From: Trichuris trichiura
Taxonomy: Eukaryota; Nematoda; Enoplea; Trichinellida; Trichuridae
Direction of reading: 5' to 3'
Length of the DNA stretch: 64,000 bases
NCBI GenBank assembly: GCA_037903355.1
Contig: JBAJFE010000034.1
Location: 124,001 to 188,000, forward strand
Part shown: piece after piece, positions 1 to 64,000 of the stretch
Numbering within the stretch: the stretch's first letter is position 1
Layout of the letters: each line of letters opens with the position of its first letter
Position numbers and translations under genes: made by a program
Notes under the pieces: model-generated
What the model was told of the DNA's origin: nothing
The model's input: only the letters and a program-made list of their open reading frames with translations
Databases searched by the model: none

Positions 1-811
1 CAGACCTAAACAATTCCGTTTGTTTTATGAATTACGTAGAGTTTTCTTGTGATTGTAATGGCGTTTTAAAAGGTCACTGACGTTTTTTCATCGAGACGAT
101 GGAATGTACGCGCGGTTTCCAATTTTCGTACTAGACTAGGTAAATGCGCTTGCTGTTCTTTTTAAAAAAAGTTGCTACTCACATTGCCTGCTGGCAACTT
201 TTTCAGGCCAGTTTTTCAAAGTCTGTTCACCCTGGCGATTCGGTCCCTTAAACTAATTGTCTTTTTCTTTACTTGGCCAGCTACCGTTTTTTAATTAAAA
301 TGTACAATGTCATTATGAGTGCCTAGGTTTTGCGCGAATAACCCAATGTAAAATTTTTCGTATTGGTATACGTGTAGATATTTCTCTATAGAAAAAGCTC
401 AGGACCAAATATGCTAAGGATTTTAGAAGACTTAGGAGTATGTAATGGGGTATTGTTCTGCATGGAGCTGAAGACTACATGCGAAGTTGATTTATCTTTA
501 ATGCTCAGCGTGAAGGGAATTTTGTAGAATAAAATGAACTTTTCATGAATCCTTTTTAATTCAACGAAAGTCACACCGAGCTTCCCGGGTATTGCTGGTC
601 CCTGTTTGCACTGGGTAACTCCCTTGGCTTAAGGGATTAAGAGTATCCTGAAAGCTTCGTAAGATTTTTGTTTAATTAAAAACGACTATTTGTAAGGTAA
701 AAGTCCTGAAAACAGTTTCGGCTGTTAAAAGCAACCTATTTTCAAAAGAAATCTAAAAGGTACTTGTTTTTCATAGTTAGGGTCTCCAGCAATGGTACGG
801 GGTTCTGGTGG
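1..811. other. Upstream non-coding region
   Basis: No recognisable coding exon, RNA gene or repeat is seen. It lies directly 5' of the signal-peptide exon of the BMPER-like gene, so its right part probably holds the promoter and 5' UTR. The short open frames here lack any family signature. Confidence 0.5.
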
Positions 812-2957
812 ATGGCCTTTTATGGACATTTCCCGAAGCGGTCTACTTTGTTAGCAGTGATCTTTGCCTTAGGAGTCTTCCCAGGTTTGCCGAACTATTA
901 GTATGAATGGTGGCCTAAAACAGCTAAATAATTTGTGCTTATGTCTGATACACAAATAAGTGGTTAAATGAAGCGCAGCAAAAATCGACAGACGAATTAG
1001 AGGCATTGTTTAAAATTTGCATTCAGCCGGCCGCAACAAGCCTTCTGACAACGGTAGTTTCTTTAAAAAATCTCAGTTCTTCGCTCTTCAATTTATCGTT
1101 AAATAATTTGCATTTTTCAGCACAAAACTTTACTGCTGACCTACCTTCGGATCCATGCGTACAATGCCAGTGCAACGTGAGCAAGGATAGCAACTCGTTT
1201 TATTAACGAATAACGAAGGTCGTTTGCAGGACCACTGGTGTCATTGCTTTCAGACTGCATGTCCAGTGCTGAACTGCCCTCCGAGTGAACAGTACGTTCC
1301 AGACTCTGCCTGCTGCCCTGAATGCAGAAGTAAGCGCTTACTAGTGCAGTATAAACGCCGGGGCTTTTTTCCTATCGCCGCTCAAACATAAAGTAATGTT
1401 TGTTGGTGGCCTAATGTACCTACGTTCCGTTGTTTAGTTCTGCGGTCTACTGTATGTTTGGGTGGCAATAGAAAAAAAATCCTAAACGCCAGCCATTTGA
1501 TTCTTGCTTTATAGAATCCAGAGAAGATCTGAGCTTGCCCATGCGAATCTGCTTCTTTCAAAACAAGATTTACCAGCTGGAACAGAGCTTCCGACCGGAC
1601 CCATGCACCCTCTGCCTCTGTCAGGTTCGTCTCCATTTGCACTCATTGAACCAGCAGGTTACACTTTAGGAGACTGGCGTGCTTTGTCGCCGTTTCGTAT
1701 GCCCTCAAATAGCTTGCCTTAAGCAGAGACTTCATTTTACCGCAGGTCTCTGCTGCCCACTGTGCAGAGGTTATGACTTCCTTCCGTGCTCTTATCACGG
1801 GTCACTTTATAGAGTAGGCTGGTAACGTTCATTCGTATTCATCTCATTTGGTTGTTTTGCCAGGATGGGCAGACCTGGAAGAAAGATTCTTGCACGAAGT
1901 GCAAGTGTTCTAACGGCAAAGTCCACTGTGTTCGTCAGAGATGTGCTGGAGACAAGAAATGCCCTCAAGACTACTCTTCAAAACCAGTGCCCGGTCAGTG
2001 CTGTTCAGTTTGTGTCGAAAGTAAGATGCTGCTTATCCAGTCTACATGATCTAAAAGTACTACATTATATACAGAAGAAGCTACTTGTTCAGTTTCCAAT
2101 GATCTCCACTATAAGACGTTCGACGGCCGAGAATATGACTTTCCTGGCTCTTGCAGATACATATTAGCCCAGGAGTGTCTTCCGAATTCCGTCAGGTCGG
2201 CACAGAAGCTAATCAGGTGCCAACGTTAACTGTAGCTTTTCCTTCAGGCCGCGCAGGCCAAACTTTTTAATCGTCGTGCGTAATGAACCACGTAACAATG
2301 GCACCTCCTACTGGACACGCCATGTGTCGATTCGTCTACAGAACAAAATAAGAATCTCACTCCTTCCTGCTAAGGTGAGTGTCCCATCTTTATCATGACA
2401 AGTTCGATATGCCTTAATTTCAGAAGGTCAGCCTTAACGGCGCAAAGGTTTCGTTGCCGTATGTGGAATTAGGCGTCTTCTCCGTTATGTACGATAAAGC
2501 TTCTAGAATTCTGGTAAGGCTGAACGCTGGTCCGAAGGTTGTCTGGGACGGTAGCGGTCAAGTAGAGGTAACCGTTACGCCTCAGTACAAGGGAAGGCTA
2601 TGCGGACTGTGTGGAAACTACAACAGCAATGCAAAAGATGATTTTTTCACGAAGTCTGGGACTTTAGTCAAAAGTGCTCAGCGCTTTGGTCGCTCTTGGC
2701 GTGTGGGCAGTTGGCGCGCATGCAAAACAGAACAAGACCGCCGGTTTCACTTGCGAAGGCGTGGCAAAGAGAAGCAGTCGAAGCGCAAAAACTCTTGGCA
2801 GAAAAGTCGCCTTACATGGATCTTGCTCAACGACCTAACTGATTCAGAAACGGTCGCATTTCATGGAGTTGCACAGAACCAAAAGCATATGTACACTAAA
2901 GGTCAATTGGTTGCCGGCAAGTTGCCCTCGCTCAAATGGCAACAACCGGACACCTAA
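812..2957 (+). CDS. BMPER: Secreted BMP regulator, Crossveinless-2/BMPER-like (VWC x3 + VWD)
   Basis: Nine exons can be joined in phase: 812-884, 1121-1176, 1230-1329, 1515-1624, 1670-1813, 1864-2020, 2075-2195, 2248-2374 and 2424-2957. They total 1422 nt, or 473 aa. Exon 1 encodes a signal peptide ([20 protein letters not shown], then VFPA). Cys-rich VWC modules follow, seen as CVQCQC...CCPEC, CTLCLC...CCPLC and [13 protein letters not shown]...CCSVC. A VWD domain opens at [14 protein letters not shown] and closes with [11 protein letters not shown]. Family proteins are extracellular, bind BMP ligands through VWC domains and tune BMP signalling. Vertebrate BMPER has five VWC modules and a C8/TIL tail; here only three are seen, the first is short at its N-terminus, and the tail is basic and lacks the expected cysteines. 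The start is chosen because the signal-peptide exon ends in phase 1 and exactly fits the next exon. Exon order is inferred from splice signals and homology, with no transcript. Confidence 0.86.
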
Positions 2958-5030
2958 CTTGCGCAAGTACGTCTACATACTTGCAGGTGACTACTTCACG
3001 TACTTGGTGCTGTCTACTTTCCTGCGTTTTTTGCGTACTGACGAAGTAACGTTTGCTTGCAGTATGTGCTCATTTCTTTAACAAAACTTTTATTTATTCC
3101 ATCTGTCTCATGCGTCTTAAATCAATGCAGCAAGCAACAAATGCTGCGTTATGACAACCAACGGTTAGTTTTATTGAGCCAATGAAAAAGAAATAAATCA
3201 CCGAAAAAGGTATTTATTTTTATCGAATAAAAGAAAACAAAAGCACCTGTAATGGTTTAGATTGGAACGTACGTTTCACGCTTGAAATATCAGTTCACTA
3301 CGGAAAATTTTGACATATTAAGTCTACTAACTAGCCGAAGAATAATCCATAGGGCACAAAAGTCCCCAGTTAGACGAATATTTCATTTGAGCTTTTCATC
3401 TTGTGAAGATTAGTCAAGAATTAATCTGTCTTGTGCTTAGTAATTCCTAATAGGCAAAGATAGGAAAGTGAATATGACCTATCAATTTTGCGTTTTAGCT
3501 TTTTGTGGAGCAGCATCGAGAGGTAGCATTATTAAATCGAAGGTCTGCTTTATGCAATTAAAACCTGTCCTTGTACATCTGTGAGGAACTTCTGTGCGAT
3601 TTAGCTTCAGGAAAAAATGCGGTAGGTCGTTGTTACTGAATTTTTTATGAGCACGAATTAACTGACCTAGCCTGACAGAGTATTATTCATTAGCGAAGAT
3701 TGTTTTTCCTCTGCGAAAATCTCTTCACATGCTTCAAATCATGCAGATTTTGTCTCCTGAAGAAAACTAGCGGTCTGTCCGGTTATTAATTTTATTTACG
3801 AAAACAAGCCTGATCCACGAAATCCGATTTTCAAGGTTTTGTCTCATTTAGATGTTAACCTAAAGAAAGTGGGCGGCTAATATATTGGAGTAGTCACGTA
3901 TAAGCTTTCTTTATGACTGGTATTCTCAGTTCAATGAATGGAACAAGTGTTCATACAAACAGTGCTGTTTGGATTAAGTAGAGGTGGTGATGAGATCCAA
4001 GATTTTGATTACTAGCTGTATAATTGTCTACATATGCCTATAACTTTCATGAAGTAGAAGATTTTGTAGGGGAAGCATTGGAGCTTTCGTGTAGTGCACC
4101 ACACTTTTGCGTGTGATCGGCGAGCGCCATTTCGTAAGTAAATTTTCTGTTTCATGAGTCTACGGTCCTGTAAAGAAAAGCAGTGTGTTCAAAATTAACT
4201 TGTTACTCAATCTAAGTTAGATCTTTCGTAGAGCGAAAAGGTTGCATCACTGTTGACCGAATTATGTTAAAGAAGGCTTTATGTCTTTTTTGACCAGACA
4301 AAAACTAGAACACAGAATGAAGAGAATGAATAAAGAATGTGTTTTTCTCAGTAAGCTTCAAATATAGGCAGCGACCTCCTGGGATGACAAGCTGCTAATC
4401 ATATAAACAGTTGCAACCTGAGTATATACGCAGATCGACATTGAGATGTTACCAGAATAATATTTCATATGGCGTAAAAAAATGTTCGAAATGTTTCTTT
4501 TATATTGTAGGCGATAACTTTTTACAGTTCAAGAAAATATTTGCCGCTCAAGTTGCCCTTTGATTTCTAATGAATGAGCTCACTTCAAAATCAAATCAAG
4601 TATTGTAACACAGGAACTTACTACATGCATACAAGCTAGGCTGACGTTTTATCAGCAACGTTTTAGGGGTTATCATTCAATGTTCACATAAAGAAAGAAT
4701 GTATGGCTGAATGGTATTCAAAAGTATTCATCGAAAAAAACGCTATGCTTGACCTGCATTTCTCTTTACTATTTCTACATCCATGAGCTCAATTCATCCA
4801 TTCATATTGACCTTATTCGCCTTAGGAACCTTTTGAAAACGTGTAAAGATTTCTACAATCCATCTTATTACTGGGAATTTTTCAAAAATTATCACAAATT
4901 CATGAAATGAATCACCAGTTCTCCTTTACTCCATCGTCAAGTAACGTCTCACGACCTATCAGGTTTAGTTAAGAGCGCGGCGCCTACAATATTAAAACCG
5001 ATTTTACTGTTTGTCTTTGTACATTACAAA
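2958..5030. other. Intergenic, nothing recognised
   Basis: AT-rich sequence downstream of the BMPER-like gene. An AATAAA-type signal near 3193 could serve as its polyadenylation signal. No long open frame, RNA gene or clear repeat was recognised. Confidence 0.45.
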
Positions 5031-5190
5031 TTAATCTTGAAAATGTGATTTCTTGGTACGGGAGCGTATGTTTTCATGATGTAAACGTTTTATTACGGAA
5101 GTATTCCCGTTTAATGTTCTAAATAACTCCGGAGCTTTCGGGTCGACCGAGACCCGTCTTCAGCGGTTGTGAATTACGGATGTCGGATTT
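5031..5190 (-). mobile_element. Solo fragment of the PLE-linked HHR element
   Basis: The left edge carries the reverse complement of the tail seen at the right end of the palindromic elements (TTCTTGGTACGGGA...GTTTTCATGATG). It is followed by the inner block TTTATTACGGAAGTATTCCCG and the hammerhead-like core at 5127-5167. Beyond about 5190 similarity to the other copies is lost, so this is a single arm without its inverted partner. No target duplication could be found. Confidence 0.6.
5127..5167 (-). ncRNA. Hammerhead-ribozyme-like motif
   Basis: On the minus strand the order is ACCG, CTGAAGA, C, helix II GGGTC/GACCC with loop TCGGTC, GAAA, GC, TC, CGGA. This matches the core of a minimal type I hammerhead with a two-base helix-III loop. 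The AGCT around it is self-complementary, as in dimer-type hammerheads. One extra C lies between the GA and helix II, so activity is not assured. Confidence 0.55.
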
Positions 5191-7339
5191 AAAATTAGCA
5201 GAATAAGTAGCTTCAGTTTGCGTCATAGCTGTAGAAAAATGAAACAGTTTACTTTGTCTAGCCCCTTGCCTATCCATGTTCTACACGTTAAAAGTAAATT
5301 GCTGCTTTTTCAATGAAAGGTAATTGAGTGAAATAAGTAGTAATATATGCACGCAGTTAAGAGAGTCGTTCTGGTGTTATATTAATAGCATTAAATTGGT
5401 TTTGAAGAATGCCTGGGAAAAGTTGTGTGAGCACAAGAGCTGGTACAGTCACTCAGCAATTGAAATGAGCTAAGGAATCTACTTTTCTTAGTCAGCGTAC
5501 GAATGAATAAGAACGGCCGTTCATTCCTACGCTAACGATGGGAACAGGAGATTCCAGAATGTTTCATGGTTCAATTTTCACTACTGGGTAAATTTTCAAA
5601 CGTTTATGAAACGACTTTCTTAGGTATTTTTCGAATGCATCCTACTACCAATGCCTCAAGCGGTCCTGCGTTACGCACCACCGCACAACGTCTTCAGGCA
5701 CTGACGGCTCGTAACTTTCGCTTCACCTGTCATATTAACTGACTGCCCGCTGTCACCGACTTAGAAGATTGGCTTAAGAGGCGCCCATTTACCGTGAGCA
5801 CATAGCAGAAACGTATTGCATTGAACCCTTTCACTCGTTTACGGGCAGGCAACAGCAAGCAACTTCGTTCTTTTAGGCAATGTAATTCCATCCCTTCTAA
5901 AGCTAAACTAAAACTTCAAAATTTCTCTCTATGCAAACTAACATTGCCACACATTTTTTAGGCTGCCGACCGAATTAAAATAAAAACTGGGACGCTATCG
6001 CATGCTGTTATACCCATCACAGGCGAACTTAAGATGGACGCGCTAACTGTGACACGCTGTTTTTAGATCTCGTATAAAGCTGAAGTAAAAATACACTCCT
6101 AGTTAGTGTTTGGTTTAGGCCAGCAATTCCAAAAGAGGGCGATAGCGTCCCGGGAAAAGGTTGCTGGAAAAACTGCGCAAGAGCAATCGGAGCTAAACAC
6201 TCATCAGGGAGCGCTGAAGGGTAAGCTGGAAGCTTTGGCGCAGAGGTGAGCTGGAAGAGTAAAAGAATGCTACCACATGCATTTGTAAGTGTTTTGACCT
6301 GTATGAGATAAAGCACATGCGGTCAACCGTATTTTTTTTTATTGTACGTGAGACATAGACTTCTGTAAGTAGTTCTTTCAGTGCTATGCATTCCATGCGC
6401 CTACAAGTAACTGTGCAGCCTTGTGGCTGAGGCAAACATTGTGAATCAGGAGCATGGGGGTGAGGCTGGTAAAAGGAGATAGGTCAGCCAGCTCCATCAG
6501 CCCTTGCCGATGCGGAAGTACACATTGCCTCAACGGCCACCATGTTTTGGTTATCTGATGCATGGAGACTGCGTTACAGCGGCAGTTTAGTAACAGACCG
6601 CTGACAGAAAGAAAAATGGCATAATGCGGAGCAGCGCTAGGAGAGCTGCAAAAAGATTGCACAGTCAAACACAAGAAAATTCGTAGAACCAGAAAAATGG
6701 ATTTGTTTCGTGGACGTCAGAACGACGCGCTCTGGCAGAATACAATGCCAGGTCGACAGCGATTCTTACGTCTTAACCCTCAGCGTACCGACAGCATTTT
6801 ATTGGAATCTTACGCACTGCCTGGGTAGAAACATGTTTCTTATTGTTTTGTATTCATAGTGAAGTTAATCACATTTCAGTGCGATGTCCAGAAACAGAAA
6901 GCAGAGGGCAAAGAGGGACGATGGTGAGGAGGGTTGAGACAGTCTGATACATAGAAGGGTCCGCTGCTGAGTCTGAAAAGTTGGGAAACATTGGTTTAGG
7001 CTCAGCCGTTAGCCCAGCTACTGAGACTTCGATTACCTCAGCAGAAGACGACATCCAGCCTGCTCAACCGCTAAGCTTAGCCGTTTCGTAAGAGGATGAC
7101 CAGCGGTAAGCTGAAATTAACAATTTCAGCGGAGCTATTGTTTGTAGGGCGCATACTCGTAAAACTCTGGTTCCTTAACCTAACTTATCTATTATGTCAG
7201 CCCAGGAAAACACACCTGGAAGCTCGATGTAATTCCGCAGGCGAACCAGTTTGATTTTGTGAAGACATATAAGTTAAACAGAAACTGTGAAAGGTAAGCT
7301 AATGATAAAATGAAGCTGTTCTAATAAATTTCTTTCCTC
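5191..7339. other. Intergenic, nothing recognised
   Basis: Open frames on the minus strand between about 6030 and 7050 are short, low in complexity and without recognisable motifs. I see no RNA gene. The left end of the decayed Tigger copy may extend a little into this stretch. Confidence 0.4.
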
Positions 7340-7344
7340 ATGTC

Positions 7345-8640
7345 TACACACAAGATGTAATAAAAAATTTCAAAAGCGGTGATATTGAGAAAAGCATAAT
7401 ATCGTGCAGCGAATAGCAGTCATGGCAGCTATTAGCAGACGGAAAGTAAAGAACCCGTGGCCTACCTGTCAACTGTACTAAACTTATAGCGATCCGTAAA
7501 GGCGCACAGGGAATAAATAAACAAAATGGGAGTTGCTTAGATGGGAAGCTAAAATGCAGCAGAGCCTTGATTATTTGGATTAAGCGGTAGCGGAATAGAC
7601 AGGATGATCGAAAACATGAATAAACGAACAGTATCCGAACAATAAAAGATAGCGCAGAGGCTTTTTCGTGAACCAACGCTTCAGATTCTCAATTACACTT
7701 TAGTCCAATTGGCTGTATTACGGAACTGAGGTTTGGCGGAGAAAACTTCATAGCTACAAGTTGATCAGTTCTGTTAGTTGACTCAACAGTTGGGTACACC
7801 TGAGCGTAGCCTATTAATAGCAGCGTTCTACTATCCTTGACGATCCAATTTTAGTTGCTTATAACCATAGATGTGAAGTCCTTTCTGCCCTACCTTTCAA
7901 AAACATTGGTACTTGTCCATGCATTCTTCTGATTGCTGTAAGCGGCCTTGAGGTTCATGATAATTTTTGAGACTTCTGAACTTCCTTGATCTGCCATTGA
8001 GAAAAAACAAAGTACCACAGCTGCCAGAAGCATTTTTGCACACCATTAATGTGACATGTTAACTGCTCGCTTTGTACACCAGAGCAGGTTCGTCCCTAAA
8101 AATAATTTTTTTAAAAAGAGTTTTCCAACTGAGTCGGCTTTCATCAACATAATAAATGTATTTTCTTCATATAGCTTTTCACCCAGGTTTTTTGTCAGTT
8201 CTTTGAATCTGCTGTCATTCGCTGAAAGCCTTTTTCCTTTGATTTCTAGTTCTCTACTGTCATAACATGCCATTTCATAGAATTTTAAAGTTAAATAGAG
8301 TTGCATTTGAAAGCGAGTCCTCTTGAAACCTTGATTTAAAGACTAGCGTTCTTTCCCACAATTTAAGGCCAGGCAAAGTTTGCTCATGTAAACGTTTCTG
8401 AACGATCCAGATGTAGACAGCTTGTTCGATTTCTTCGTTTTCAGATCGCTTCATAATCTTGTGCTCTGGTTCCTCAGCTGTTATCTGCGCTGTAGCCTCG
8501 ATGATGCTTTTCTTTTTCTTGCAGATGTCCAGCATTGTTGATGTTCTAATTCCATACTTTAAAGCCAAAGGCCGACCTGATTCACTTCTATCCAAAGGCT
8601 CTATTTCCTACGACTTCTGTATTTAAACAAAGGCATAACA
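7345..8640 (-). pseudogene. Decayed Tigger/jerky-type (CENP-B-like) DDE transposase
   Basis: Fragments in several frames keep family order on the minus strand. A pipsqueak/CENP-B HTH reads GRPLALKYGIRTSTMLDICK (about 8470-8590). A second HTH-like stretch reads EEIEQAVYIWIVQKRL. The first catalytic region reads IYYVDESRLSWKTLF (about 8110-8155), followed by ASGSCGTLFFLNGRSRKFRS and AYSNQKNAWTSTNVFE. The second catalytic region reads DSRTLLLIGYAQVYPTVE, where LLLDNAPCHP would be expected. The third reads FSPPNLSSVIQPIG, where FLPPNVTSLIQPMDQG would be expected. At least three frame changes and loss of the second and third acidic residues make it inactive. No terminal repeats were identified. 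Confidence 0.75.
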
Positions 8641-8849
8641 ACTCTTCTCATCAGTGCCTGGTCCAACAGCAGAAATTCTTTCGCACCTGCTATGTACAAG
8701 AGGTATTCCTATCACAATGGTTCTACTTAGCATGAAGATTAAGTCACGTCACCCCAGAACTAGTCGAACGGATGCAGTTCTCTGCTATTGTCGGTCTTAG
8801 CTGCCAAACAGTTCTTTATACGAACCGTAGCTGTGAGGGGGTATGTATA

Positions 8850-9034
8850 ACCTAGGCCAGTGTTTCTCAACATGGGCCCTGCGGCCCCCCTGGGGAGCCC
8901 TTGGAGATTTTAGGGAGGGCCTGCAGGGGGACCTGGAGCCTAATGCGGCAGGACATTGTCCCAATCAACGGTGGGCCCTAACAAGACCTAGGGGGGCCCT
9001 GCGGCAAAAAAGGTTGAGAAACTATGACCTAGGC
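8850..9034. mobile_element. hAT-superfamily MITE with 8-bp target duplication
   Basis: The element is 8858-9026 (169 bp). Imperfect terminal inverted repeats are CAGTGTTTCTCAAC on the left and CATAGTTTCTCAAC on the right (reverse complement), the classic hAT terminus. It is flanked by an exact 8-bp duplication, ACCTAGGC, at 8850-8857 and 9027-9034. The interior is GC-rich with an inner inverted GGGCCCTGCGG block. It has no coding capacity and would depend on a hAT transposase elsewhere. Confidence 0.9.
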
Positions 9035-9899
9035 GGTTAGCTCTGACCTGGGAACGTTTGTTTTGCGTGACAGCTGGCAAGGGAGGGTGGCTCGTCCTTC
9101 TTCTGTTGCCATTTTTTTCTTTCCGTTCAGCCCGTGAAAGCAACTCTGCGTGCTTCTTTCAGCCTCACGACTAATGCCGTTCGGAGCGACATATGTTAAC
9201 CTGCGTCATTGTGTCTTCCTACTGAGACTTTCGTAAGTTTCTGAAGTCACCGACGCACCGTAAGATGGTCTTACTGCGCCGTGAAGGGCTGCAGCCTTTT
9301 ACTTGTGCTGGGTAGAAACAGGGGGAGAAAAAGCAATTGCTGTCCACGAACGTTGCTGCGTAATGAGAGCAAGTCACGAAGGGACATCGCATATGAGTTG
9401 CCGTAGACGGTTTCGTTTACCTTTTATGTCAAAGAGCGAAGAAAAAGTGCAGTAAAATATTTGACAGCCATTAAATCTGTTGTATATACAGAACCGTACT
9501 AGCCAACAGTTATCCAAGCTTCTTGGCCCTACGGGCGTCATGTAAAACTGTAGCGAATGACCCAGGTCTGCCTTTGCGAACGACGGTTTGACCAGGATGG
9601 CAGCCAGAAACGACGCTTCCCATGTCATATGATTCAGCGATATTCTCGAAAACAGGCACGGTCACCTGACTGACCTGATTTCAACCCGCAGATAGGGTTA
9701 TAAAAGGAGGATGACGGACCGCGGAGGGTCATTGTAAACGTCAGGATGTTAGAAAGGTTGTCTGATCAGTCCAATCGCGCTTATGTTCATTTTGCTTGTG
9801 TTCCCTAATGAAAGTTTGAGGAAGACTTTTGCTTGCTAGCAGCCGTGCGGTGTATATAATCTACAGAAACACAGAAGAACAGGTGGTCTAGGGCTAACT
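9035..9899. other. Intergenic, upstream of BBS9
   Basis: No coding exon with homology was recognised. The usual PTHB1 N-terminal signature FKARDWWS was looked for here and not found, so either the BBS9 N-terminus is diverged or the first exon is unrecognised. Confidence 0.4.
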
Positions 9900-12800
9900 A
9901 TGGTTTCGTTAAAGCCAAGAAAAACAGTGGTGAGTAACACGATATGTAGCAACATAAACGATCTCTTAGTTGTTGTGGAAACAGCTGGTCCTGGTGCTTA
10001 AGATATAAGGCCTTTTATGAAGACAAAAGTTTCCCTCTTCCAGGCTGATTTGGATAATCGAGACTGTACTGTAATTGATCTACGAGTTCGCTTGGAAACG
10101 GTAACCATGGTGACGTTGTGTATACAGATCACAATTCACCGCGTCTGGCGGTAATGTCACTCTTCCAGACGCAAGAGTTGTGGCATAGCAAAATCGAATC
10201 AAATGACAATGCGTCGAAACTGCTTTGTATGACGGTAGCAGCGCTGCTAGAAAGTTCAGGTAAGCTATAACCGCCACATCAGTAGTTAAATAACGGTTTT
10301 CTGGTTCTACGAAAGATGTACTGCTCGTTGGTGCCGACGACGGAACTTTATATGCCTTTGACCCTTCACAAACCGTGGGAAAAGGAAGCCAATCTACCGC
10401 TGACGATTTGGTGCTTCAAAAGCGCTTGTTGCACCCGGTTTTACAGCTACTGGCTGGTCGTTTCAAATCGTATGCTACTAATAGCGTTTCCCTGAAATAC
10501 GAACACATTAGATTATTGTTTAGGAGCTCAACAGAGTTGCAAATAGCCGTTCTTCACCCGCGGAGTATCGCAGTTTACGCTGTGACAGGTTTACAAAGCA
10601 TGCCTTTTACAAAATCCCAGCCGCAGCCTTCGTGATTTCAGCAAGTGGTGACAAATTTGCCGATGAGTATAGGGATATGAACTTAGAGCTTTTGTACGAG
10701 CGGATTTTGTCTCACAGCGCTCACAGCTTCATAAGCGGCCCACTGGGAGACGACGAACGTAGTTATCTGGTTCCCAATCTCCACCACTTAACAAGTCGCT
10801 TTTAGAGGCTGATTTCATATGTGTTCAGTCTTTGGACGGTGTTGTTTATCTTTTCGAACAAGAAATCAACACATACAGCCATTACCTACCATCCTTCTTA
10901 CTGCCAGGTCCAATCTGCTATTCCAAAATTATGGGTAACTTTGTGACATTCAATTCAGCCTGGCAAGTGCAATCCTTCAAGTAGGCTGTTCGCACACGAT
11001 ATTCAGGCTTCTGAGTTTTTATCTTTTAGATATGATCGCCTTCTTCTTAATGCCAGCAGGAAAGAAAATCCAGATGGCAATACGAAAGAAGAAAGGCATT
11101 ACCTCCTGGTAAGAATTCTCTATTTTTAAAATGCAAAATTTCTATGAGTCCCAACGGTTTTACTTCCTTTGCCGATTTAATCAAATCCTGGCCACCGTTT
11201 CCATATTATCCTAAAGCAGACTGCACAAATCCATCAGCTGATCCTCGCTAGCTGGCATCGGCTGAAAGATGCGACTCTACTCTCTATGGCCTATACATAA
11301 ACTTATTTGGTATTCGCATCGCATGGCAAAACAGTGTATGGTATATTAATACAGTTTACTCATGAAAATATGCAGCAGATACTGTATTTCCAAACTAATT
11401 GGTTCAGTTGTAATCCAAGCAATATTATACGGAAGCTTGGTAGAGTAATTTGATCTACTAACCGTAACTATTATTAAGTCTCAGTACTATGATAACGAAT
11501 TGCCCAAGAAGTCATAGCTGCATGATTCTAGAATAAAAAGTTTTTCTGTCAGTGGAGGACAGTCTCCTTAGCAGTTCTATTTTCAATAACACCTAAATAA
11601 GTCTTACTGTTTGCGTGCGCTCCTTATATCTTTCAGTTTTGTTTATTGCCAGCTATTTATTTCTCAAAGATACCCTACAAGAGCTTATGTCATTCAACGA
11701 CGCACTATCAGGGTGACGTCGTAAAGCCGCATTTATCTGGAAGACTTGGATAAGGAAATTTGCTGCTCTGCGCTTCATGACTGCCAGGTCACGAAATGAT
11801 TTTAGAAACAAGGTTCACTTTGAATCGTACACCTCATACCTTTTGAGTCATGGCAATTTTTAATTACTTCAGGTCTTTACCTTCTGATGTGCTTTCACTG
11901 TCTTCTACCTAGAGTTGATCTTCTTAGTCAATACTTCTTCTGGTTTCCTTTGTACATTTAATACCGATTCAACAGCGCGGTCATCGTTTAATGTTTTAAA
12001 CATAGAATGTTACCGCGTCTTGAAGACTTGTCAAACTCAAACAAACCATCTCGCATTTAACGTTTGAAAAGTTTCTAAGGCACGAGAAATTTCTACTATC
12101 TCTTCTTTTGCGGTACTACTGGTGGAAGTCAAAGGCCCAATCTTCCATCAATAAAAACGTTTGATTTAAAGATTTACGTTTCCTCGCCGATTCGGATAAC
12201 TGAACGTTCAGATAATCAAGATTCGAATAATCAAGTTTCCTGCACAATTTCTCAGGTGGCGACCCGTATCAGTTTTCTTTTACAAGTACCTTACGCAGAG
12301 TACGAGAAATTCAATAAATGTGAGCAAATCATTACGAACGTATTAATATATGCAGATAGTGCTTTAAATTAGGCATACAAATGTCGTCAATAAATATTCG
12401 ATTGGCAACAGTTTCATTGCTCATGATGACGATGATGTCACAGCTTTATCACTCCGATTAAATTTTTTATTAGTGCTCGTCAGTACTTTAAAGGCACTTT
12501 TAATAGCCAAAAGTACCAAACCAACGGCTTAGCTTTCTGTACTAGGAGAATCCTCAGGAAAGAGCTTTCAAACGGTTTATTGACACCGCCAAAAAAGTTA
12601 TCAAAGTTATAACTATGACATCGTCTTCCTTACAAATGCCAATGGAATTACTGCCATTACTTCTTTTCAAAAAAGTCTTATAACACGCATGGAGTACATA
12701 AAAGGATATTTCGAAGAATAAGGATTACGATTATGATGACGGTAAACGTGCCTTAGGTTGGCCTTTTGTAAAAACGCTACGTGGACTTTCTTGAAGGCAT

Positions 12801-15800
12801 TAAAAGAACGACTGCCCGTGTGCCACGCGTAATGAGTTTTGCAAGATTGTTAGCAACCACAAAGCGTGTACACGCGCACATACCTTGGGTGTCTATAAAC
12901 CCGCATGATACGCAGCATACGAAAAATACATATTCCGCATTTTCTAGCCGGAATGGACTTTCCTTATTGGCGAAAGAGCAATCGAAATTGACACTGTCGA
13001 TGTGCCACAAAGCTCCGTTACACTTGTGGTACTTGGTATAACAGTATTAGCTGCATGAAAATTAAAAGGAATGTTTAACATAATCTTTCATTTCAGGGGA
13101 GCAGAACCTATTCTTGTTTAACAGTAAAGGCCTTTTAAGCGCTATGAAGCGCCTAGATTACGTTCCAAATTGTCTCCATCTCTATGGCACAGGTAAGCAA
13201 TTTCTCTATGGTTTTTTAGGTTGTCAGTTGATTCACTTCCATTTTCTAACGGTTTTACAATTACAGATTTTACTCAGTTATTAGATAACTCATTTTATCT
13301 TTTTTGCTTGTTCTGCCATTAGACGGCATGACATTAGCACTTTCCCAGACAAGTGGGACGCACCGGGAGATTATAAATATTAATAAATGGTAGTATTGTT
13401 TTAGATGGAAATGGTGCTGCTCGTTTCTTAGTCGCAACGGAAGATGGTGCCATGCTGTTCTATGACAACATCAGTCTTCGCTGGGCAGCCAAACTTCCTT
13501 TTTCTCCGCTGAATCTGCGTTTGGCCACAATAGGGTAGGAGTTTGGCTGATCATTCCATAAATCAAAATTTTAATGCGGTCGTTAGTATAGTTACACAGA
13601 CTACAGCCATTTTAAAGTTTGACATGTTATCACAATAACTAATTTGAACGAAAAGTTTCAGCAGTAAAATTATGTTAGCAATAAAGCTTTGTAACAGATG
13701 CATTGGAATTCGTATTTCTTTACTGAAACAATCTGTTCATTTAACGTTAAATTTGGGACTCACCTTTTGGGATTAGCAGTATCTTATCGTCACTTTCTGC
13801 TGGAATCAACTTTTGATTAAGTCTTACGAATACACAACAGTTGTTTATAAGAGAGAATCGCAATCAGTTCTGCCCGTAAAAGGATAATAAAATGTTTAGA
13901 CTTCACAGTGTGGAGCTGGAGCGATACTCATTATTAAAAGTTCAAGTAATTGTCATATTGGCATAGGAAAGTGCCCAAAAGCATACATGACAATCTCAGC
14001 AGAGACTTATTTCCAGGTAGAAATTAAGAACGTCCAATGTCTAACTACAAAAATAAAAAAACAATGCCATTAGAAACATGAAATCTGAAAGGAAATTAGT
14101 TTCTCCATTAGCGTTGAAAAGTCCGTATTTATTTGCTAATAACGGTGGACTTCGTTCAGTTTAGTATTGAAGAAATTGACTAATATTAGCTTAGAATTGC
14201 TCACCCGGATGCACTTTTACTCTTGTTGAAGCAGTGTGCTGACGCGATCGCTGAAGAGGGGTCTCAGTTGACCTCGAAAGCTGCGTTTCCTAATTTAACA
14301 TTCAAAATAGAATTAGATTGCGCTAAGAACCAAGCTTGGAACCGTTAAGAAACGCTAGTATATTCAAAAATCCCATAAGAAAAAATAGAAGTTATTTACG
14401 TGTTCCTTTGCATCGTAAATGAATATGCTTTGCAAACACACAAAAAATAATTCTTTGGAATGAACACGAATTATGTAGCTAATGGTACAGCAGTGAATCC
14501 ACACCGTAATGCTATGCACATTTCTAGTTTGAATTTTATTAAAGGCAACGACTAGTTAGTTGTTACAATCAGAAGGTTATCTGCCCCATACTATGACCAA
14601 CACAGCTGCATCTAATTCTGGAGTTCAAACTTCAGCCATCGGTTTTACTTTTATAAAAGTGATAGCTTAAAAATTCTGAATGAACGAGAAGGCAAAACTC
14701 TGCTACATTTCGTAGCTGATTAATTACGCAACAAAGACCGAAATTATTTGAAAAAGTGCATTCAGACGGTCTTGTCAATAAAATTGCAACCTTTTAAAAT
14801 TGTTTTTAGAAGTCTCAAAGGAGTTATCGTTGCTCTTAGTAGCGACGGTGAATTACTTTGCTCCTACCTTGGAACAGTGCCATACCTTGAGCAAACAATG
14901 ATCAGACGTTCCTGTGAACCTAACTATGGATCACGCCTGAGCACAATGAAAGAACTTACATCCCAAATGAAGCATCTCAAAGCTCGGCTCGGTATGATTG
15001 TTCTTTCAAATGCTCTAGAATGGCATCCTGCAAACTAAATGTTTCTTCAAAATTGCAATTTTAGAAGCTGCTAAGGAACAACCTCTACAGGAAAACCTTA
15101 GCGTGCGATGCGCTGTGGTGGAAGCCCTAGAACAAGATAACGTATGAAAGGCTGGTGACTGTATTTCTCGTTCAAGGATTTCTTTCCAGGGTGAGAAAAA
15201 CAATATTGATGAAGAAGAGCCCACGCCCCTTTTTAAAATACAGGTAAGCCTGAAGTTTCCTCTTACGGCAAGAAAAGGAATGGAATAGCAACATTTTAAA
15301 TATCACCTATATACCACTTTTACATGTCTTTTATTCGTTGCTTCTATGTACCTTTTGGATTTAGGTTGTTCTGTCTAAAAACGGAATTGTAAACGACGTA
15401 ATGCTCACTTTTCACTCGTCAACATTTGTTCACGTTAGCCCACCAGTGACGTTACTTCCTGCCATAGGTGAGCCAAATAATTTAGATAAGGAGAGGAAAT
15501 CTATAGCAAGACTATAATAGGCGGTGATTTTACAGTTCAGCGCTTCTCTTTGGAAAAGTCCCTTTTGATTTGACAAAGATGATATATCCTCTTTTGTTAG
15601 ATGACAGAAACGTCAGATATTTTTCCGTGTACCAAACACCAGGTCGCGTTCCAACTGAAAGAAGTTTGATCCTCAATGCAACTTACCTAAACGCAACCGG
15701 TGACCTGAATGAACATCCGTTCGACAGTACGTAACTCGATGAATATTCAGGAAAGCGTCGAGTGTTAGTCAACGAGGTGAATTTGCCGTTGGAAAAGTTT

Positions 15801-18800
15801 TACGCAAAGTGCCCCGGAAAAAAAACAGCGACGCATAAGGTCACCATCGAAATAAACAGACCACCTGTTTCGATCGATCGGCTCTTTCCAGGTAATTAGT
15901 CGTATACCAATTAATGCATTCCTTTGTTTTAAAGAATTCAGAATAACAACAGAAGAACTGGAGAAGTGGGACAATTGCATCGGTCTTCGTCTTCTGTACG
16001 GAAAGGTTCAGCCAGTGGTTATATTGACATCGAAAACTGCTTGTAAGTATGCTTTTTAGACATTGCAGCAATAAGTGCGGACGCCAGATACTCTTTATTT
16101 GAACAATACGTTTTTGTCACTTCTGATCACGACCAACTGTTTATTATGACACAAAAAAGCACACTTTCCCCGTCATCACTCCTGTTCTCCTCGGTTATGC
16201 AACTGAGGTTAGGTTCAAGAAGACAGCTCAGTGCACGTGACCGCTGTTGTTTTAAGTAAGAGGAATGATAAGTCTAACCGTAGCAGTCAAGAAAAAATTT
16301 AGTTGACCTCCGGCTTGTCCTAATGCACAGAACTCAGAAACAGGAAAGCCTAAAGGCTGATAATATTAACATTGTAGCGCATTAAGGGTAATGGCGTCAC
16401 GATTATGCCCGTGTTAAGTTTGCTGCCGATATCAGTCGACACTGTGAAAGGGATTTCCTAACTTGCAATGTTTCGAAACGGATTTCTTGGCTTTTGGGAT
16501 TTTCTTCGTCTCATTATCAGCTGCAACGACAAAAATGAAAAAAAAAATAGAAAAATACATGAACACGTATCGTATGTGGCTTGTCACACGTTGTTTTTAA
16601 ACGGAAACGTCTGAGTTTAAGGAGATATATCAACAGGGCTTTACATAATTGGATTCAAAATCCCGGTGCACAGCATTCTCGCTGTCAAATCAAATGTGCA
16701 CACAGATTGCTTACAAAAAAACTTGAATCCGTGTTCAGACAATCATTGCGAGCAGTGTTTACTTTTTATTTTCAGTTGTTTATCATGCCAGTCTTTGCAT
16801 AACTTCACGCGTGAATGTTCATGCTCGCAGCGAGCCGTATGCTTAACTAGCGCACATCTTTTGACTAAACTTTCCATCACGTCTTGTGTATTCAATATTT
16901 AAACACTTCTAGTTTTTCATTCTTCTATTTTACTTAGCTTGTTTCTTGGCCTCTAGTATTGTTTTTTGTCGGTGAAGTGTTCTTCCAATCTAACAAGTAA
17001 GATGTTGCCTTTTCCGTCAGTGTAAGAGGCAGTGCACCCGCACGCTAATTGGTAAACCCAAGCTTCAGCACTTTCTTTTACTAATCGTTTGCCACGTCTG
17101 TATTGTATTATTATTAGCTCCATTGTTTGATTTTTTTCCCGTGACGATCTATTCGTCCGAAATGTAATCTAGCTATCTCATCTAGTGGAACAACATTGCA
17201 TCGACAATTCTGCTTATCAGTTTTTCTCGTCTTTACGGGAACTTTATCGTTGCCCAGCTCTTGATCGCACCTTTTGTGACACTCGCGCTTCGCAGATTTC
17301 TCTTGCTTGTGGATACCGACTGCATGCGCGTCAGCCTTTGTCTTAGAATATCTTTTCGCACTTTTGATTGCCACCCTTATTCTTGCTTCTTGTTCTTCTC
17401 CATTTATTTTGCATCCGTCTGCTGGTTTGTACTTTTTCCATCATTCATCTCATCTCTCCCATCTTGATCGTCACTCATAGCTATACTGTCACGTCAGCAG
17501 AATATCACTCTACCTTTGTGGGCATCACTGGTCCCATGGACAACCTTGCATGGACAATTATTAGTTTTTCTCATGATGAAATAGCTTTATTACGAAAGGA
17601 GTCCCGTCTAATGTGCGATAAAATCTTCAACTCCGGAGTTTTCGGGTCATCCGAGACCCGTCTTCAGCGGTCTTAAATTATGAATACATTTTGGGAGCGA
17701 CCCAACCTTCTATCGCTTCTAATGGTTTTAAAGCGGGTGTTTTAAAGTTTTCAGTTGGTGGTCTTTTCTTGTCTGCCAGCTGTCTTCGTCTCGTGTTTCG
17801 TATAGCTAGTAATGTTTGCGTGTCTGTTGATTTGTCTTCAAATGTTTTCTTCCATTGTTAATTCCTGTTTTTGTATCCATTTTTTTCTTGGTGTTCCATA
17901 TTGGTCCATTTGTTTTGTTTGTTAATTTACTCTGTAGTTTTTGGTTCCCATTTGATTCATATATGTTAACTATTTATTTCTTCACTCGTTCCAGACGTTC
18001 TTGTATGACATCCATTGAATGAGCGGCAGTTGTATCTCATCACGGTATTTGTCAATATTTCACGTATGTCTGCTCCTTGATCGCGGTTCTAGATGAGATT
18101 GTGTCTTATGTATAGGGCTTCTATGATTCTTGGTTTCCGCAAGTTATTTTCATACCATAAGACTTTTGATTGGCGCGCCTGGTTACATTGTACTGCATGT
18201 GCTACCACAGCAGAGGCTCGTTTAGCTTTCTCCATGGTGATTTTTGGGTCTAAAATTGGTCTTCCTCGCTGTGGGACTGGACTGCTACTGCCGTTAAGCA
18301 TCGCCATTGCGTTATTGTGATTTGTGAGCTTTTTTAAGTGTTCATTAAATCTTCATGGTTGTAAGGTCTTTTACGGCTTTTCCCGTTTTTTCGTTGTGCT
18401 GTTATCTGTAATTAAACTAAAACAACTGCTCTACCAACGGATGGATGAGCCGTTATTAAGAAAAAGTACTGATATCAACGCACTCAACTTTTAATGTTCA
18501 AAGCTTTCGGAACGCTCTAGTTCCGTCGTCAGTGAGGTGGTGGATCTGTGTTCATTAAATCTGTGTTCTAGAGTGTTGCTGGTTTCACCAATGTAAATCC
18601 CTGAGCAGGAACATTCAACCGCGTATACTAATCCTGTCTTTTTGTTTGCTGGGATTTTTATGCCCGCGCGAAGAATTGCTCTGAGGTTGGGCAAACTGTT
18701 AAATCCGGCAACACCTTAGAACACAGGTTTAATGAACACTTAAAAAGCTCACAAGTTACAATAACGCAAAGGCCATGCTTAACGGCAGTAGCAATGCAAT

Positions 18801-21800
18801 CCCACAGAGACGAAGACCAATGCTAGACCCGAAAATCACCCTGGAGAAAGCTAGACAAGCCTCTGCTGTGGTAGAACATGCAACACAATGTAATCAGACG
18901 CTCCAACCAAAAGTCTTATGTTATGAAAATAACTTACGAAAACGAAGAATCAAAGAAGCCCTATACATAAGACACAATCTAATCTACAACCGCGATCAAG
19001 GAGCAGACATAAGTGAAATATTGACAAACATCGTGATGGGGTATGATTGCTGCTTATTAAATGGATGTCATACAAGAACGCCTGGAACAAAAGGAGAGAT
19101 AAATAATTAACACATATGAATCAAATGGGAACCAAAAACTACAGAGTACATGAACAAAGAAAACAAATGGACCAATATGGAACACGAAGAAAAAAATGGA
19201 TACAAAAACAGGAATTAGCAATGGAAGAAAACATTCGAAGACAAATCAACAGACACGCAAACATTACTAGCTATACGAAGCACGAGACAAAGACAGCTGG
19301 CAGACAAGAAAAGACCACCAACTGAAAACTTTAAAACACCCGCTTTAAAACCATTAGAAGCGATAGAAGGTTGGGTCACTCACAAAATGTATTCATAATT
19401 TAAGACCGCTGAAGACTGGTCTCAGCTAACCCGAAAGCACCGGAGTTGAAGATTTTATCGCACATTAGGCGGGACTCCTTCCGTAATAAAGCTATTTCAT
19501 CATGTGAAAAACTAATAAGCAGAATGGTCGATGCAAGGTTGATCCACTAGATGATATGTAGATTACATCTGGGACGATTGGATCGTCATGGGGGAAAAAT
19601 ACAAACCAGCAGACGGATGCAAAATAAGTGTAGAAGAACAAGAAGCAAGAATAAATGTAGCAGTCAAAAGTGTGAAAAGGTATTCTAAGACAAAAGCTGA
19701 CATGCATACAGTCGGCATCGACAAAAGAAAGAAAGCTGCGAAGCGCGAGTGTCATAAAAGGTGGGATCAAGAGCTGGGCAGCAATAAAGTTCCCGTAAAT
19801 ATGAGAAAAACTAATAAGCAGAATTGTCGATGGAAGGTTGTTCCACTAGATGAGGTAGCTAGACTATAACTGGGACGAATAGATCGTCGTGAGAAAAAAT
19901 CAAACCAGCAGTGGGATGCAACAGAAGTGGAGAAGAACAAGAAGCAAGAATAAAGGTGGCACTCAAAAGTGCGAAAAGATATTCTAAGACAAAAGCTGAC
20001 GTGCATACAGTCGGCATCCACAAACAAGAGAAAGCTGCGAAGCACGGGTGTCGTAAAAAACGCGATCAAGAGCTGGGCAACAATATGGTCCGCATAAAGA
20101 TGAGAAAACTAATATGCAGAATTGTCGATGGAAGGTTGTCCCTTTAGATGATATAGTCGGACTACATCTGGTACGAATAGATCGTCATGAGAAAAAAATC
20201 AAGCCAGCAGAGATATGCAAAATAAGTGGGGAAGAACCAGAAGCAAGAATAAAGGTAGCAGTCAAAAGTGCGAAAAGAAATTCAAAGACAAAAGCCGACG
20301 TGCATACATTCGGCATCCACAACCATAAGATAGCTGTATTATTATACGTTATAATATTGGCAGAAGACTACGAGAACAAGTAATTTAAATTTTAAGGTAC
20401 AATGCCACGCTAAGCACACATTTGCTCAACTAGGCCTATAAAGTAAAAAATTAGCAGTGCCAGAAAGAAGAGTGAGAAGATTGGCGTGGTATCTGTCAAG
20501 CTGTTTCGAGTCTGAAGTTAGTCTTCTTGCATATAATTGGGTGGATCAGTGGTCTGAAGTAAGAATTTTGTTATAGGGTCCGATAGATGCGTTAGATAGA
20601 TATGAAAACCAGCCAATTCAGATCTTTGTCTTCGCTTCAGCTTTCAGCAAATAAGATCAGCTTTCAGTCGTGTAGTAAATTGCTTAGCGCACATGGCTTT
20701 TAACACGCGCGATGAAAAATTTTACATGCAGAACTTCAGGCAAGAAGGCTAACTCATGATTGAGAAGAACTTTTTACATAACGCGCTAATCTTTCCTTTC
20801 CCTCCGCACGTCGGTTGTTTTCTGCCATAAGAGTCTGTTGAAGAGAACACAGAAATGAAGGAAAACCGTAAAATTGACGGTCCAATTTACCCCATCAAGT
20901 AGTCATCAGTCAACACTGCCGAACAGTGGGCGGAAATCGCCAGAGGAAGTTGTTGTGCTTTGGGTGTATCGACTGGCACGTGACTGCTCTACCGCATGCG
21001 CTTGCAAAACAGGCCGCTCTTTACCGGGTACGTTGAAAGAACACCTAGGTGGGAAGCAGATTATTTAAAACAGAAGAACCAAAAGTTAGAAGCAATTTCA
21101 AAAATCGAAACCACAAGACGTGAAGGAAAGATTAATCAAAGAATCGGCGATAGTTGGACGCGTGACTCACGGCGAGCATAATCTTGTAAACGTGAAGTTA
21201 GCCATAATGCTAACATAGCCAAAATCAACAGCCGAAAATAAAGGGAACACGGCTAGTCAGCGCTATAATTCTTGGAAGAGGGATTAAGGCTTTCCTGTCA
21301 GCAATCTATGGGCTGATTTAATTCAACAGACAGGATGTGGAGCAGTTCTCTGAATTCAATTAGGTAGAGCCTGTAGGAAATGTCTCCTTACACTCAAAAT
21401 TGCCCATTTAAAACAAGTGAAACTTTATACCAAACGAAATCGTATATTATTCCATTCTTTCCAATGTGCTTTAAAAGTGCTGGCTTACACTGGCAAATCA
21501 CTTAACGATTTATAATTGCGAGGTTGTCATCATGATTTACAAAACGGTACATTAGAACAGAACCATAAAACAAGAGAGCGACTCATGTGCCCTTGCCCTT
21601 AAAAGTCGAATAGTTTCTAGGCTACAGTGATGCGCTTCTTAATGGCCTTTGGCGCACAGAAGTTTTAGCAAGCGTAATCATTATGGGACATGCTCCGCAA
21701 AGAGAGACAAATGAGTCATAAAAACCTACATACTTGTGCAAATAAGCTACTTTTTCAAGCATAATCATTAGCACATAACATAATTATTGATATTAATATC

Positions 21801-22760
21801 TTAATTTGGTATCGGCGCCCTGCTTTACTCTTGGTAAACCATACTTAAATGGAAAAGATCAACCTAAAATGAAATTTTGTTTTCAGCGCGATATAGAATC
21901 CAAGGGGAATCACTAAGCGCAATGTGGCTTCCATTTAAAGAAATTTTGAAAAGACTGCAGGACGTAAGGTACGAGAAAGGAATACTACGTGTGAATGCAG
22001 TTGGCCCAATTGTACCTGAAGATTACTTCAAGCAGCTGGATACATTTTTCCAAGTGAATATGGAACTTAAAGTTGCACGTTTAATCGTAGTACTCTTAAG
22101 CTGAGCGAAGAGCTGGCGAGAGTCCAAGCTGATCTCAACAGTAGAGCAGTAGAATTTAGAATTTTGGAGCGGCAGTTCTTCATCAGGCTTAAAGATTCGG
22201 ATTCCAATCTCCATACCTTCCAAACGATACTTCAGAACACTAACAAGCGGGTATATTCAATTCAACTGCATGTACCTTGGAACGCTTGAAAATTGCAGCT
22301 CATGAGCTTGGCTGATTCTGCCAAGAGGATGACCGAGTCCCTCGAAAATGCCGCCAACGGCTTGAAGGCTTCCAATCAATTGCTTGCCGACCTCCTTTTC
22401 CTCAGCATTCGCTTGCCGGACAACTTACAAAAGCTTGTGCGTTCTGCGTTAACCTTTGACGAAAACGATATCGGTGGACAGGTTTACATATTCGTCTGCT
22501 AATGTTTCTCTCGCAATAGATCGTAATCTTTGCAGAAATGGATCGAGCAAGCCAGAAAACTGATGGAAATGGCCTACAGAAGTTTCACAAATGCTGAGGA
22601 CATCTCGGAGCCCGTTGCAGCGCAGCCGCAGGAGAACCTGCAGAAATTTAAAAGGCTGTTCTCAATGCTCATAGGAAAAGCGAACGCTGGGAATAAGAAA
22701 GTCGACAATCCTGGAGACCCTGACCATGAGTCGCCTGGCCAGCGTTCCTGTTCCTCGTAA
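9900..22760 (+). CDS. BBS9: BBSome subunit BBS9 (PTHB1)
   Basis: Twenty-one exons join in phase to about 834 aa (human 887): 9900-9929, 10044-10065, 10316-10469, 10524-10588, 10642-10758, 10806-10980, 11030-11108, 12948-13035, 13097-13192, 13405-13534, 14810-14991, 15065-15141, 15190-15243, 15365-15467, 15541-15699, 15751-15891, 15935-16042, 21887-22053, 22101-22250, 22299-22481, 22536-22760. Family landmarks include DYVLLVGADDGTLYAF, ADFICVQSLDGVVYLFEQE, YLPSFLLPGPICYS (beta-propeller), LKGVIVALSSDGELLCSYLG, TATHKVTIEI, YRIQGESLSAMW (platform region) and a helical C-terminus. BBS9 is a core subunit of the BBSome, the coat-like adaptor that carries membrane cargo along cilia with IFT trains. 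The last five exons lie beyond a 5.8-kb intron containing a PLE composite. The first two exons (MVSLKPRKTV..ADLDNRD) are the least certain; every other junction is supported by homology and phase. Confidence 0.93.
11109..12947 (+). other. BBS9 long intron, 1.8 kb
   Basis: It separates the exon ending KEERHYLL from the exon starting PEWTFLIGE. Nothing recognisable was found inside; open frames near 12.78-13.04 kb partly shadow the downstream exon. Confidence 0.6.
13535..14809 (+). other. BBS9 intron, 1.3 kb
   Basis: AT-rich intron between the exon ending LRLATIG and the exon starting SLKGVIVALSSDG. No repeat or RNA gene was recognised. Confidence 0.6.
16043..17103 (+). other. BBS9 intron, portion left of the PLE insertion
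   Basis: Part of the 5.8-kb intron 16043-21886. No recognisable feature precedes the target-site duplication that marks the PLE composite. Confidence 0.55.
17631..17673 (-). ncRNA. Hammerhead-ribozyme-like motif, minus arm of PLE composite
   Basis: On the minus strand: GACCG, CTGAAGA, C, GGGTC, loop TCGGAT, GACCC, GAAA, AC, TC, CGGAG. All core positions are kept; the two-base helix-III loop is AC rather than GC. Confidence 0.55.
18338..18562 (-). mobile_element. Nested 195-bp hammerhead-bearing element with 15-bp target duplication
   Basis: GTGTTCATTAAATCT is present at 18338-18352 and at 18548-18562. Between them, 18353-18547 interrupts the GIY-YIG frame exactly, with RFNEH repeated on both sides. 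In minus orientation the insert starts with a hammerhead-like motif close to its 5' edge. It then has a GCTCATCCATCCGTTGGTAG stretch resembling a tRNA D-arm, and ends in ACCATGAA. It has no open frame of note. It is therefore a short non-autonomous retroposon younger than its host PLE copy. Confidence 0.75.
18497..18536 (-). ncRNA. Hammerhead-ribozyme-like motif, second sequence family
   Basis: The minus strand reads CTGACGA, C, helix II GGAAC/GTTCC with loop TAGAGC, GAAA, GC, TT, TGAAC. Compared with the other copies, helix II has changed on both sides (GGGTC/GACCC to GGAAC/GTTCC) while the core stayed constant, which is compensatory variation expected of a folded RNA. Confidence 0.6.
18711..19110 (+). 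pseudogene. GIY-YIG endonuclease C-terminus of a Penelope-like element (plus arm)
   Basis: The plus-strand copy begins at NTLEHRFNEHLK, then shifts frame near 18768 into AKAMLNGSSNAIPQRRRPML, SAVVEHATQCNQTLQPKVL, ENNLRKRRIKEALYIRHNLI and YNRDQGADISEIL. This is the C-terminal half of the same nuclease found inverted at 18.1-18.3 kb, including the conserved EALYI and YNRDQG elements. It lacks the GIY and YIG strands, so it is 5'-truncated and cannot be active. Confidence 0.8.
19403..19446 (+). ncRNA. Degenerate hammerhead-like motif, plus arm of PLE composite
   Basis: On the plus strand CTGAAGA and GAAA remain, but helix II (TGGTC/AACCC) has mismatches and the T before the cleavage position is changed (GAAAGCACCGG instead of GAAAGCTCCGG). 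It is probably inactive. Confidence 0.5.
19520..20334 (+). repeat. Tandem repeat of about 298 bp, about 2.7 units
   Basis: The landmark GAATTGTCGATGGAAGGTTG (or a close variant) recurs at 19522, 19821 and 20119, giving periods of 299 and 298 bp. The third unit stops at the right target duplication. A matching single unit lies inverted at about 17115-17560 in the minus arm. Units encode lysine-rich stretches such as VKSAKRYSKTKADVHTVGIH, but the period is not a multiple of three in every copy and frames are broken. Confidence 0.8.
20346..21886 (+). other. BBS9 intron, portion right of the PLE insertion
   Basis: Remaining intron sequence before the exon starting RYRIQGESLSAMW. No recognised gene, repeat or RNA. 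Confidence 0.5.
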
Positions 22761-22879
22761 CATAAGTGCCTTTGATCAACCAGTCACGGCTTTACGTTGA
22801 ATAAACTTAGCTAAGGATTTTATGCCATCGTCCCATCTCCAAAGTTTATCTAAAGAAATGCAAACGCCAGCTTGTATTT

Positions 22880-23080
22880 ATGGCATACATATGACCTGTA
22901 GGCAAGTATATACGCCACAACTACTGCGTGTGTGGCTGTAGAAGCTGTATACAACAAGTATTTGATTTACGGGTAATGTATACCGCGTGTACACTATGTA
23001 TATGGTAAATCTTTCCTCTACGCAAATATATACAACGGAAATACTACATGCATGCCGTAGAAAAAATAGATATCATAAGC
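22880..23080. repeat. Degenerate AT-rich repeat (GTATATAC / ATGCCGTAG type)
   Basis: Loose repeats of GTATATAC, ACTACATGCATGCC and GTAGAAAA lie just after the BBS9 stop. The same vocabulary fills 58.93-59.76 kb in a dynein intron, so both belong to one diverged satellite-like family. Confidence 0.55.
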
Positions 23081-25209
23081 ATTTATTTGTTTTTGAAAGC
23101 ACTTTATGAACAGAAGATAGACAATGATTCGTGTCATATCTCTCTGATGAATTGGATGCGCATGGCATCTTTTCCATGTTGACATTTTGCCTTGAAGGTA
23201 GGAAAACCCGTTTGAACAATGCGTGCAAGTGTTGCAATTAACAAATGGCGGTTGCAGTCATTGAGACGCACTCAGCGCTTACCGAACCATTGCCTGCAGT
23301 ATGTTGAAAGTAAAGATTGCTTCCTGTTAACGGAACCGAAACGAAAAAAATGCTTTCCAATGTTACAAGCAGCAACCTTAGTTGGTAGGAAACCATGAGC
23401 AAGCAAGAGTTACGAATTACCTTTGCCGTGGCAATGATCAAAATTCGTCTGCATGCCAGAGTTATCAATTTTAAAGCCATAAAAGAATACAGGAATGGCT
23501 CAAAGCCCAAGCAAAAACAGTGATGAAACTCAATTTCCATCACTGCGACGCCGGGGCAATATGAGTAAGCTATTAGCAAACTGAGCGAAGCAGCATAAAA
23601 GGTTATGTTTTGAGTTCATATGAACGGAGACGCATTTACTTAACAATAAACGAACGGAAGATCAACATCTCTTAGACTGGTGGCTGACAGCTGACAAACC
23701 ATCGCAAATAGTCCATATGGTAACTGCCTTTCAAGGCGATGAATAACCGGTTGCCAGCTACTGGGACTGGCATATTTGTAAGTTGGCCAAAAGCTTGAAT
23801 CACCCTCACATCGCCTTCAGGGCAGCCAACATCGGCATCGGAACCACCGGACACGAACAAAAGCTCCGGGTCTAGTATGCTACTGGGCGCCGGAAGTGGA
23901 GGCGGTTAGTTCATAACGTAATCTGCGACTCTACAGCGTAATAAATAGTTGTTATCGCCACAACGGAACGGACGTTATCGTCAGGTTTAGTGAGAGCATG
24001 GAATTTAGCAGGTGCGCATGCATTGAAGTTACGGGAAACACAATGGGGCCTGCAGGTGTTCAAGCTGAGACGTCGTGTAGGAATTCGTGAAAAACATCGC
24101 AGGTCAACTTCCCGAGCTGAGGCGTGCCTTGGTAGACAGGGTAAATCTCATTCTGCGTTATGTCTGTCCCGGGATCTAGTGACAACTTGCCATCGACAAG
24201 TGGAGGCACCGTAAGGAGGCACTGACGCCTTCTGCGTGATTAGGTACACCCGAGTGAACCCGTCGGATGCGCCTGCAGCGAAATCGACGCGTTGCCTTCG
24301 TCAGGGTGAGCGCCTGCGTTAGCAGTACGTATGCTTTTTCTCTTTTTGCGTTACTCATTGCTCGCTTGTTCAGTGATCGCTAAATAACGTTACTTTGCGC
24401 TATGCTTCTTGTCGTTTGCGCCACGGTCAAAACTGCAAAACCCAACAGCAGCAACGAACACGCGTCATGTTAAGGTTTAGGCTTAGGCTTAGGCTAGGGC
24501 AGGACAGGATGGCCGGCAGGGTTACAGGACGCACTTGGAAACAATTACCAGAACGGCCAACTGTTTCCAGCTGTGCAGCGTTCCTTGGCTGATACACATC
24601 GCTCGCATGTGTACACAGTGAACAATAGCTTAGGTCACCCATTGTTCAGGTGAAGTAGTAATGATTACGTGACCACCTTTGAAGTTACCGCCTCAACTTC
24701 CGGCGCCCCCGTAGCATAAAAGACCCAAAGCTCCTGTTATACTCTATTGTAATGGTCTGAAAAGTTGCCAAAAAACTATTATCCCTTACGTTGACTTGAT
24801 TCAATAGAATTTTCACATTGAAGTCTCGAATCAAAGCAGATAGCGCTGTCTCATTCTGCTTCTTTCATGAAAGGCCAAAATGTCCCCTCTTGGTGCCTGT
24901 GAGCTTGAACCGCAAAAGACCTCCGAATGCCTGTAGAAGGCTTTTTGAACCCCTTGATCATAGTGGACATCTCAGTTCACTATAAAGATTCTTTTTACGC
25001 CGATGTGGTTCAAGGCATTGCTGGCTGTGACGATTACATTATTAAATATACAGAAACCATTAACTTCTCTTTTCATTGCGTAGTGACATGGAGGCCTTAC
25101 TAATGGAATGCGAGTGGCGCAATTTTCCTTCAACCTTAGATTTGGCACCTTCCACAACAGCTTTACAGGCTAAAAGAGCGCACTGATAACTTTCGCCACA
25201 CAGATGTAC
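23081..25209. other. Intergenic spacer between BBS9 and DYNC2H1 (left part)
   Basis: No recognised coding region. Short open frames lack domain signatures. It contains the small TTAGGC tract listed separately. Confidence 0.45.
24477..24494 (+). repeat. Short interstitial TTAGGC tract (3 units)
   Basis: Three perfect TTAGGC hexamers in a row, flanked by degenerate forms (TTAAGG, TAGGGC). TTAGGC is the telomere repeat of many nematodes. Three units may be chance. Confidence 0.5.
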
Positions 25210-25268
25210 AGAATCTTACTTGTTGGGTTTCTTTTACGGAAATTTGTCCCGTTGATAATATTTATTAT

Positions 25269-25309
25269 TCCGGAGCTTTCGGGTCAAGCGAGACCCGTTT
25301 TCAGCGGTG
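25269..25309 (-). ncRNA. Hammerhead-like motif, left arm of palindrome 1 (core altered)
   Basis: Minus strand CACCG, CTGAAAA, C, GGGTC, loop TCGCTT, GACCC, GAAA, GC, TC, CGGAA. The conserved GA of CTGANGA reads AA, so this arm is predicted to be inactive. Confidence 0.5.
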
Positions 25310-25936
25310 TTAATATAAAGCAACGACGTAACGAAAATTCACGGTGTCAAAATGATGTGATGGGTGTTGCGCGGGGATGTTTTAACTGTTTAAAGTCAAT
25401 TGTTTTAAAGTAGATATCATTGTGTCTTTATCTTCTGTCTGTCAGCTAGCCATTTCTTGTTGTGGATATATGTTGTTCTTCGGAATTATCATTTTAAGAT
25501 TCCTCTCCATTTTTGTTGGTTTTGATCCGTAGTTCATTGTGTGTTTAGTCAAGGGAGCAGCATTTAGACCGGGCGATAATGTTTGCCCATAGTTCATTTA
25601 TTTCTGCTCCTTGATCTGAATGGAATGGATCTGAATGAATAGAAATAAATGAACTATGGGCAAACATTATCACCCGGTCTAAATGCTGTTCCCTTGACTA
25701 AACACACAATGAACTACGGATCAAAACCAACAAAAATGGAGAGGAACCTTAAAATGATAATTCCGAAGAACAACATATATCCACAACAAGAAATGGCTAG
25801 CTGACAGACAGAAGATAAAGACACAATGATATCTACTTTAAAACAATTGACTTTAAACAGTTAAAACATCCCCGCGCAACACCCATCACATCATTTTGAC
25901 ACCGTGAATTTTCGTTACGTCGTTGCTTTATATTAA

Positions 25937-25977
25937 CACCGCTGAAGACGGGTCTCGCTTGACCCGAAAGCTCCGGA
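25937..25977 (+). ncRNA. Hammerhead-like motif, right arm of palindrome 1 (core intact)
   Basis: Plus strand CACCG, CTGAAGA, C, GGGTC, loop TCGCTT, GACCC, GAAA, GC, TC, CGGAA. All positions of the family core are kept. Confidence 0.55.
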
Positions 25978-26081
25978 ATAATAAATATTATCAACGGCAC
26001 AAATTTCCGTAAAAGAAACTCAACATGAAACTATACGGTCCCGTACCAAGAAGTTACATTTTCAAAAGAATCTTACTTGTT

Positions 26082-28920
26082 CCACAATTCCTTCAATTTA
26101 TTGTTTTCCATTTCCTCCATAAGCACTATGTGACCAACGTACTTAGCTGAGTGCAACAGGGTAAGTACTTCTTGCGAACAAGGGAATACTTCTAGTTGTT
26201 TCATACGTGAAAGAAAGCCTATTTCGTCATAGTGAGCAATATCAATTATTTTTCAAATTATCGCGTCACAGCACAAAGAGTTCTTCCAAATAGTGACAGT
26301 CTTGTGACGACCGGTAGGTAAGCTGGTGTGCTGTACTTTAGTAGGTAAAGACAAACAGGAAAAGTTTCAAATTTGTTACGTTATCAAAGAAATTAACAAA
26401 ATTTCACCGATCCGAATTTTCGCCTTGTGGCAAAATTTATTTATTCCGCAAGAGCAAAGAAAAGCAGCGAAACTTTTTCTCCAAATGTAAAGCGTCTCTC
26501 CAGACAAAATCAACCTAGATAAGGTTGCACCTATTGCCTCAAAGTTAAATGTAATGCTTCGAGCATCGTTTCAATACAATTCCGTTATAGTGACAGCCAA
26601 AGTTTTTGAAGAAGAAACTGTCTCTCGTAAATCATTACTTTTCTACTACTTACAAGTTTTTGCCCTGTACTGCTCGGCATCAACTAAAACTTGGAGCGCT
26701 TGACGTTGCTGCAGATGATGTTACCGCAGCCATCAAGTTGGCGAACGATTCAAATTTGGGACTATTGTTTTCTCTAAACTGTGTAACACGTTCGCTGATG
26801 AATGGGGTGCATAGTAAAGGATGTTCGTTGGGAAATTTGTGCAGTACTGAAATGACATGCGGTATATTTATCATATGTAGAAAAAGACGGTTTGCTCAGC
26901 CTATTATTTTATCAATCTAACCTGTTCCAATAGTTTCTTTACCGGGGGATTGCTCCTGTTCTTGAAGGTGAGGCAATGTGTCACCTGTTGTCTGGAACAT
27001 CAAATGAAAAGCCTCTTAGGGGGTGCTGAAGATTGCGTTTGCATTTTTGGCGGTGAGTAGGGTAGAACGCATCATATGGAGGGAGTGGGAGACCGGCAGA
27101 ATGTAGAAATGACTATTTTACTAAAATAAGTAGCGAATAAAGAATGGCGATAAATCAATGAGAAAAGATCCTTTAAAATACTACGCTAAATGCATTTTAT
27201 TATCTAAATATTTCACCAATATTTTCAGCTCAGTTGTGTACTGCTAGTAAATTGTTTTCTCTTTTTGCGTGCATTTCCGCATGTTTCAACTATTCTCTTT
27301 GACTAAAATCTCCTTGTAGATTCCCTTGGTTTTTTAGTTTACCATTAAGCACTTTAATGCATCTGGTCCGCTTAACCTGAACCCAGTAACTCAAAACTGT
27401 ATTGAGGCTCCGTTGCGAAGTGTTATTAACGTCGAACCAGCTCGAATGAAGTGAAAAATAACCAAATAATCATTTCGACTAATGGAATAACGCGCAATGT
27501 GGGTTTGTTTCGGCACCTACAACGTTTATATATTTACGGGAAATCAAAGAAACGTGGCAGTCATCGTTCGAACCTGCGCATATCGGTTACAGCGTTGTTA
27601 TGGGTTGTTTCACAATCCATAGTCGTCGGGAGATGTTGCTTTGTGCTTGCCAGTCTACCGTCTGTTCCTGTGTATGACCTATGTATGGGTGGTATAAAGG
27701 ACAGACTCGGGTGGACAAGTTTGGGAGAAGAACCCGCTTCTAGTAAGTTCATGTTTTTGTGTTCCTAAGGCAGCACGCATACGATAAGAGTAGTTTTTAA
27801 GCAATTTTTCCCCGCGTCTCGTTCATTTCTGTTGAGTGTCTCATATTACGACTTTTGCAGTCGTCTCATGGTGACGACATAAAAGTAAAATTTGCTTTGA
27901 ATCATGTACAAATAAAAGCAACTTCTACTTTTACTTCCCACCGATGAAACAACAGGAAAAGCCATCGTAAAAGTGGCATCATGAAGCTTAACTGCTGCTA
28001 ATAGAGAAGCTGGATCTTCAAACATGTGTTTAGTGTTTATATTTTCTATACGCACTTTTGCTCCTTAACGATGAATATGAATCTGCCATTGGTCTTTCCG
28101 TTAAAAGACGGCAGATTTTTCATTAACCCCGAAGCACTTGGTCGCGCCTACATAGATCGTCCGCTCATTAGGATAAAGTTTCAACTTTTTTCAGCTGCTA
28201 TCGTTATTAGCACATTTCATCGATGCAGTCGTATGCTAGTGCTGGTCTATCGTAGTGTCAACTAAAACATTTACATTTTACTATAATGGTAAACTAATAC
28301 TTTAATAATCACGGCGGAGATACTAGAAAAGAATGCAAAAGCGCGAACTGCCTACTCACGCTATCGCTTCCCACCAGTGCAGTGTGTCCCAGCCTCTTCA
28401 AGTTTAGGGTATCCTTTAACAAGTCGCGTCGTTGGGTTGCTCCCGCAGCTATTCCCTCTCGTCCTTTTTCTGCTAAAACTATTGAAATCAATTGTCCCTT
28501 TTTCTTCCATGGATCTTCTTGGTCTCGATTACTTCCCGCGGCCTGTTTCATTATTGTAGGGCCCCAAAGAGCGCTATTGCCGTTGGGAATTATTGCGGAG
28601 TGAATGTATTGCACTTGACAGAGTGCTCGAGTTCACTGTGTTAAAGGTGTCCATAATTTCTTATCTATCAATGGTCATAGTTATTGGATAAACGCATTTA
28701 TCGTCTCTTTCTCTCGACTAAAATCAGTTGAAGGATAGGTTCGTAGGAACTAAACTTTAATGGCGTAATTTTTTCGCAGACGAGCTGATTTCTTCAGAAT
28801 TTCAAAGCTCAATTTGACTAAAAGTGTTGCCAATAGAGTTTAAGTTTATTATTTTCAGCTGAAGTTGATGACGAAGTTGGCGGGAAACACCAAAGAGCAC
28901 GGGCCCAGGCTAGCTGGATA
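26082..28920. other. Intergenic spacer (middle part)
   Basis: No coding exon, RNA gene or repeat was recognised. Several open frames of about 100 codons occur on both strands, with no motif and no splice-consistent extension. Confidence 0.45.
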
Positions 28921-28930
28921 ACGAACCCGG

Positions 28931-29250
28931 ATGGTTTGGGATTTTAACGCCGCGTGGCTACCGATGAACTCATAACTTTCTGGTTTGGGTATTTAATGCC
29001 ACGCGGTCACCAGTAGCCTCAATGCCCTATAGTTTGAGTTTTTAATGCCACGGCGGCCTCCAGTCAACGCAGTCCCAAGTGTTTTGATGCCACGTGGCTA
29101 CTGGTCAATTCAAGACCCATTGGTTTGGGTTTTTAATGCCACGCGGCCAACAGTCAACAATGGGCTCTATGGTTTGAGCTTGTAATGCGCGTGGCCACTG
29201 CTGAACTGAATGTTCAGTGGTTGAAAGTTTTAATGCAGCTTGGCCACTTG
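28931..29250 (+). repeat. Degenerate minisatellite, about 49-bp unit, 6-7 copies
   Basis: The core GGTTTGGGTTTTTAATGCCA, followed by CGCGGCCACCAGTCAA, recurs with starts near 28932, 28981, 29030, 29075, 29121, 29170 and 29218. Units differ by substitutions and small indels. No known family recognised. Confidence 0.8.
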
Positions 29251-29924
29251 GGCGCCAGTCGGCAGATATTTTTTCGGTTCTTTTTACAGTCTGTTTGCAC
29301 TTTATTCGATTGTTAAAGTCGTTGACAATTAAGCCATGTTGGTTCTGAGCTCTTCCTTCTGACGTCTCTGTCTAGTACTCGACTGTAGTAGTTATACCTG
29401 TATGAGTGCAGTTGCTGGCGAGAATATTTAAATTGTCTCTGCGAGCATACGAATTCGCTTGTGTTTCAATGAAACATGTATATTAAATTATTGTTGCTAT
29501 TGAATGCACACGATTTACTGGCCGATAAGGCACTATTCTTCTTTTGCGGCTGCAAGCAGTGTGGAAAACCATTGAAAATTAAGAGATGCTTAAGTGATAA
29601 ATGGGAAACTCTGTTTCAAAAAATGGCTAAACAGCTCCTAGGCTTTTTTGACGTTAGTTAAACTGTCATGGCGAAGAGTAAGCATAACTGTCTTTCACTA
29701 AGCATTAATAAACACTCTCTGACATGATCAAACGTTCATAATTATTCCATTTAAACACTAAAAGCAGCGAGTGCTCAATGAAGTCTACGGTCCAAATGTA
29801 AGTGTGTTCTGCCAATAGAATTTTACGTGAGGAAAGATTTCGGTATTACTGCCCTCAGTTTGCTGACGCTCTGATAGATCAAAGTTGGAAACATGCAATG
29901 AGTTCTACTATTTTTGCACGTACT
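29251..29924. other. Intergenic spacer (right part)
   Basis: Nothing recognisable. A 61-codon open frame at 29476-29661 contains CGCKQCG but no family match is evident. Confidence 0.4.
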
Positions 29925-30083
29925 GCTGCTGCTCCCTTACACTGCTGACAGCGGAACAAGAGCAGTGTAGAACTGTTCTGTATTTTCTCTAACAGTTCGC
30001 TCATCCATTCGTTGGTAGGGCACTTTGAAGTTTATTTACAGGTACATCCAACGAGCCAAACCCGTGAACCGAAGATTAACCAT
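29925..30083 (+). mobile_element. Diverged second copy of the short HHR-bearing element
   Basis: It aligns by eye with the nested element at 18353-18547 (read in opposite orientation): a degenerate hammerhead remnant (CTGACAGCGGAACAAGAGC), then GCTCATCCATTCGTTGGTAG, then TTTATTTACAG, ending in ACCATGAA. Boundaries are approximate and no target duplication was found, as expected for an old copy. Confidence 0.5.
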
Positions 30084-30897
30084 GAAACATTTTATGTATA
30101 TTTTAATGAACTTAATGTTCAATGATTGATGTGTGGTAGATGACTAATTAGTAGAAATTATGAAAGCAAATTTAGTAATGAAACCAAACATGTGAGACAC
30201 CACTCGGAGATTGACATACCATTATCTGAAAGCTGTAAAAAATAGTGGCATTGTTCTCGTAAAAGGTAACAGATGCGACCATTCTTTGTGTGAATTCATC
30301 CATAATACCGTAAAGCTTTTCCGACGTTGTTTGTTACTTGATTGTCGTACAGATCAGTTCCATATCTTCGTTATGAAGTTTCAGCGCAAATATAATTCTC
30401 TCGAAATGGGGCATGCTATTCGATCTTTGTATTTTTTTAGCTTGTAACGGTTTGAACATAGACATTCTAACTGATCAGAGAATGGTAAAACTTTCACAAT
30501 GCTCGTTTATTTTCGTACTCATCACGAAGCCGGTGGGCAAGCAAACGCGTTCTAAGTTTAGATTTAAAAACTGACAACTATCATATCTTCAAATGCTTAT
30601 GACAAAATCAGCTGTCATTGCTCCTGTGAATAACAGCAAGTTCTTCTCACGGCTGCTACCGCTCATCACTTGTTCCTACCTTCCTTTTATTAGCCTGGTG
30701 CAACAGGTAAACAGCAAGAAATACTTTGATCGTCCAGTACAAATTACTTAAATGAGCTTACTTACAACTAAGCAAAACGGCTGCGTGACAAAGCCGCAAG
30801 TTTTAAGTACTCACAGACTACGTAATCAACCGTACTCAGGTACAAGGAGCGTCTATGTTTTGCTAATGTATTCTGCTTTAAAAAATGGGTGCTCTTA

Positions 30898-32160
30898 TTA
30901 AAGAAACAACGCTACTTTAGCCAAAAGCCATTTTTTAGGATCCTCTGAGCAAGGGATGTCCACAAATGTTAAGACTCTTTTTCGTCTTTCATCGTAATAA
31001 AGAGGTACAGAAACCGTTGGTAAAGCTCTGATATTCTTGAATGACTAAAACAAAGTCATCAGTTGGAAGGAAGCGTATGCGAGAATTCGTTACCGAAGGA
31101 AGCCAAGTACCGACGGCATCAGGAACTTGTGAAACAGGCGGCGATGAGGGGTTAACTTCCCTAAGCACTTTGCCATCAAAAACCGCGCCTTCTATTCGTA
31201 AACCAATAAAACGACAGGGTAAAGATATTGGTGAGTCATTAGACCATGCAAGCTGGAATACGAGCATGTCCAATCCAATATTCTGCCGTCTAAGAAAGTA
31301 ACAAATTTCACGCATGTCTTAATATAGAAGTAAAATAATTTTACAAAGCGGTTTGCTGCCTGAAAGAGCTTAGAAAAGCTTCTGGGCGGAAGAACATTGA
31401 AATATTGACCGGCTCAGCCAAGAGATTGCTTTTAACGCCTCTTTCCAACCATTCGTAAATATCCAAACTTTTGGATGCCATCACTTTTAAAAACGACATC
31501 GGTTGAGATGGTCCATCCCATAAAGCTTGCCAACTGTCAGGCGTCTGCGAAAACGTTGGTTTAGAAGTGGATTAAAATAATTCTAGAAAGACCTCATTGT
31601 TGAACAGCTGGAAGATTGCGCGTTTGCTGTCTGATCCGTACGGAATGTTAAGCTGTATTGCCTTGTGGATAATTGTCAAGTCAGCATGAATTACGCAAGC
31701 CAACTGAACGGCCAACGAGTGCTCTTTCAAAGCAAAAGTTTCAATAGGAGACAGTTTCTTTCGGCTAGTCGCATCCATCGGACAGCGCAACTTGGGTATT
31801 TGCTTGCCCTAAAAGGAGAAACAAAAATTTAAACAGTAAAAGCGAATTTATTCAAGCCACGTGATTCAGCTGTTTCCATAAATGTAGCAGAGGTTTCAAC
31901 GCTATGCAGATGGACTTCTGATCAAGTGTCGTTTCACATTTGTCGCCTAAGTGAAGGCGGTTGATTCTTTCAACTTGTTTTCTACCTTCATATAATTCCC
32001 ATGAACGCTGGATATTGGAGGGCAGTCCCATTAAGTCGAAGCTTTGTTTGTCGCTAATTCGCCTTATTGCATCCTCGTACTCCTTCAAAAGTAAAAGTGA
32101 TGCCACGTTTCTGAACAGCTCAACGATTGCAATGAAATTACTGAATAAGCAAATGCATAA
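30898..32160 (-). CDS. DYNC2H1: DYNC2H1 exons: C-terminal domain
   Basis: Exons solved here: 31852 to about 32110 ([46 protein letters not shown]), 31593-31808 ([20 protein letters not shown]), 31345-31544 ([38 protein letters not shown]), 31094-31289 ([41 protein letters not shown]) and 30898-31044 ([40 protein letters not shown], stop). Introns are 48-55 nt and GT-AG. F.P..FL...RQ...., then L..EGA.FDG and the VPLY...R terminal segment identify a complete C-terminus. Confidence 0.92.
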
Positions 32161-35100
32161 TTGCCTCCTTAGTTTGTTCAAGTTCAAGTTGTTCTGTTTG
32201 AAAAACGTTATGTGGACGATTTGGTTGCATAAATGCGAAGGCAACAGGAAGACGTAACAGAAAGGCAGTTTAATAGAAAACTTTTAGCGTGCGCAAAATA
32301 GCGGGCAAAAGGAAAAGTTACAGAAAAACTGAACATTGAGGAAAACTAAATTTGGTCATTATATAGCGGACCAATTCAAGTCATTAAACAATGCATAAAC
32401 CTTTCATATTGTTTAAAAGCCTCCAAAGTTCGTAGCGGGGCATATATAGATCTGCTTGGAAACCGTACGAATTTTCGCCTTTGTTGGGGAAAGCATTTTT
32501 GCAGGTGAATAAGTGTTATCCGGACGTTTCCATGTTCTTTCATTCTACTACGTAAACGAACCGCTTTGGGGTGGTAAGTTTAAAGAAAGTAATTGACTAA
32601 AAGCTGCAATGTAATCTAATAACCGATCAGCTCAGAAGAAGGTAATGTACACTTTCTTAAAGGGCGTATATGGCATTAAAAGAGCACTTCTAACCACTAG
32701 TATCATCCGGACGAGAGATTGTCGAATAAAACATCCCGATTCTACTTATTCTCATTTGGCTTTTCTTTTCCTCCCTCCCGCTAACTAAAGTCCCCTTTCT
32801 CTTCTGGTATAACTGTTTATCTGTTCGCTGCCTTTTCACTCAAACTTCTCCGTGCCCATTATTGCCCTTTTTCCTTGCACTGATCTCTAAAAATTATGTT
32901 TTTTTCCTGTTCACATTTATCGATTATTAAATTATGTTGTGCCTTTTAAACAGTTACTTTCCTTAAAATTTTCAGGTTAAGAAAACCCTGCCGCCTCAAG
33001 GAGTAGTTTAATTCCCGCGGGGTCAGAGGCAGACAGCGACGCCCGAATAGCGACTGATGGTCTGTCAAAATGCTTGCTCCGATGTAGGCTAAAAACCGCA
33101 TTTTTTCAAACCATCGTCTCTTGTTACTCAGGCGTACGAAATATATTAAATCAATCTTTATTGAACCATGGAAAGCGATCTCTGAAGAGCACTAAAAAAC
33201 CTGTTAAGAAGAATGAAAACGAAAAGGAAAAACTATGAAAAAGTTGCGTAAAACAGCCGCAGTGTTTACTAGAACACGACAGCCGAGTAATAAGAGAAAT
33301 TTTCGCTCAATGTCGGGCGGTAACTCTGTTTTTAACGTTTATAATTAGATGCATAATGAAGAAATTTATTACGGATATGTTCCGTTTGTTTTGTATATAA
33401 AAAGACTCCGGAGCTTTCGGGTCATTCGAGACCCGTCATCAGCGGTCTTAAGTTGTAAATATGAATTGTGGCAGCGACTGCCATCTATCGTTTTTGAGGA
33501 TTTTAAAGCGGGCATTTTAAAGCTTTCTGTTTGTAGGTTTTTGTATTTGAGTCTGTCAGCGCACTTCTTTTTCTTGTTCCGTATAGCTTCTAGATTGCTT
33601 TTGTTGGGTTGTTTCGAACATTTTTTGTTGTTGAGTCACTGTTTTTCCATTTTGCATTCATTTTCTTCTTTTTTCTTTCTTCTTTTTTTCTTTTTCTTTC
33701 TTTGTTCCATTTATATTGCAATTTTATCCATTTCTATTTGTTCTAATTATTTGTTTTTTCTTCTTTCCCGGCTATTGTATTTCATCTGGTGAGTGATCCC
33801 GACAATAGCCGGGAAAGAAGAAAAACAAATAGAAATGGATAAAATTGCACTATAAATGGAACAAAGAAAGAAAAAGAAAAAAAGAAGAAAGAAAAAAGAA
33901 GAAAATGAATGCAAAATGGAAAAACAGTGACTCAACAACAAAAAATGTTCGAAACAACCCAACAAAAACAATCTAGAAGCTATACGGAACAAGAAAAAAA
34001 AGTGCGCTGACAGACTCAAATACAAAAACCTACAAACAGAAAGCTTTAAAATGCCCGCTTTAAAATCCTCAGAAACGATAGATGGCACTCACTGCCACAA
34101 TTCATACTTACAACACAAGACCGCTGATGACGAGTCTCGAATGACCCGAAAGTTCCGGAGTCTTTTTATATACAAAACAAACGGGACATATCTGTAATAA
34201 ATTTCTTCATTATGAAAACATATTGTTCCGTACCAAGAAACCACGTTATAATTAGATCCATCCTAATGGCAGTCATTTGGCTGAAAGTCCTTTGGCTGAC
34301 AGATCGTTTTCCTTGAGGGAATAAGAAGATGCAGAATGGGTGAAAAGAACAATTATCAAAAATTTCGAATGCGTTGGGACCCTGAATTCCCTGCGGAACA
34401 AAGGATGGAAGAAAAATTGCGTAGCAATGAATGCATAATACATGGTGCGTTCGGCTATTCTCTTGCCATGCAACAGGAAGATTTCTGCAGACATAGTGAT
34501 GATAGGCCTTGAAGTACAGCCCATTTGTGTAAAACTATAAATACATTCTTTCCTGTCCCATTCTTCGTGAATCACGTGAATTATTCCTTTGCTTAACTTA
34601 CTAATGGAGTTCACGCTACGCATCTGATCATCACTTAATAATTGCTTCGGTTAAGCTCCAGTGTTGCTGCGCTGCAGAGTTTCTGTTCAAGTACCCTTTC
34701 TGTTATTCGATAATTGAGTCAAGGAGAAAGAGTAATCAAGATAGTATTCAGGCTTTCAGTGCATAATTGTTCTTTTCAACCATTCTGCATTCTTACTCGC
34801 TCACGGAAAACAATTAGTCGGCTATACGACCTGTTGGTCATACAACTTGTCCGCCAAACAACTGTCAGGCAAATGACTGTGACCGTAATCCAATTAGCCA
34901 ATTGAAAATAAAGAAAAAGTATGCAATATCTCTACGTTGTAATACGTATAACACTTACCTTGTGTAAATTAGATCGAGGCAAGGCTAATTTCCCCAACAG
35001 CGCATTGGGCGCATCGCTGGCTAGATTCTTGTTAAATAACTCTGCCAAAAGTATGCGCAGAACGGTGGCATCGGCAGCGTCTTCTATACGACAACCATAA

Positions 35101-38100
35101 ATAACGTTTTCCAAAACTTCTCTAACGAACTGCCAACTTTCTAAAAGAAAAAAGTTGAATAGAAAATCTACCAGGAGTATAAAAGCTCTACCTTCAGTCT
35201 TATTCGTGAGCCATGTATTAGCAATGTCAAGGCCAGTCTTAAAGTCTGAGTAAGTAAACTCGTAAAATTTGCACCAGCCCTAAGGTGAGACCTCCCATTA
35301 AACCAAACTGGCTAATCTTCAAACTTATTACCTGTGGTATATAAGTTCTCCTTTCTTGGCATATCGCATGCAAAAGAGATAACGCGAAAGCTGCGCGTAT
35401 ATTCGAGGTCGGTAGCTGCTTCAGGGCTGATGCTTCCTGAGATGACCATGTCTGGAGCAGATTTTGTTTAAGCCCAGATGGAGCCTATAACTCATCGAAT
35501 ACTTTCAGTTGAATTAACCAAGAAACAAACTTTCTACCTCATAAGTGAATTTTAGGCAGTTTCTCAAAAAGGAACACTGAAAGTTCGCGTTTCTTTCCGT
35601 GATTAGCCACAATCTGAAGCTATCTGTGGGTTTCAGGCGATTTAATTCCTACAACAAGGGACATGCATAATCAGTTAAAAAGGTTAACTAAAAGATTTAC
35701 CGCTTCCATAGAAGGTACCCAGCCGGTGACTAAATGAAGGTTCTTCAGGCAAAGCCACTTTCCTTTGGTTGCGCATTCTTGGATCAAGGTTATGGCCAGA
35801 TCACATTCTTCATTACCCATAGCCAGCTGCAATTTTATATAACACCTACAGTTATTCTATACAGTCCATATCGTACTTGCACGTAGTTGCTCGGTCCCAC
35901 TGTAGAACTGGCTAACTCTTCAACTTCCACGGAAGGATCAGCACCAAAAGTTGAGATAATAAGCACTGGTTCATTACAAGTCGACTCTGGCAAAAGATGA
36001 CTCAACTGGGACTGATGTGGTTTCCAAGATTCTCGTCCTAACAAATGGAGAGTTCAGTGAGAATACGCATATTTTAAATATATGTATTTCCGCATATGTA
36101 TTTATACCAATAACTTTGTTTAGAAAGGAGTTCATTGATGAGAGCAACCTGTCCTGTCTCAGGGTAGCTACGATTAGTAGCTGCTGAAATAAAGACGTGC
36201 TGCTCTTCAACTGGGCAGGAAGCTCATCTTCGCAAGCAACAGCCTCCATGAATCGGTTCCACTGCGATTTGTTGGCCAAATCAAGACTGTTGTACAATTC
36301 AGGCAGAAAGGTCTACAAGCAGGCGTTTCAGCGTAACAAAAACTTTACGGCAGGGACTGCGCACTTTAAGCATGGTCAGTCCTTGCTTGCTGTAGCTCTC
36401 TGTCCATTCCGGAAAATCTTGCGCTTTCAAAGAAAGACCACTAGCTTCTGAAATGCGCAGGAAGCACTCCCATTCCTATAACAGTATAATATATCCATAT
36501 GCGCACGCATACACAAAAAACATCATTTGCTAGTTTCTCACATTCGAACGGAAATGTTCGGAATATATTGCGAGAACAAGTCGGAAGACAAAAGTCATGT
36601 GCTCCCTTTGAAATACGGATCGCCCAACTGTGTCAATTACATTCCAAATGAAGGTACTTCTTAGTTTCGTTATCGAAAGCTCATTTGCATTGCAGTTCTA
36701 AAACCATAATAACTACAAACAGTAAACTTATTAACATAGAACCTTCTGCTTGGAAATGAAGGAAGAGTAGAGCTTCATGAAAAACCGTAAGCTGTAATTA
36801 TACACTTCACAGAGGTTGTGGAGTTCGGCAATAACGAAGTAGACTGAGCACGCCACTTTTGCCAGTGGAAGAAACGCGGTTCTCTCCTGGAAAGTAGAAA
36901 GCTCTTATGCACAAACAGTGGAATCGATCTGAATGAGTCTTACGGCTTCAACTTTGGAACGCAACGTGAATGATTCCTTCATGGCCATTTCGAGCTTTGC
37001 GCTACTTTGCTTAGCTGCGTTCAGAGTTTCTAACAACTCACAGTCCTCCAAAATGCCCCCTTTCAATGTTGCCAGTTGCTGAAACAGTTAAATTTGGTTT
37101 GTAAAGCTGCTGATCAAAAAAGCAAATCGCACGACTTATCACAATGTAAGTATCTCACATTAACAGAACAAGAATGCCTATTTTTAAGCACGATAACAGC
37201 GAGAATGGAAGCACGGAAAAATCCTAATATTAAGAATATTATGACGTGCGCTGCAGTGACGGAATGGTAGAAAAGAGAGCAGAAAGAGTGAAGTTGTTTT
37301 TTATTGGGCTGTTTTATGAGTTCGTTCCGCTTTTTTCGACTACTTTAACTTAATTTTTTCCATCGAAAATACAAACTGTTTAGTCAACAATGTATTCCCC
37401 TTTACTATTCACGACTTCTTCCCAACGGCTGGCCAGCTGTTCTATCCCGCGTCGGTAGAAATGTGGGGGTTTGGAGGAGAAGTCGGAGAGCCATTTTTGG
37501 AGGTTTTCGTCTTATTGAAGGAAACACCGCGCAAATTGACAGTGAGCGAACGGAAATGGCGATAGTCGGATGGAGCGAGGTCAGGAGAATAACCCGAATG
37601 AGGAAGCACCTCCCATCCGAGTTCTTGGATGGCTGTTTTTGTGATTATTGCTGTGTGCGGTCGGGCATTGTCGTGCTGCAGCATGATGTCATGTTCCTTC
37701 TTTTGCCTTTTCTGCAGAACTGCGCTCGCCAAACGCCGTAATTGTTCCACATAAATTGTGGCGGTGATAGCCTGGTTCTTTGGAAACAATGGGAAATGTA
37801 TAACACCCTCACAATCCCACCAGACGGACAGCATAGTCTTTCATTCGTGCAATTTGGGCTTCGCTCGCGGGGTTGGATCCTTACCAGGACTCAGCCACTC
37901 CTTCCTTTGTATCATGTTGAAAACCAGACACCACTTCTCGTCACCTGTGATGATCTGGCTGAAAAATGGGCGACGTTGGGCCACGGCTTGACGGCACCGA
38001 GCGAGAAGAGAACCTGCGGTAGAAACGCGCCGAATTTTGTCATCTCGACTCAGCTGTAGTGGCACCCATAATCCCATTTTCTGTACCTTTCCCATAGATA

Positions 38101-41100
38101 GCAAATGTCAGCTCACAGTCACATGATTGTAGCCAATCTTCTCAGCCAGTTCGCGTGTCGACTGTCGTGGATCTTCGTGTACTAGGGCGTTCAGTCTCTC
38201 TTCATCAAAATCGCTTGGCCTCCCTGACCTCACACTGTCACTCAGATCGAAATTTCCCTCCCTAAAGCAAGAGAACCACTTTCTAGCTGTTCGATCGCTG
38301 ATAGCCTCTTTCTCGTAGATCGCCTGGATCTTTTCAGTCGCTGCGAAAACACTTAATCCTCCGTTATACAGGAAAAGCAGCACGTGTCGGAGATGCTCCT
38401 TTTTGTCGACCTGACACTCTATCTTTCCAGTTAAGCTAAAACTTCTCAAGAGCGCGATATTAAAATTTAACTGTACTAACTTGCAGATTGTTGTGTCTCG
38501 TGACAACGCTACACAGGGCCAAGGGACTAGCAGGGCTATAGCCACACGGCTGCCTCTAGCGTTGACCACGAACAACACAGAGAACCTAATTTCAGAGGAT
38601 TACGGTGTGTGGAACAGAGGTGTGTGACGGTTGGTTGTGTTTATCATGTACGCTCTGGAGAGTAAACTCTTGCTTGGAACTTATTAACTGGCGACGAGTT
38701 GACGAACTCAGCACTAGACTGAACGTTCTCATGGACGGACCTAACTCAACCCGCATTTCCTTATACCGGGGATCACTGGAGCAGTTTGACGTGCAGTCCG
38801 GCACTGAAGGCTGGGAGCAATGGACATAACGATTCGAAATCTTCGCGGACGCGAACCAGGTACCAGAGCCTGATCGCCGCATGCTCCTGCTGAATCTCTG
38901 TGGGCCTGAGGCGTATCGGTTGATGAGGGAGGTAGTGGCACCGGATAAGCCCAGTACGAAGTCGTTCAACGAACTTGTGCAAGCAGTTAAAGACAAGTTC
39001 GATCCAATCCCCGGGGTGTACGCGGCCCGTCCTGCGTTCTATGCAAGAACACAACAGCCTGGTGAGTCTGTCGCTACCTTCATGACAGAATTGCGACGTT
39101 TGGCAGCCCGATGCCAGTTTGAAGCGACGCCGACTGTTAGCGAAAGAGGTGACTCCCAACTGCACGATCAGTTATTGATTGGAATGGCTGACTCGGAGAC
39201 GCGGCGCCGTGTCTTACGTGGGCCGAAGCTCTCTCTGAAAGAGCTTTACAGGACACCCCTGCTCGGTGAGACCGCACTGGCACAATCGAAATTGCTCGAC
39301 ATGCAGGCAGCCACGGCGTTCGAGCCTATGGTTCACGGAGTAAGTAGTAAACGCCCAGGTAAGAAAAAGCACCAGGCCGCTTCAATGACTCAAGCAGACA
39401 GGTGTTGGCAATGTGGCGTTGAAGGGCACACCTCAGACTCCTGCCGATTCAAGGACTTGTTCTGCCATCGTAGCCCCAAAAAAGGACATGCCGGGAAAGC
39501 ATGTCGCAGCAATTTGCCCAGTAGGGCCCCCCAGCCGTCAATCAGGCTGCCAGGGGATTCCAGGAATACTTCCTGTCGAGGAAGAATTCACGCTGTCGAT
39601 CAAACGTCGTTTCGGCGGGAGGTCTCGAGCTCAGAATCAGATGGGGACTTCTCATTGCAAATAGCTCGAGTCGGTGCATTCAAGGTACATTTGACTTCTT
39701 CCCATCAGTATAAAGTAGAGCCGACCGTCACTTTGACAGCCCTGGTCAACGGAGTCAACATAGAGTTCGAAGTGGATAGCGGTTCAGCGCTAACCCTTAT
39801 TAGTGAAAAAAACGTTCTATAAGTTGTGGAAAGGGCGCCCCCCGGAACTGAGAAAATCGAAGTTGGAAGTGAAGACGTGGTCAAGGGAACCCGTGACGGT
39901 GTTGGGCTCGTTTCAAGCCGACGTGCAATATAGGCAGACCAAGTGTACATTGGAGCTGTATGTGACGCGAAATGGCGGGCGACCGTTATTGGGTCGATCA
40001 TGGTTCCGGCCGCTCAACATAAGCCTAAGGTTAGCGACGCATCAAGTTTCTTGTTCACTGCTGAACCCCATAACGCCCGCGGGTGGTGGCTGGCGTCAGG
40101 TAATGGCGAACTACGGCCAAGTCTTTCAGCGCGGATTGGGGCGGTATACTGGGCCACCAATCCACATTGAATTGATTCCAGGAGCTAAGCCTCGGTTCCT
40201 CAAGTGCCGCCCGGTGCCATTCGCCCTGACGGACCGTGTGAAAAATGAGATTGAACGGCTAGACGAGCGTGGAAGTTTAGAGCCGGCGCGTTGGTCCGAC
40301 TGGGCTTCGCCGATTGTCACGGTGCTCAAGAAAGGGGGAGATGTGCGTATCTGCGGAGATTACAGCGCGACCGTCAACTTGGTCACGAGGAAAGATGTCT
40401 ACTCCATACCTACGGTAGCGGAAATGATGACGGTCCTCGCTGGGGGGGGGTATGGTTTTCGAAACTCGACCTTGCTGAAGCGTATCACCAATTGACGTTG
40501 GACAAAGAATCAACAGACGTGCTAACGTTGGACACCCCGAAAGGTCTCCGCCGAATGAAACGATTACCATTCGGAGTGGACGTCGCTCCCGGAATCTTTC
40601 AACGTCTAATAGAAACATTGCTGCACGGTATTCCGGGTATTAAACCGTACTTGGATGACATCCTAGTAACGGGGAAGTCGGAACTGGAGCATAACCAGCG
40701 GCTGGACCGGGTACTTAGGGTGCTAGCTCATAATGGCCTTCGGCTCAACAAAGAAAAATGCTGCTTCGCGGCTAACGAAATGGAATTTCTGGGGTTTCGG
40801 GTGACCAAACACGGAAGCCATCCGACTGAAGAAAAGCTCAAGGCCATCAAGTTAGCCCCGCCGCCCAAAAACGTGAAGCAACTACAGGCCTTCTTGGTAT
40901 GTTAAATTTTTATTCAGTTTTCTTACCGAAGAAGGCAACCGTGTTGGAGCCGCTCCACTGCCTTTTGGACGCGCCCTCAAGGGTACATTGGCGATGGGGG
41001 CCGAAAGAACGGGCGACGTTTGAGTCCGCGAAAGAACTGCTGACGGAAAACGCGGTGCTAGCTCACTTTGACGGAACCAAACCACTGGTCCTGGCATACG

Positions 41101-44100
41101 ACGCGTCAGATTACGGGCTACGAGCTGTGCTGAGCCAGGTGGAGAACAATGAAGAAAAAGTGGTAGCCTTTGCTTCGCGAACGCTATCAAAAGCGGAAAG
41201 GAAATACGGCCAGATCGACAAGGAAGCGTTAGCTCTTAGGTTCGGTATTAAAAAGTTCCATCAATACTTGTTCAGCCGACATTTCACAGCTGTCACGGAC
41301 CACCGGCCGCTATTAGGATTACTGGCCACTAAAAAGCCAACTCCTACAGTAATGTCAGCTAGGATGCTCCGATGGCGATTGTTCTTGACGGCTTACGACG
41401 TCAGTTTGGTATACCGCAGCGGAAAGGCAATGGGCAACGCTGACGGACTAAGCAGACTTCCCCTTCCTACCAGCGAGGTTGGCGGGGACTCAACAGGCGA
41501 GAAGTTCGCTGAAGCTCCTCTGTTCGTTGATGTCTTGATGGTGGGAGACGAATCGGAAGATGATGTAGGCGAAATGAAGCTACTAGACGCCAATACAGTG
41601 GCCAAACTAACCCGTAAGGATCCCGTATTGTCCCGCGTACTGCACTGGGTCTTACGGGGCTGGCCCAGCGTAGCCCAGGGTGACCAGTTTACCCAGTTTG
41701 TCAAACGCCGCGAGGAGCTGTCGGCAGCCCGTGGCTGTTTACTATGGGGTTCGAGGGTCATCATTCCGAGGAAGCTCCAATGGAGTATCTTGGAAGTGCT
41801 GCACGATGCTCACCTTGGAATGGCTCGCATGAAGGCACTAGCTAGAAGCTACGTGTGGTGGCCAGGGATAGATAGTGAAATTGAGTAATGGGTCACCAAT
41901 TGTAACGGCTGTCAGCAGCATAAGGACAGGCCGCCAACAGCACCACCTCGAATTTGGAATTGGTCACCGCGGCCTTGGTCTAGGATCCATATCGATTTCG
42001 CGTGGCTCTTCCAAGGCAAAATGTATCTACTGGTTGTTGACGCCCATTCGAAATGGCTAGAAGTAGAACCGGTGTCGTCAACAGACTCCAGGCAGGTGAT
42101 CTATTGCTTAGCGCGGCTGTTCGCCACCCACGGACTGCCAGATGTTCTGGTCTCAGATAACGGACCTTCTTTTGATTCAAAACATTTCCGCAAGTTTTGC
42201 TGGGCCAACAAGATAAAATTCCTGAGGATCGCACCATACCATCCCGCCTCAAACGGCCAGGTAGAAAAACTAGTCCATACGACGAAGCAGGCACTGCGAG
42301 CCATGGCGCCAGACAAATGGGGAATAGCGCTCAGCCGCTTTTTACTAAATTATGGGCTCACGCCCCACTCGGCAACGGCGGTCTCACCTGCAGAAATCCT
42401 ACTACGTCGGCGTCCGAAGTCTCTGCTGGATAATTTGCATCCAGATTTCTGGACGTCTACGGTAAAGGCACAGGAAGAAGATGCCACAAATTTAGCGGGA
42501 AGGGACAACAAGAAGGCTCGAAGTTTCAAGGTGGGCGACCGTGTTTGGGCTCGAGACTTTCAGGCACATTCGACTGCTAAATGGACGGCCGGTGTGATAC
42601 AGGAAGTCATTTCCCCACGATCGTACTGGGTCGAGCTGCCTCAACTGGACCTACGTTGGCGTCGGTCAATTGACCACCTACGGTATAAGGGTAATGGAGC
42701 ACCCACAGAAGATGCTGACGGCGAGAGAAGAACCGCGGTCGAGGTACTGAGGCCACAGGCAGTCAGTATGGACATTCCTGCGAAGGAACCAGAGTCGCAT
42801 GAACCTCGTATGAACTCGCATGAGGAGAAGGAATCTGAGGCTCCCTGCCTCCCCCCAACAGAGTTAGCTTCGCCGGGAGCAACAACGGCCACACGTCGAG
42901 AAGTTGTGAAGCAGGAGCCAGCCTTACAGGAACGACCGGCGCGGAATCGTCGTCGGCCGCGGTATCTGGAAGACTACGTCGTTTAGGGAGGGACGGGTGT
43001 TGTGTCCCGTGACAACGCTACACAGGGCCAAGGGACTAGCAGGGCTATAGCCGCACGGCTGCCTCTAGCGTTGACCACGAATAACACAGAGAACCTAATT
43101 TCAGAGGATTACGGTGTGTGGAACGGAGGTGTGTGACGGTTGGTTGTGTTTATCATGTACGCTCTGGAGAGTAAACTCTTGCTTAGAACTTATTACAGAC
43201 AACATCGAGAGGTACTAGATGATATATACTGCTTGGCATGAGAGCAACTGCGTACAAAAAGAATTTACTTCTAAAGAAAACGGAACGAACTTATGAAACA
43301 ACCCAATACTACAAACTGAATTTCGCTGAGGCAATTTAGTAGGCAAAAATGGCAGCGGGGTGTAGCTTACCGAAAGAATAGCTTCCTCCGTAGATTCCAA
43401 GCGACATTTCATATCCTCGTACTGCGAATGAACGGTCAAAAAAAAGTAATTCGAGAAACAGTTCTACGAACCTCTTCAAGTACTTCGCTACGACGCTTCT
43501 CGAGGTCAGGGTTTATTTCTCTAATGGTTAGAGAGAGTAGTTGAGAAGTGAGACCACTTTCTACTAAGGAAAAATCTATTTTCATTAGGAGCGCTTCTGT
43601 GCAGGAAGGCAACGAAAGGAACGTCTGGTCCGTGCATCTGCAATACGCGCATTCTAACTGCACAAAGAAAAACTGCAGGTTACAAGTATAGTTTGAATTT
43701 TTCATGACAATCAACAACTTTTTCGCCAACTTTCATTATCCGTCTCCCGCCTAAGTCAAAGAAGCGAGTAAAAGGATGCTAATGAAAAAATAAATCAACT
43801 CACCTTGATAAATAAACTGATCTCGCAAAACTGCGTGCAAAACTGGGTCTATACCATTCACATCAAAGAGAATGAGAGTCTTTCCGAATCGTATAGAGAG
43901 TTCCAACTGAGTAACGTAATTTGCATTCTGAAATGTTAATTGGTCCTTAGTATTTAAAAAAGGAAGTTTTACATGATAACAGCATTTCTACATTGGATTA
44001 TCCTTTTAACATTTTTTTGTGAGGCACTTAAGTGGATTGCTTCTACGTTCCTGGCAAAATGATAATGCTACATGCTTTGCCTTTATGCAAAATATTACGA

Positions 44101-46791
44101 AATAATTAGTAAGCTAGAAAATAGAGCAAAATATTAATACTCCGTCGGTCAACTGGCACGGGTAAATCACTTTTCCCTAAAGCGAATGGGTACCGTTTAG
44201 TACGATAAAGAAGTAGATATTGCAGCTAATGTATAAGGTCATGTTCACTGAAGCTTTAATACAACCATCAGTAAAATTTTCGAAAGAATAGAGTAACTGC
44301 TACTTTAATTTCATTTCAATTGAAAATCTGACATAGATGCTCATTAACTCAACTTTCTTTACAACGAAACAACTCTGATTAGTACTGTTCTCGTTAAAAT
44401 CGAACATGATAACTTCTGCGAAACTATGCCATTTTCTTGTCAGTGCTGTGAACCTATTCTCGAGAAAATATCAACTTTTGACCAGACAATAAAAAATTAG
44501 AGGTGCATTTAATAAAAGTAACGGTTCTGCGGAAAATGAAGTATGTAACACAAAAGTTCGTGATCACCTTTTGGCTGACTGCTTCGACCTTCGACTCTTT
44601 TTCTAAGTGCTTTACAAGCCAGGCCATCGACTGCTGCGATGGGTCAAGCAGCAAAGCAACTTGGCACCCCTAAAACCAATTTTTACGTATTGCAAAAGCA
44701 ACCCCGACGAACATTCAGAACGGCAAGCGCATTTTCTACAGCTGTTTCTTCGTCTGGTAAACCTTCGCGTTTGAAATTCAAATAATTCACATCAGTACCC
44801 ATGAACCTGGAAACATGGACTGCAATGTTCATCAGTGATATATTCCAAGCCACACCGAAGAAAATCAAAGCCTTCAGTAGATATAACACCTTGAAGTGAT
44901 TTCATAACTCTTTTTCTAGTTGATTCCGGTTGCTTAATCATAAAGTGGAGAAACATCGCCGCCAACAGAGCCAATCTTGGTAAGTTTTCAAGCTCTTCAT
45001 GAATTGAACTTAGCTGAAATGCTCAAAAGTTGTTAGCAATCAATGAATTTGAAAACAAATTTTTAAAAATAGGACAACAGAAAAGTGCACCAAAACACTA
45101 AAAAGAAAGAGGACAGTTTCGGTGCTAAGATGGAAAGTGTTACACTTCTGCAATAAGTTACTCACTTGAAGTGTCCACCTATCATATTCTGATCCCAACT
45201 TGGCAGTCAGTGTCTCAGCCGCCTGCAGCGTTTTGCCTTCATTGTCCAACTTAAACTTTATTTCGCTCGCTTCTGACGTGAGAGTATGGAATTTTGCCCT
45301 CAGTTGACTTGCGCTTTCATCCGCGCTCTGAAGACCGCTACGGATAGAATCAATTTGGCGTTCCATCTGCTTGATGCTCCTGTGAATGAACGGAAACATC
45401 CTTAAAACTATTTTTTAACGACAGACAACCGACTTCTGCAGTTTCTGCTTCTTCTGTTCCAATGGAGCTATTTTGTTCAAAATTTCTGCGTACTTCATGT
45501 TGGCTACTACCCAGGCTGCAAGAGGCGCCGCAGCGGCGGACGCCCTCTTAGCGTTCTGTAATCTTCATCATCAAGAAAGTAAAATAATCAATATTGCAGT
45601 GACCCACGCTTGGCTCAAAACTGCTCGACTTTCTTTTCACCAATTCAGACACTTTTTCCAGCGACTGAGGGTTTATACGATGGGCGTCAAAATTGATAAT
45701 TTCTTCTTTAACTGCAGATTTTGACAGGAAACTAAAATACGTTCAGCTGTAGCATAGAGCGCATATATCAACGTAATGAGTACGCATTTCCTTGAACGTA
45801 AATTGCAAAACTTTTCAGCAGTAAATAGCGGCTTCTTTGCCTTTTCACGTAATTCTGGTAGCATTGCGGAATGGACCATTATGGCTTAGAAACTTATCAA
45901 AAAAAAAGTGGAAAACTGCTGACAGTTTCTACTGAAGCGTTTACAACTGTTTATCGTTACACGTAGAGCTTTATACGGTACTCGAATATTGCGAATGTGC
46001 TGGCGTTGCCAGTAGTATGCATCTAAAAGGTATTTTAAAATAAAAGCAACACAGTCACCGATTTTAGTGCATTATGCCCTTCAATGTTATCATGATTGCT
46101 TTCTTAGGAACAGATGAAACTCCAATTTACATTAGAGTAACAATGAGTGGTAAACCGTTAAACGACGGCAACTTAATGACTGATGTAAGGGAACAGCTTA
46201 AACCATCACTCTAACCTTACTGTTCACAGTTTTTAAAAATTAAACGTATGAGCTTGTTTATGGCTTTAACTATGAATAAAATGCTCAAACGGAATGTTCA
46301 GTACAAAGGCGTACCGAAAAAACGAAAGCTTTTACTGCTTCAAGACAAACTTACGTTCGCATGCTGGCCCAGGAGCAGTCATATATCCCCATAAAGAGGA
46401 GTACAGCTTCTAGAATATCTCTTATAGTTTCAGGTGGAGCACGAAGACTCCGTATTTCAGAGAGAGAATCAGCTCTTATGGACTGGACATCATCTTTGGC
46501 TTGTTTAATAAGAGGTTCAATCTAGATGAGCAACAGCTTTGAACCTTATACACGTAGTTACGGCGTACCTTCGATAGCTTCGCTTCAATAGCGTTCCTTT
46601 GTTCTTCTAGAAGTTGGTTCTCGTCCTCACGTTTCCTCTTCAAAGCTTCCATATTGCTTTTTTGATTATTCGCTGCCTGTTAATTATCCGTATTAATAGA
46701 TAAACGTTTGAGTACAAGTAAGAAACTTTCGTGAATGAATAATAATAATAATATTAATAATAATGATAATGACACTAATAATAATAATAAT

Positions 46792-46859
<68 letters not shown>

Positions 46860-49800
46860 AACCTAATGTGAATGAATGCGCGTTGTCGAACGATGCATGC
46901 CTGACGCATATCCGTGCGTAAAACTAGCTGGCTAAAGATTAACACACAGAAAAGTTCCAAAGTATTTCGAAAGCACTAATACCTTGCTACTAAGAATATT
47001 TTGTTACGCAGAAGGCTAAGCGTAGCACATATGAACGCCCCTGAGTTATTACCTCTCTTCGTCGCTTCAAGCGTAGAATATTGGCAACAACAGTGGTAGA
47101 ACCGCTAGTAAGATTACTGTTAAGGGAAGATAGCAAAAAGCTCATGATAGTACCGAACTGTTCACAGAAGGCAAGCAAAAGCAAAGTAGCAGCTGAAATT
47201 TTTACTCAGGTAAACTGAGCCCCTGTTAACCTACTGTCAAGTTTCAAAAGCGCAAATCAAGCTTGCACTATTTAAAATAGAAAAAATCGCATACAATAAA
47301 ATAATTAATGCGCACTATTACAGCTTTGCTTAATGTACAATACAGTTAGTGTATAAATAATCTGCTGTGGCGACCACTATTGGTTCTTCAACTTTCCATA
47401 TTGCAGGTGACGGTTGATACACAAAAGCATTCATGTCAAAGAATAGATTTAAAAAATTTGTGCTTTGGGTCAGCGCTCTGCTGCAATTTATTTGGCTCAG
47501 CAACCTGGTTAAACCACTTAGTGAAGAAAAGTAACAGATTGATTAAGAAACTTGAAAAGGCCTTCCTATGGTAACTGTTAGAAATCTAAGGCTCAAAACT
47601 GCAGAATAACTTCCGACGTTTTCAAAAAGATGTCTGAAAAGAGCATTTAGGTTACTCATATGAAGCATCTACTTAGTTTTGCCTACCCTCATTTTGCATG
47701 TCGTTCAGAATTTGCATACATCCGAAACTTAAAACATCTTATGAAATTTTTTAGGAAAGTACCAGTAAATAACAAAGCATCCTTTAACAACAAAACTCTT
47801 TCGAACGAGCATGTGCAGATGCATAATTCAAGTACAGAGTATTTCACGGGCTGAACACTCTGTACTTCAGTTAAACATTCTTTGACGAGAAAAAGTTAAT
47901 TTTACCTAAATAAAGTTCTGTACGCTGCCTACTGAATAAGAAGGAACCTGCAAGCACCTTGAAGGCTCTGCCTTAAACAGCGTTCTACTGGCAGTCAGCA
48001 TGCCCTGAACGAAAAGAAAACTTGATGTCTAGCTAGGCAACAGTGAAATGAACGCAGCGGGTAACTGTGCACATAAAGACAAACATCCGTTTTACCGTGA
48101 TGCTTTCCGTAATTTCTTCCAACATTCCATCGGCTTCCTTTTGTTTTCTGATCAATAAGTTGCTGTTGTGATCAGCCTCTGATTTCAGTTTTTCGGTTAC
48201 GCTGCGAGCCTCGTTCAACTTGGAGATGCCAGACTGTCAAAATGAAAGCATCATCTCTGCTCAACTTCCTTAACATTGTGTTACTAGCTTTTACCTTCAA
48301 AACGGAAAGACGGTCACGGATCGCTGCACTTTTTTCGAATTGAAACTTTTTAATTTGGTTCAAGAAAGCTATATATTTTCGTGGCACTGTGCACTGCTCA
48401 ACGACGGTGCAGTAGACCATTTGAGCAGTTTCCGGAAGTGATGAAACACTTTTCGTGTTAGAAATTGTCTCATCCGCAATCTCCTTTCCATCGTGGACGT
48501 TCAGAACGTACTGGGCTGTCTAAAAAACGAAGCTGCATAAGGAAAAAAATCTACAGTCAGAGAAGCCAACGGTTTAACAGGCGTGGATCGTTAACCAGCA
48601 GGTTAAAACAGTCGCTGGCAGAAAAGTATGTCACTTTTCAAAAACACAACTGCTCACATCCTTTCTCTTCTCACATTATAATTAGCGCTATAGGCTTTTA
48701 AGTATGATCGATAGGATTAAAATTATTTTGATAACTTACTTTCACCATAGAGCTAGTTGTCCATTTGTCGAATGAAATAACGGTGCATTCTCTGAAGCAA
48801 TCCGCGTAACGCCTGCTGACAGGAATTAGCAAGGAATCTCCAACATCCAGAACAAGTATAAGCCTAAGGTTGCGCTTGACGCCTAAGCAGAAATAATATT
48901 CAAAGATGAAATATGGACTGTTACAAAAACGAACGGTGCGTGAAGTAGGAGTAGAGCGTTCCTTCATACGAATCCTGAAATGCTTGCTCACGAAGATTGT
49001 TTAGCAGCGGTTCGATTTCTTCTGGTTTAAACAAGCCTGGTATTTCTCCGCATTTCAGCAGCGAGTATATGGGATCATAAAACTCGGCTGACAAAAGTTG
49101 ATAATCTTCGACAATGAATACAAGAGGTTCGTTCGCTGTACACGCCGCCTGAATGACCTGCTTCAGACTGCTTTTGTAATTCTTGTAATCATATCCGGGT
49201 ACTATAGTTAAGCTGATTGTTCTTAACTGTAGCACATAAGCTAGGAGAGAAATAGCTGTTCTCCTGCCAAGCCCGGATGGCCCAATGAGTACAACAGAGT
49301 TCTTGTAAGAAGAATGAATGGCTCGATCCATTCGAACTACGAGTTTTACCAACTCGTCAATGATAACAATGTTTAAGTCGTACATTTCATATTTAAACGT
49401 AGAAATTGCTTTCTCTAAGATACTACTGATGGCGTCAATTTCTATACGGCAAAGATGAACATCAGACTCTACGCTGCGCACTTTTAAGTCGCTGCCGCTG
49501 CTGAAGGAAACGTAATACATTGACTCTGGAAAAGATAGTGAACAAAGCTAGGCCACATAACACCAGTGAAGGAATCGAAATACCTCCGCCTCCAATTCCA
49601 TCCAGGACCGTTATTTTTTCGTTTTCAAGGATTTCTCTGAAAACAGATTTAAACCGCTCTTTTTCTTCGTGAGTAACCAATCGATCTTCAAAAATACAAC
49701 GCCCTTCGTACAACCATATGCTAACCAACTCTTCGAGAGTCCTGAATGTGCACAATAGCTAGTCGCAAATTTTAAAGATTCAAGATTAACCCTGAATTGT

Positions 49801-52800
49801 TGGCGTAACGCGACAACCCAAGTGCCCAGCAAATAAGGTCAGTCGGAGTGAAGGCGTAATTCATGCAGTTTTCTAAGTCAAAGATGGTGCTTACCTTAAA
49901 CGTCATGTTAAACACAAGGATGTAAACAACAGCCTACTGACCTTTAAGTATAACCTAACCATAGCTCTGACGAAAGAAGATGCAATTGCATCAACGCTTT
50001 GGACAAGCTTAGCCACACAAGGAGCTCGCAAAACAGGTTTAAGAAAAGTGGTGCAGATTAGATGGAGCTCAGGTTCACTTGGGTAGCTGCAAAGGTGTTT
50101 AGGAAACATAGGACAATAGTACGTAATCTTCTCTCTTGCCTTATCCAAAAGACAGGTACCATAGATGCAAATCTGGTCAAACAACTTCTCACGCCATCTT
50201 CTGATAATGAGTTCACGCTGCACACGATCTGAACATTCTGCAAGGTTACCCATTCGAAGTTGCCATCGTAAAACCCTCCACATGTTACTAGCTACAAGCA
50301 GCTCGTGTGGTAAAAAGCTTGAGACGTTCAGACACATGGATAATGAATGCTACCTGTTGCAAAAATGAAACCAAAGCGCTCGTCCCTCTAGCGCTAACTT
50401 TGCATGCGTTCAATGTTCTTATGTAAAGTACTAATTTGTCGCAGTCCTTTGGCCGAAGCCGTTGTCCATGCAAATCGCTAGAACGTGTAGTATATTGCCT
50501 CAGCTTTTCCAAAAGGTGTTCGACGGTAGTTTCTTTGCTGCAATGAACACAGCAGACTTGGGCCGATGGCATCTCTTGGACGCAGAGATGAATGAGGGAC
50601 CTTTAAAAAGATGTAAACATGTTGAATGATAATAAGCGCTTACGGCATTTTACACACATAAAGCAGCAAACAACTAAGCAGCTTCAGGGGTAAAGATAAA
50701 TAATACCTTAGGTTTGATACATTCGATAGCGAATGGGTTATGCAGCAATGGAATGATTCATAATTCAGCATATTTGTTATTCAGTATGTTCGCTAAAATA
50801 TGAATTCAACCTACCATTTGCCACATCCCGTAGGCCCAGCGAGTATGAATGGACGACGGCCTTCGTACATTAAGACATTTAATGTTTCGTGTGCTTCACA
50901 AATAGACACAGATTTTGCTAGCGGGACGTTTGCTGCTGCTCTGACATCCGGAATAAACGACTCTTCAATACAACCATCGAAAGTAATGTACGCGTCATTC
51001 TTTGCATCGTAGGTAATGTTGACTGGACAAGATAAGTCAGGCGGCCTTTCTCCAGCCATCTCAAATAACTATAAAGCAAAAAGACAAGTAATGCCACAAC
51101 ACATGATAGGCTTAAGTTTTGAAGCTGAAGAATCGTGTCAAGCTCAAGATAAGATCAAGTAAAAGGAACTGCTACCTTTACTATCAATAAATTTATCACA
51201 GCGTTAACTTTACTCCATAGCGTGGGAACAGACAAGCTTAAAATAGGCAATCGTACAGTCTTCATTAATATCTTAAAGCCAAACTGGCAACCTTTCAAAT
51301 CTACATTCATACGCAACAAAAAATCATTGAATATTTGCAGTTTTCCAAAGCAACTAATTAGTCGTTCCCCAACATATCTAGAGGAGTTGATGAAACGCTT
51401 ACTTTCACCGTGAATTCTTCTTTGGATTTGCGCTCAAGATTACCTCCAAGACCGCGACACAGCTTTAGTAAAAAGTCCCTTTTCATGCGCACGTCATTCA
51501 GAAGCGATAAGCCGTTCACTATTTTGCCGTGCTCACTCCTTTCAATCAGGGTACCATTCTAAATTAATTACGGAGCAAAACAAAAGTTCAAAGCAATAAA
51601 AACTTATACCATCACTTCGAATAGGACAGCGAGAGAAGATTCGAAATAATTTTGCAACCATGAGCTCAGCTGTTCTCTTGTAACTTCAGCTTGAGTTTGA
51701 ACAAATCGTCTTAGCTGGGCTTCTACGCCAACTGTTCCAGTACTGAAAAGTAGAGAAGCACTTTGTGAACACAGGAGTAGGCGCGTGCGTATCAACTTTA
51801 GCGAAAGCAACCTTCATCTATGACTCCAGAAAAATGAATCACATTTCTACGCATGAATAGAAAACGTTATCGCAAGCAGAATAAAAATAAAAACTCATAA
51901 AATAAAAGTTTTTAATGGCTTATCCATTCGTTCTCCTCACTTTTCAAGTTCTAGCAACAATTTCTCAGAAACACTGCAATAGCCTGAAGCAATATTGTGA
52001 AAGCCTTTAGGAAAACCAGTTCTTGGAAATGAAAACGGTTTTAAAATCTTATTTCGAAGGTTTTAGTTTTGACTTTAGCGTCGCATCAAGCAACATTGAA
52101 TCGGCAGCTTCCATATAACGATCAGCTGAAACCATTCTTTTTTTACTGTGCAGTGGAGGTACATAAAGTCAACAGATTAAGGCAGTGCGAATTGGATGCT
52201 GCAAATATCTGAACCGCGCCTTCATATCTGTGGAAAACGTTAAGCCCATTTCTTGCAGTGCAATTCCAGTTCTGCGCATATTCTCACAAATAAATTTTGC
52301 TCTAACCCTCCATGCAATCAAATTCTCATTGCAAAAATAAGGCGAATAAAAGAGAATTAAACAAGAATTGCAAATCACGAATTAAAGTTTCTCCACCTTA
52401 TGTGCACTTTATATTTTAAAAAAATTAAAAGACTTGCGCCTATTTGTTTATCCATCGAAAACGACTGCACCTGGAGAAGCTTGCGGTGGGTCATAATAGT
52501 GAAGTTTTTTTTTCAAAATGAGAAGTACCAACTTTTGCAGTTGAAAGTAGGGCATCGTGTAACGAGCGTCTAGGTTTTGATCATGGAAACTTACGAAGAG
52601 CCCACTAATCGACTGACTCTGACAAACTCATATTCCACAAACTCTTAAGCTGGTTTCAGGACTGCCGCTTCCGAAAGCTCTGATTTCTCAACCCGTTTGG
52701 TTTTCCACTGACACCGTAAGTTTCCATGATAAAAGTTTCGCAATTTTTCGAATGTAAAATAAAAAAGAAGATTAATAAATTTGAGCAGCGTGAAATTGCT

Positions 52801-55800
52801 GCTTATGATGAGCACAAGTCTAGTTCTATGTCTTTTTTGAACAATCCACTCAACGGAAAAAACAGGAGTCGAATGCAAAACCTGAGTACTCAATTACCTC
52901 AGATAGACGAAACCCATGCGAGATACGGTAGCCGGTGAAGCACTGTGTAGATTGGTACATTCAAAGATGAAGCTTACGTTGCTCCCAATTCGTATACGTT
53001 CTCCGGAAGTTAGCTGTTAAACATTTATGTAGTTGAGCTCATTATGTCTAAGTACCTACGGTCAACAGCTTATTATCATCAAAAACCGAGTTCAATGCTT
53101 CGATCCATTCAGGCTCGATCTCCCCATCGCAAACAATAAACGACCAAACTTCTAGAACGAACCAAACGGGGAAAAGCTAGCAAATAGACTATTTACTGCT
53201 ACCTTCAGATGCACTTTTACGGCATAGGAAAGGAAGTAAGCCGTCGCACCATTCCCTTGTGTCCGGGTTAACGTAACCCAGAAGCTATAAAACTTTATCA
53301 TAAAAGCCGCCATGCATCGAAGGCTCACTTGTCGCTTTGTCATAGCATTTGGATTAAAATGGTAGGCTTTCACTGTTTGCTTCATTTGGGACAAAGCTTG
53401 AAGCAGTATTTTCCAAAGAGTTGTCTTCCCTGAGCCACCTATGTACAATAAATTTGACGAATATGCCCCAATGTAGACCTAAATGTACTTTGACCCAAAA
53501 TGATCACGCCTGTTCGTTGCTGCAATTGTTCGTACAATTCTTGTACTTTAATTTTCTTAAACGAGAAAAGCAAATAATATTATGCGCAATACATAAAACG
53601 TAAGCCGCTTTCACCTGAGTGTCAGTAGGGAAAAAGCCTATGGCAGAGAAAGCTGATTCAATAGCACTACTTAGACTGTCGCTGGGTATGGAAGTGGGTT
53701 GTACGTTAATGAAAACTTGCCGGAGCAATGCATCAAAGGTTTTGCTGTCTTCATCAGTCAATTTTGATAAACAATTCATGCGTAAAGCCATCATAACAAT
53801 GGAGGCTTCTTTTTCCTCAACGGATTGTGCGGGTGCAATATTCAGCTTCATGGTTCTGTGAAAGTGACCAGCATTTGTAGCTACCGACTTTAGAGTCCTC
53901 AAACCCCAGTCGTAGTGTTGCTGCTTTGACAGCGTGTCGCTAAATAAGTCGAACGACGTGAACATGCTAATAAACGACCACACTTGCCGAAATGTTTTGA
54001 ACAGGCAAACCAACTTTGCACCAATTACTTTCGAATGAGTGAATCCTTCAGCCAAAAGCAGATTTTCTGCTATAATTTCATCGTCGGCGGTTAGCATGGC
54101 CACTGGACGAAATAGCAGCTTCAAGTTGTCTGGTATTTTTTGCCGTCCACCGTAATGTTTCCCCGCCGGATTGAGCGTTATAAATATGGCTGAATTGCTA
54201 TTTAGAGGAACCTAAATTTCCAAGACGTGAAAACAAATGCATAAGAACGCAGCTTGGCGCTTTAGTCATTCGAAGGATAGCTTGAAAATGGGCTCACTTC
54301 TCTGTCTAAGAGTTTGCATCGCTCACTTCCTGACTGCAGCGCGCACTGAATAGCTTTGATGTGCATCGCAATTACAGACATTACACTTTCTTCGAGACGA
54401 TTGAATTCATCGAAACAACCCCAGGCTCCGCACTGAACTAAACCAGCAAACATGCGTGCCATGGATCGAACGTCGGCACTCTGGAAGGAGAAACAACATA
54501 CAGCGGAGGAATGAAACGCAAATATGGTAATTATACCTCGTCGCAGTTGAAAACAAGCACCGTTCGCCCCAACAAGGAACCAAGAGCTTTGACTGTCTCT
54601 GTCTTTCCTGTTCCAGTTGGCCCGTAAGGGTTGGCGCAAAAGCCAAGTTTCATTGCTTAACGTGGAAACGATTTAGGAAAACAGGGTGGAGTACTAAAAC
54701 ATTTTACCTTGGGTAAAGGTCAAAAAGCACCTGTCCGTCAGCGGGGTTTGGACAAGTCTAGTTATCTGGCCTGTATACTCGAAGCCGTACTTGAACGAAG
54801 CATCAAGCTGTTTAATCACAACATCACCGGTTGCTTCCACGTAGAACCTGAACATTTGTTTTGCGACTTTAATTCGTTAGGAGATACCAGCCACCTTAGC
54901 TGCTTCTGCCAATACCAGCAACCAGTAGAATCAGATTCATGCTCGATTAGGTCATCCAGAACAACAACGGCATGCACGGCGTCAAGAGTGAGTGCTTTTA
55001 ATTTGGACTGCAAGACGACTGAATCTGGCTGAATTGATGCGTAGGTGTTGATCTGAATTTTCAATTTTCTATGCAAGTCTCTTAGGGTTTTCGACTGCAG
55101 AGCCTTTTCGCATAGGTTACAAAATCGGATGCGTTCAGCGAGGCACAAAATCTAAAAGTTCATTATTCATCTTTGACAAAGATGGCGGCGTAGGGGTTTA
55201 CCTGGCACGGATACTTTGAAGGGTCAAGCGGAATGCCTTTGTTAATAGCACTTAAGGCTGCCTGTAGCAAATTCTTTAACGTGTACTTGATCGATTCTTC
55301 GAGCGTTTTCATCCATGCCTGAAAAATGACAAACTGTCGGTAGCGGGAACGCGCGAAAAGTATTTACCCAATCATTTTCAATTATTTCTACGGCTTTTCT
55401 TAACTGAACCACTTCTCCATCCGCTGACACGATAGCCGTAAGCGATTTTGAAGACGGACTAAAGTGTACTGTGCTAACTGACGGAAACAGCTTTTGAATG
55501 TGAGCTTTGATTATGTCTGGTTGATCAGCCTGACCAAGAATGGCAAGCAGATCATCATCACCGACGAAGTAGAATCGAGGAAACTGGCAACGTTTCTCCT
55601 TATGGTAAGTTTTCTTTTAAAAAACAAGTTAATAAAACTTTATCAAGCAAGGCTACCTCCAAGTAGTAATTTAACGCCTTTTGGCATTCCAGCAGTTGTT
55701 CGCGCATACTGCTGAACTGGATTTTGGATATATCTGGAGAACGAAGGTTCATCACCCTACCGTCTTGTTCCAGCCGGCTCATAATCGCACTGGATTCAGA

Positions 55801-58800
55801 GAAGCCTTAGCAAGCGCAAAATCAAAGGAGAAAACAATGAAATACCGAAAATTATGGTCGACCTTTTGAAAACGCGACCAATCTTTGGGCAAAACCCCTT
55901 TGCTAAAAATCGGTTCCAAGTATACCCATCTGCGCTGAACTTCAAGTAAACATTGAATTCGTTCGTTAAGGTCAACCAAACTTTCTTGCCAGAAAGTTCT
56001 CTTGTCGAACTGTACGTTGTTAAGCGAAGATTTTTTGATCGACTCTAACAGAGCTTGTTTATCGTGAACCTTAGACAACGTGCATTGTAAATTCTGCAAA
56101 GTCAATACAATCAAGCGGACGTACTTGGTTTAAAACGTCATTCCAATTGGTTATCACGCCTGGAGTTTGGTGCTTCTTGTCGCTCGGAAGATTAAGCTGA
56201 AAGGTGCACGTCGCAGCCCATGTATCCAATTCAGCTATGGCTTCTCTAACTGATACTTCAACTTGAGCGGACGAATTAAGCTTCTGAAATAGTTGCACTA
56301 GTATACTTGCAGGACAAAAGTTGTACCAACTTTGATGTTGGATATTCCATCAATGATATTGTCTGAAGCGAGGAGAAGATTTCTGAGAACCAACTTGTCA
56401 TATTTCACGTCAGGCGGTAGCTTCAGCAAGCGGCAAAACTCTACCCAATGGTCAGAATCGAAATGCTCTCCGATGCAAAACTTTAAATGCGGCAGTAGAG
56501 CCTGCAATAGGGCATGCTTAATGGCACTTTACTCTCTTCATAGCTTATCTACCAAGTATTTATTCAAGCTTGCTTGAACTCGACCTGTTACGAAGTTGAC
56601 AGGGAGGTTTCTCAGCTTCTCTTTCCAAGTATTCAAAAAGTCAGCAAATACGTGCAGCTTTGTCCTGCAAAACACGTTAAGCCAATTAGTTAACCAAACA
56701 AAAATTATGCTCATGCTACTACTCATTAATTATGCTACGATTAACATTTTTAATAAAATGGTAGAGCACATTAGACGCTTCGACAGCTGCTGTCCAACGC
56801 AAAAGTGTCTGACTATTGATGATCGTTGTTAAAACATGATAACAAACAGAATATGAAGATTAATTTATTAAGTAGAAATCGCAGGCATAATACTTTAAAT
56901 GTTAGGCAGCGACATCCTGCGGGCTTAAATCTTTTTTTAAGACTGCAGAAGGAGTGGATATACTCTGGCAAATGCATAACAACAAAAAGATTAATGCCAT
57001 TCTCACCTAAAAAGAAGCCATTCTTCCTTTCCGAGTTCGTTCAGGGTTGAGGTGAATTGCCGATAGGGTAGCCATACTGCTTCGCTGGATATTAGACTTC
57101 TCTTAACCTCTTCAAGATTGCTAAAATCGGGTTTGTCCAGACCAAGGTCTTCTGCCTCTATCCTGAAAAGCAAGGCTGACGAATAAGCAGCTACTTCATA
57201 GCATAAATTAAAGAGCACATAAAGGATATCTCGTGGTAACATTTATGTGCCATGGAACCCACTGATAACTAAATTTTTGCCTGGAGCTTCCTGTTTTACC
57301 ACTGAACCATTTTCAGCTGTGAAGAGGAATCGAAAGCGGCATCCTGATTAGTCTTTACCGCTGAACACGGGTCAAGGGTGCATCTGAAAGCTCCAGGTAA
57401 AAATTTGATTATCAACGGGGCCCGCCGTACTTAAACATTGACATTAAAATCTACGAACCCGTTACAAAATGTTATGTATACAAAAGCTTGCTAAGTAAAA
57501 AAAAGTGGAAAACTTGTTACTTCTTGTAACAGGCCCAAAACGTTTCATTCTTTGGAACTCAAACAATTGCGTGAACTTTTTTTTCGATGATGAAAGGACA
57601 AGGATGCACCGAATGCCTCGAGTACACTACTTAAGATTTCAATAAAATATTTTCATTAGGTTGCTTCTTTTTTTATATACGGATTGTGAGTCCCGTTGAA
57701 AAATTTTACTACTAATTTCTCCGGAGCTTTCAGGTCCAAACGCGACCCGTCATCAGCGGTCTTAAAATGATGTAATGAATAAAGTGCATGGGTGACGTGC
57801 AAAGTGTAGTAGCTTGCACGTCACCCATGCACTTTATTCATTACATCATTTTAAGACCGCTGATGACGGGTCGCGTTTGGACCTGAAAGCTCCGGAGAAA
57901 TTAGTAGTAAACTTTTTCAACGCGACTCACAATCCGTATAAAAAAGAAATAGCCTAATGAAACTATACGGTCCCATACCAAGAAACTATATCTTCAATAA
58001 AATATTTACCCTTTGACAGGCCAAGGTTCCAAAAAAATTCCAAAGAAAGAAGGAAAGAGCAGCCATACCTACTCTAACAAATTTGTTCCAAATTACTGAT
58101 GTTAGAGTAAAACCTCCTCAATCCGGACGTGTCGGGGCGGAGGGTAGTTTGAACTACGGAAAAATCCGGTTTATTTAAGAGGCTTACAGTAGGTCACAGA
58201 AAAGCTGGTAGTGCAATTTTAGACATAGGTTCCTGGTGGCCACAGCGCGATGTCAGTCTTTGCAAGCGGGAATTTAGTTTACAAGAACGGCGGAGTCCAT
58301 TTTTTTAAACCGTGCTTATTTGCGACCTGCTCCTTTATTAGTCACAGGAAAACAATTTTCCTGGCGATGTGCCCCAAAACCCAATTTTCGTATACTTTCC
58401 GTGTCTTGCATAATGTGTTCTCGTGTAACGCAAGGTTTTCCAGGAACTAATTTTCGCATTATATGAGAATAGATTGTGGTTTTCTACGATTGAAAAACAG
58501 CAGGCCATTGATCCACATTTCTGTTTATTTGGGGAAGCCTAGGTTTCTGGGTGCCATGCTGCAGTCAACTTATTGGTCGAGATTGGTTCGGCATAGCCGT
58601 GGCTAGTCGGCGCCTGTGCTAACGTATACTGAAAGGACCGTTGGCTGGTTGTTCGCGGCCCTTATAACCGTTGCCGCCAAGTGACTGTTCATTTCGCACA
58701 GGTAGCCTAATTACGCTTAATGTATATGGTCGTTCTATTGTTCCCTTCAACGAGTCCAGATTAGGAAGGTTTTACTGTATTAATGTCTCTCGTGTTCACA

Positions 58801-61800
58801 CTATTAATCAAAGACGCTTACTCGACTTTCCCGTTGCTCAATATCAACGTACTTACAACCATTGCAAGCACTTTAAGAACAAAAATGTGAATTATCTACA
58901 AATGAATTATCGTACTAAATAAACAGCACAGAAATGGGCACTTTGAGACCTGCCAGTTGCTGCAAACATACAAGTATTTGTCTACAGGACATACTTATAC
59001 CGTATATGGTACACTGCATGTATGCCGTAGGAACACTAGACATTACAAATATCTTTTTTATAAGCTATGTATACTACATGTATGCTACAGGCACCATAAA
59101 TAATCACTCCGTGCAACAATGCGTACTACAGGTGTCCCTGGAAAGTTAGGATATCACATATGTCTTATTTAAAACCAAGTTATACCACACCCCTACCGTA
59201 TATGACCTAAATATGTCCTGTAGATAAGTATACACACTACAGATACTACACATGTGGCTTTAGACCCTATATATCACAAATATCCTGTTTATAAGCAATG
59301 CATACTGCATTTATGCAATATATACACCAAACATTCCCCATATGCAAATACGGTATATACAACATATATACTGCATCCTTGCCGTTTATTATTTATTTAT
59401 AAGCAATGCATATCGCATAGAAGTCATATATATAACGTAAATATTCCTCATATGCGAGTACATACAGCATACATACTACATGTGTACCACAGAAACCGTA
59501 GCCATAGCAGGTATTGTGCTTGTAGGCAAAGTATACAGCGTGAAGTCCTCAAATTTCATGACTATCTTGAATTTATGCCATGCAAAACCTCTATATTACG
59601 CACATGCTGTAGAAACTTTGGAGAACAGAAAACAGTTTACATGTAAGTAGCATGTACTGCATACATAAGTGCTGGCTGTGTAGTTAGTACACATACCTTT
59701 TGTCTACTACATACACTGGATTTACGCCAAGCAAAAATTATATACATGAACGCAGGTGTAGCAATAAAGCCAACTGCTTCTAGGCCAAGTCGACTAGAAG
59801 TCAAGTTGTATAGACCAAGTTGGTTTAGGTCCAGCTGAAGCACAGCCTGCCATACTAAGCGTAAGCCTTATCAGAAGACAAGCCTTACGTTTAGGGTTAA
59901 GGTTAATTAAAGGCAGTTTGGCGATATGCTACAACGTGTAACTGGCGTTCTAGTGAATTGATGATTAACCGGGGCATCCTCCGATTATCGCGGAGAATAC
60001 ATCAGGCATCAGCAGCGCGAAAGGTCAGCTGTAAAGTGGGGACGTGGAAGATTGAAGATTCAAAATTTTAAATACACAATGTCTATTCTGCTAGTCGCAG
60101 CAAAATGATAGGCTTACGTATGACAAGTGCTTAATTTTCTAGATTTAAGCTTGTAATGAGTTCCTATCTGGAGGAAATAAACTATTCTGAAACGAAGTAG
60201 CTTTCCTACAGTCATAATTAACTAGTCGCATATTTAAAAAAGGCAGAGCAGTACATTTGTAAGCATGAGCTGCGGATATAAAAGTTATCGTTCTCTAACT
60301 TAAGAGTGCCTTGAAGCCTGAAAATCGTTGATGACCTTTCCTAGCATGCGGTCGGTAGAACTTAGAGAAAAAGACCCTCAGCCAAGTAGCAACCTTTCCA
60401 CTGCCTTTCAGTCTAACGGTCAGGTGCGACATCAACTGGCCTGTCCCATCAGCGCCATCTTGTCCTTGGCTGCCTCCACAGAGAGCACTGATTTAAGGCT
60501 ATTTAAGCAGTGGAAATGCAGAAATAGCGGGCACCTTAATGGAAGCAGCTCATTGAAATGAACACGAGTCAGCTGAGTTGCTGCTGGTTTTCCTTCCTGT
60601 ATTGAGCAAGGAAAACTTGTAACAATCAGCAGCGCAGCTAAGCAAGTACGAATAAAATCTCGGTAATACCTAAGCTGTTCTGTTTCGTCCAAGAATTCAT
60701 CCAACTCGCTGCGTCGTTGAGAAAGCAAGTTCGCAACTTCCATTAACTTGTCTTCTTCCAAATCTTTCGCTGCATCACATAGAGGTTTGAACTGGTACCA
60801 TTTCGCAGCAAATTTTTCTACTGCTTGTTTATGCGTTTGTATTCGACTGGAAAAGTTTTTCTTGAGCAGTTCAATCTAAAAACAAAAGCTCTGACTATGA
60901 CAGCCGATAAAGAAAACCGTACAATAAAGAGCTATACGTGAAGATAAGTTAACTTGCAAACCTAACGAGCAACTTATTCAAATGGATAAACTGCAATGTT
61001 CAAATTTTTTCCATATAAGTGCACTAAGATAGCCCTTTGCAGTGTCCCATCAATGCATGTTTATTACTTGACCAAAGCAGTTGCAAGCATTATGATTGAC
61101 AACATACGAAAACATGAAAACGCCTTTAGAAAGGCGAAGAATAAGTGAGCAGACTTTTGACCTTACCTGCGCATCCATAGTCTTCTGGTGAAGAGCTAGA
61201 GCGGAATTAAACTGCTGAACGAGCTGCCTCGTCTGGTTCATTTCTTGAATACCACTTCCGGATACGTTCTTATACAACTGATGCTTTGCCTCCAGCTTGG
61301 TTGCCATTGTGTCAATTTCGGCTTTTTTCTTGGCGAAGTTAAGATACACACTTTGAACTGTCTTAACTTCCTCCGCGCTTTGCGGTCGCTCGCAAAGGCT
61401 CTTGACCGCTTCCAACAAGACTCCATTAGCTTGCTGACAGTCACATAGGCATGACAAACGGAGCGTGGTCAACAAAGTTTCATACGCCTGCTGAAGACGA
61501 CTTTCGGCTGCGACCTTGAGCGGTTCCGTATTAATAACCATGGAACATACGATAATGGACCTAAACTTGCGTACATAAGCTATCCTAACATGAAACATTA
61601 CCGTCCTACGTAGAGGATGCAGCTGAAAAGCGGTTGACGAAAAGTGTGAAATACTAAATGCTCATGAAAAGATTCTAGTTCAAAAATGTACCGTGGCATT
61701 TTTTCCATAGCTTTTCCCCGTATTTTAATTTCTCGAAATGCAGCTTCCCAGTCGCTTGGTTCGCGGAACTTGCTTGCAATAAGTTCTTCCAAATTTGGCT

Positions 61801-64000
61801 CGCCAATGATGCCCAAATCCTTGAAAAATAAGTACATCATTTCTTTCTGCAAAGTTCCGAAACAAAATCAGCCATAGTGATCCCGCTTTGACAAGGGTGT
61901 TTCAACTAGATGCGTAATCGCCGGTCATGGTAAAAACGGCTACATAAGACGACGGCGTAAGGCGAGGGTTGGGAGTGTTAGAGTGATCGCGTTTAGAAAG
62001 AACTTTTCTCATTTGCCTTTTTTTGGACGAAATAGACTTTTTTTTCCTACGAACGTGTGAAAGCACACTATTTTAGTAGCGAATTTGTTACCTTATATTG
62101 TTCCAAAACATCTTCAAGTTGCTTGAAAAAGTCATTCATTTTTCCATATGCTTCCTCAATGCGTTTAGAGTTTTGCTCAACCACTTTGGCGAATATACTA
62201 CGTTCAGAGGGCACAGTATGTAAGAAACCCTTAAAGTTAATTGGAATGTCAATAAAGCGCTTCATTTCTTTGGCGTATTTCGCGCGCAGTTCCTCTTCCG
62301 ACGGGTAAAGTTTCACTGACGTCTGGCTAAAAACATTTTTCCTCTAATTTTAGTTTCTTCACGGGGAACGTACACAAGACGCAGTTCAGCTTGAAGTAAA
62401 GGCATAGTCTCGTTTAATTTTTCTAAGCCCATCTGGTACTGATGTTCAAGTACCTTTAATAATTCCATGTCCCAGTGAATTCTCCATGGTTTCATGTTTT
62501 CTGCGCTCGCTCCCTGAGCAGTAGCCATTTTTACCGCAAACCCGTTTTGCCAAAAGTAAACGTACCAATCGTTCGGCTTCGTCGAATATTTCGCCTGCTT
62601 GAAGGAGGGTTTCTCTCCATATTAGCTGTTGTCCCAGAAGGCTTGTTTCTTTAAGAGAATCAATCTACAATGTGTAATTAGTTTAAATCCCTGGCGTGTG
62701 AACATTGCAGTGCTTTCACCTTTTGGCCAATCTGCTGATGATAATAAAGAAACATGCGACTTAGGTTTGCAGTGCGCTCGGCAGCTGATTTCAATTTGGT
62801 TAAGTAGTTTTCAAGATCCTCCGACTTTTCCCACGTGACAGATATTGACGAGCTGTTTTCGCCGTGGCTGCTTTTCAGGCCGCTGATCAATCTTTCAAAT
62901 GCGTACGCAGTATTCAGCATCATTGCCTGAAGGCAAGGTAGGACCTCTGCCTCTGCGTTGTTGTAAAAATGAGCTACCTTCAATTAACTCGAATTAATTA
63001 AAGCATTCTGAGCAGTTGACTACAGTAGCTTCAATTCTCTTAATCTTTGAACCAAGTAAAACAAGTTCAATGTTTACGTCTACACATAAATAAAGTTTTA
63101 GCTGTATACTTATATGGCAGGCTCGCTTAATTTAAAAAAATATTAGGATAATGTCCAAAGCTATGTGCAGTTAGTCACCTGCTTCATTATCAAGGCATAT
63201 TTTAAAAACTTTTGTCCATTTTGGGCGCACAGTTGAATTCTTTGAGGCATTTTGTAACCGAGGCTGAGCAGTTGGCGAACATCCTTAGCTAAGCGCACCA
63301 GTTCATCACTGTAGTTAACGCGCATCGTTCTGCTTTTATGGTCCAGCTCCATCACTCGGCAGGACTTTACCAAGCTATAACATGCTGCCTGGAAATTTCG
63401 TTTCAAGTCTACCGCTTTTCGTAACAACTTTAAGGGATTCTTTGAGTCATCCATAGCTCGCATCGTATCCTGACACCATCGCTGGAACGTGTCGTCCCGG
63501 TAAGTTTTCAATTCGTCCTTAAAGGCGGCGCATTTTTCCCGGAGGTCGCTAAAGCCTGGCAAATCGTCCACCAGTTCAGCCACCGTTTCTAGCAACTCAC
63601 TGATCTGAATTTCGGGCAATAGAAACGAAAGGTAATTGTTTCAGTTTATTTACCTGCATTTCTTCTTGCTTCGTTCTAGCTATCAGCACAGTTGCATCAG
63701 ATAGGCCTGTCTTTGGAAATACAGCCCACGAACCTGTCTTCCGACGAAAGCATTCTTGGTTAAGCTTCAGCTGTTCAGTAACGCGGAAAAGAAGGGTTTC
63801 CCTGAGAAAACTACTTACTTCACATTTTAAGAAAGCTCTCTACTACACACCTTTCCGCAGAAATCTCGTGCTTGACAAGCGGTATGCACAACAGATCCTT
63901 GTACTTAAGAAATCTTTGCAAAGTCTACACTGTCTCGACTTAATTATTTTGGTTTCCAGTAGCCTAACGTAAACGTACCTCATGTAAGCTGGATGATTCT
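30898..64000 (-). CDS. DYNC2H1: Cytoplasmic dynein-2 heavy chain (DYNC2H1), 5'-incomplete
   Basis: Exons across 33 kb of the minus strand translate in order to an IFT dynein heavy chain: tail, linker, AAA1-AAA4, stalk with microtubule-binding domain, AAA5, AAA6 and C-terminal domain. The stop is at 30898-30900; the first exons lie beyond 64000. The protein is the AAA+ motor for retrograde intraflagellar transport, moving IFT trains from ciliary tip to base. The assignment to dynein-2 rather than dynein-1 or axonemal dynein rests on AAA4 [27 protein letters not shown] in AAA1, and a short C-terminus ending [20 protein letters not shown]. Most introns are 48-70 nt. The long ones hold palindromes, a MITE, mariner plus Ty3, an AAT microsatellite and AT-rich repeats. 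It converges on BBS9. No disabling lesion was seen in recognised exons, though not every splice site was solved. Confidence 0.93.
32245..33338 (-). other. DYNC2H1 intron, left of palindrome 2
   Basis: Non-coding, no recognised repeat. A pyrimidine-rich stretch lies around 32750-32890. Confidence 0.5.
33406..33447 (-). ncRNA. Hammerhead-like motif, left arm of palindrome 2
   Basis: Minus strand AGACCG, CTGATGA, C, GGGTC, loop TCGAAT, GACCC, GAAA, GC, TC, CGGAG. Core intact. It is on the sense strand of the DYNC2H1 transcript. Confidence 0.58.
34118..34160 (+). ncRNA. Hammerhead-like motif, right arm of palindrome 2
   Basis: Plus strand AGACCG, CTGATGA, C, GAGTC, loop TCGAAT, GACCC, GAAA, GT, TC, CGGAG. 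One mismatch in helix II (A for G) and GT in place of GC in the helix-III loop. Confidence 0.52.
34268..34881. mobile_element. MITE-like element with modular terminal inverted repeats
   Basis: CAGTCATTTGGCTGA at the left end pairs with TCAGGCAAATGACTG at the right. The inverted similarity continues inward through GTTTTCC, ATGCAGAATGG and GAAAAGAACAATTAT (about 90 bp left, 140 bp right). The ends are built of tandem modules of about 16 bp of the type TTTGGCTGACAG: two on the left, four on the right. The centre has no transposase. No target duplication was seen. The family is not recognised. Confidence 0.65.
34932..35490 (-). CDS. DYNC2H1: DYNC2H1 exons: AAA6 end
   Basis: [14 protein letters not shown] and [19 protein letters not shown] (35340-35485), [20 protein letters not shown] with NTWLTNK (35210-35285), and [20 protein letters not shown] followed by [19 protein letters not shown] (34990-35145). 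The YIPQGW.KFYEF and Y/F-V.E.....YGGRI patterns are typical of dynein AAA6. Confidence 0.88.
35700..37082 (-). CDS. DYNC2H1: DYNC2H1 exons: AAA5-AAA6
   Basis: [20 protein letters not shown] and [20 protein letters not shown] (36920-37080) resume after the transposon-bearing intron. Then [20 protein letters not shown] with [14 protein letters not shown] (36730-36880), [20 protein letters not shown] and [20 protein letters not shown] (36120-36297), [20 protein letters not shown] (35925-35995), and [20 protein letters not shown] with [16 protein letters not shown] (35710-35825). [13 protein letters not shown] and [10 protein letters not shown] are strong dynein AAA6-region signatures. Confidence 0.9.
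37380..38422 (-). pseudogene. mariner (IS630/Tc1-mariner, D,D34D) transposase pseudogene
   Basis: One minus-strand frame runs from [13 protein letters not shown] through the HTH ([39 protein letters not shown]) to the catalytic domain. TGDEKW carries the first Asp, HDNARPH the second, and [10 protein letters not shown] the third, 34 residues after the second. It is broken by two in-frame TGA codons, after NHVTVS (about 38105) and after KPKLHE (about 37837), and by a one-base shift near the C-terminus before [16 protein letters not shown]. The expected ATG reads ATA at 38420-38422. The terminal repeats were not identified. It lies in a DYNC2H1 intron, beside the Ty3 element. Confidence 0.9.
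38489..38686 (+). repeat. 5' LTR of the Ty3-type element
   Basis: 198-bp direct repeat, with the second copy at 42998-43195. Confidence 0.95.
38731..39822 (+). pseudogene. gag: Ty3-type gag and protease region
   Basis: The frame starts at 38731, is interrupted by an in-frame TAA at 38827-38829 and resumes. It has the gag-like WEQW...[16 protein letters not shown] and [17 protein letters not shown] first zinc knuckle, [14 protein letters not shown], is complete; a second reads [14 protein letters not shown] and lacks its second Cys. The protease follows in the same frame, with its active-site DSG near 39775-39783. The frame then fails at a run of seven A (about 39807), after which pol continues in another frame. 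Gag packages the element RNA; the protease matures the polyprotein. Confidence 0.88.
39803..42986 (+). pseudogene. pol: Ty3-type pol: reverse transcriptase, RNase H, integrase
   Basis: Reverse transcriptase: [12 protein letters not shown], a frame break at a run of eight G (about 40441), [18 protein letters not shown], and PYLDD at about 40645-40659. A missing G near 40899 breaks the frame again (FLV...[10 protein letters not shown]). RNase [11 protein letters not shown], with catalytic-type Glu and Asp in KEALAL and TDHRPL. Integrase: [17 protein letters not shown] with WWPGI, an in-frame TAA at 41886-41888, CNGCQQHKD, then Asp in IHIDFA, Asp in VSDNGPSF and Glu in NGQVEKLV. The frame ends at TAG 42984. 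Three frameshifts and a stop leave this copy defective. The shifts sit mostly in homopolymers, so assembly error is possible. Confidence 0.92.
42998..43195 (+). repeat. 3' LTR of the Ty3-type element
   Basis: 198-bp direct repeat of the 5' LTR with five substitutions; preceded immediately by the polypurine tract at 42985-42997. Confidence 0.95.
43215..45399 (-). CDS. DYNC2H1: DYNC2H1 exons: coiled coil 2 and AAA5
   Basis: [20 protein letters not shown] and [20 protein letters not shown] (45180-45380) are coiled coil 2. [14 protein letters not shown] (44930-44990), [20 protein letters not shown] with [18 protein letters not shown] (44700-44830), and [20 protein letters not shown] (44580-44650) begin AAA5. 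[20 protein letters not shown] with [15 protein letters not shown] (43810-43930) and [20 protein letters not shown] with [17 protein letters not shown] (43460-43600) follow, then [19 protein letters not shown] (43370-43430). The following intron holds the mariner and Ty3 elements. Confidence 0.87.
45440..48560 (-). CDS. DYNC2H1: DYNC2H1 exons: stalk coiled coil 1 and microtubule-binding domain
   Basis: [20 protein letters not shown] (48330-48400), [20 protein letters not shown] with [17 protein letters not shown] (48100-48240), then [20 protein letters not shown] and [18 protein letters not shown] (46470-46670), and [20 protein letters not shown] with [13 protein letters not shown] (46370-46470). 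These are coiled coil 1 and the entry to the microtubule-binding domain. [20 protein letters not shown] (45620-45700) and [20 protein letters not shown] with [13 protein letters not shown] (45440-45560) close the domain and start coiled coil 2. An AAT microsatellite lies in an intron here. Confidence 0.87.
46738..46860. repeat. (AAT)n microsatellite in a DYNC2H1 intron
   Basis: About 120 bp of AAT/ATA trinucleotides, with a perfect run of roughly 60 bp and interrupted flanks (GATAATGACACT). It lies between stalk exons. Confidence 0.95.
48698..49755 (-). CDS. DYNC2H1: DYNC2H1 exons: AAA4
   Basis: [20 protein letters not shown] (49670-49740) leads into a long exon with [20 protein letters not shown] (about 49235-49300), [57 protein letters not shown] and YSYFTHR, then [11 protein letters not shown] with [14 protein letters not shown] (48740-48870). 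The P-loop Lys is Arg in GLGRRT, also seen in vertebrate dynein-2 (GVGRRT), so this is a family trait and not decay. Confidence 0.9.
49780..50572 (-). CDS. DYNC2H1: DYNC2H1 exons: AAA3 to AAA4
   Basis: [17 protein letters not shown] and [14 protein letters not shown] (50360-50500) precede [12 protein letters not shown] with [13 protein letters not shown] (50140-50240), then [20 protein letters not shown] (49960-50030) and [17 protein letters not shown] (about 49790-49850). LVLYIRTLN replaces LVLYLKDIN, so the Walker B acidic residue of AAA3 appears lost. This could mean AAA3 binds but does not hydrolyse nucleotide, if the exon reading is right. Confidence 0.82.
50560..51810 (-). CDS. DYNC2H1: DYNC2H1 exons: AAA2-AAA3 boundary and AAA3 Walker A
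   Basis: Coding pieces are [19 protein letters not shown] (51604-51720), [32 protein letters not shown] (51410-51560), and [20 protein letters not shown] followed by [14 protein letters not shown] (50818-51050). The Walker A GPTGCGK is intact at about 50818-50838. [20 protein letters not shown] follows after an intron. Confidence 0.88.
51811..52889 (-). other. DYNC2H1 intron, 1.1 kb
   Basis: The AAA2 exon ending SRMGFVYL and the exon beginning [16 protein letters not shown] are adjacent in human dynein-2, so this stretch is read as intron. No repeat or gene recognised. Confidence 0.55.
52890..53479 (-). CDS. DYNC2H1: DYNC2H1 exons: AAA2
   Basis: The Walker A GGSGKTT is at about 53419-53440, followed by [13 protein letters not shown] and [10 protein letters not shown]. 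Next is [20 protein letters not shown] with VFDDNKLLT (53060-53150), then [17 protein letters not shown] and [15 protein letters not shown] (52900-53000). This order is diagnostic for dynein AAA2. Confidence 0.87.
53480..55148 (-). CDS. DYNC2H1: DYNC2H1 exons: AAA1 (main ATPase site)
   Basis: Linker end [10 protein letters not shown] (54900-54930) leads to [20 protein letters not shown]. The Walker A GPTGTGKT is at 54600-54623, followed by [16 protein letters not shown]. After a short intron come [20 protein letters not shown] and NRLEESV, with Walker B CFDEFN near 54400-54420, then [20 protein letters not shown] (54130-54210) and [14 protein letters not shown]. Both Walker motifs are intact, so the principal ATPase site looks functional. 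One stretch between LVCLFKTFR and QQHYDWG is about 20 residues longer than in human; it could be a retained in-frame piece or an unsolved intron. Confidence 0.9.
55152..56726 (-). CDS. DYNC2H1: DYNC2H1 exons: linker (DHC_N2)
   Basis: In order: [17 protein letters not shown] (56570-56670), [20 protein letters not shown] and [12 protein letters not shown] (56340-56500), [20 protein letters not shown] and [11 protein letters not shown] (56130-56290), [20 protein letters not shown] (55880-55960), [10 protein letters not shown] (55650-55700), [20 protein letters not shown] (about 55500-55590) and [15 protein letters not shown] (55370-55430). The linker is the power-stroke lever of the motor. [10 protein letters not shown] and [13 protein letters not shown] are hallmark linker strings. 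Confidence 0.9.
57003..57242 (-). CDS. DYNC2H1: DYNC2H1 exon: tail/linker junction
   Basis: It encodes [20 protein letters not shown], then [20 protein letters not shown] and LLFR, which match the FGLEEPNF...WALYEEF...EDWITFR region of dynein-2. A 3.2-kb intron with a palindrome and AT-rich repeats separates it from the upstream exons. Confidence 0.85.
   Translation of the reverse strand: MLPRDILYVLFNLCYEVAAYSSALLFRIEAEDLGLDKPDFSNLEEVKRSLISSEAVWLPYRQFTSTLNELGKEEWLLFR
57243..57637 (-). other. DYNC2H1 intron, left of palindrome 3
   Basis: No feature recognised before the target-site duplication of the palindromic element. Confidence 0.5.
57719..57762 (-). ncRNA. Hammerhead-like motif, left arm of palindrome 3
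   Basis: Minus strand GACCG, CTGATGA, then CGGGTC/GACCTG with loop GCGTTTG, AAA, GC, TC, CGGAG. One GC pair of helix II has become a G-U pair, so pairing is retained. Sense strand of the DYNC2H1 transcript. Confidence 0.55.
57853..57897 (+). ncRNA. Hammerhead-like motif, right arm of palindrome 3
   Basis: Identical in sequence to the left-arm copy, on the opposite strand; core and helix II intact with one G-U pair. Confidence 0.55.
58008..58929 (-). other. DYNC2H1 intron, between palindrome 3 and AT-rich repeats
   Basis: No recognisable element. Short plus-strand open frames show no motif. Confidence 0.45.
58930..59760. repeat. Degenerate AT-rich repeat array in a DYNC2H1 intron
   Basis: Loosely repeated blocks such as ATATTCCTCATATGC, ACATACTACATGTATGCC, ATAAGCAATGCATA and GTATATAC recur about every 50-70 bp. 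No unit is perfect. The same blocks occur at 22.88-23.08 kb. Confidence 0.65.
59761..60431 (-). other. DYNC2H1 intron remainder
   Basis: Contains a short telomere-like stretch (GTTTAGGGTTAAGGTTAA near 59890) but nothing else recognisable. Confidence 0.4.
60432..61852 (-). CDS. DYNC2H1: DYNC2H1 exons: N-terminal tail, part 2
   Basis: Three coding stretches. 61650-61850 reads [16 protein letters not shown] with [20 protein letters not shown]. 61170-61550 reads [34 protein letters not shown] and [18 protein letters not shown]. 60662-60880 reads [41 protein letters not shown] and ETEQLRYY. They continue the tail in order towards the linker. Confidence 0.85.
62068..63800 (-). CDS. DYNC2H1: DYNC2H1 exons: N-terminal tail (DHC_N1), part 1
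   Basis: Exons include [17 protein letters not shown] (about 63655-63800), the block 63161-63619 ending [29 protein letters not shown] with FERLISGLK (62720-62975), a helical exon around 62640-62530, [20 protein letters not shown] (62340-62500), and [20 protein letters not shown] with INFKGFLH (62068-62310). These match the dimerisation and intermediate-chain-binding tail of dynein heavy chains. Exon edges are approximate. Confidence 0.85.

Follow-up and report, generated by a model that had tools for sequence, protein, structure and literature searches.

Palindromic Penelope-like copies in the window

The window, a 64,000-nt stretch of a Trichuris trichiura contig, holds three palindromic loci, each consisting of two inverted arms of a Penelope-like element (PLE) flanked by a target-site duplication (TSD). 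The arms of locus 1 (25216-25612/25634-26030) are 397 nt long and 97% complementary, those of locus 2 (33352-33752/33814-34214) 401 nt and 96%, and those of locus 3 (57663-57802/57814-57953) 140 nt and 96%, with single-copy centres of 35, 23 and 11 nt, respectively, as measured from the arm ends. At all three loci a tail corresponding to the start of the PLE ORF is found on one side only. The features of these loci and of other PLE remains in the window are as follows:

5035..5180, minus strand: single short arm with tail; hammerhead-like core at 5135
17568..19508, no strand: older head-to-head PLE pair, arms ~782 nt, 91%; GIY-YIG-region fragments in both arms
25210..25224, no strand: locus 1, left TSD copy, 15-mer AGAATCTTACTTGTT, identical at 26067-26081 (25210/26067; 0 mismatches)
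25225..25612, minus strand: locus 1, tail-less PLE copy with pLTR, 3'UTR and last ORF codons; hammerhead-like core altered
25634..26024, plus strand: locus 1, tailed PLE copy, head-to-head with the tail-less copy; hammerhead-like core at 25942
26025..26066, plus strand: locus 1, tail, the first PLE ORF codons (ATG AAA CTA TAC GGT CCC GTA CCA AGA ...)
26067..26081, no strand: locus 1, right TSD copy
33339..33354, no strand: locus 2, left TSD copy, 16 nt with 1 mismatch (33339/34246)
33355..33778, minus strand: locus 2, tail-less PLE copy; hammerhead-like core at 33414 (minus strand)
33802..34211, plus strand: locus 2, tailed PLE copy; hammerhead-like core at 34124
34212..34245, plus strand: locus 2, tail (PLE ORF start)
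34246..34261, no strand: locus 2, right TSD copy
57638..57652, no strand: locus 3, left TSD copy, 15 nt with 0 mismatches (57638/57993)
57653..57802, minus strand: locus 3, tail-less PLE copy (pLTR only); hammerhead-like core at 57727 (minus strand)
57814..57956, plus strand: locus 3, tailed PLE copy (pLTR only); hammerhead-like core at 57860
57957..57992, plus strand: locus 3, tail (PLE ORF start)
57993..58007, no strand: locus 3, right TSD copy

An earlier note on this DNA had described TSD-flanked palindromes with a hammerhead-like motif in each arm and a one-sided tail, and this description was confirmed at the three loci. The cores lie on opposite strands at loci 2 and 3, while at locus 1 the plus strand was matched and the minus strand, in which A replaces the conserved G8, was for that reason matched by a loose pattern only. 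The statement that the arms are non-coding does not extend to locus 1, whose inner arm ends correspond to the final 19 codons of a PLE ORF together with its stop (EINELWANIITRSKCCSLD followed by the stop, read by eye). The GIY-YIG PLE at 17-20 kb that the arms were said to resemble is itself the old head-to-head pair, in which neither tail nor TSD was recognised. A partner for the single arm at 5035..5180 was looked for and not found.

Examining the encoded proteins, we found RVT_1 at 52.7 bits in L063:2794-4662 and at 40.9 bits in L061:1034-2023 (Pfam cut-off 29.6), and the C-terminal GIY-YIG endonuclease at 25.0 bits in L061:3198-3791 (cut-off 22.6), supporting the suggestion that the arms are copied by PLE machinery. 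RVT_1 was below the cut-off in L061:2628-3791 and had no match in L063:1877-3058, and GIY-YIG had no match in L063:565-915. Rfam hammerhead models had no match in the window, and the microRNA matches obtained there reflect the hairpins. Stems I and II of the minimal hammerhead-like motif in the pLTR covary: in a set of 22 rows chosen by eye out of 60, 14 cells were changed on both sides compared with 2.9 in shuffles, and 0/500 shuffles reached the observed value. The core is intact at 83/140 places matching the loose pattern. The predicted cleavage site is preferably placed between CUC and CGG because the AG/CU stem III fits and stem I covaries; a candidate site in the tail (AUA before CGGUC), judged by eye and leaving a stem III of one pair, was dropped.

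Orientation, tails and target-site duplications across the genome

In the 72.7 Mb of genome searched the tail has 733 matches, and compact palindromes are represented by 235 exact-core matches, whose gaps measure 10-133 nt. Two exact-match lists, both complete, contained only inverted neighbours within 6 kb (15/15 and 5/5), and with 20/20 close arm pairs head-to-head the search for the inverted shape bore out the earlier note. Among 110 arm clusters (three queries, the best 40 candidates of each, one hit per arm, coordinates entered by hand), 47/47 simple two-arm clusters were head-to-head, 9 further clusters were full palindromes and 6 were multi-part, some including same-orientation neighbours. 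A predominance of direct copies, which would have spoken against the earlier reading, was not encountered: no close direct pair occurred in the two-arm clusters or among exact-core neighbours, with the caveat that at the search depth used a single arm was seen in 48/110 clusters. Of 14 single arms, 7 had no partner even after more flanking DNA was examined. The centres of the head-to-head insertions span 0-3044 nt and their arms ~26-1953 nt, the longest (~1.9 kb) carrying reverse transcriptase (RT) and endonuclease.

TSDs in this genome are 11-17 nt long. Their score was at least 9 in 27/35 elements compared with 26/1190 mismatched flank pairs, and at least 11 in 25/35 compared with 3/1190, indicating that they are not due to chance; the search window presumed a one-sided tail, and 8/35 elements had no TSD. 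Calling a tail at 14 or more of 23 letters, we found it at exactly one end in 31/35 elements, at both ends in 2/35 and at neither in 2/35. In the 27 elements with TSD the tail-less end lies at -6 to +5 of the ATG and the tailed end at +27 to +43. The one-sided tail, which the earlier note had attributed to integration, follows from these end positions, i.e. from where reverse transcription starts.

Several loci are unusual. C4:820999 is a nested element; C26:599683 lacks tails and its symmetry extends into the flanks; two tails and no TSD are seen both in C26:1564541 and in the second C24:346767 pair; and the outer ends of C34 give a 19-nt TSD with one mismatch, one of its apparent arm pairings involving an internal ORF start.

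Origin of the two arms

To compare the arms of one element, we counted their shared private variants. One set of 9 pairs had 33 in total and another of 6 pairs had 37, whereas the controls averaged 0.25 and 0.48 per pair with a maximum of 4, which 4/15 arm pairs exceeded. In several elements the two arms clearly share one source and the second was therefore made during integration, so that this part of the earlier reading stands for those elements. Shared private variants numbered 0 in C45 and C28:950092 and 1 in C19 and C4:820999. The arms of C44:185691 also share none and differ asymmetrically (11 vs 0), a pattern that suggests two template RNAs.

We consider the palindromes likely to be PLE insertions in which both cut strands prime reverse transcription and the cDNAs are joined 5'-end to 5'-end. 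The PLE enzyme would cut the two target strands about 11-17 nt apart, and PLE RNA would be reverse transcribed from each freed 3' end, beginning at the pLTR-ORF junction: a start near +38 of the ATG would give the tailed end, and one near the ATG itself the tail-less end. Both antisense cDNAs would grow in the direction of the RNA 5' end before being joined head-to-head, a step involving little homology or the addition of a few filler bases. The two cDNAs may use RNAs of one source or share one RNA, the latter being plausible and in part supported. Short templates or early stops would yield palindromes of ~220-900 bp, and long templates copies that include RT and endonuclease. Several observations weigh against this account: the two arms of an element are nearest neighbours in only 13/20 (A1) and 6/16 (A3) cases, and some elements lack a TSD, have two tails or none, or show a single arm.

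In elements whose arms span the hammerhead, the RNA that served as template had not been cleaved there. That hammerhead cleavage sets the turning point was not supported, as a shorter arm of less than 100 nt occurs in only 5/35; exact-core palindromes are uninformative on this point because the pattern demands a core on both sides. Cleavage is not needed for insertion of the anole PLE, as described in the part of PMC11167929 used here.

Arm lengths were compared in 29 resolved pairs from 72 clusters (9 read from match coordinates only; lengths entered by hand; ~109 nt used for C7:4391842, whose arms do not align), a set that does not include one further sample, any unresolved cluster or the three loci of the window, each of which was found as a palindrome. 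The tailed copy was clearly longer in 15/29 and the tail-less copy longer by >62 nt in 6/29, four of them TSD-flanked (C19, C45, C1:6108605 and C2:3871374). Near-equal arms were in excess in the pooled set (8/29 vs 2.5 expected, p about 0.001 (0.0008)), largely because two differently chosen sets were combined; since neither the fetched elements (3/20 vs 1.29, p 0.13) nor the coordinate-read ones (5/9 vs 3.56, p 0.20) were significant alone, we no longer rely on an equal-length coupling of the arms. In 76 compact palindromes, those given in full among the matches listed (50/121 and 50/75 places), the turning point was nearer the gap middle than random (mean loop/gap 0.324 vs 0.5, a crude null). 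This comparison supersedes a permutation on the palindrome strings (45/65 vs 31.8, 11/76 left out) that was confounded by subfamily structure.

A tail-less arm would also arise if a tailed cDNA folded on its own 3' end and copied itself. This would be a cDNA counterpart of self-priming, which has been suggested in print for Adineta with an antisense template (PMC3846280, in the part drawn on). Such snap-back accounts for similar arms and small loops, but the position of the tail-less end at the TSD is fixed, and loops of 0-1 nt, as in 7/76 palindromes, leave little room for a hairpin to turn, later trimming aside. Given that the tail-less copy is clearly longer in 6/29, we rejected snap-back as a route common to all elements. 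A subset may still form in this way, and as a general account we regard it as unlikely.

Decidedly less probable is a self-standing non-autonomous palindromic family whose palindromic RNA is copied in trans. The many compact copies, with their exact-core matches, and the identical centre of C2:668858 and C5:6933 would fit it, but the centres differ among most copies in the matches listed. Moreover, A2-type arms are nearest to their own partner in 12/12 (C7:4391842 left out), while this holds in only 13/20 for A1 and 6/16 for A3, and the distinct family envisaged by the earlier note is contradicted by RT-coding copies, whose architecture is identical with RT and GIY-YIG in the arms. The three palindromes are not a separate undescribed class but part of a continuum of head-to-head RT and GIY-YIG PLE insertions.

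Long-read data can contain false inverted repeats, but an assembly or library artefact is most improbable here, given arm divergence within elements of up to ~9% and TSDs at 27/35 loci. A DNA transposon or MITE with long terminal inverted repeats, for all that inverted repeats and TSDs are present, can be practically dismissed, as the arms are not of fixed length (~26 nt to ~1.95 kb, outer end fixed), the one-sided tail makes the ends asymmetric, and the long copies examined encode RT and GIY-YIG.

Relation to known elements and to PLE insertion

In L1 twin priming, reverse transcription starts from each of the two target ends and the 5' part becomes inverted. The 3' segment of an L1 inversion is not normally duplicated at the other end; the insertions that we infer here share the two-ended priming and differ in carrying such a segment at both ends. 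Animal retrozymes have a tandem organisation with direct copies of the hammerhead unit, and retrozyme-like direct copies were not found close together here (two-arm clusters; 20/20 exact-core neighbours inverted). As far as PMC7229834 was used, retrozymes are hammerhead-bearing non-autonomous retroelements with canonical type I hammerheads and circular RNAs, whereas the present elements have a minimal hammerhead-like motif and inverted arms.

The earlier note knew of no described class of this shape, yet inverted pLTRs, a one-sided tail of ~31 bp and a 9-bp TSD had been reported for Adineta vaga Penelope (Pen2a and others; PMC3846280, 2013). In the portion of that report considered, the Adineta elements are low in copy and often have an extra direct pLTR, whereas here there are hundreds of tail matches, many compact two-arm palindromes, TSDs of 11-17 nt and no close direct pair (two-arm clusters, exact-core neighbours).

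The elements also resemble Poseidon PAc of Anolis carolinensis, which according to the part of PMC11167929 (Frangieh 2024) available to us has RT and GIY-YIG and a hammerhead near the ORF start. There, purified PLE cleaves and extends both target strands in vitro, and the tail is the stretch between two adjacent internal RT start sites, as it would be in the present elements. PAc forms tandem repeats, no head-to-head product being described in that part, and its hammerhead overlaps the ORF start, whereas in this genome the motif lies some 50-100 nt upstream of the ATG. The strands were not seen to differ in start site in vitro, whereas here one end uses each start site, a difference that we count against a dual-site model. 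We nevertheless raise, as a tentative and rather doubtful extension, that PLE integration may normally be coupled and two-ended on one RNA: a dimeric RT-endonuclease would place its active sites at two adjacent start sites, one per cut strand, every insertion would begin as two head-to-head copies of which one is tailed, and the pseudo-LTR geometry would follow.

The mechanism of PLEs is poorly understood. In vitro, two RT start sites and two-strand extension are described, with completion of the insertion left unsaid in that portion of PMC11167929. The palindrome shape is already known, and its many copies here allow tests of PLE insertion: with many TSD-bounded products having one end per start site, dual priming, template sharing and end joining become testable statistically, and then in vitro.

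Head-to-head copies and their continuum

The three palindromes that the earlier note had described in the window, with target site duplications (TSDs), spacers and one-sided tails, were borne out with small corrections only. All counts come from one genome (72.7 Mb, 62 contigs) and are lower bounds wherever the search concerned indicates it.

Window features
2418-2954, plus strand: von Willebrand factor type D domain
17568-19508: old pair of Penelope-like element (PLE) copies
18490-18540, minus strand: a distinct hammerhead-like motif (CTGACGACGGAAC...) midway in the old pair, where it breaks up the GIY-YIG region
25210-26081: palindrome, locus 1; TSD 15 nt, single-copy centre 35 nt
33339-34261: palindrome, locus 2; TSD 16 nt with one mismatch, centre 23 nt
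38111-38599, minus strand: Mos1-type mariner transposase fragment (HTH_48)
38830-42986, plus strand: Gypsy-like LTR retrotransposon (RVT_1, RNase H, integrase), its ORF split into overlapping frames
48924-63640, minus strand: dynein heavy chain gene pieces (AAA_8, AAA_6, DHC_N1)
57638-58007: palindrome, locus 3; TSD 15 nt, centre 11 nt

The duplications are present, at 15, 16 and 15 nt where 12-15 bp was given, and the spacing of 11-35 nt holds for single-copy centres counted from the arm ends. Hammerhead-like cores were located on opposing strands, as noted, the minus-strand core of locus 1 having lost the conserved G8. The arms had been called non-coding; this fails at locus 1, where the inner arm ends, read against the ORF ends of long copies, are the last 19 codons of a PLE ORF. 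Locus 3, between the dynein pieces, probably lies in an intron.

Three long copies were retrieved in full. Each is a head-to-head pair; the arms measure ~1.84, 1.41 and 1.95 kb, at 95-98% identity, and the centres 299, 1449 and 924 nt. Reverse transcriptase and GIY-YIG domains were found in long copies, and some tested pieces gave no match. The tail corresponds to the first codons of the PLE ORF: in one fetched stretch (L063) the left copy extends as far as the ORF start, and when translated (..GPVPRSYIYK..) it agrees with the tail codons ATG AAA CTA TAC GGT CCC GTA CCA AGA. We compared 35 elements, of which 34 came from 47 fetched stretches and one is the pair at 17568-19508; each of the three window loci was counted a single time. 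Across the 35, centres span 0-3044 nt, so that the tight palindromes of the window stand at one extreme of a continuum; 15 of the 35 centres measure <=62 nt, including one from a faulty arm estimate (C7:4391842, contig:position) and one from internal pairing (C34).

The tail pattern (23 nt, <=3 mismatches) matched 733 times in the genome vs 0 for the control. Arm searches that each kept the best 40 candidates yielded 110 clusters. All 47 simple two-arm clusters are head-to-head, with the 5' ends pointing inward; of the others, 9 are full palindromes, 48 show a single arm and 6 are multi-part, in some cases with same-orientation neighbours. The queries were palindromes, the short locus-3 query being biased toward full palindromes; in two complete exact-match lists free of this bias (89 and 32 places), neighbours within 6 kb were head-to-head in 15/15 and 5/5 cases. 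When 14 of the 48 single arms were extended inward, a partner appeared in 7, the smallest stubs being ~26-36 nt, and none in the other 7 within the added DNA; one of these, C2:2262841, has a correctly oriented exact-core match at a distance of 4.8 kb, slightly beyond the DNA examined. Exact-core palindromes numbered 121, 75, 29 and 10 at gaps of 10-40, 41-71, 72-102 and 103-133 nt, a place with several cores possibly counting in more than one bin, vs 0 in every bin for the reversed pattern.

Among the matches listed, C2:668858-668923 and C5:6933-6998 share an identical centre in opposite orientation, which would come either from duplication of a segment or from renewed copying of the palindrome, and C9:6278158 and C9:6340701, nearly identical and ~62 kb apart, are perhaps a local duplication. 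At C26:599683-604424 (L047/L048) the mirror symmetry of a palindrome of PLE arms that lacks tails runs on into the flanks, and this is probably a larger inverted duplication.

Element ends and the hammerhead motif

TSD scores of >=9 were found in 27/35 elements vs 26/1190 mismatched flank pairs, and scores of >=11 in 25/35 vs 3/1190. Counted from the A of the ATG, the 27 elements with a TSD, found by a search that assumed the tail at one side, have their tail-less end at -6..+5 and their tailed end at +27..+43. An open-window search found no TSD in the remaining 8; C34:1198914 does show one once its outer ends are paired. The tail stands at exactly one end in 31/35 elements, at both in 2/35 and at neither in 2/35.

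The motif, which we take to be the minimal PLE hammerhead type of Cervera and de la Pena 2014, a work cited in PMC7229834, keeps CUGANGA and GAAA in 83/140 places fitting a loose pattern. In 22 rows chosen by eye from 60 distinct ones, out of 85/140 places fitting a stricter pattern, stems I (3 bp) and II (5 bp) are paired in 92.6% of cells, and both-side changes occur in 14 cells vs 2.9 in shuffles (0/500) and at most 6 when slid. Where arms span the motif, they show that the copied RNA was uncleaved there.

Origin of the second arm

Variants common to both arms and absent or nearly absent elsewhere numbered 33 over 9 pairs of arm group A1 and 37 over 6 of group A2, vs control means of 0.25 and 0.48 per pair (maximum 4). 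These variants are unequally spread: C28:897389 contributes 23, window locus 1 16, C28:632900 7 and C26:599683 6, and the other 11 of the 15 pairs lie within the control range, with 0 in C44, C45 and C28:950092. C44 has 11 private sites in one arm vs 0 in the other and looks as though it was made from two templates.

Arm lengths were compared in 29 pairs: the tailed arm exceeds the other by >62 nt in 15, the tail-less arm does so in 6, and 8 are near-equal vs 2.5 expected by permutation, an excess that does not hold up when the pairs are split by how they were found. TSDs flank C19, C45, C1:6108605 and C2:3871374, where the tail-less copy is longer. In 76 listed compact palindromes, selected for two cores lying within 48 nt, turns occur closer to the middle than in a random split (mean loop/gap 0.324 vs 0.5, z -5.3, crude null), and loops of 0-1 nt occur in 7/76. 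Such central turning points fit two cDNAs reaching the same RNA 5' end, on one RNA or on fixed-start RNAs. By eye, in the palindromes listed, short duplicated filler is frequent in compact centres, and many turning points of the family beginning TCTAAAGTTGTAAATAT lie ~16-19 nt upstream of the hammerhead, as though the template RNA tended to start at a set place.

The best explanation, and to our mind a fairly probable one, is that both cut strands prime reverse transcription, one per start site, and that the cDNAs are joined 5'-end to 5'-end. Folding back of the tailed cDNA to copy itself into the tail-less arm cannot be the sole route: such a copy could not outgrow its template, yet in 6/29 pairs the tail-less arm exceeds the tailed one by >62 nt.

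Relation to published elements

The earlier note knew of no described class of this shape. The shape is already known from PMC3846280 and PMC8969392. The former reports, for Adineta vaga, head-to-head as the commonest arrangement of inverted PLE terminal repeats, a 31-bp tail on one of them, TSDs of 8-10 bp, and junction palindromes attributed to self-priming on an antisense template; the latter also lists inverted repeats and short 3' extensions. According to PMC11167929, an anole PLE protein, a predicted dimer, cleaves and extends both strands, starts reverse transcription at two adjacent internal sites flanking the 'tail', and inserts unaffected by hammerhead mutants. This agrees with the arm relatedness, arm lengths, turning points and hammerhead-spanning arms seen here; that study, however, saw no difference in start site between strands, which our one-site-per-end rule would not lead one to expect. 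Our searches of open-access papers, mostly at the level of listings, turned up no proposal of dual priming at the two start sites for PLEs. One start site per end in genomic insertions is the new part. It is possible, if rather doubtful, that PLE integration is normally a coupled two-ended reaction on one RNA, in which every insertion would initially be head-to-head with one tail.
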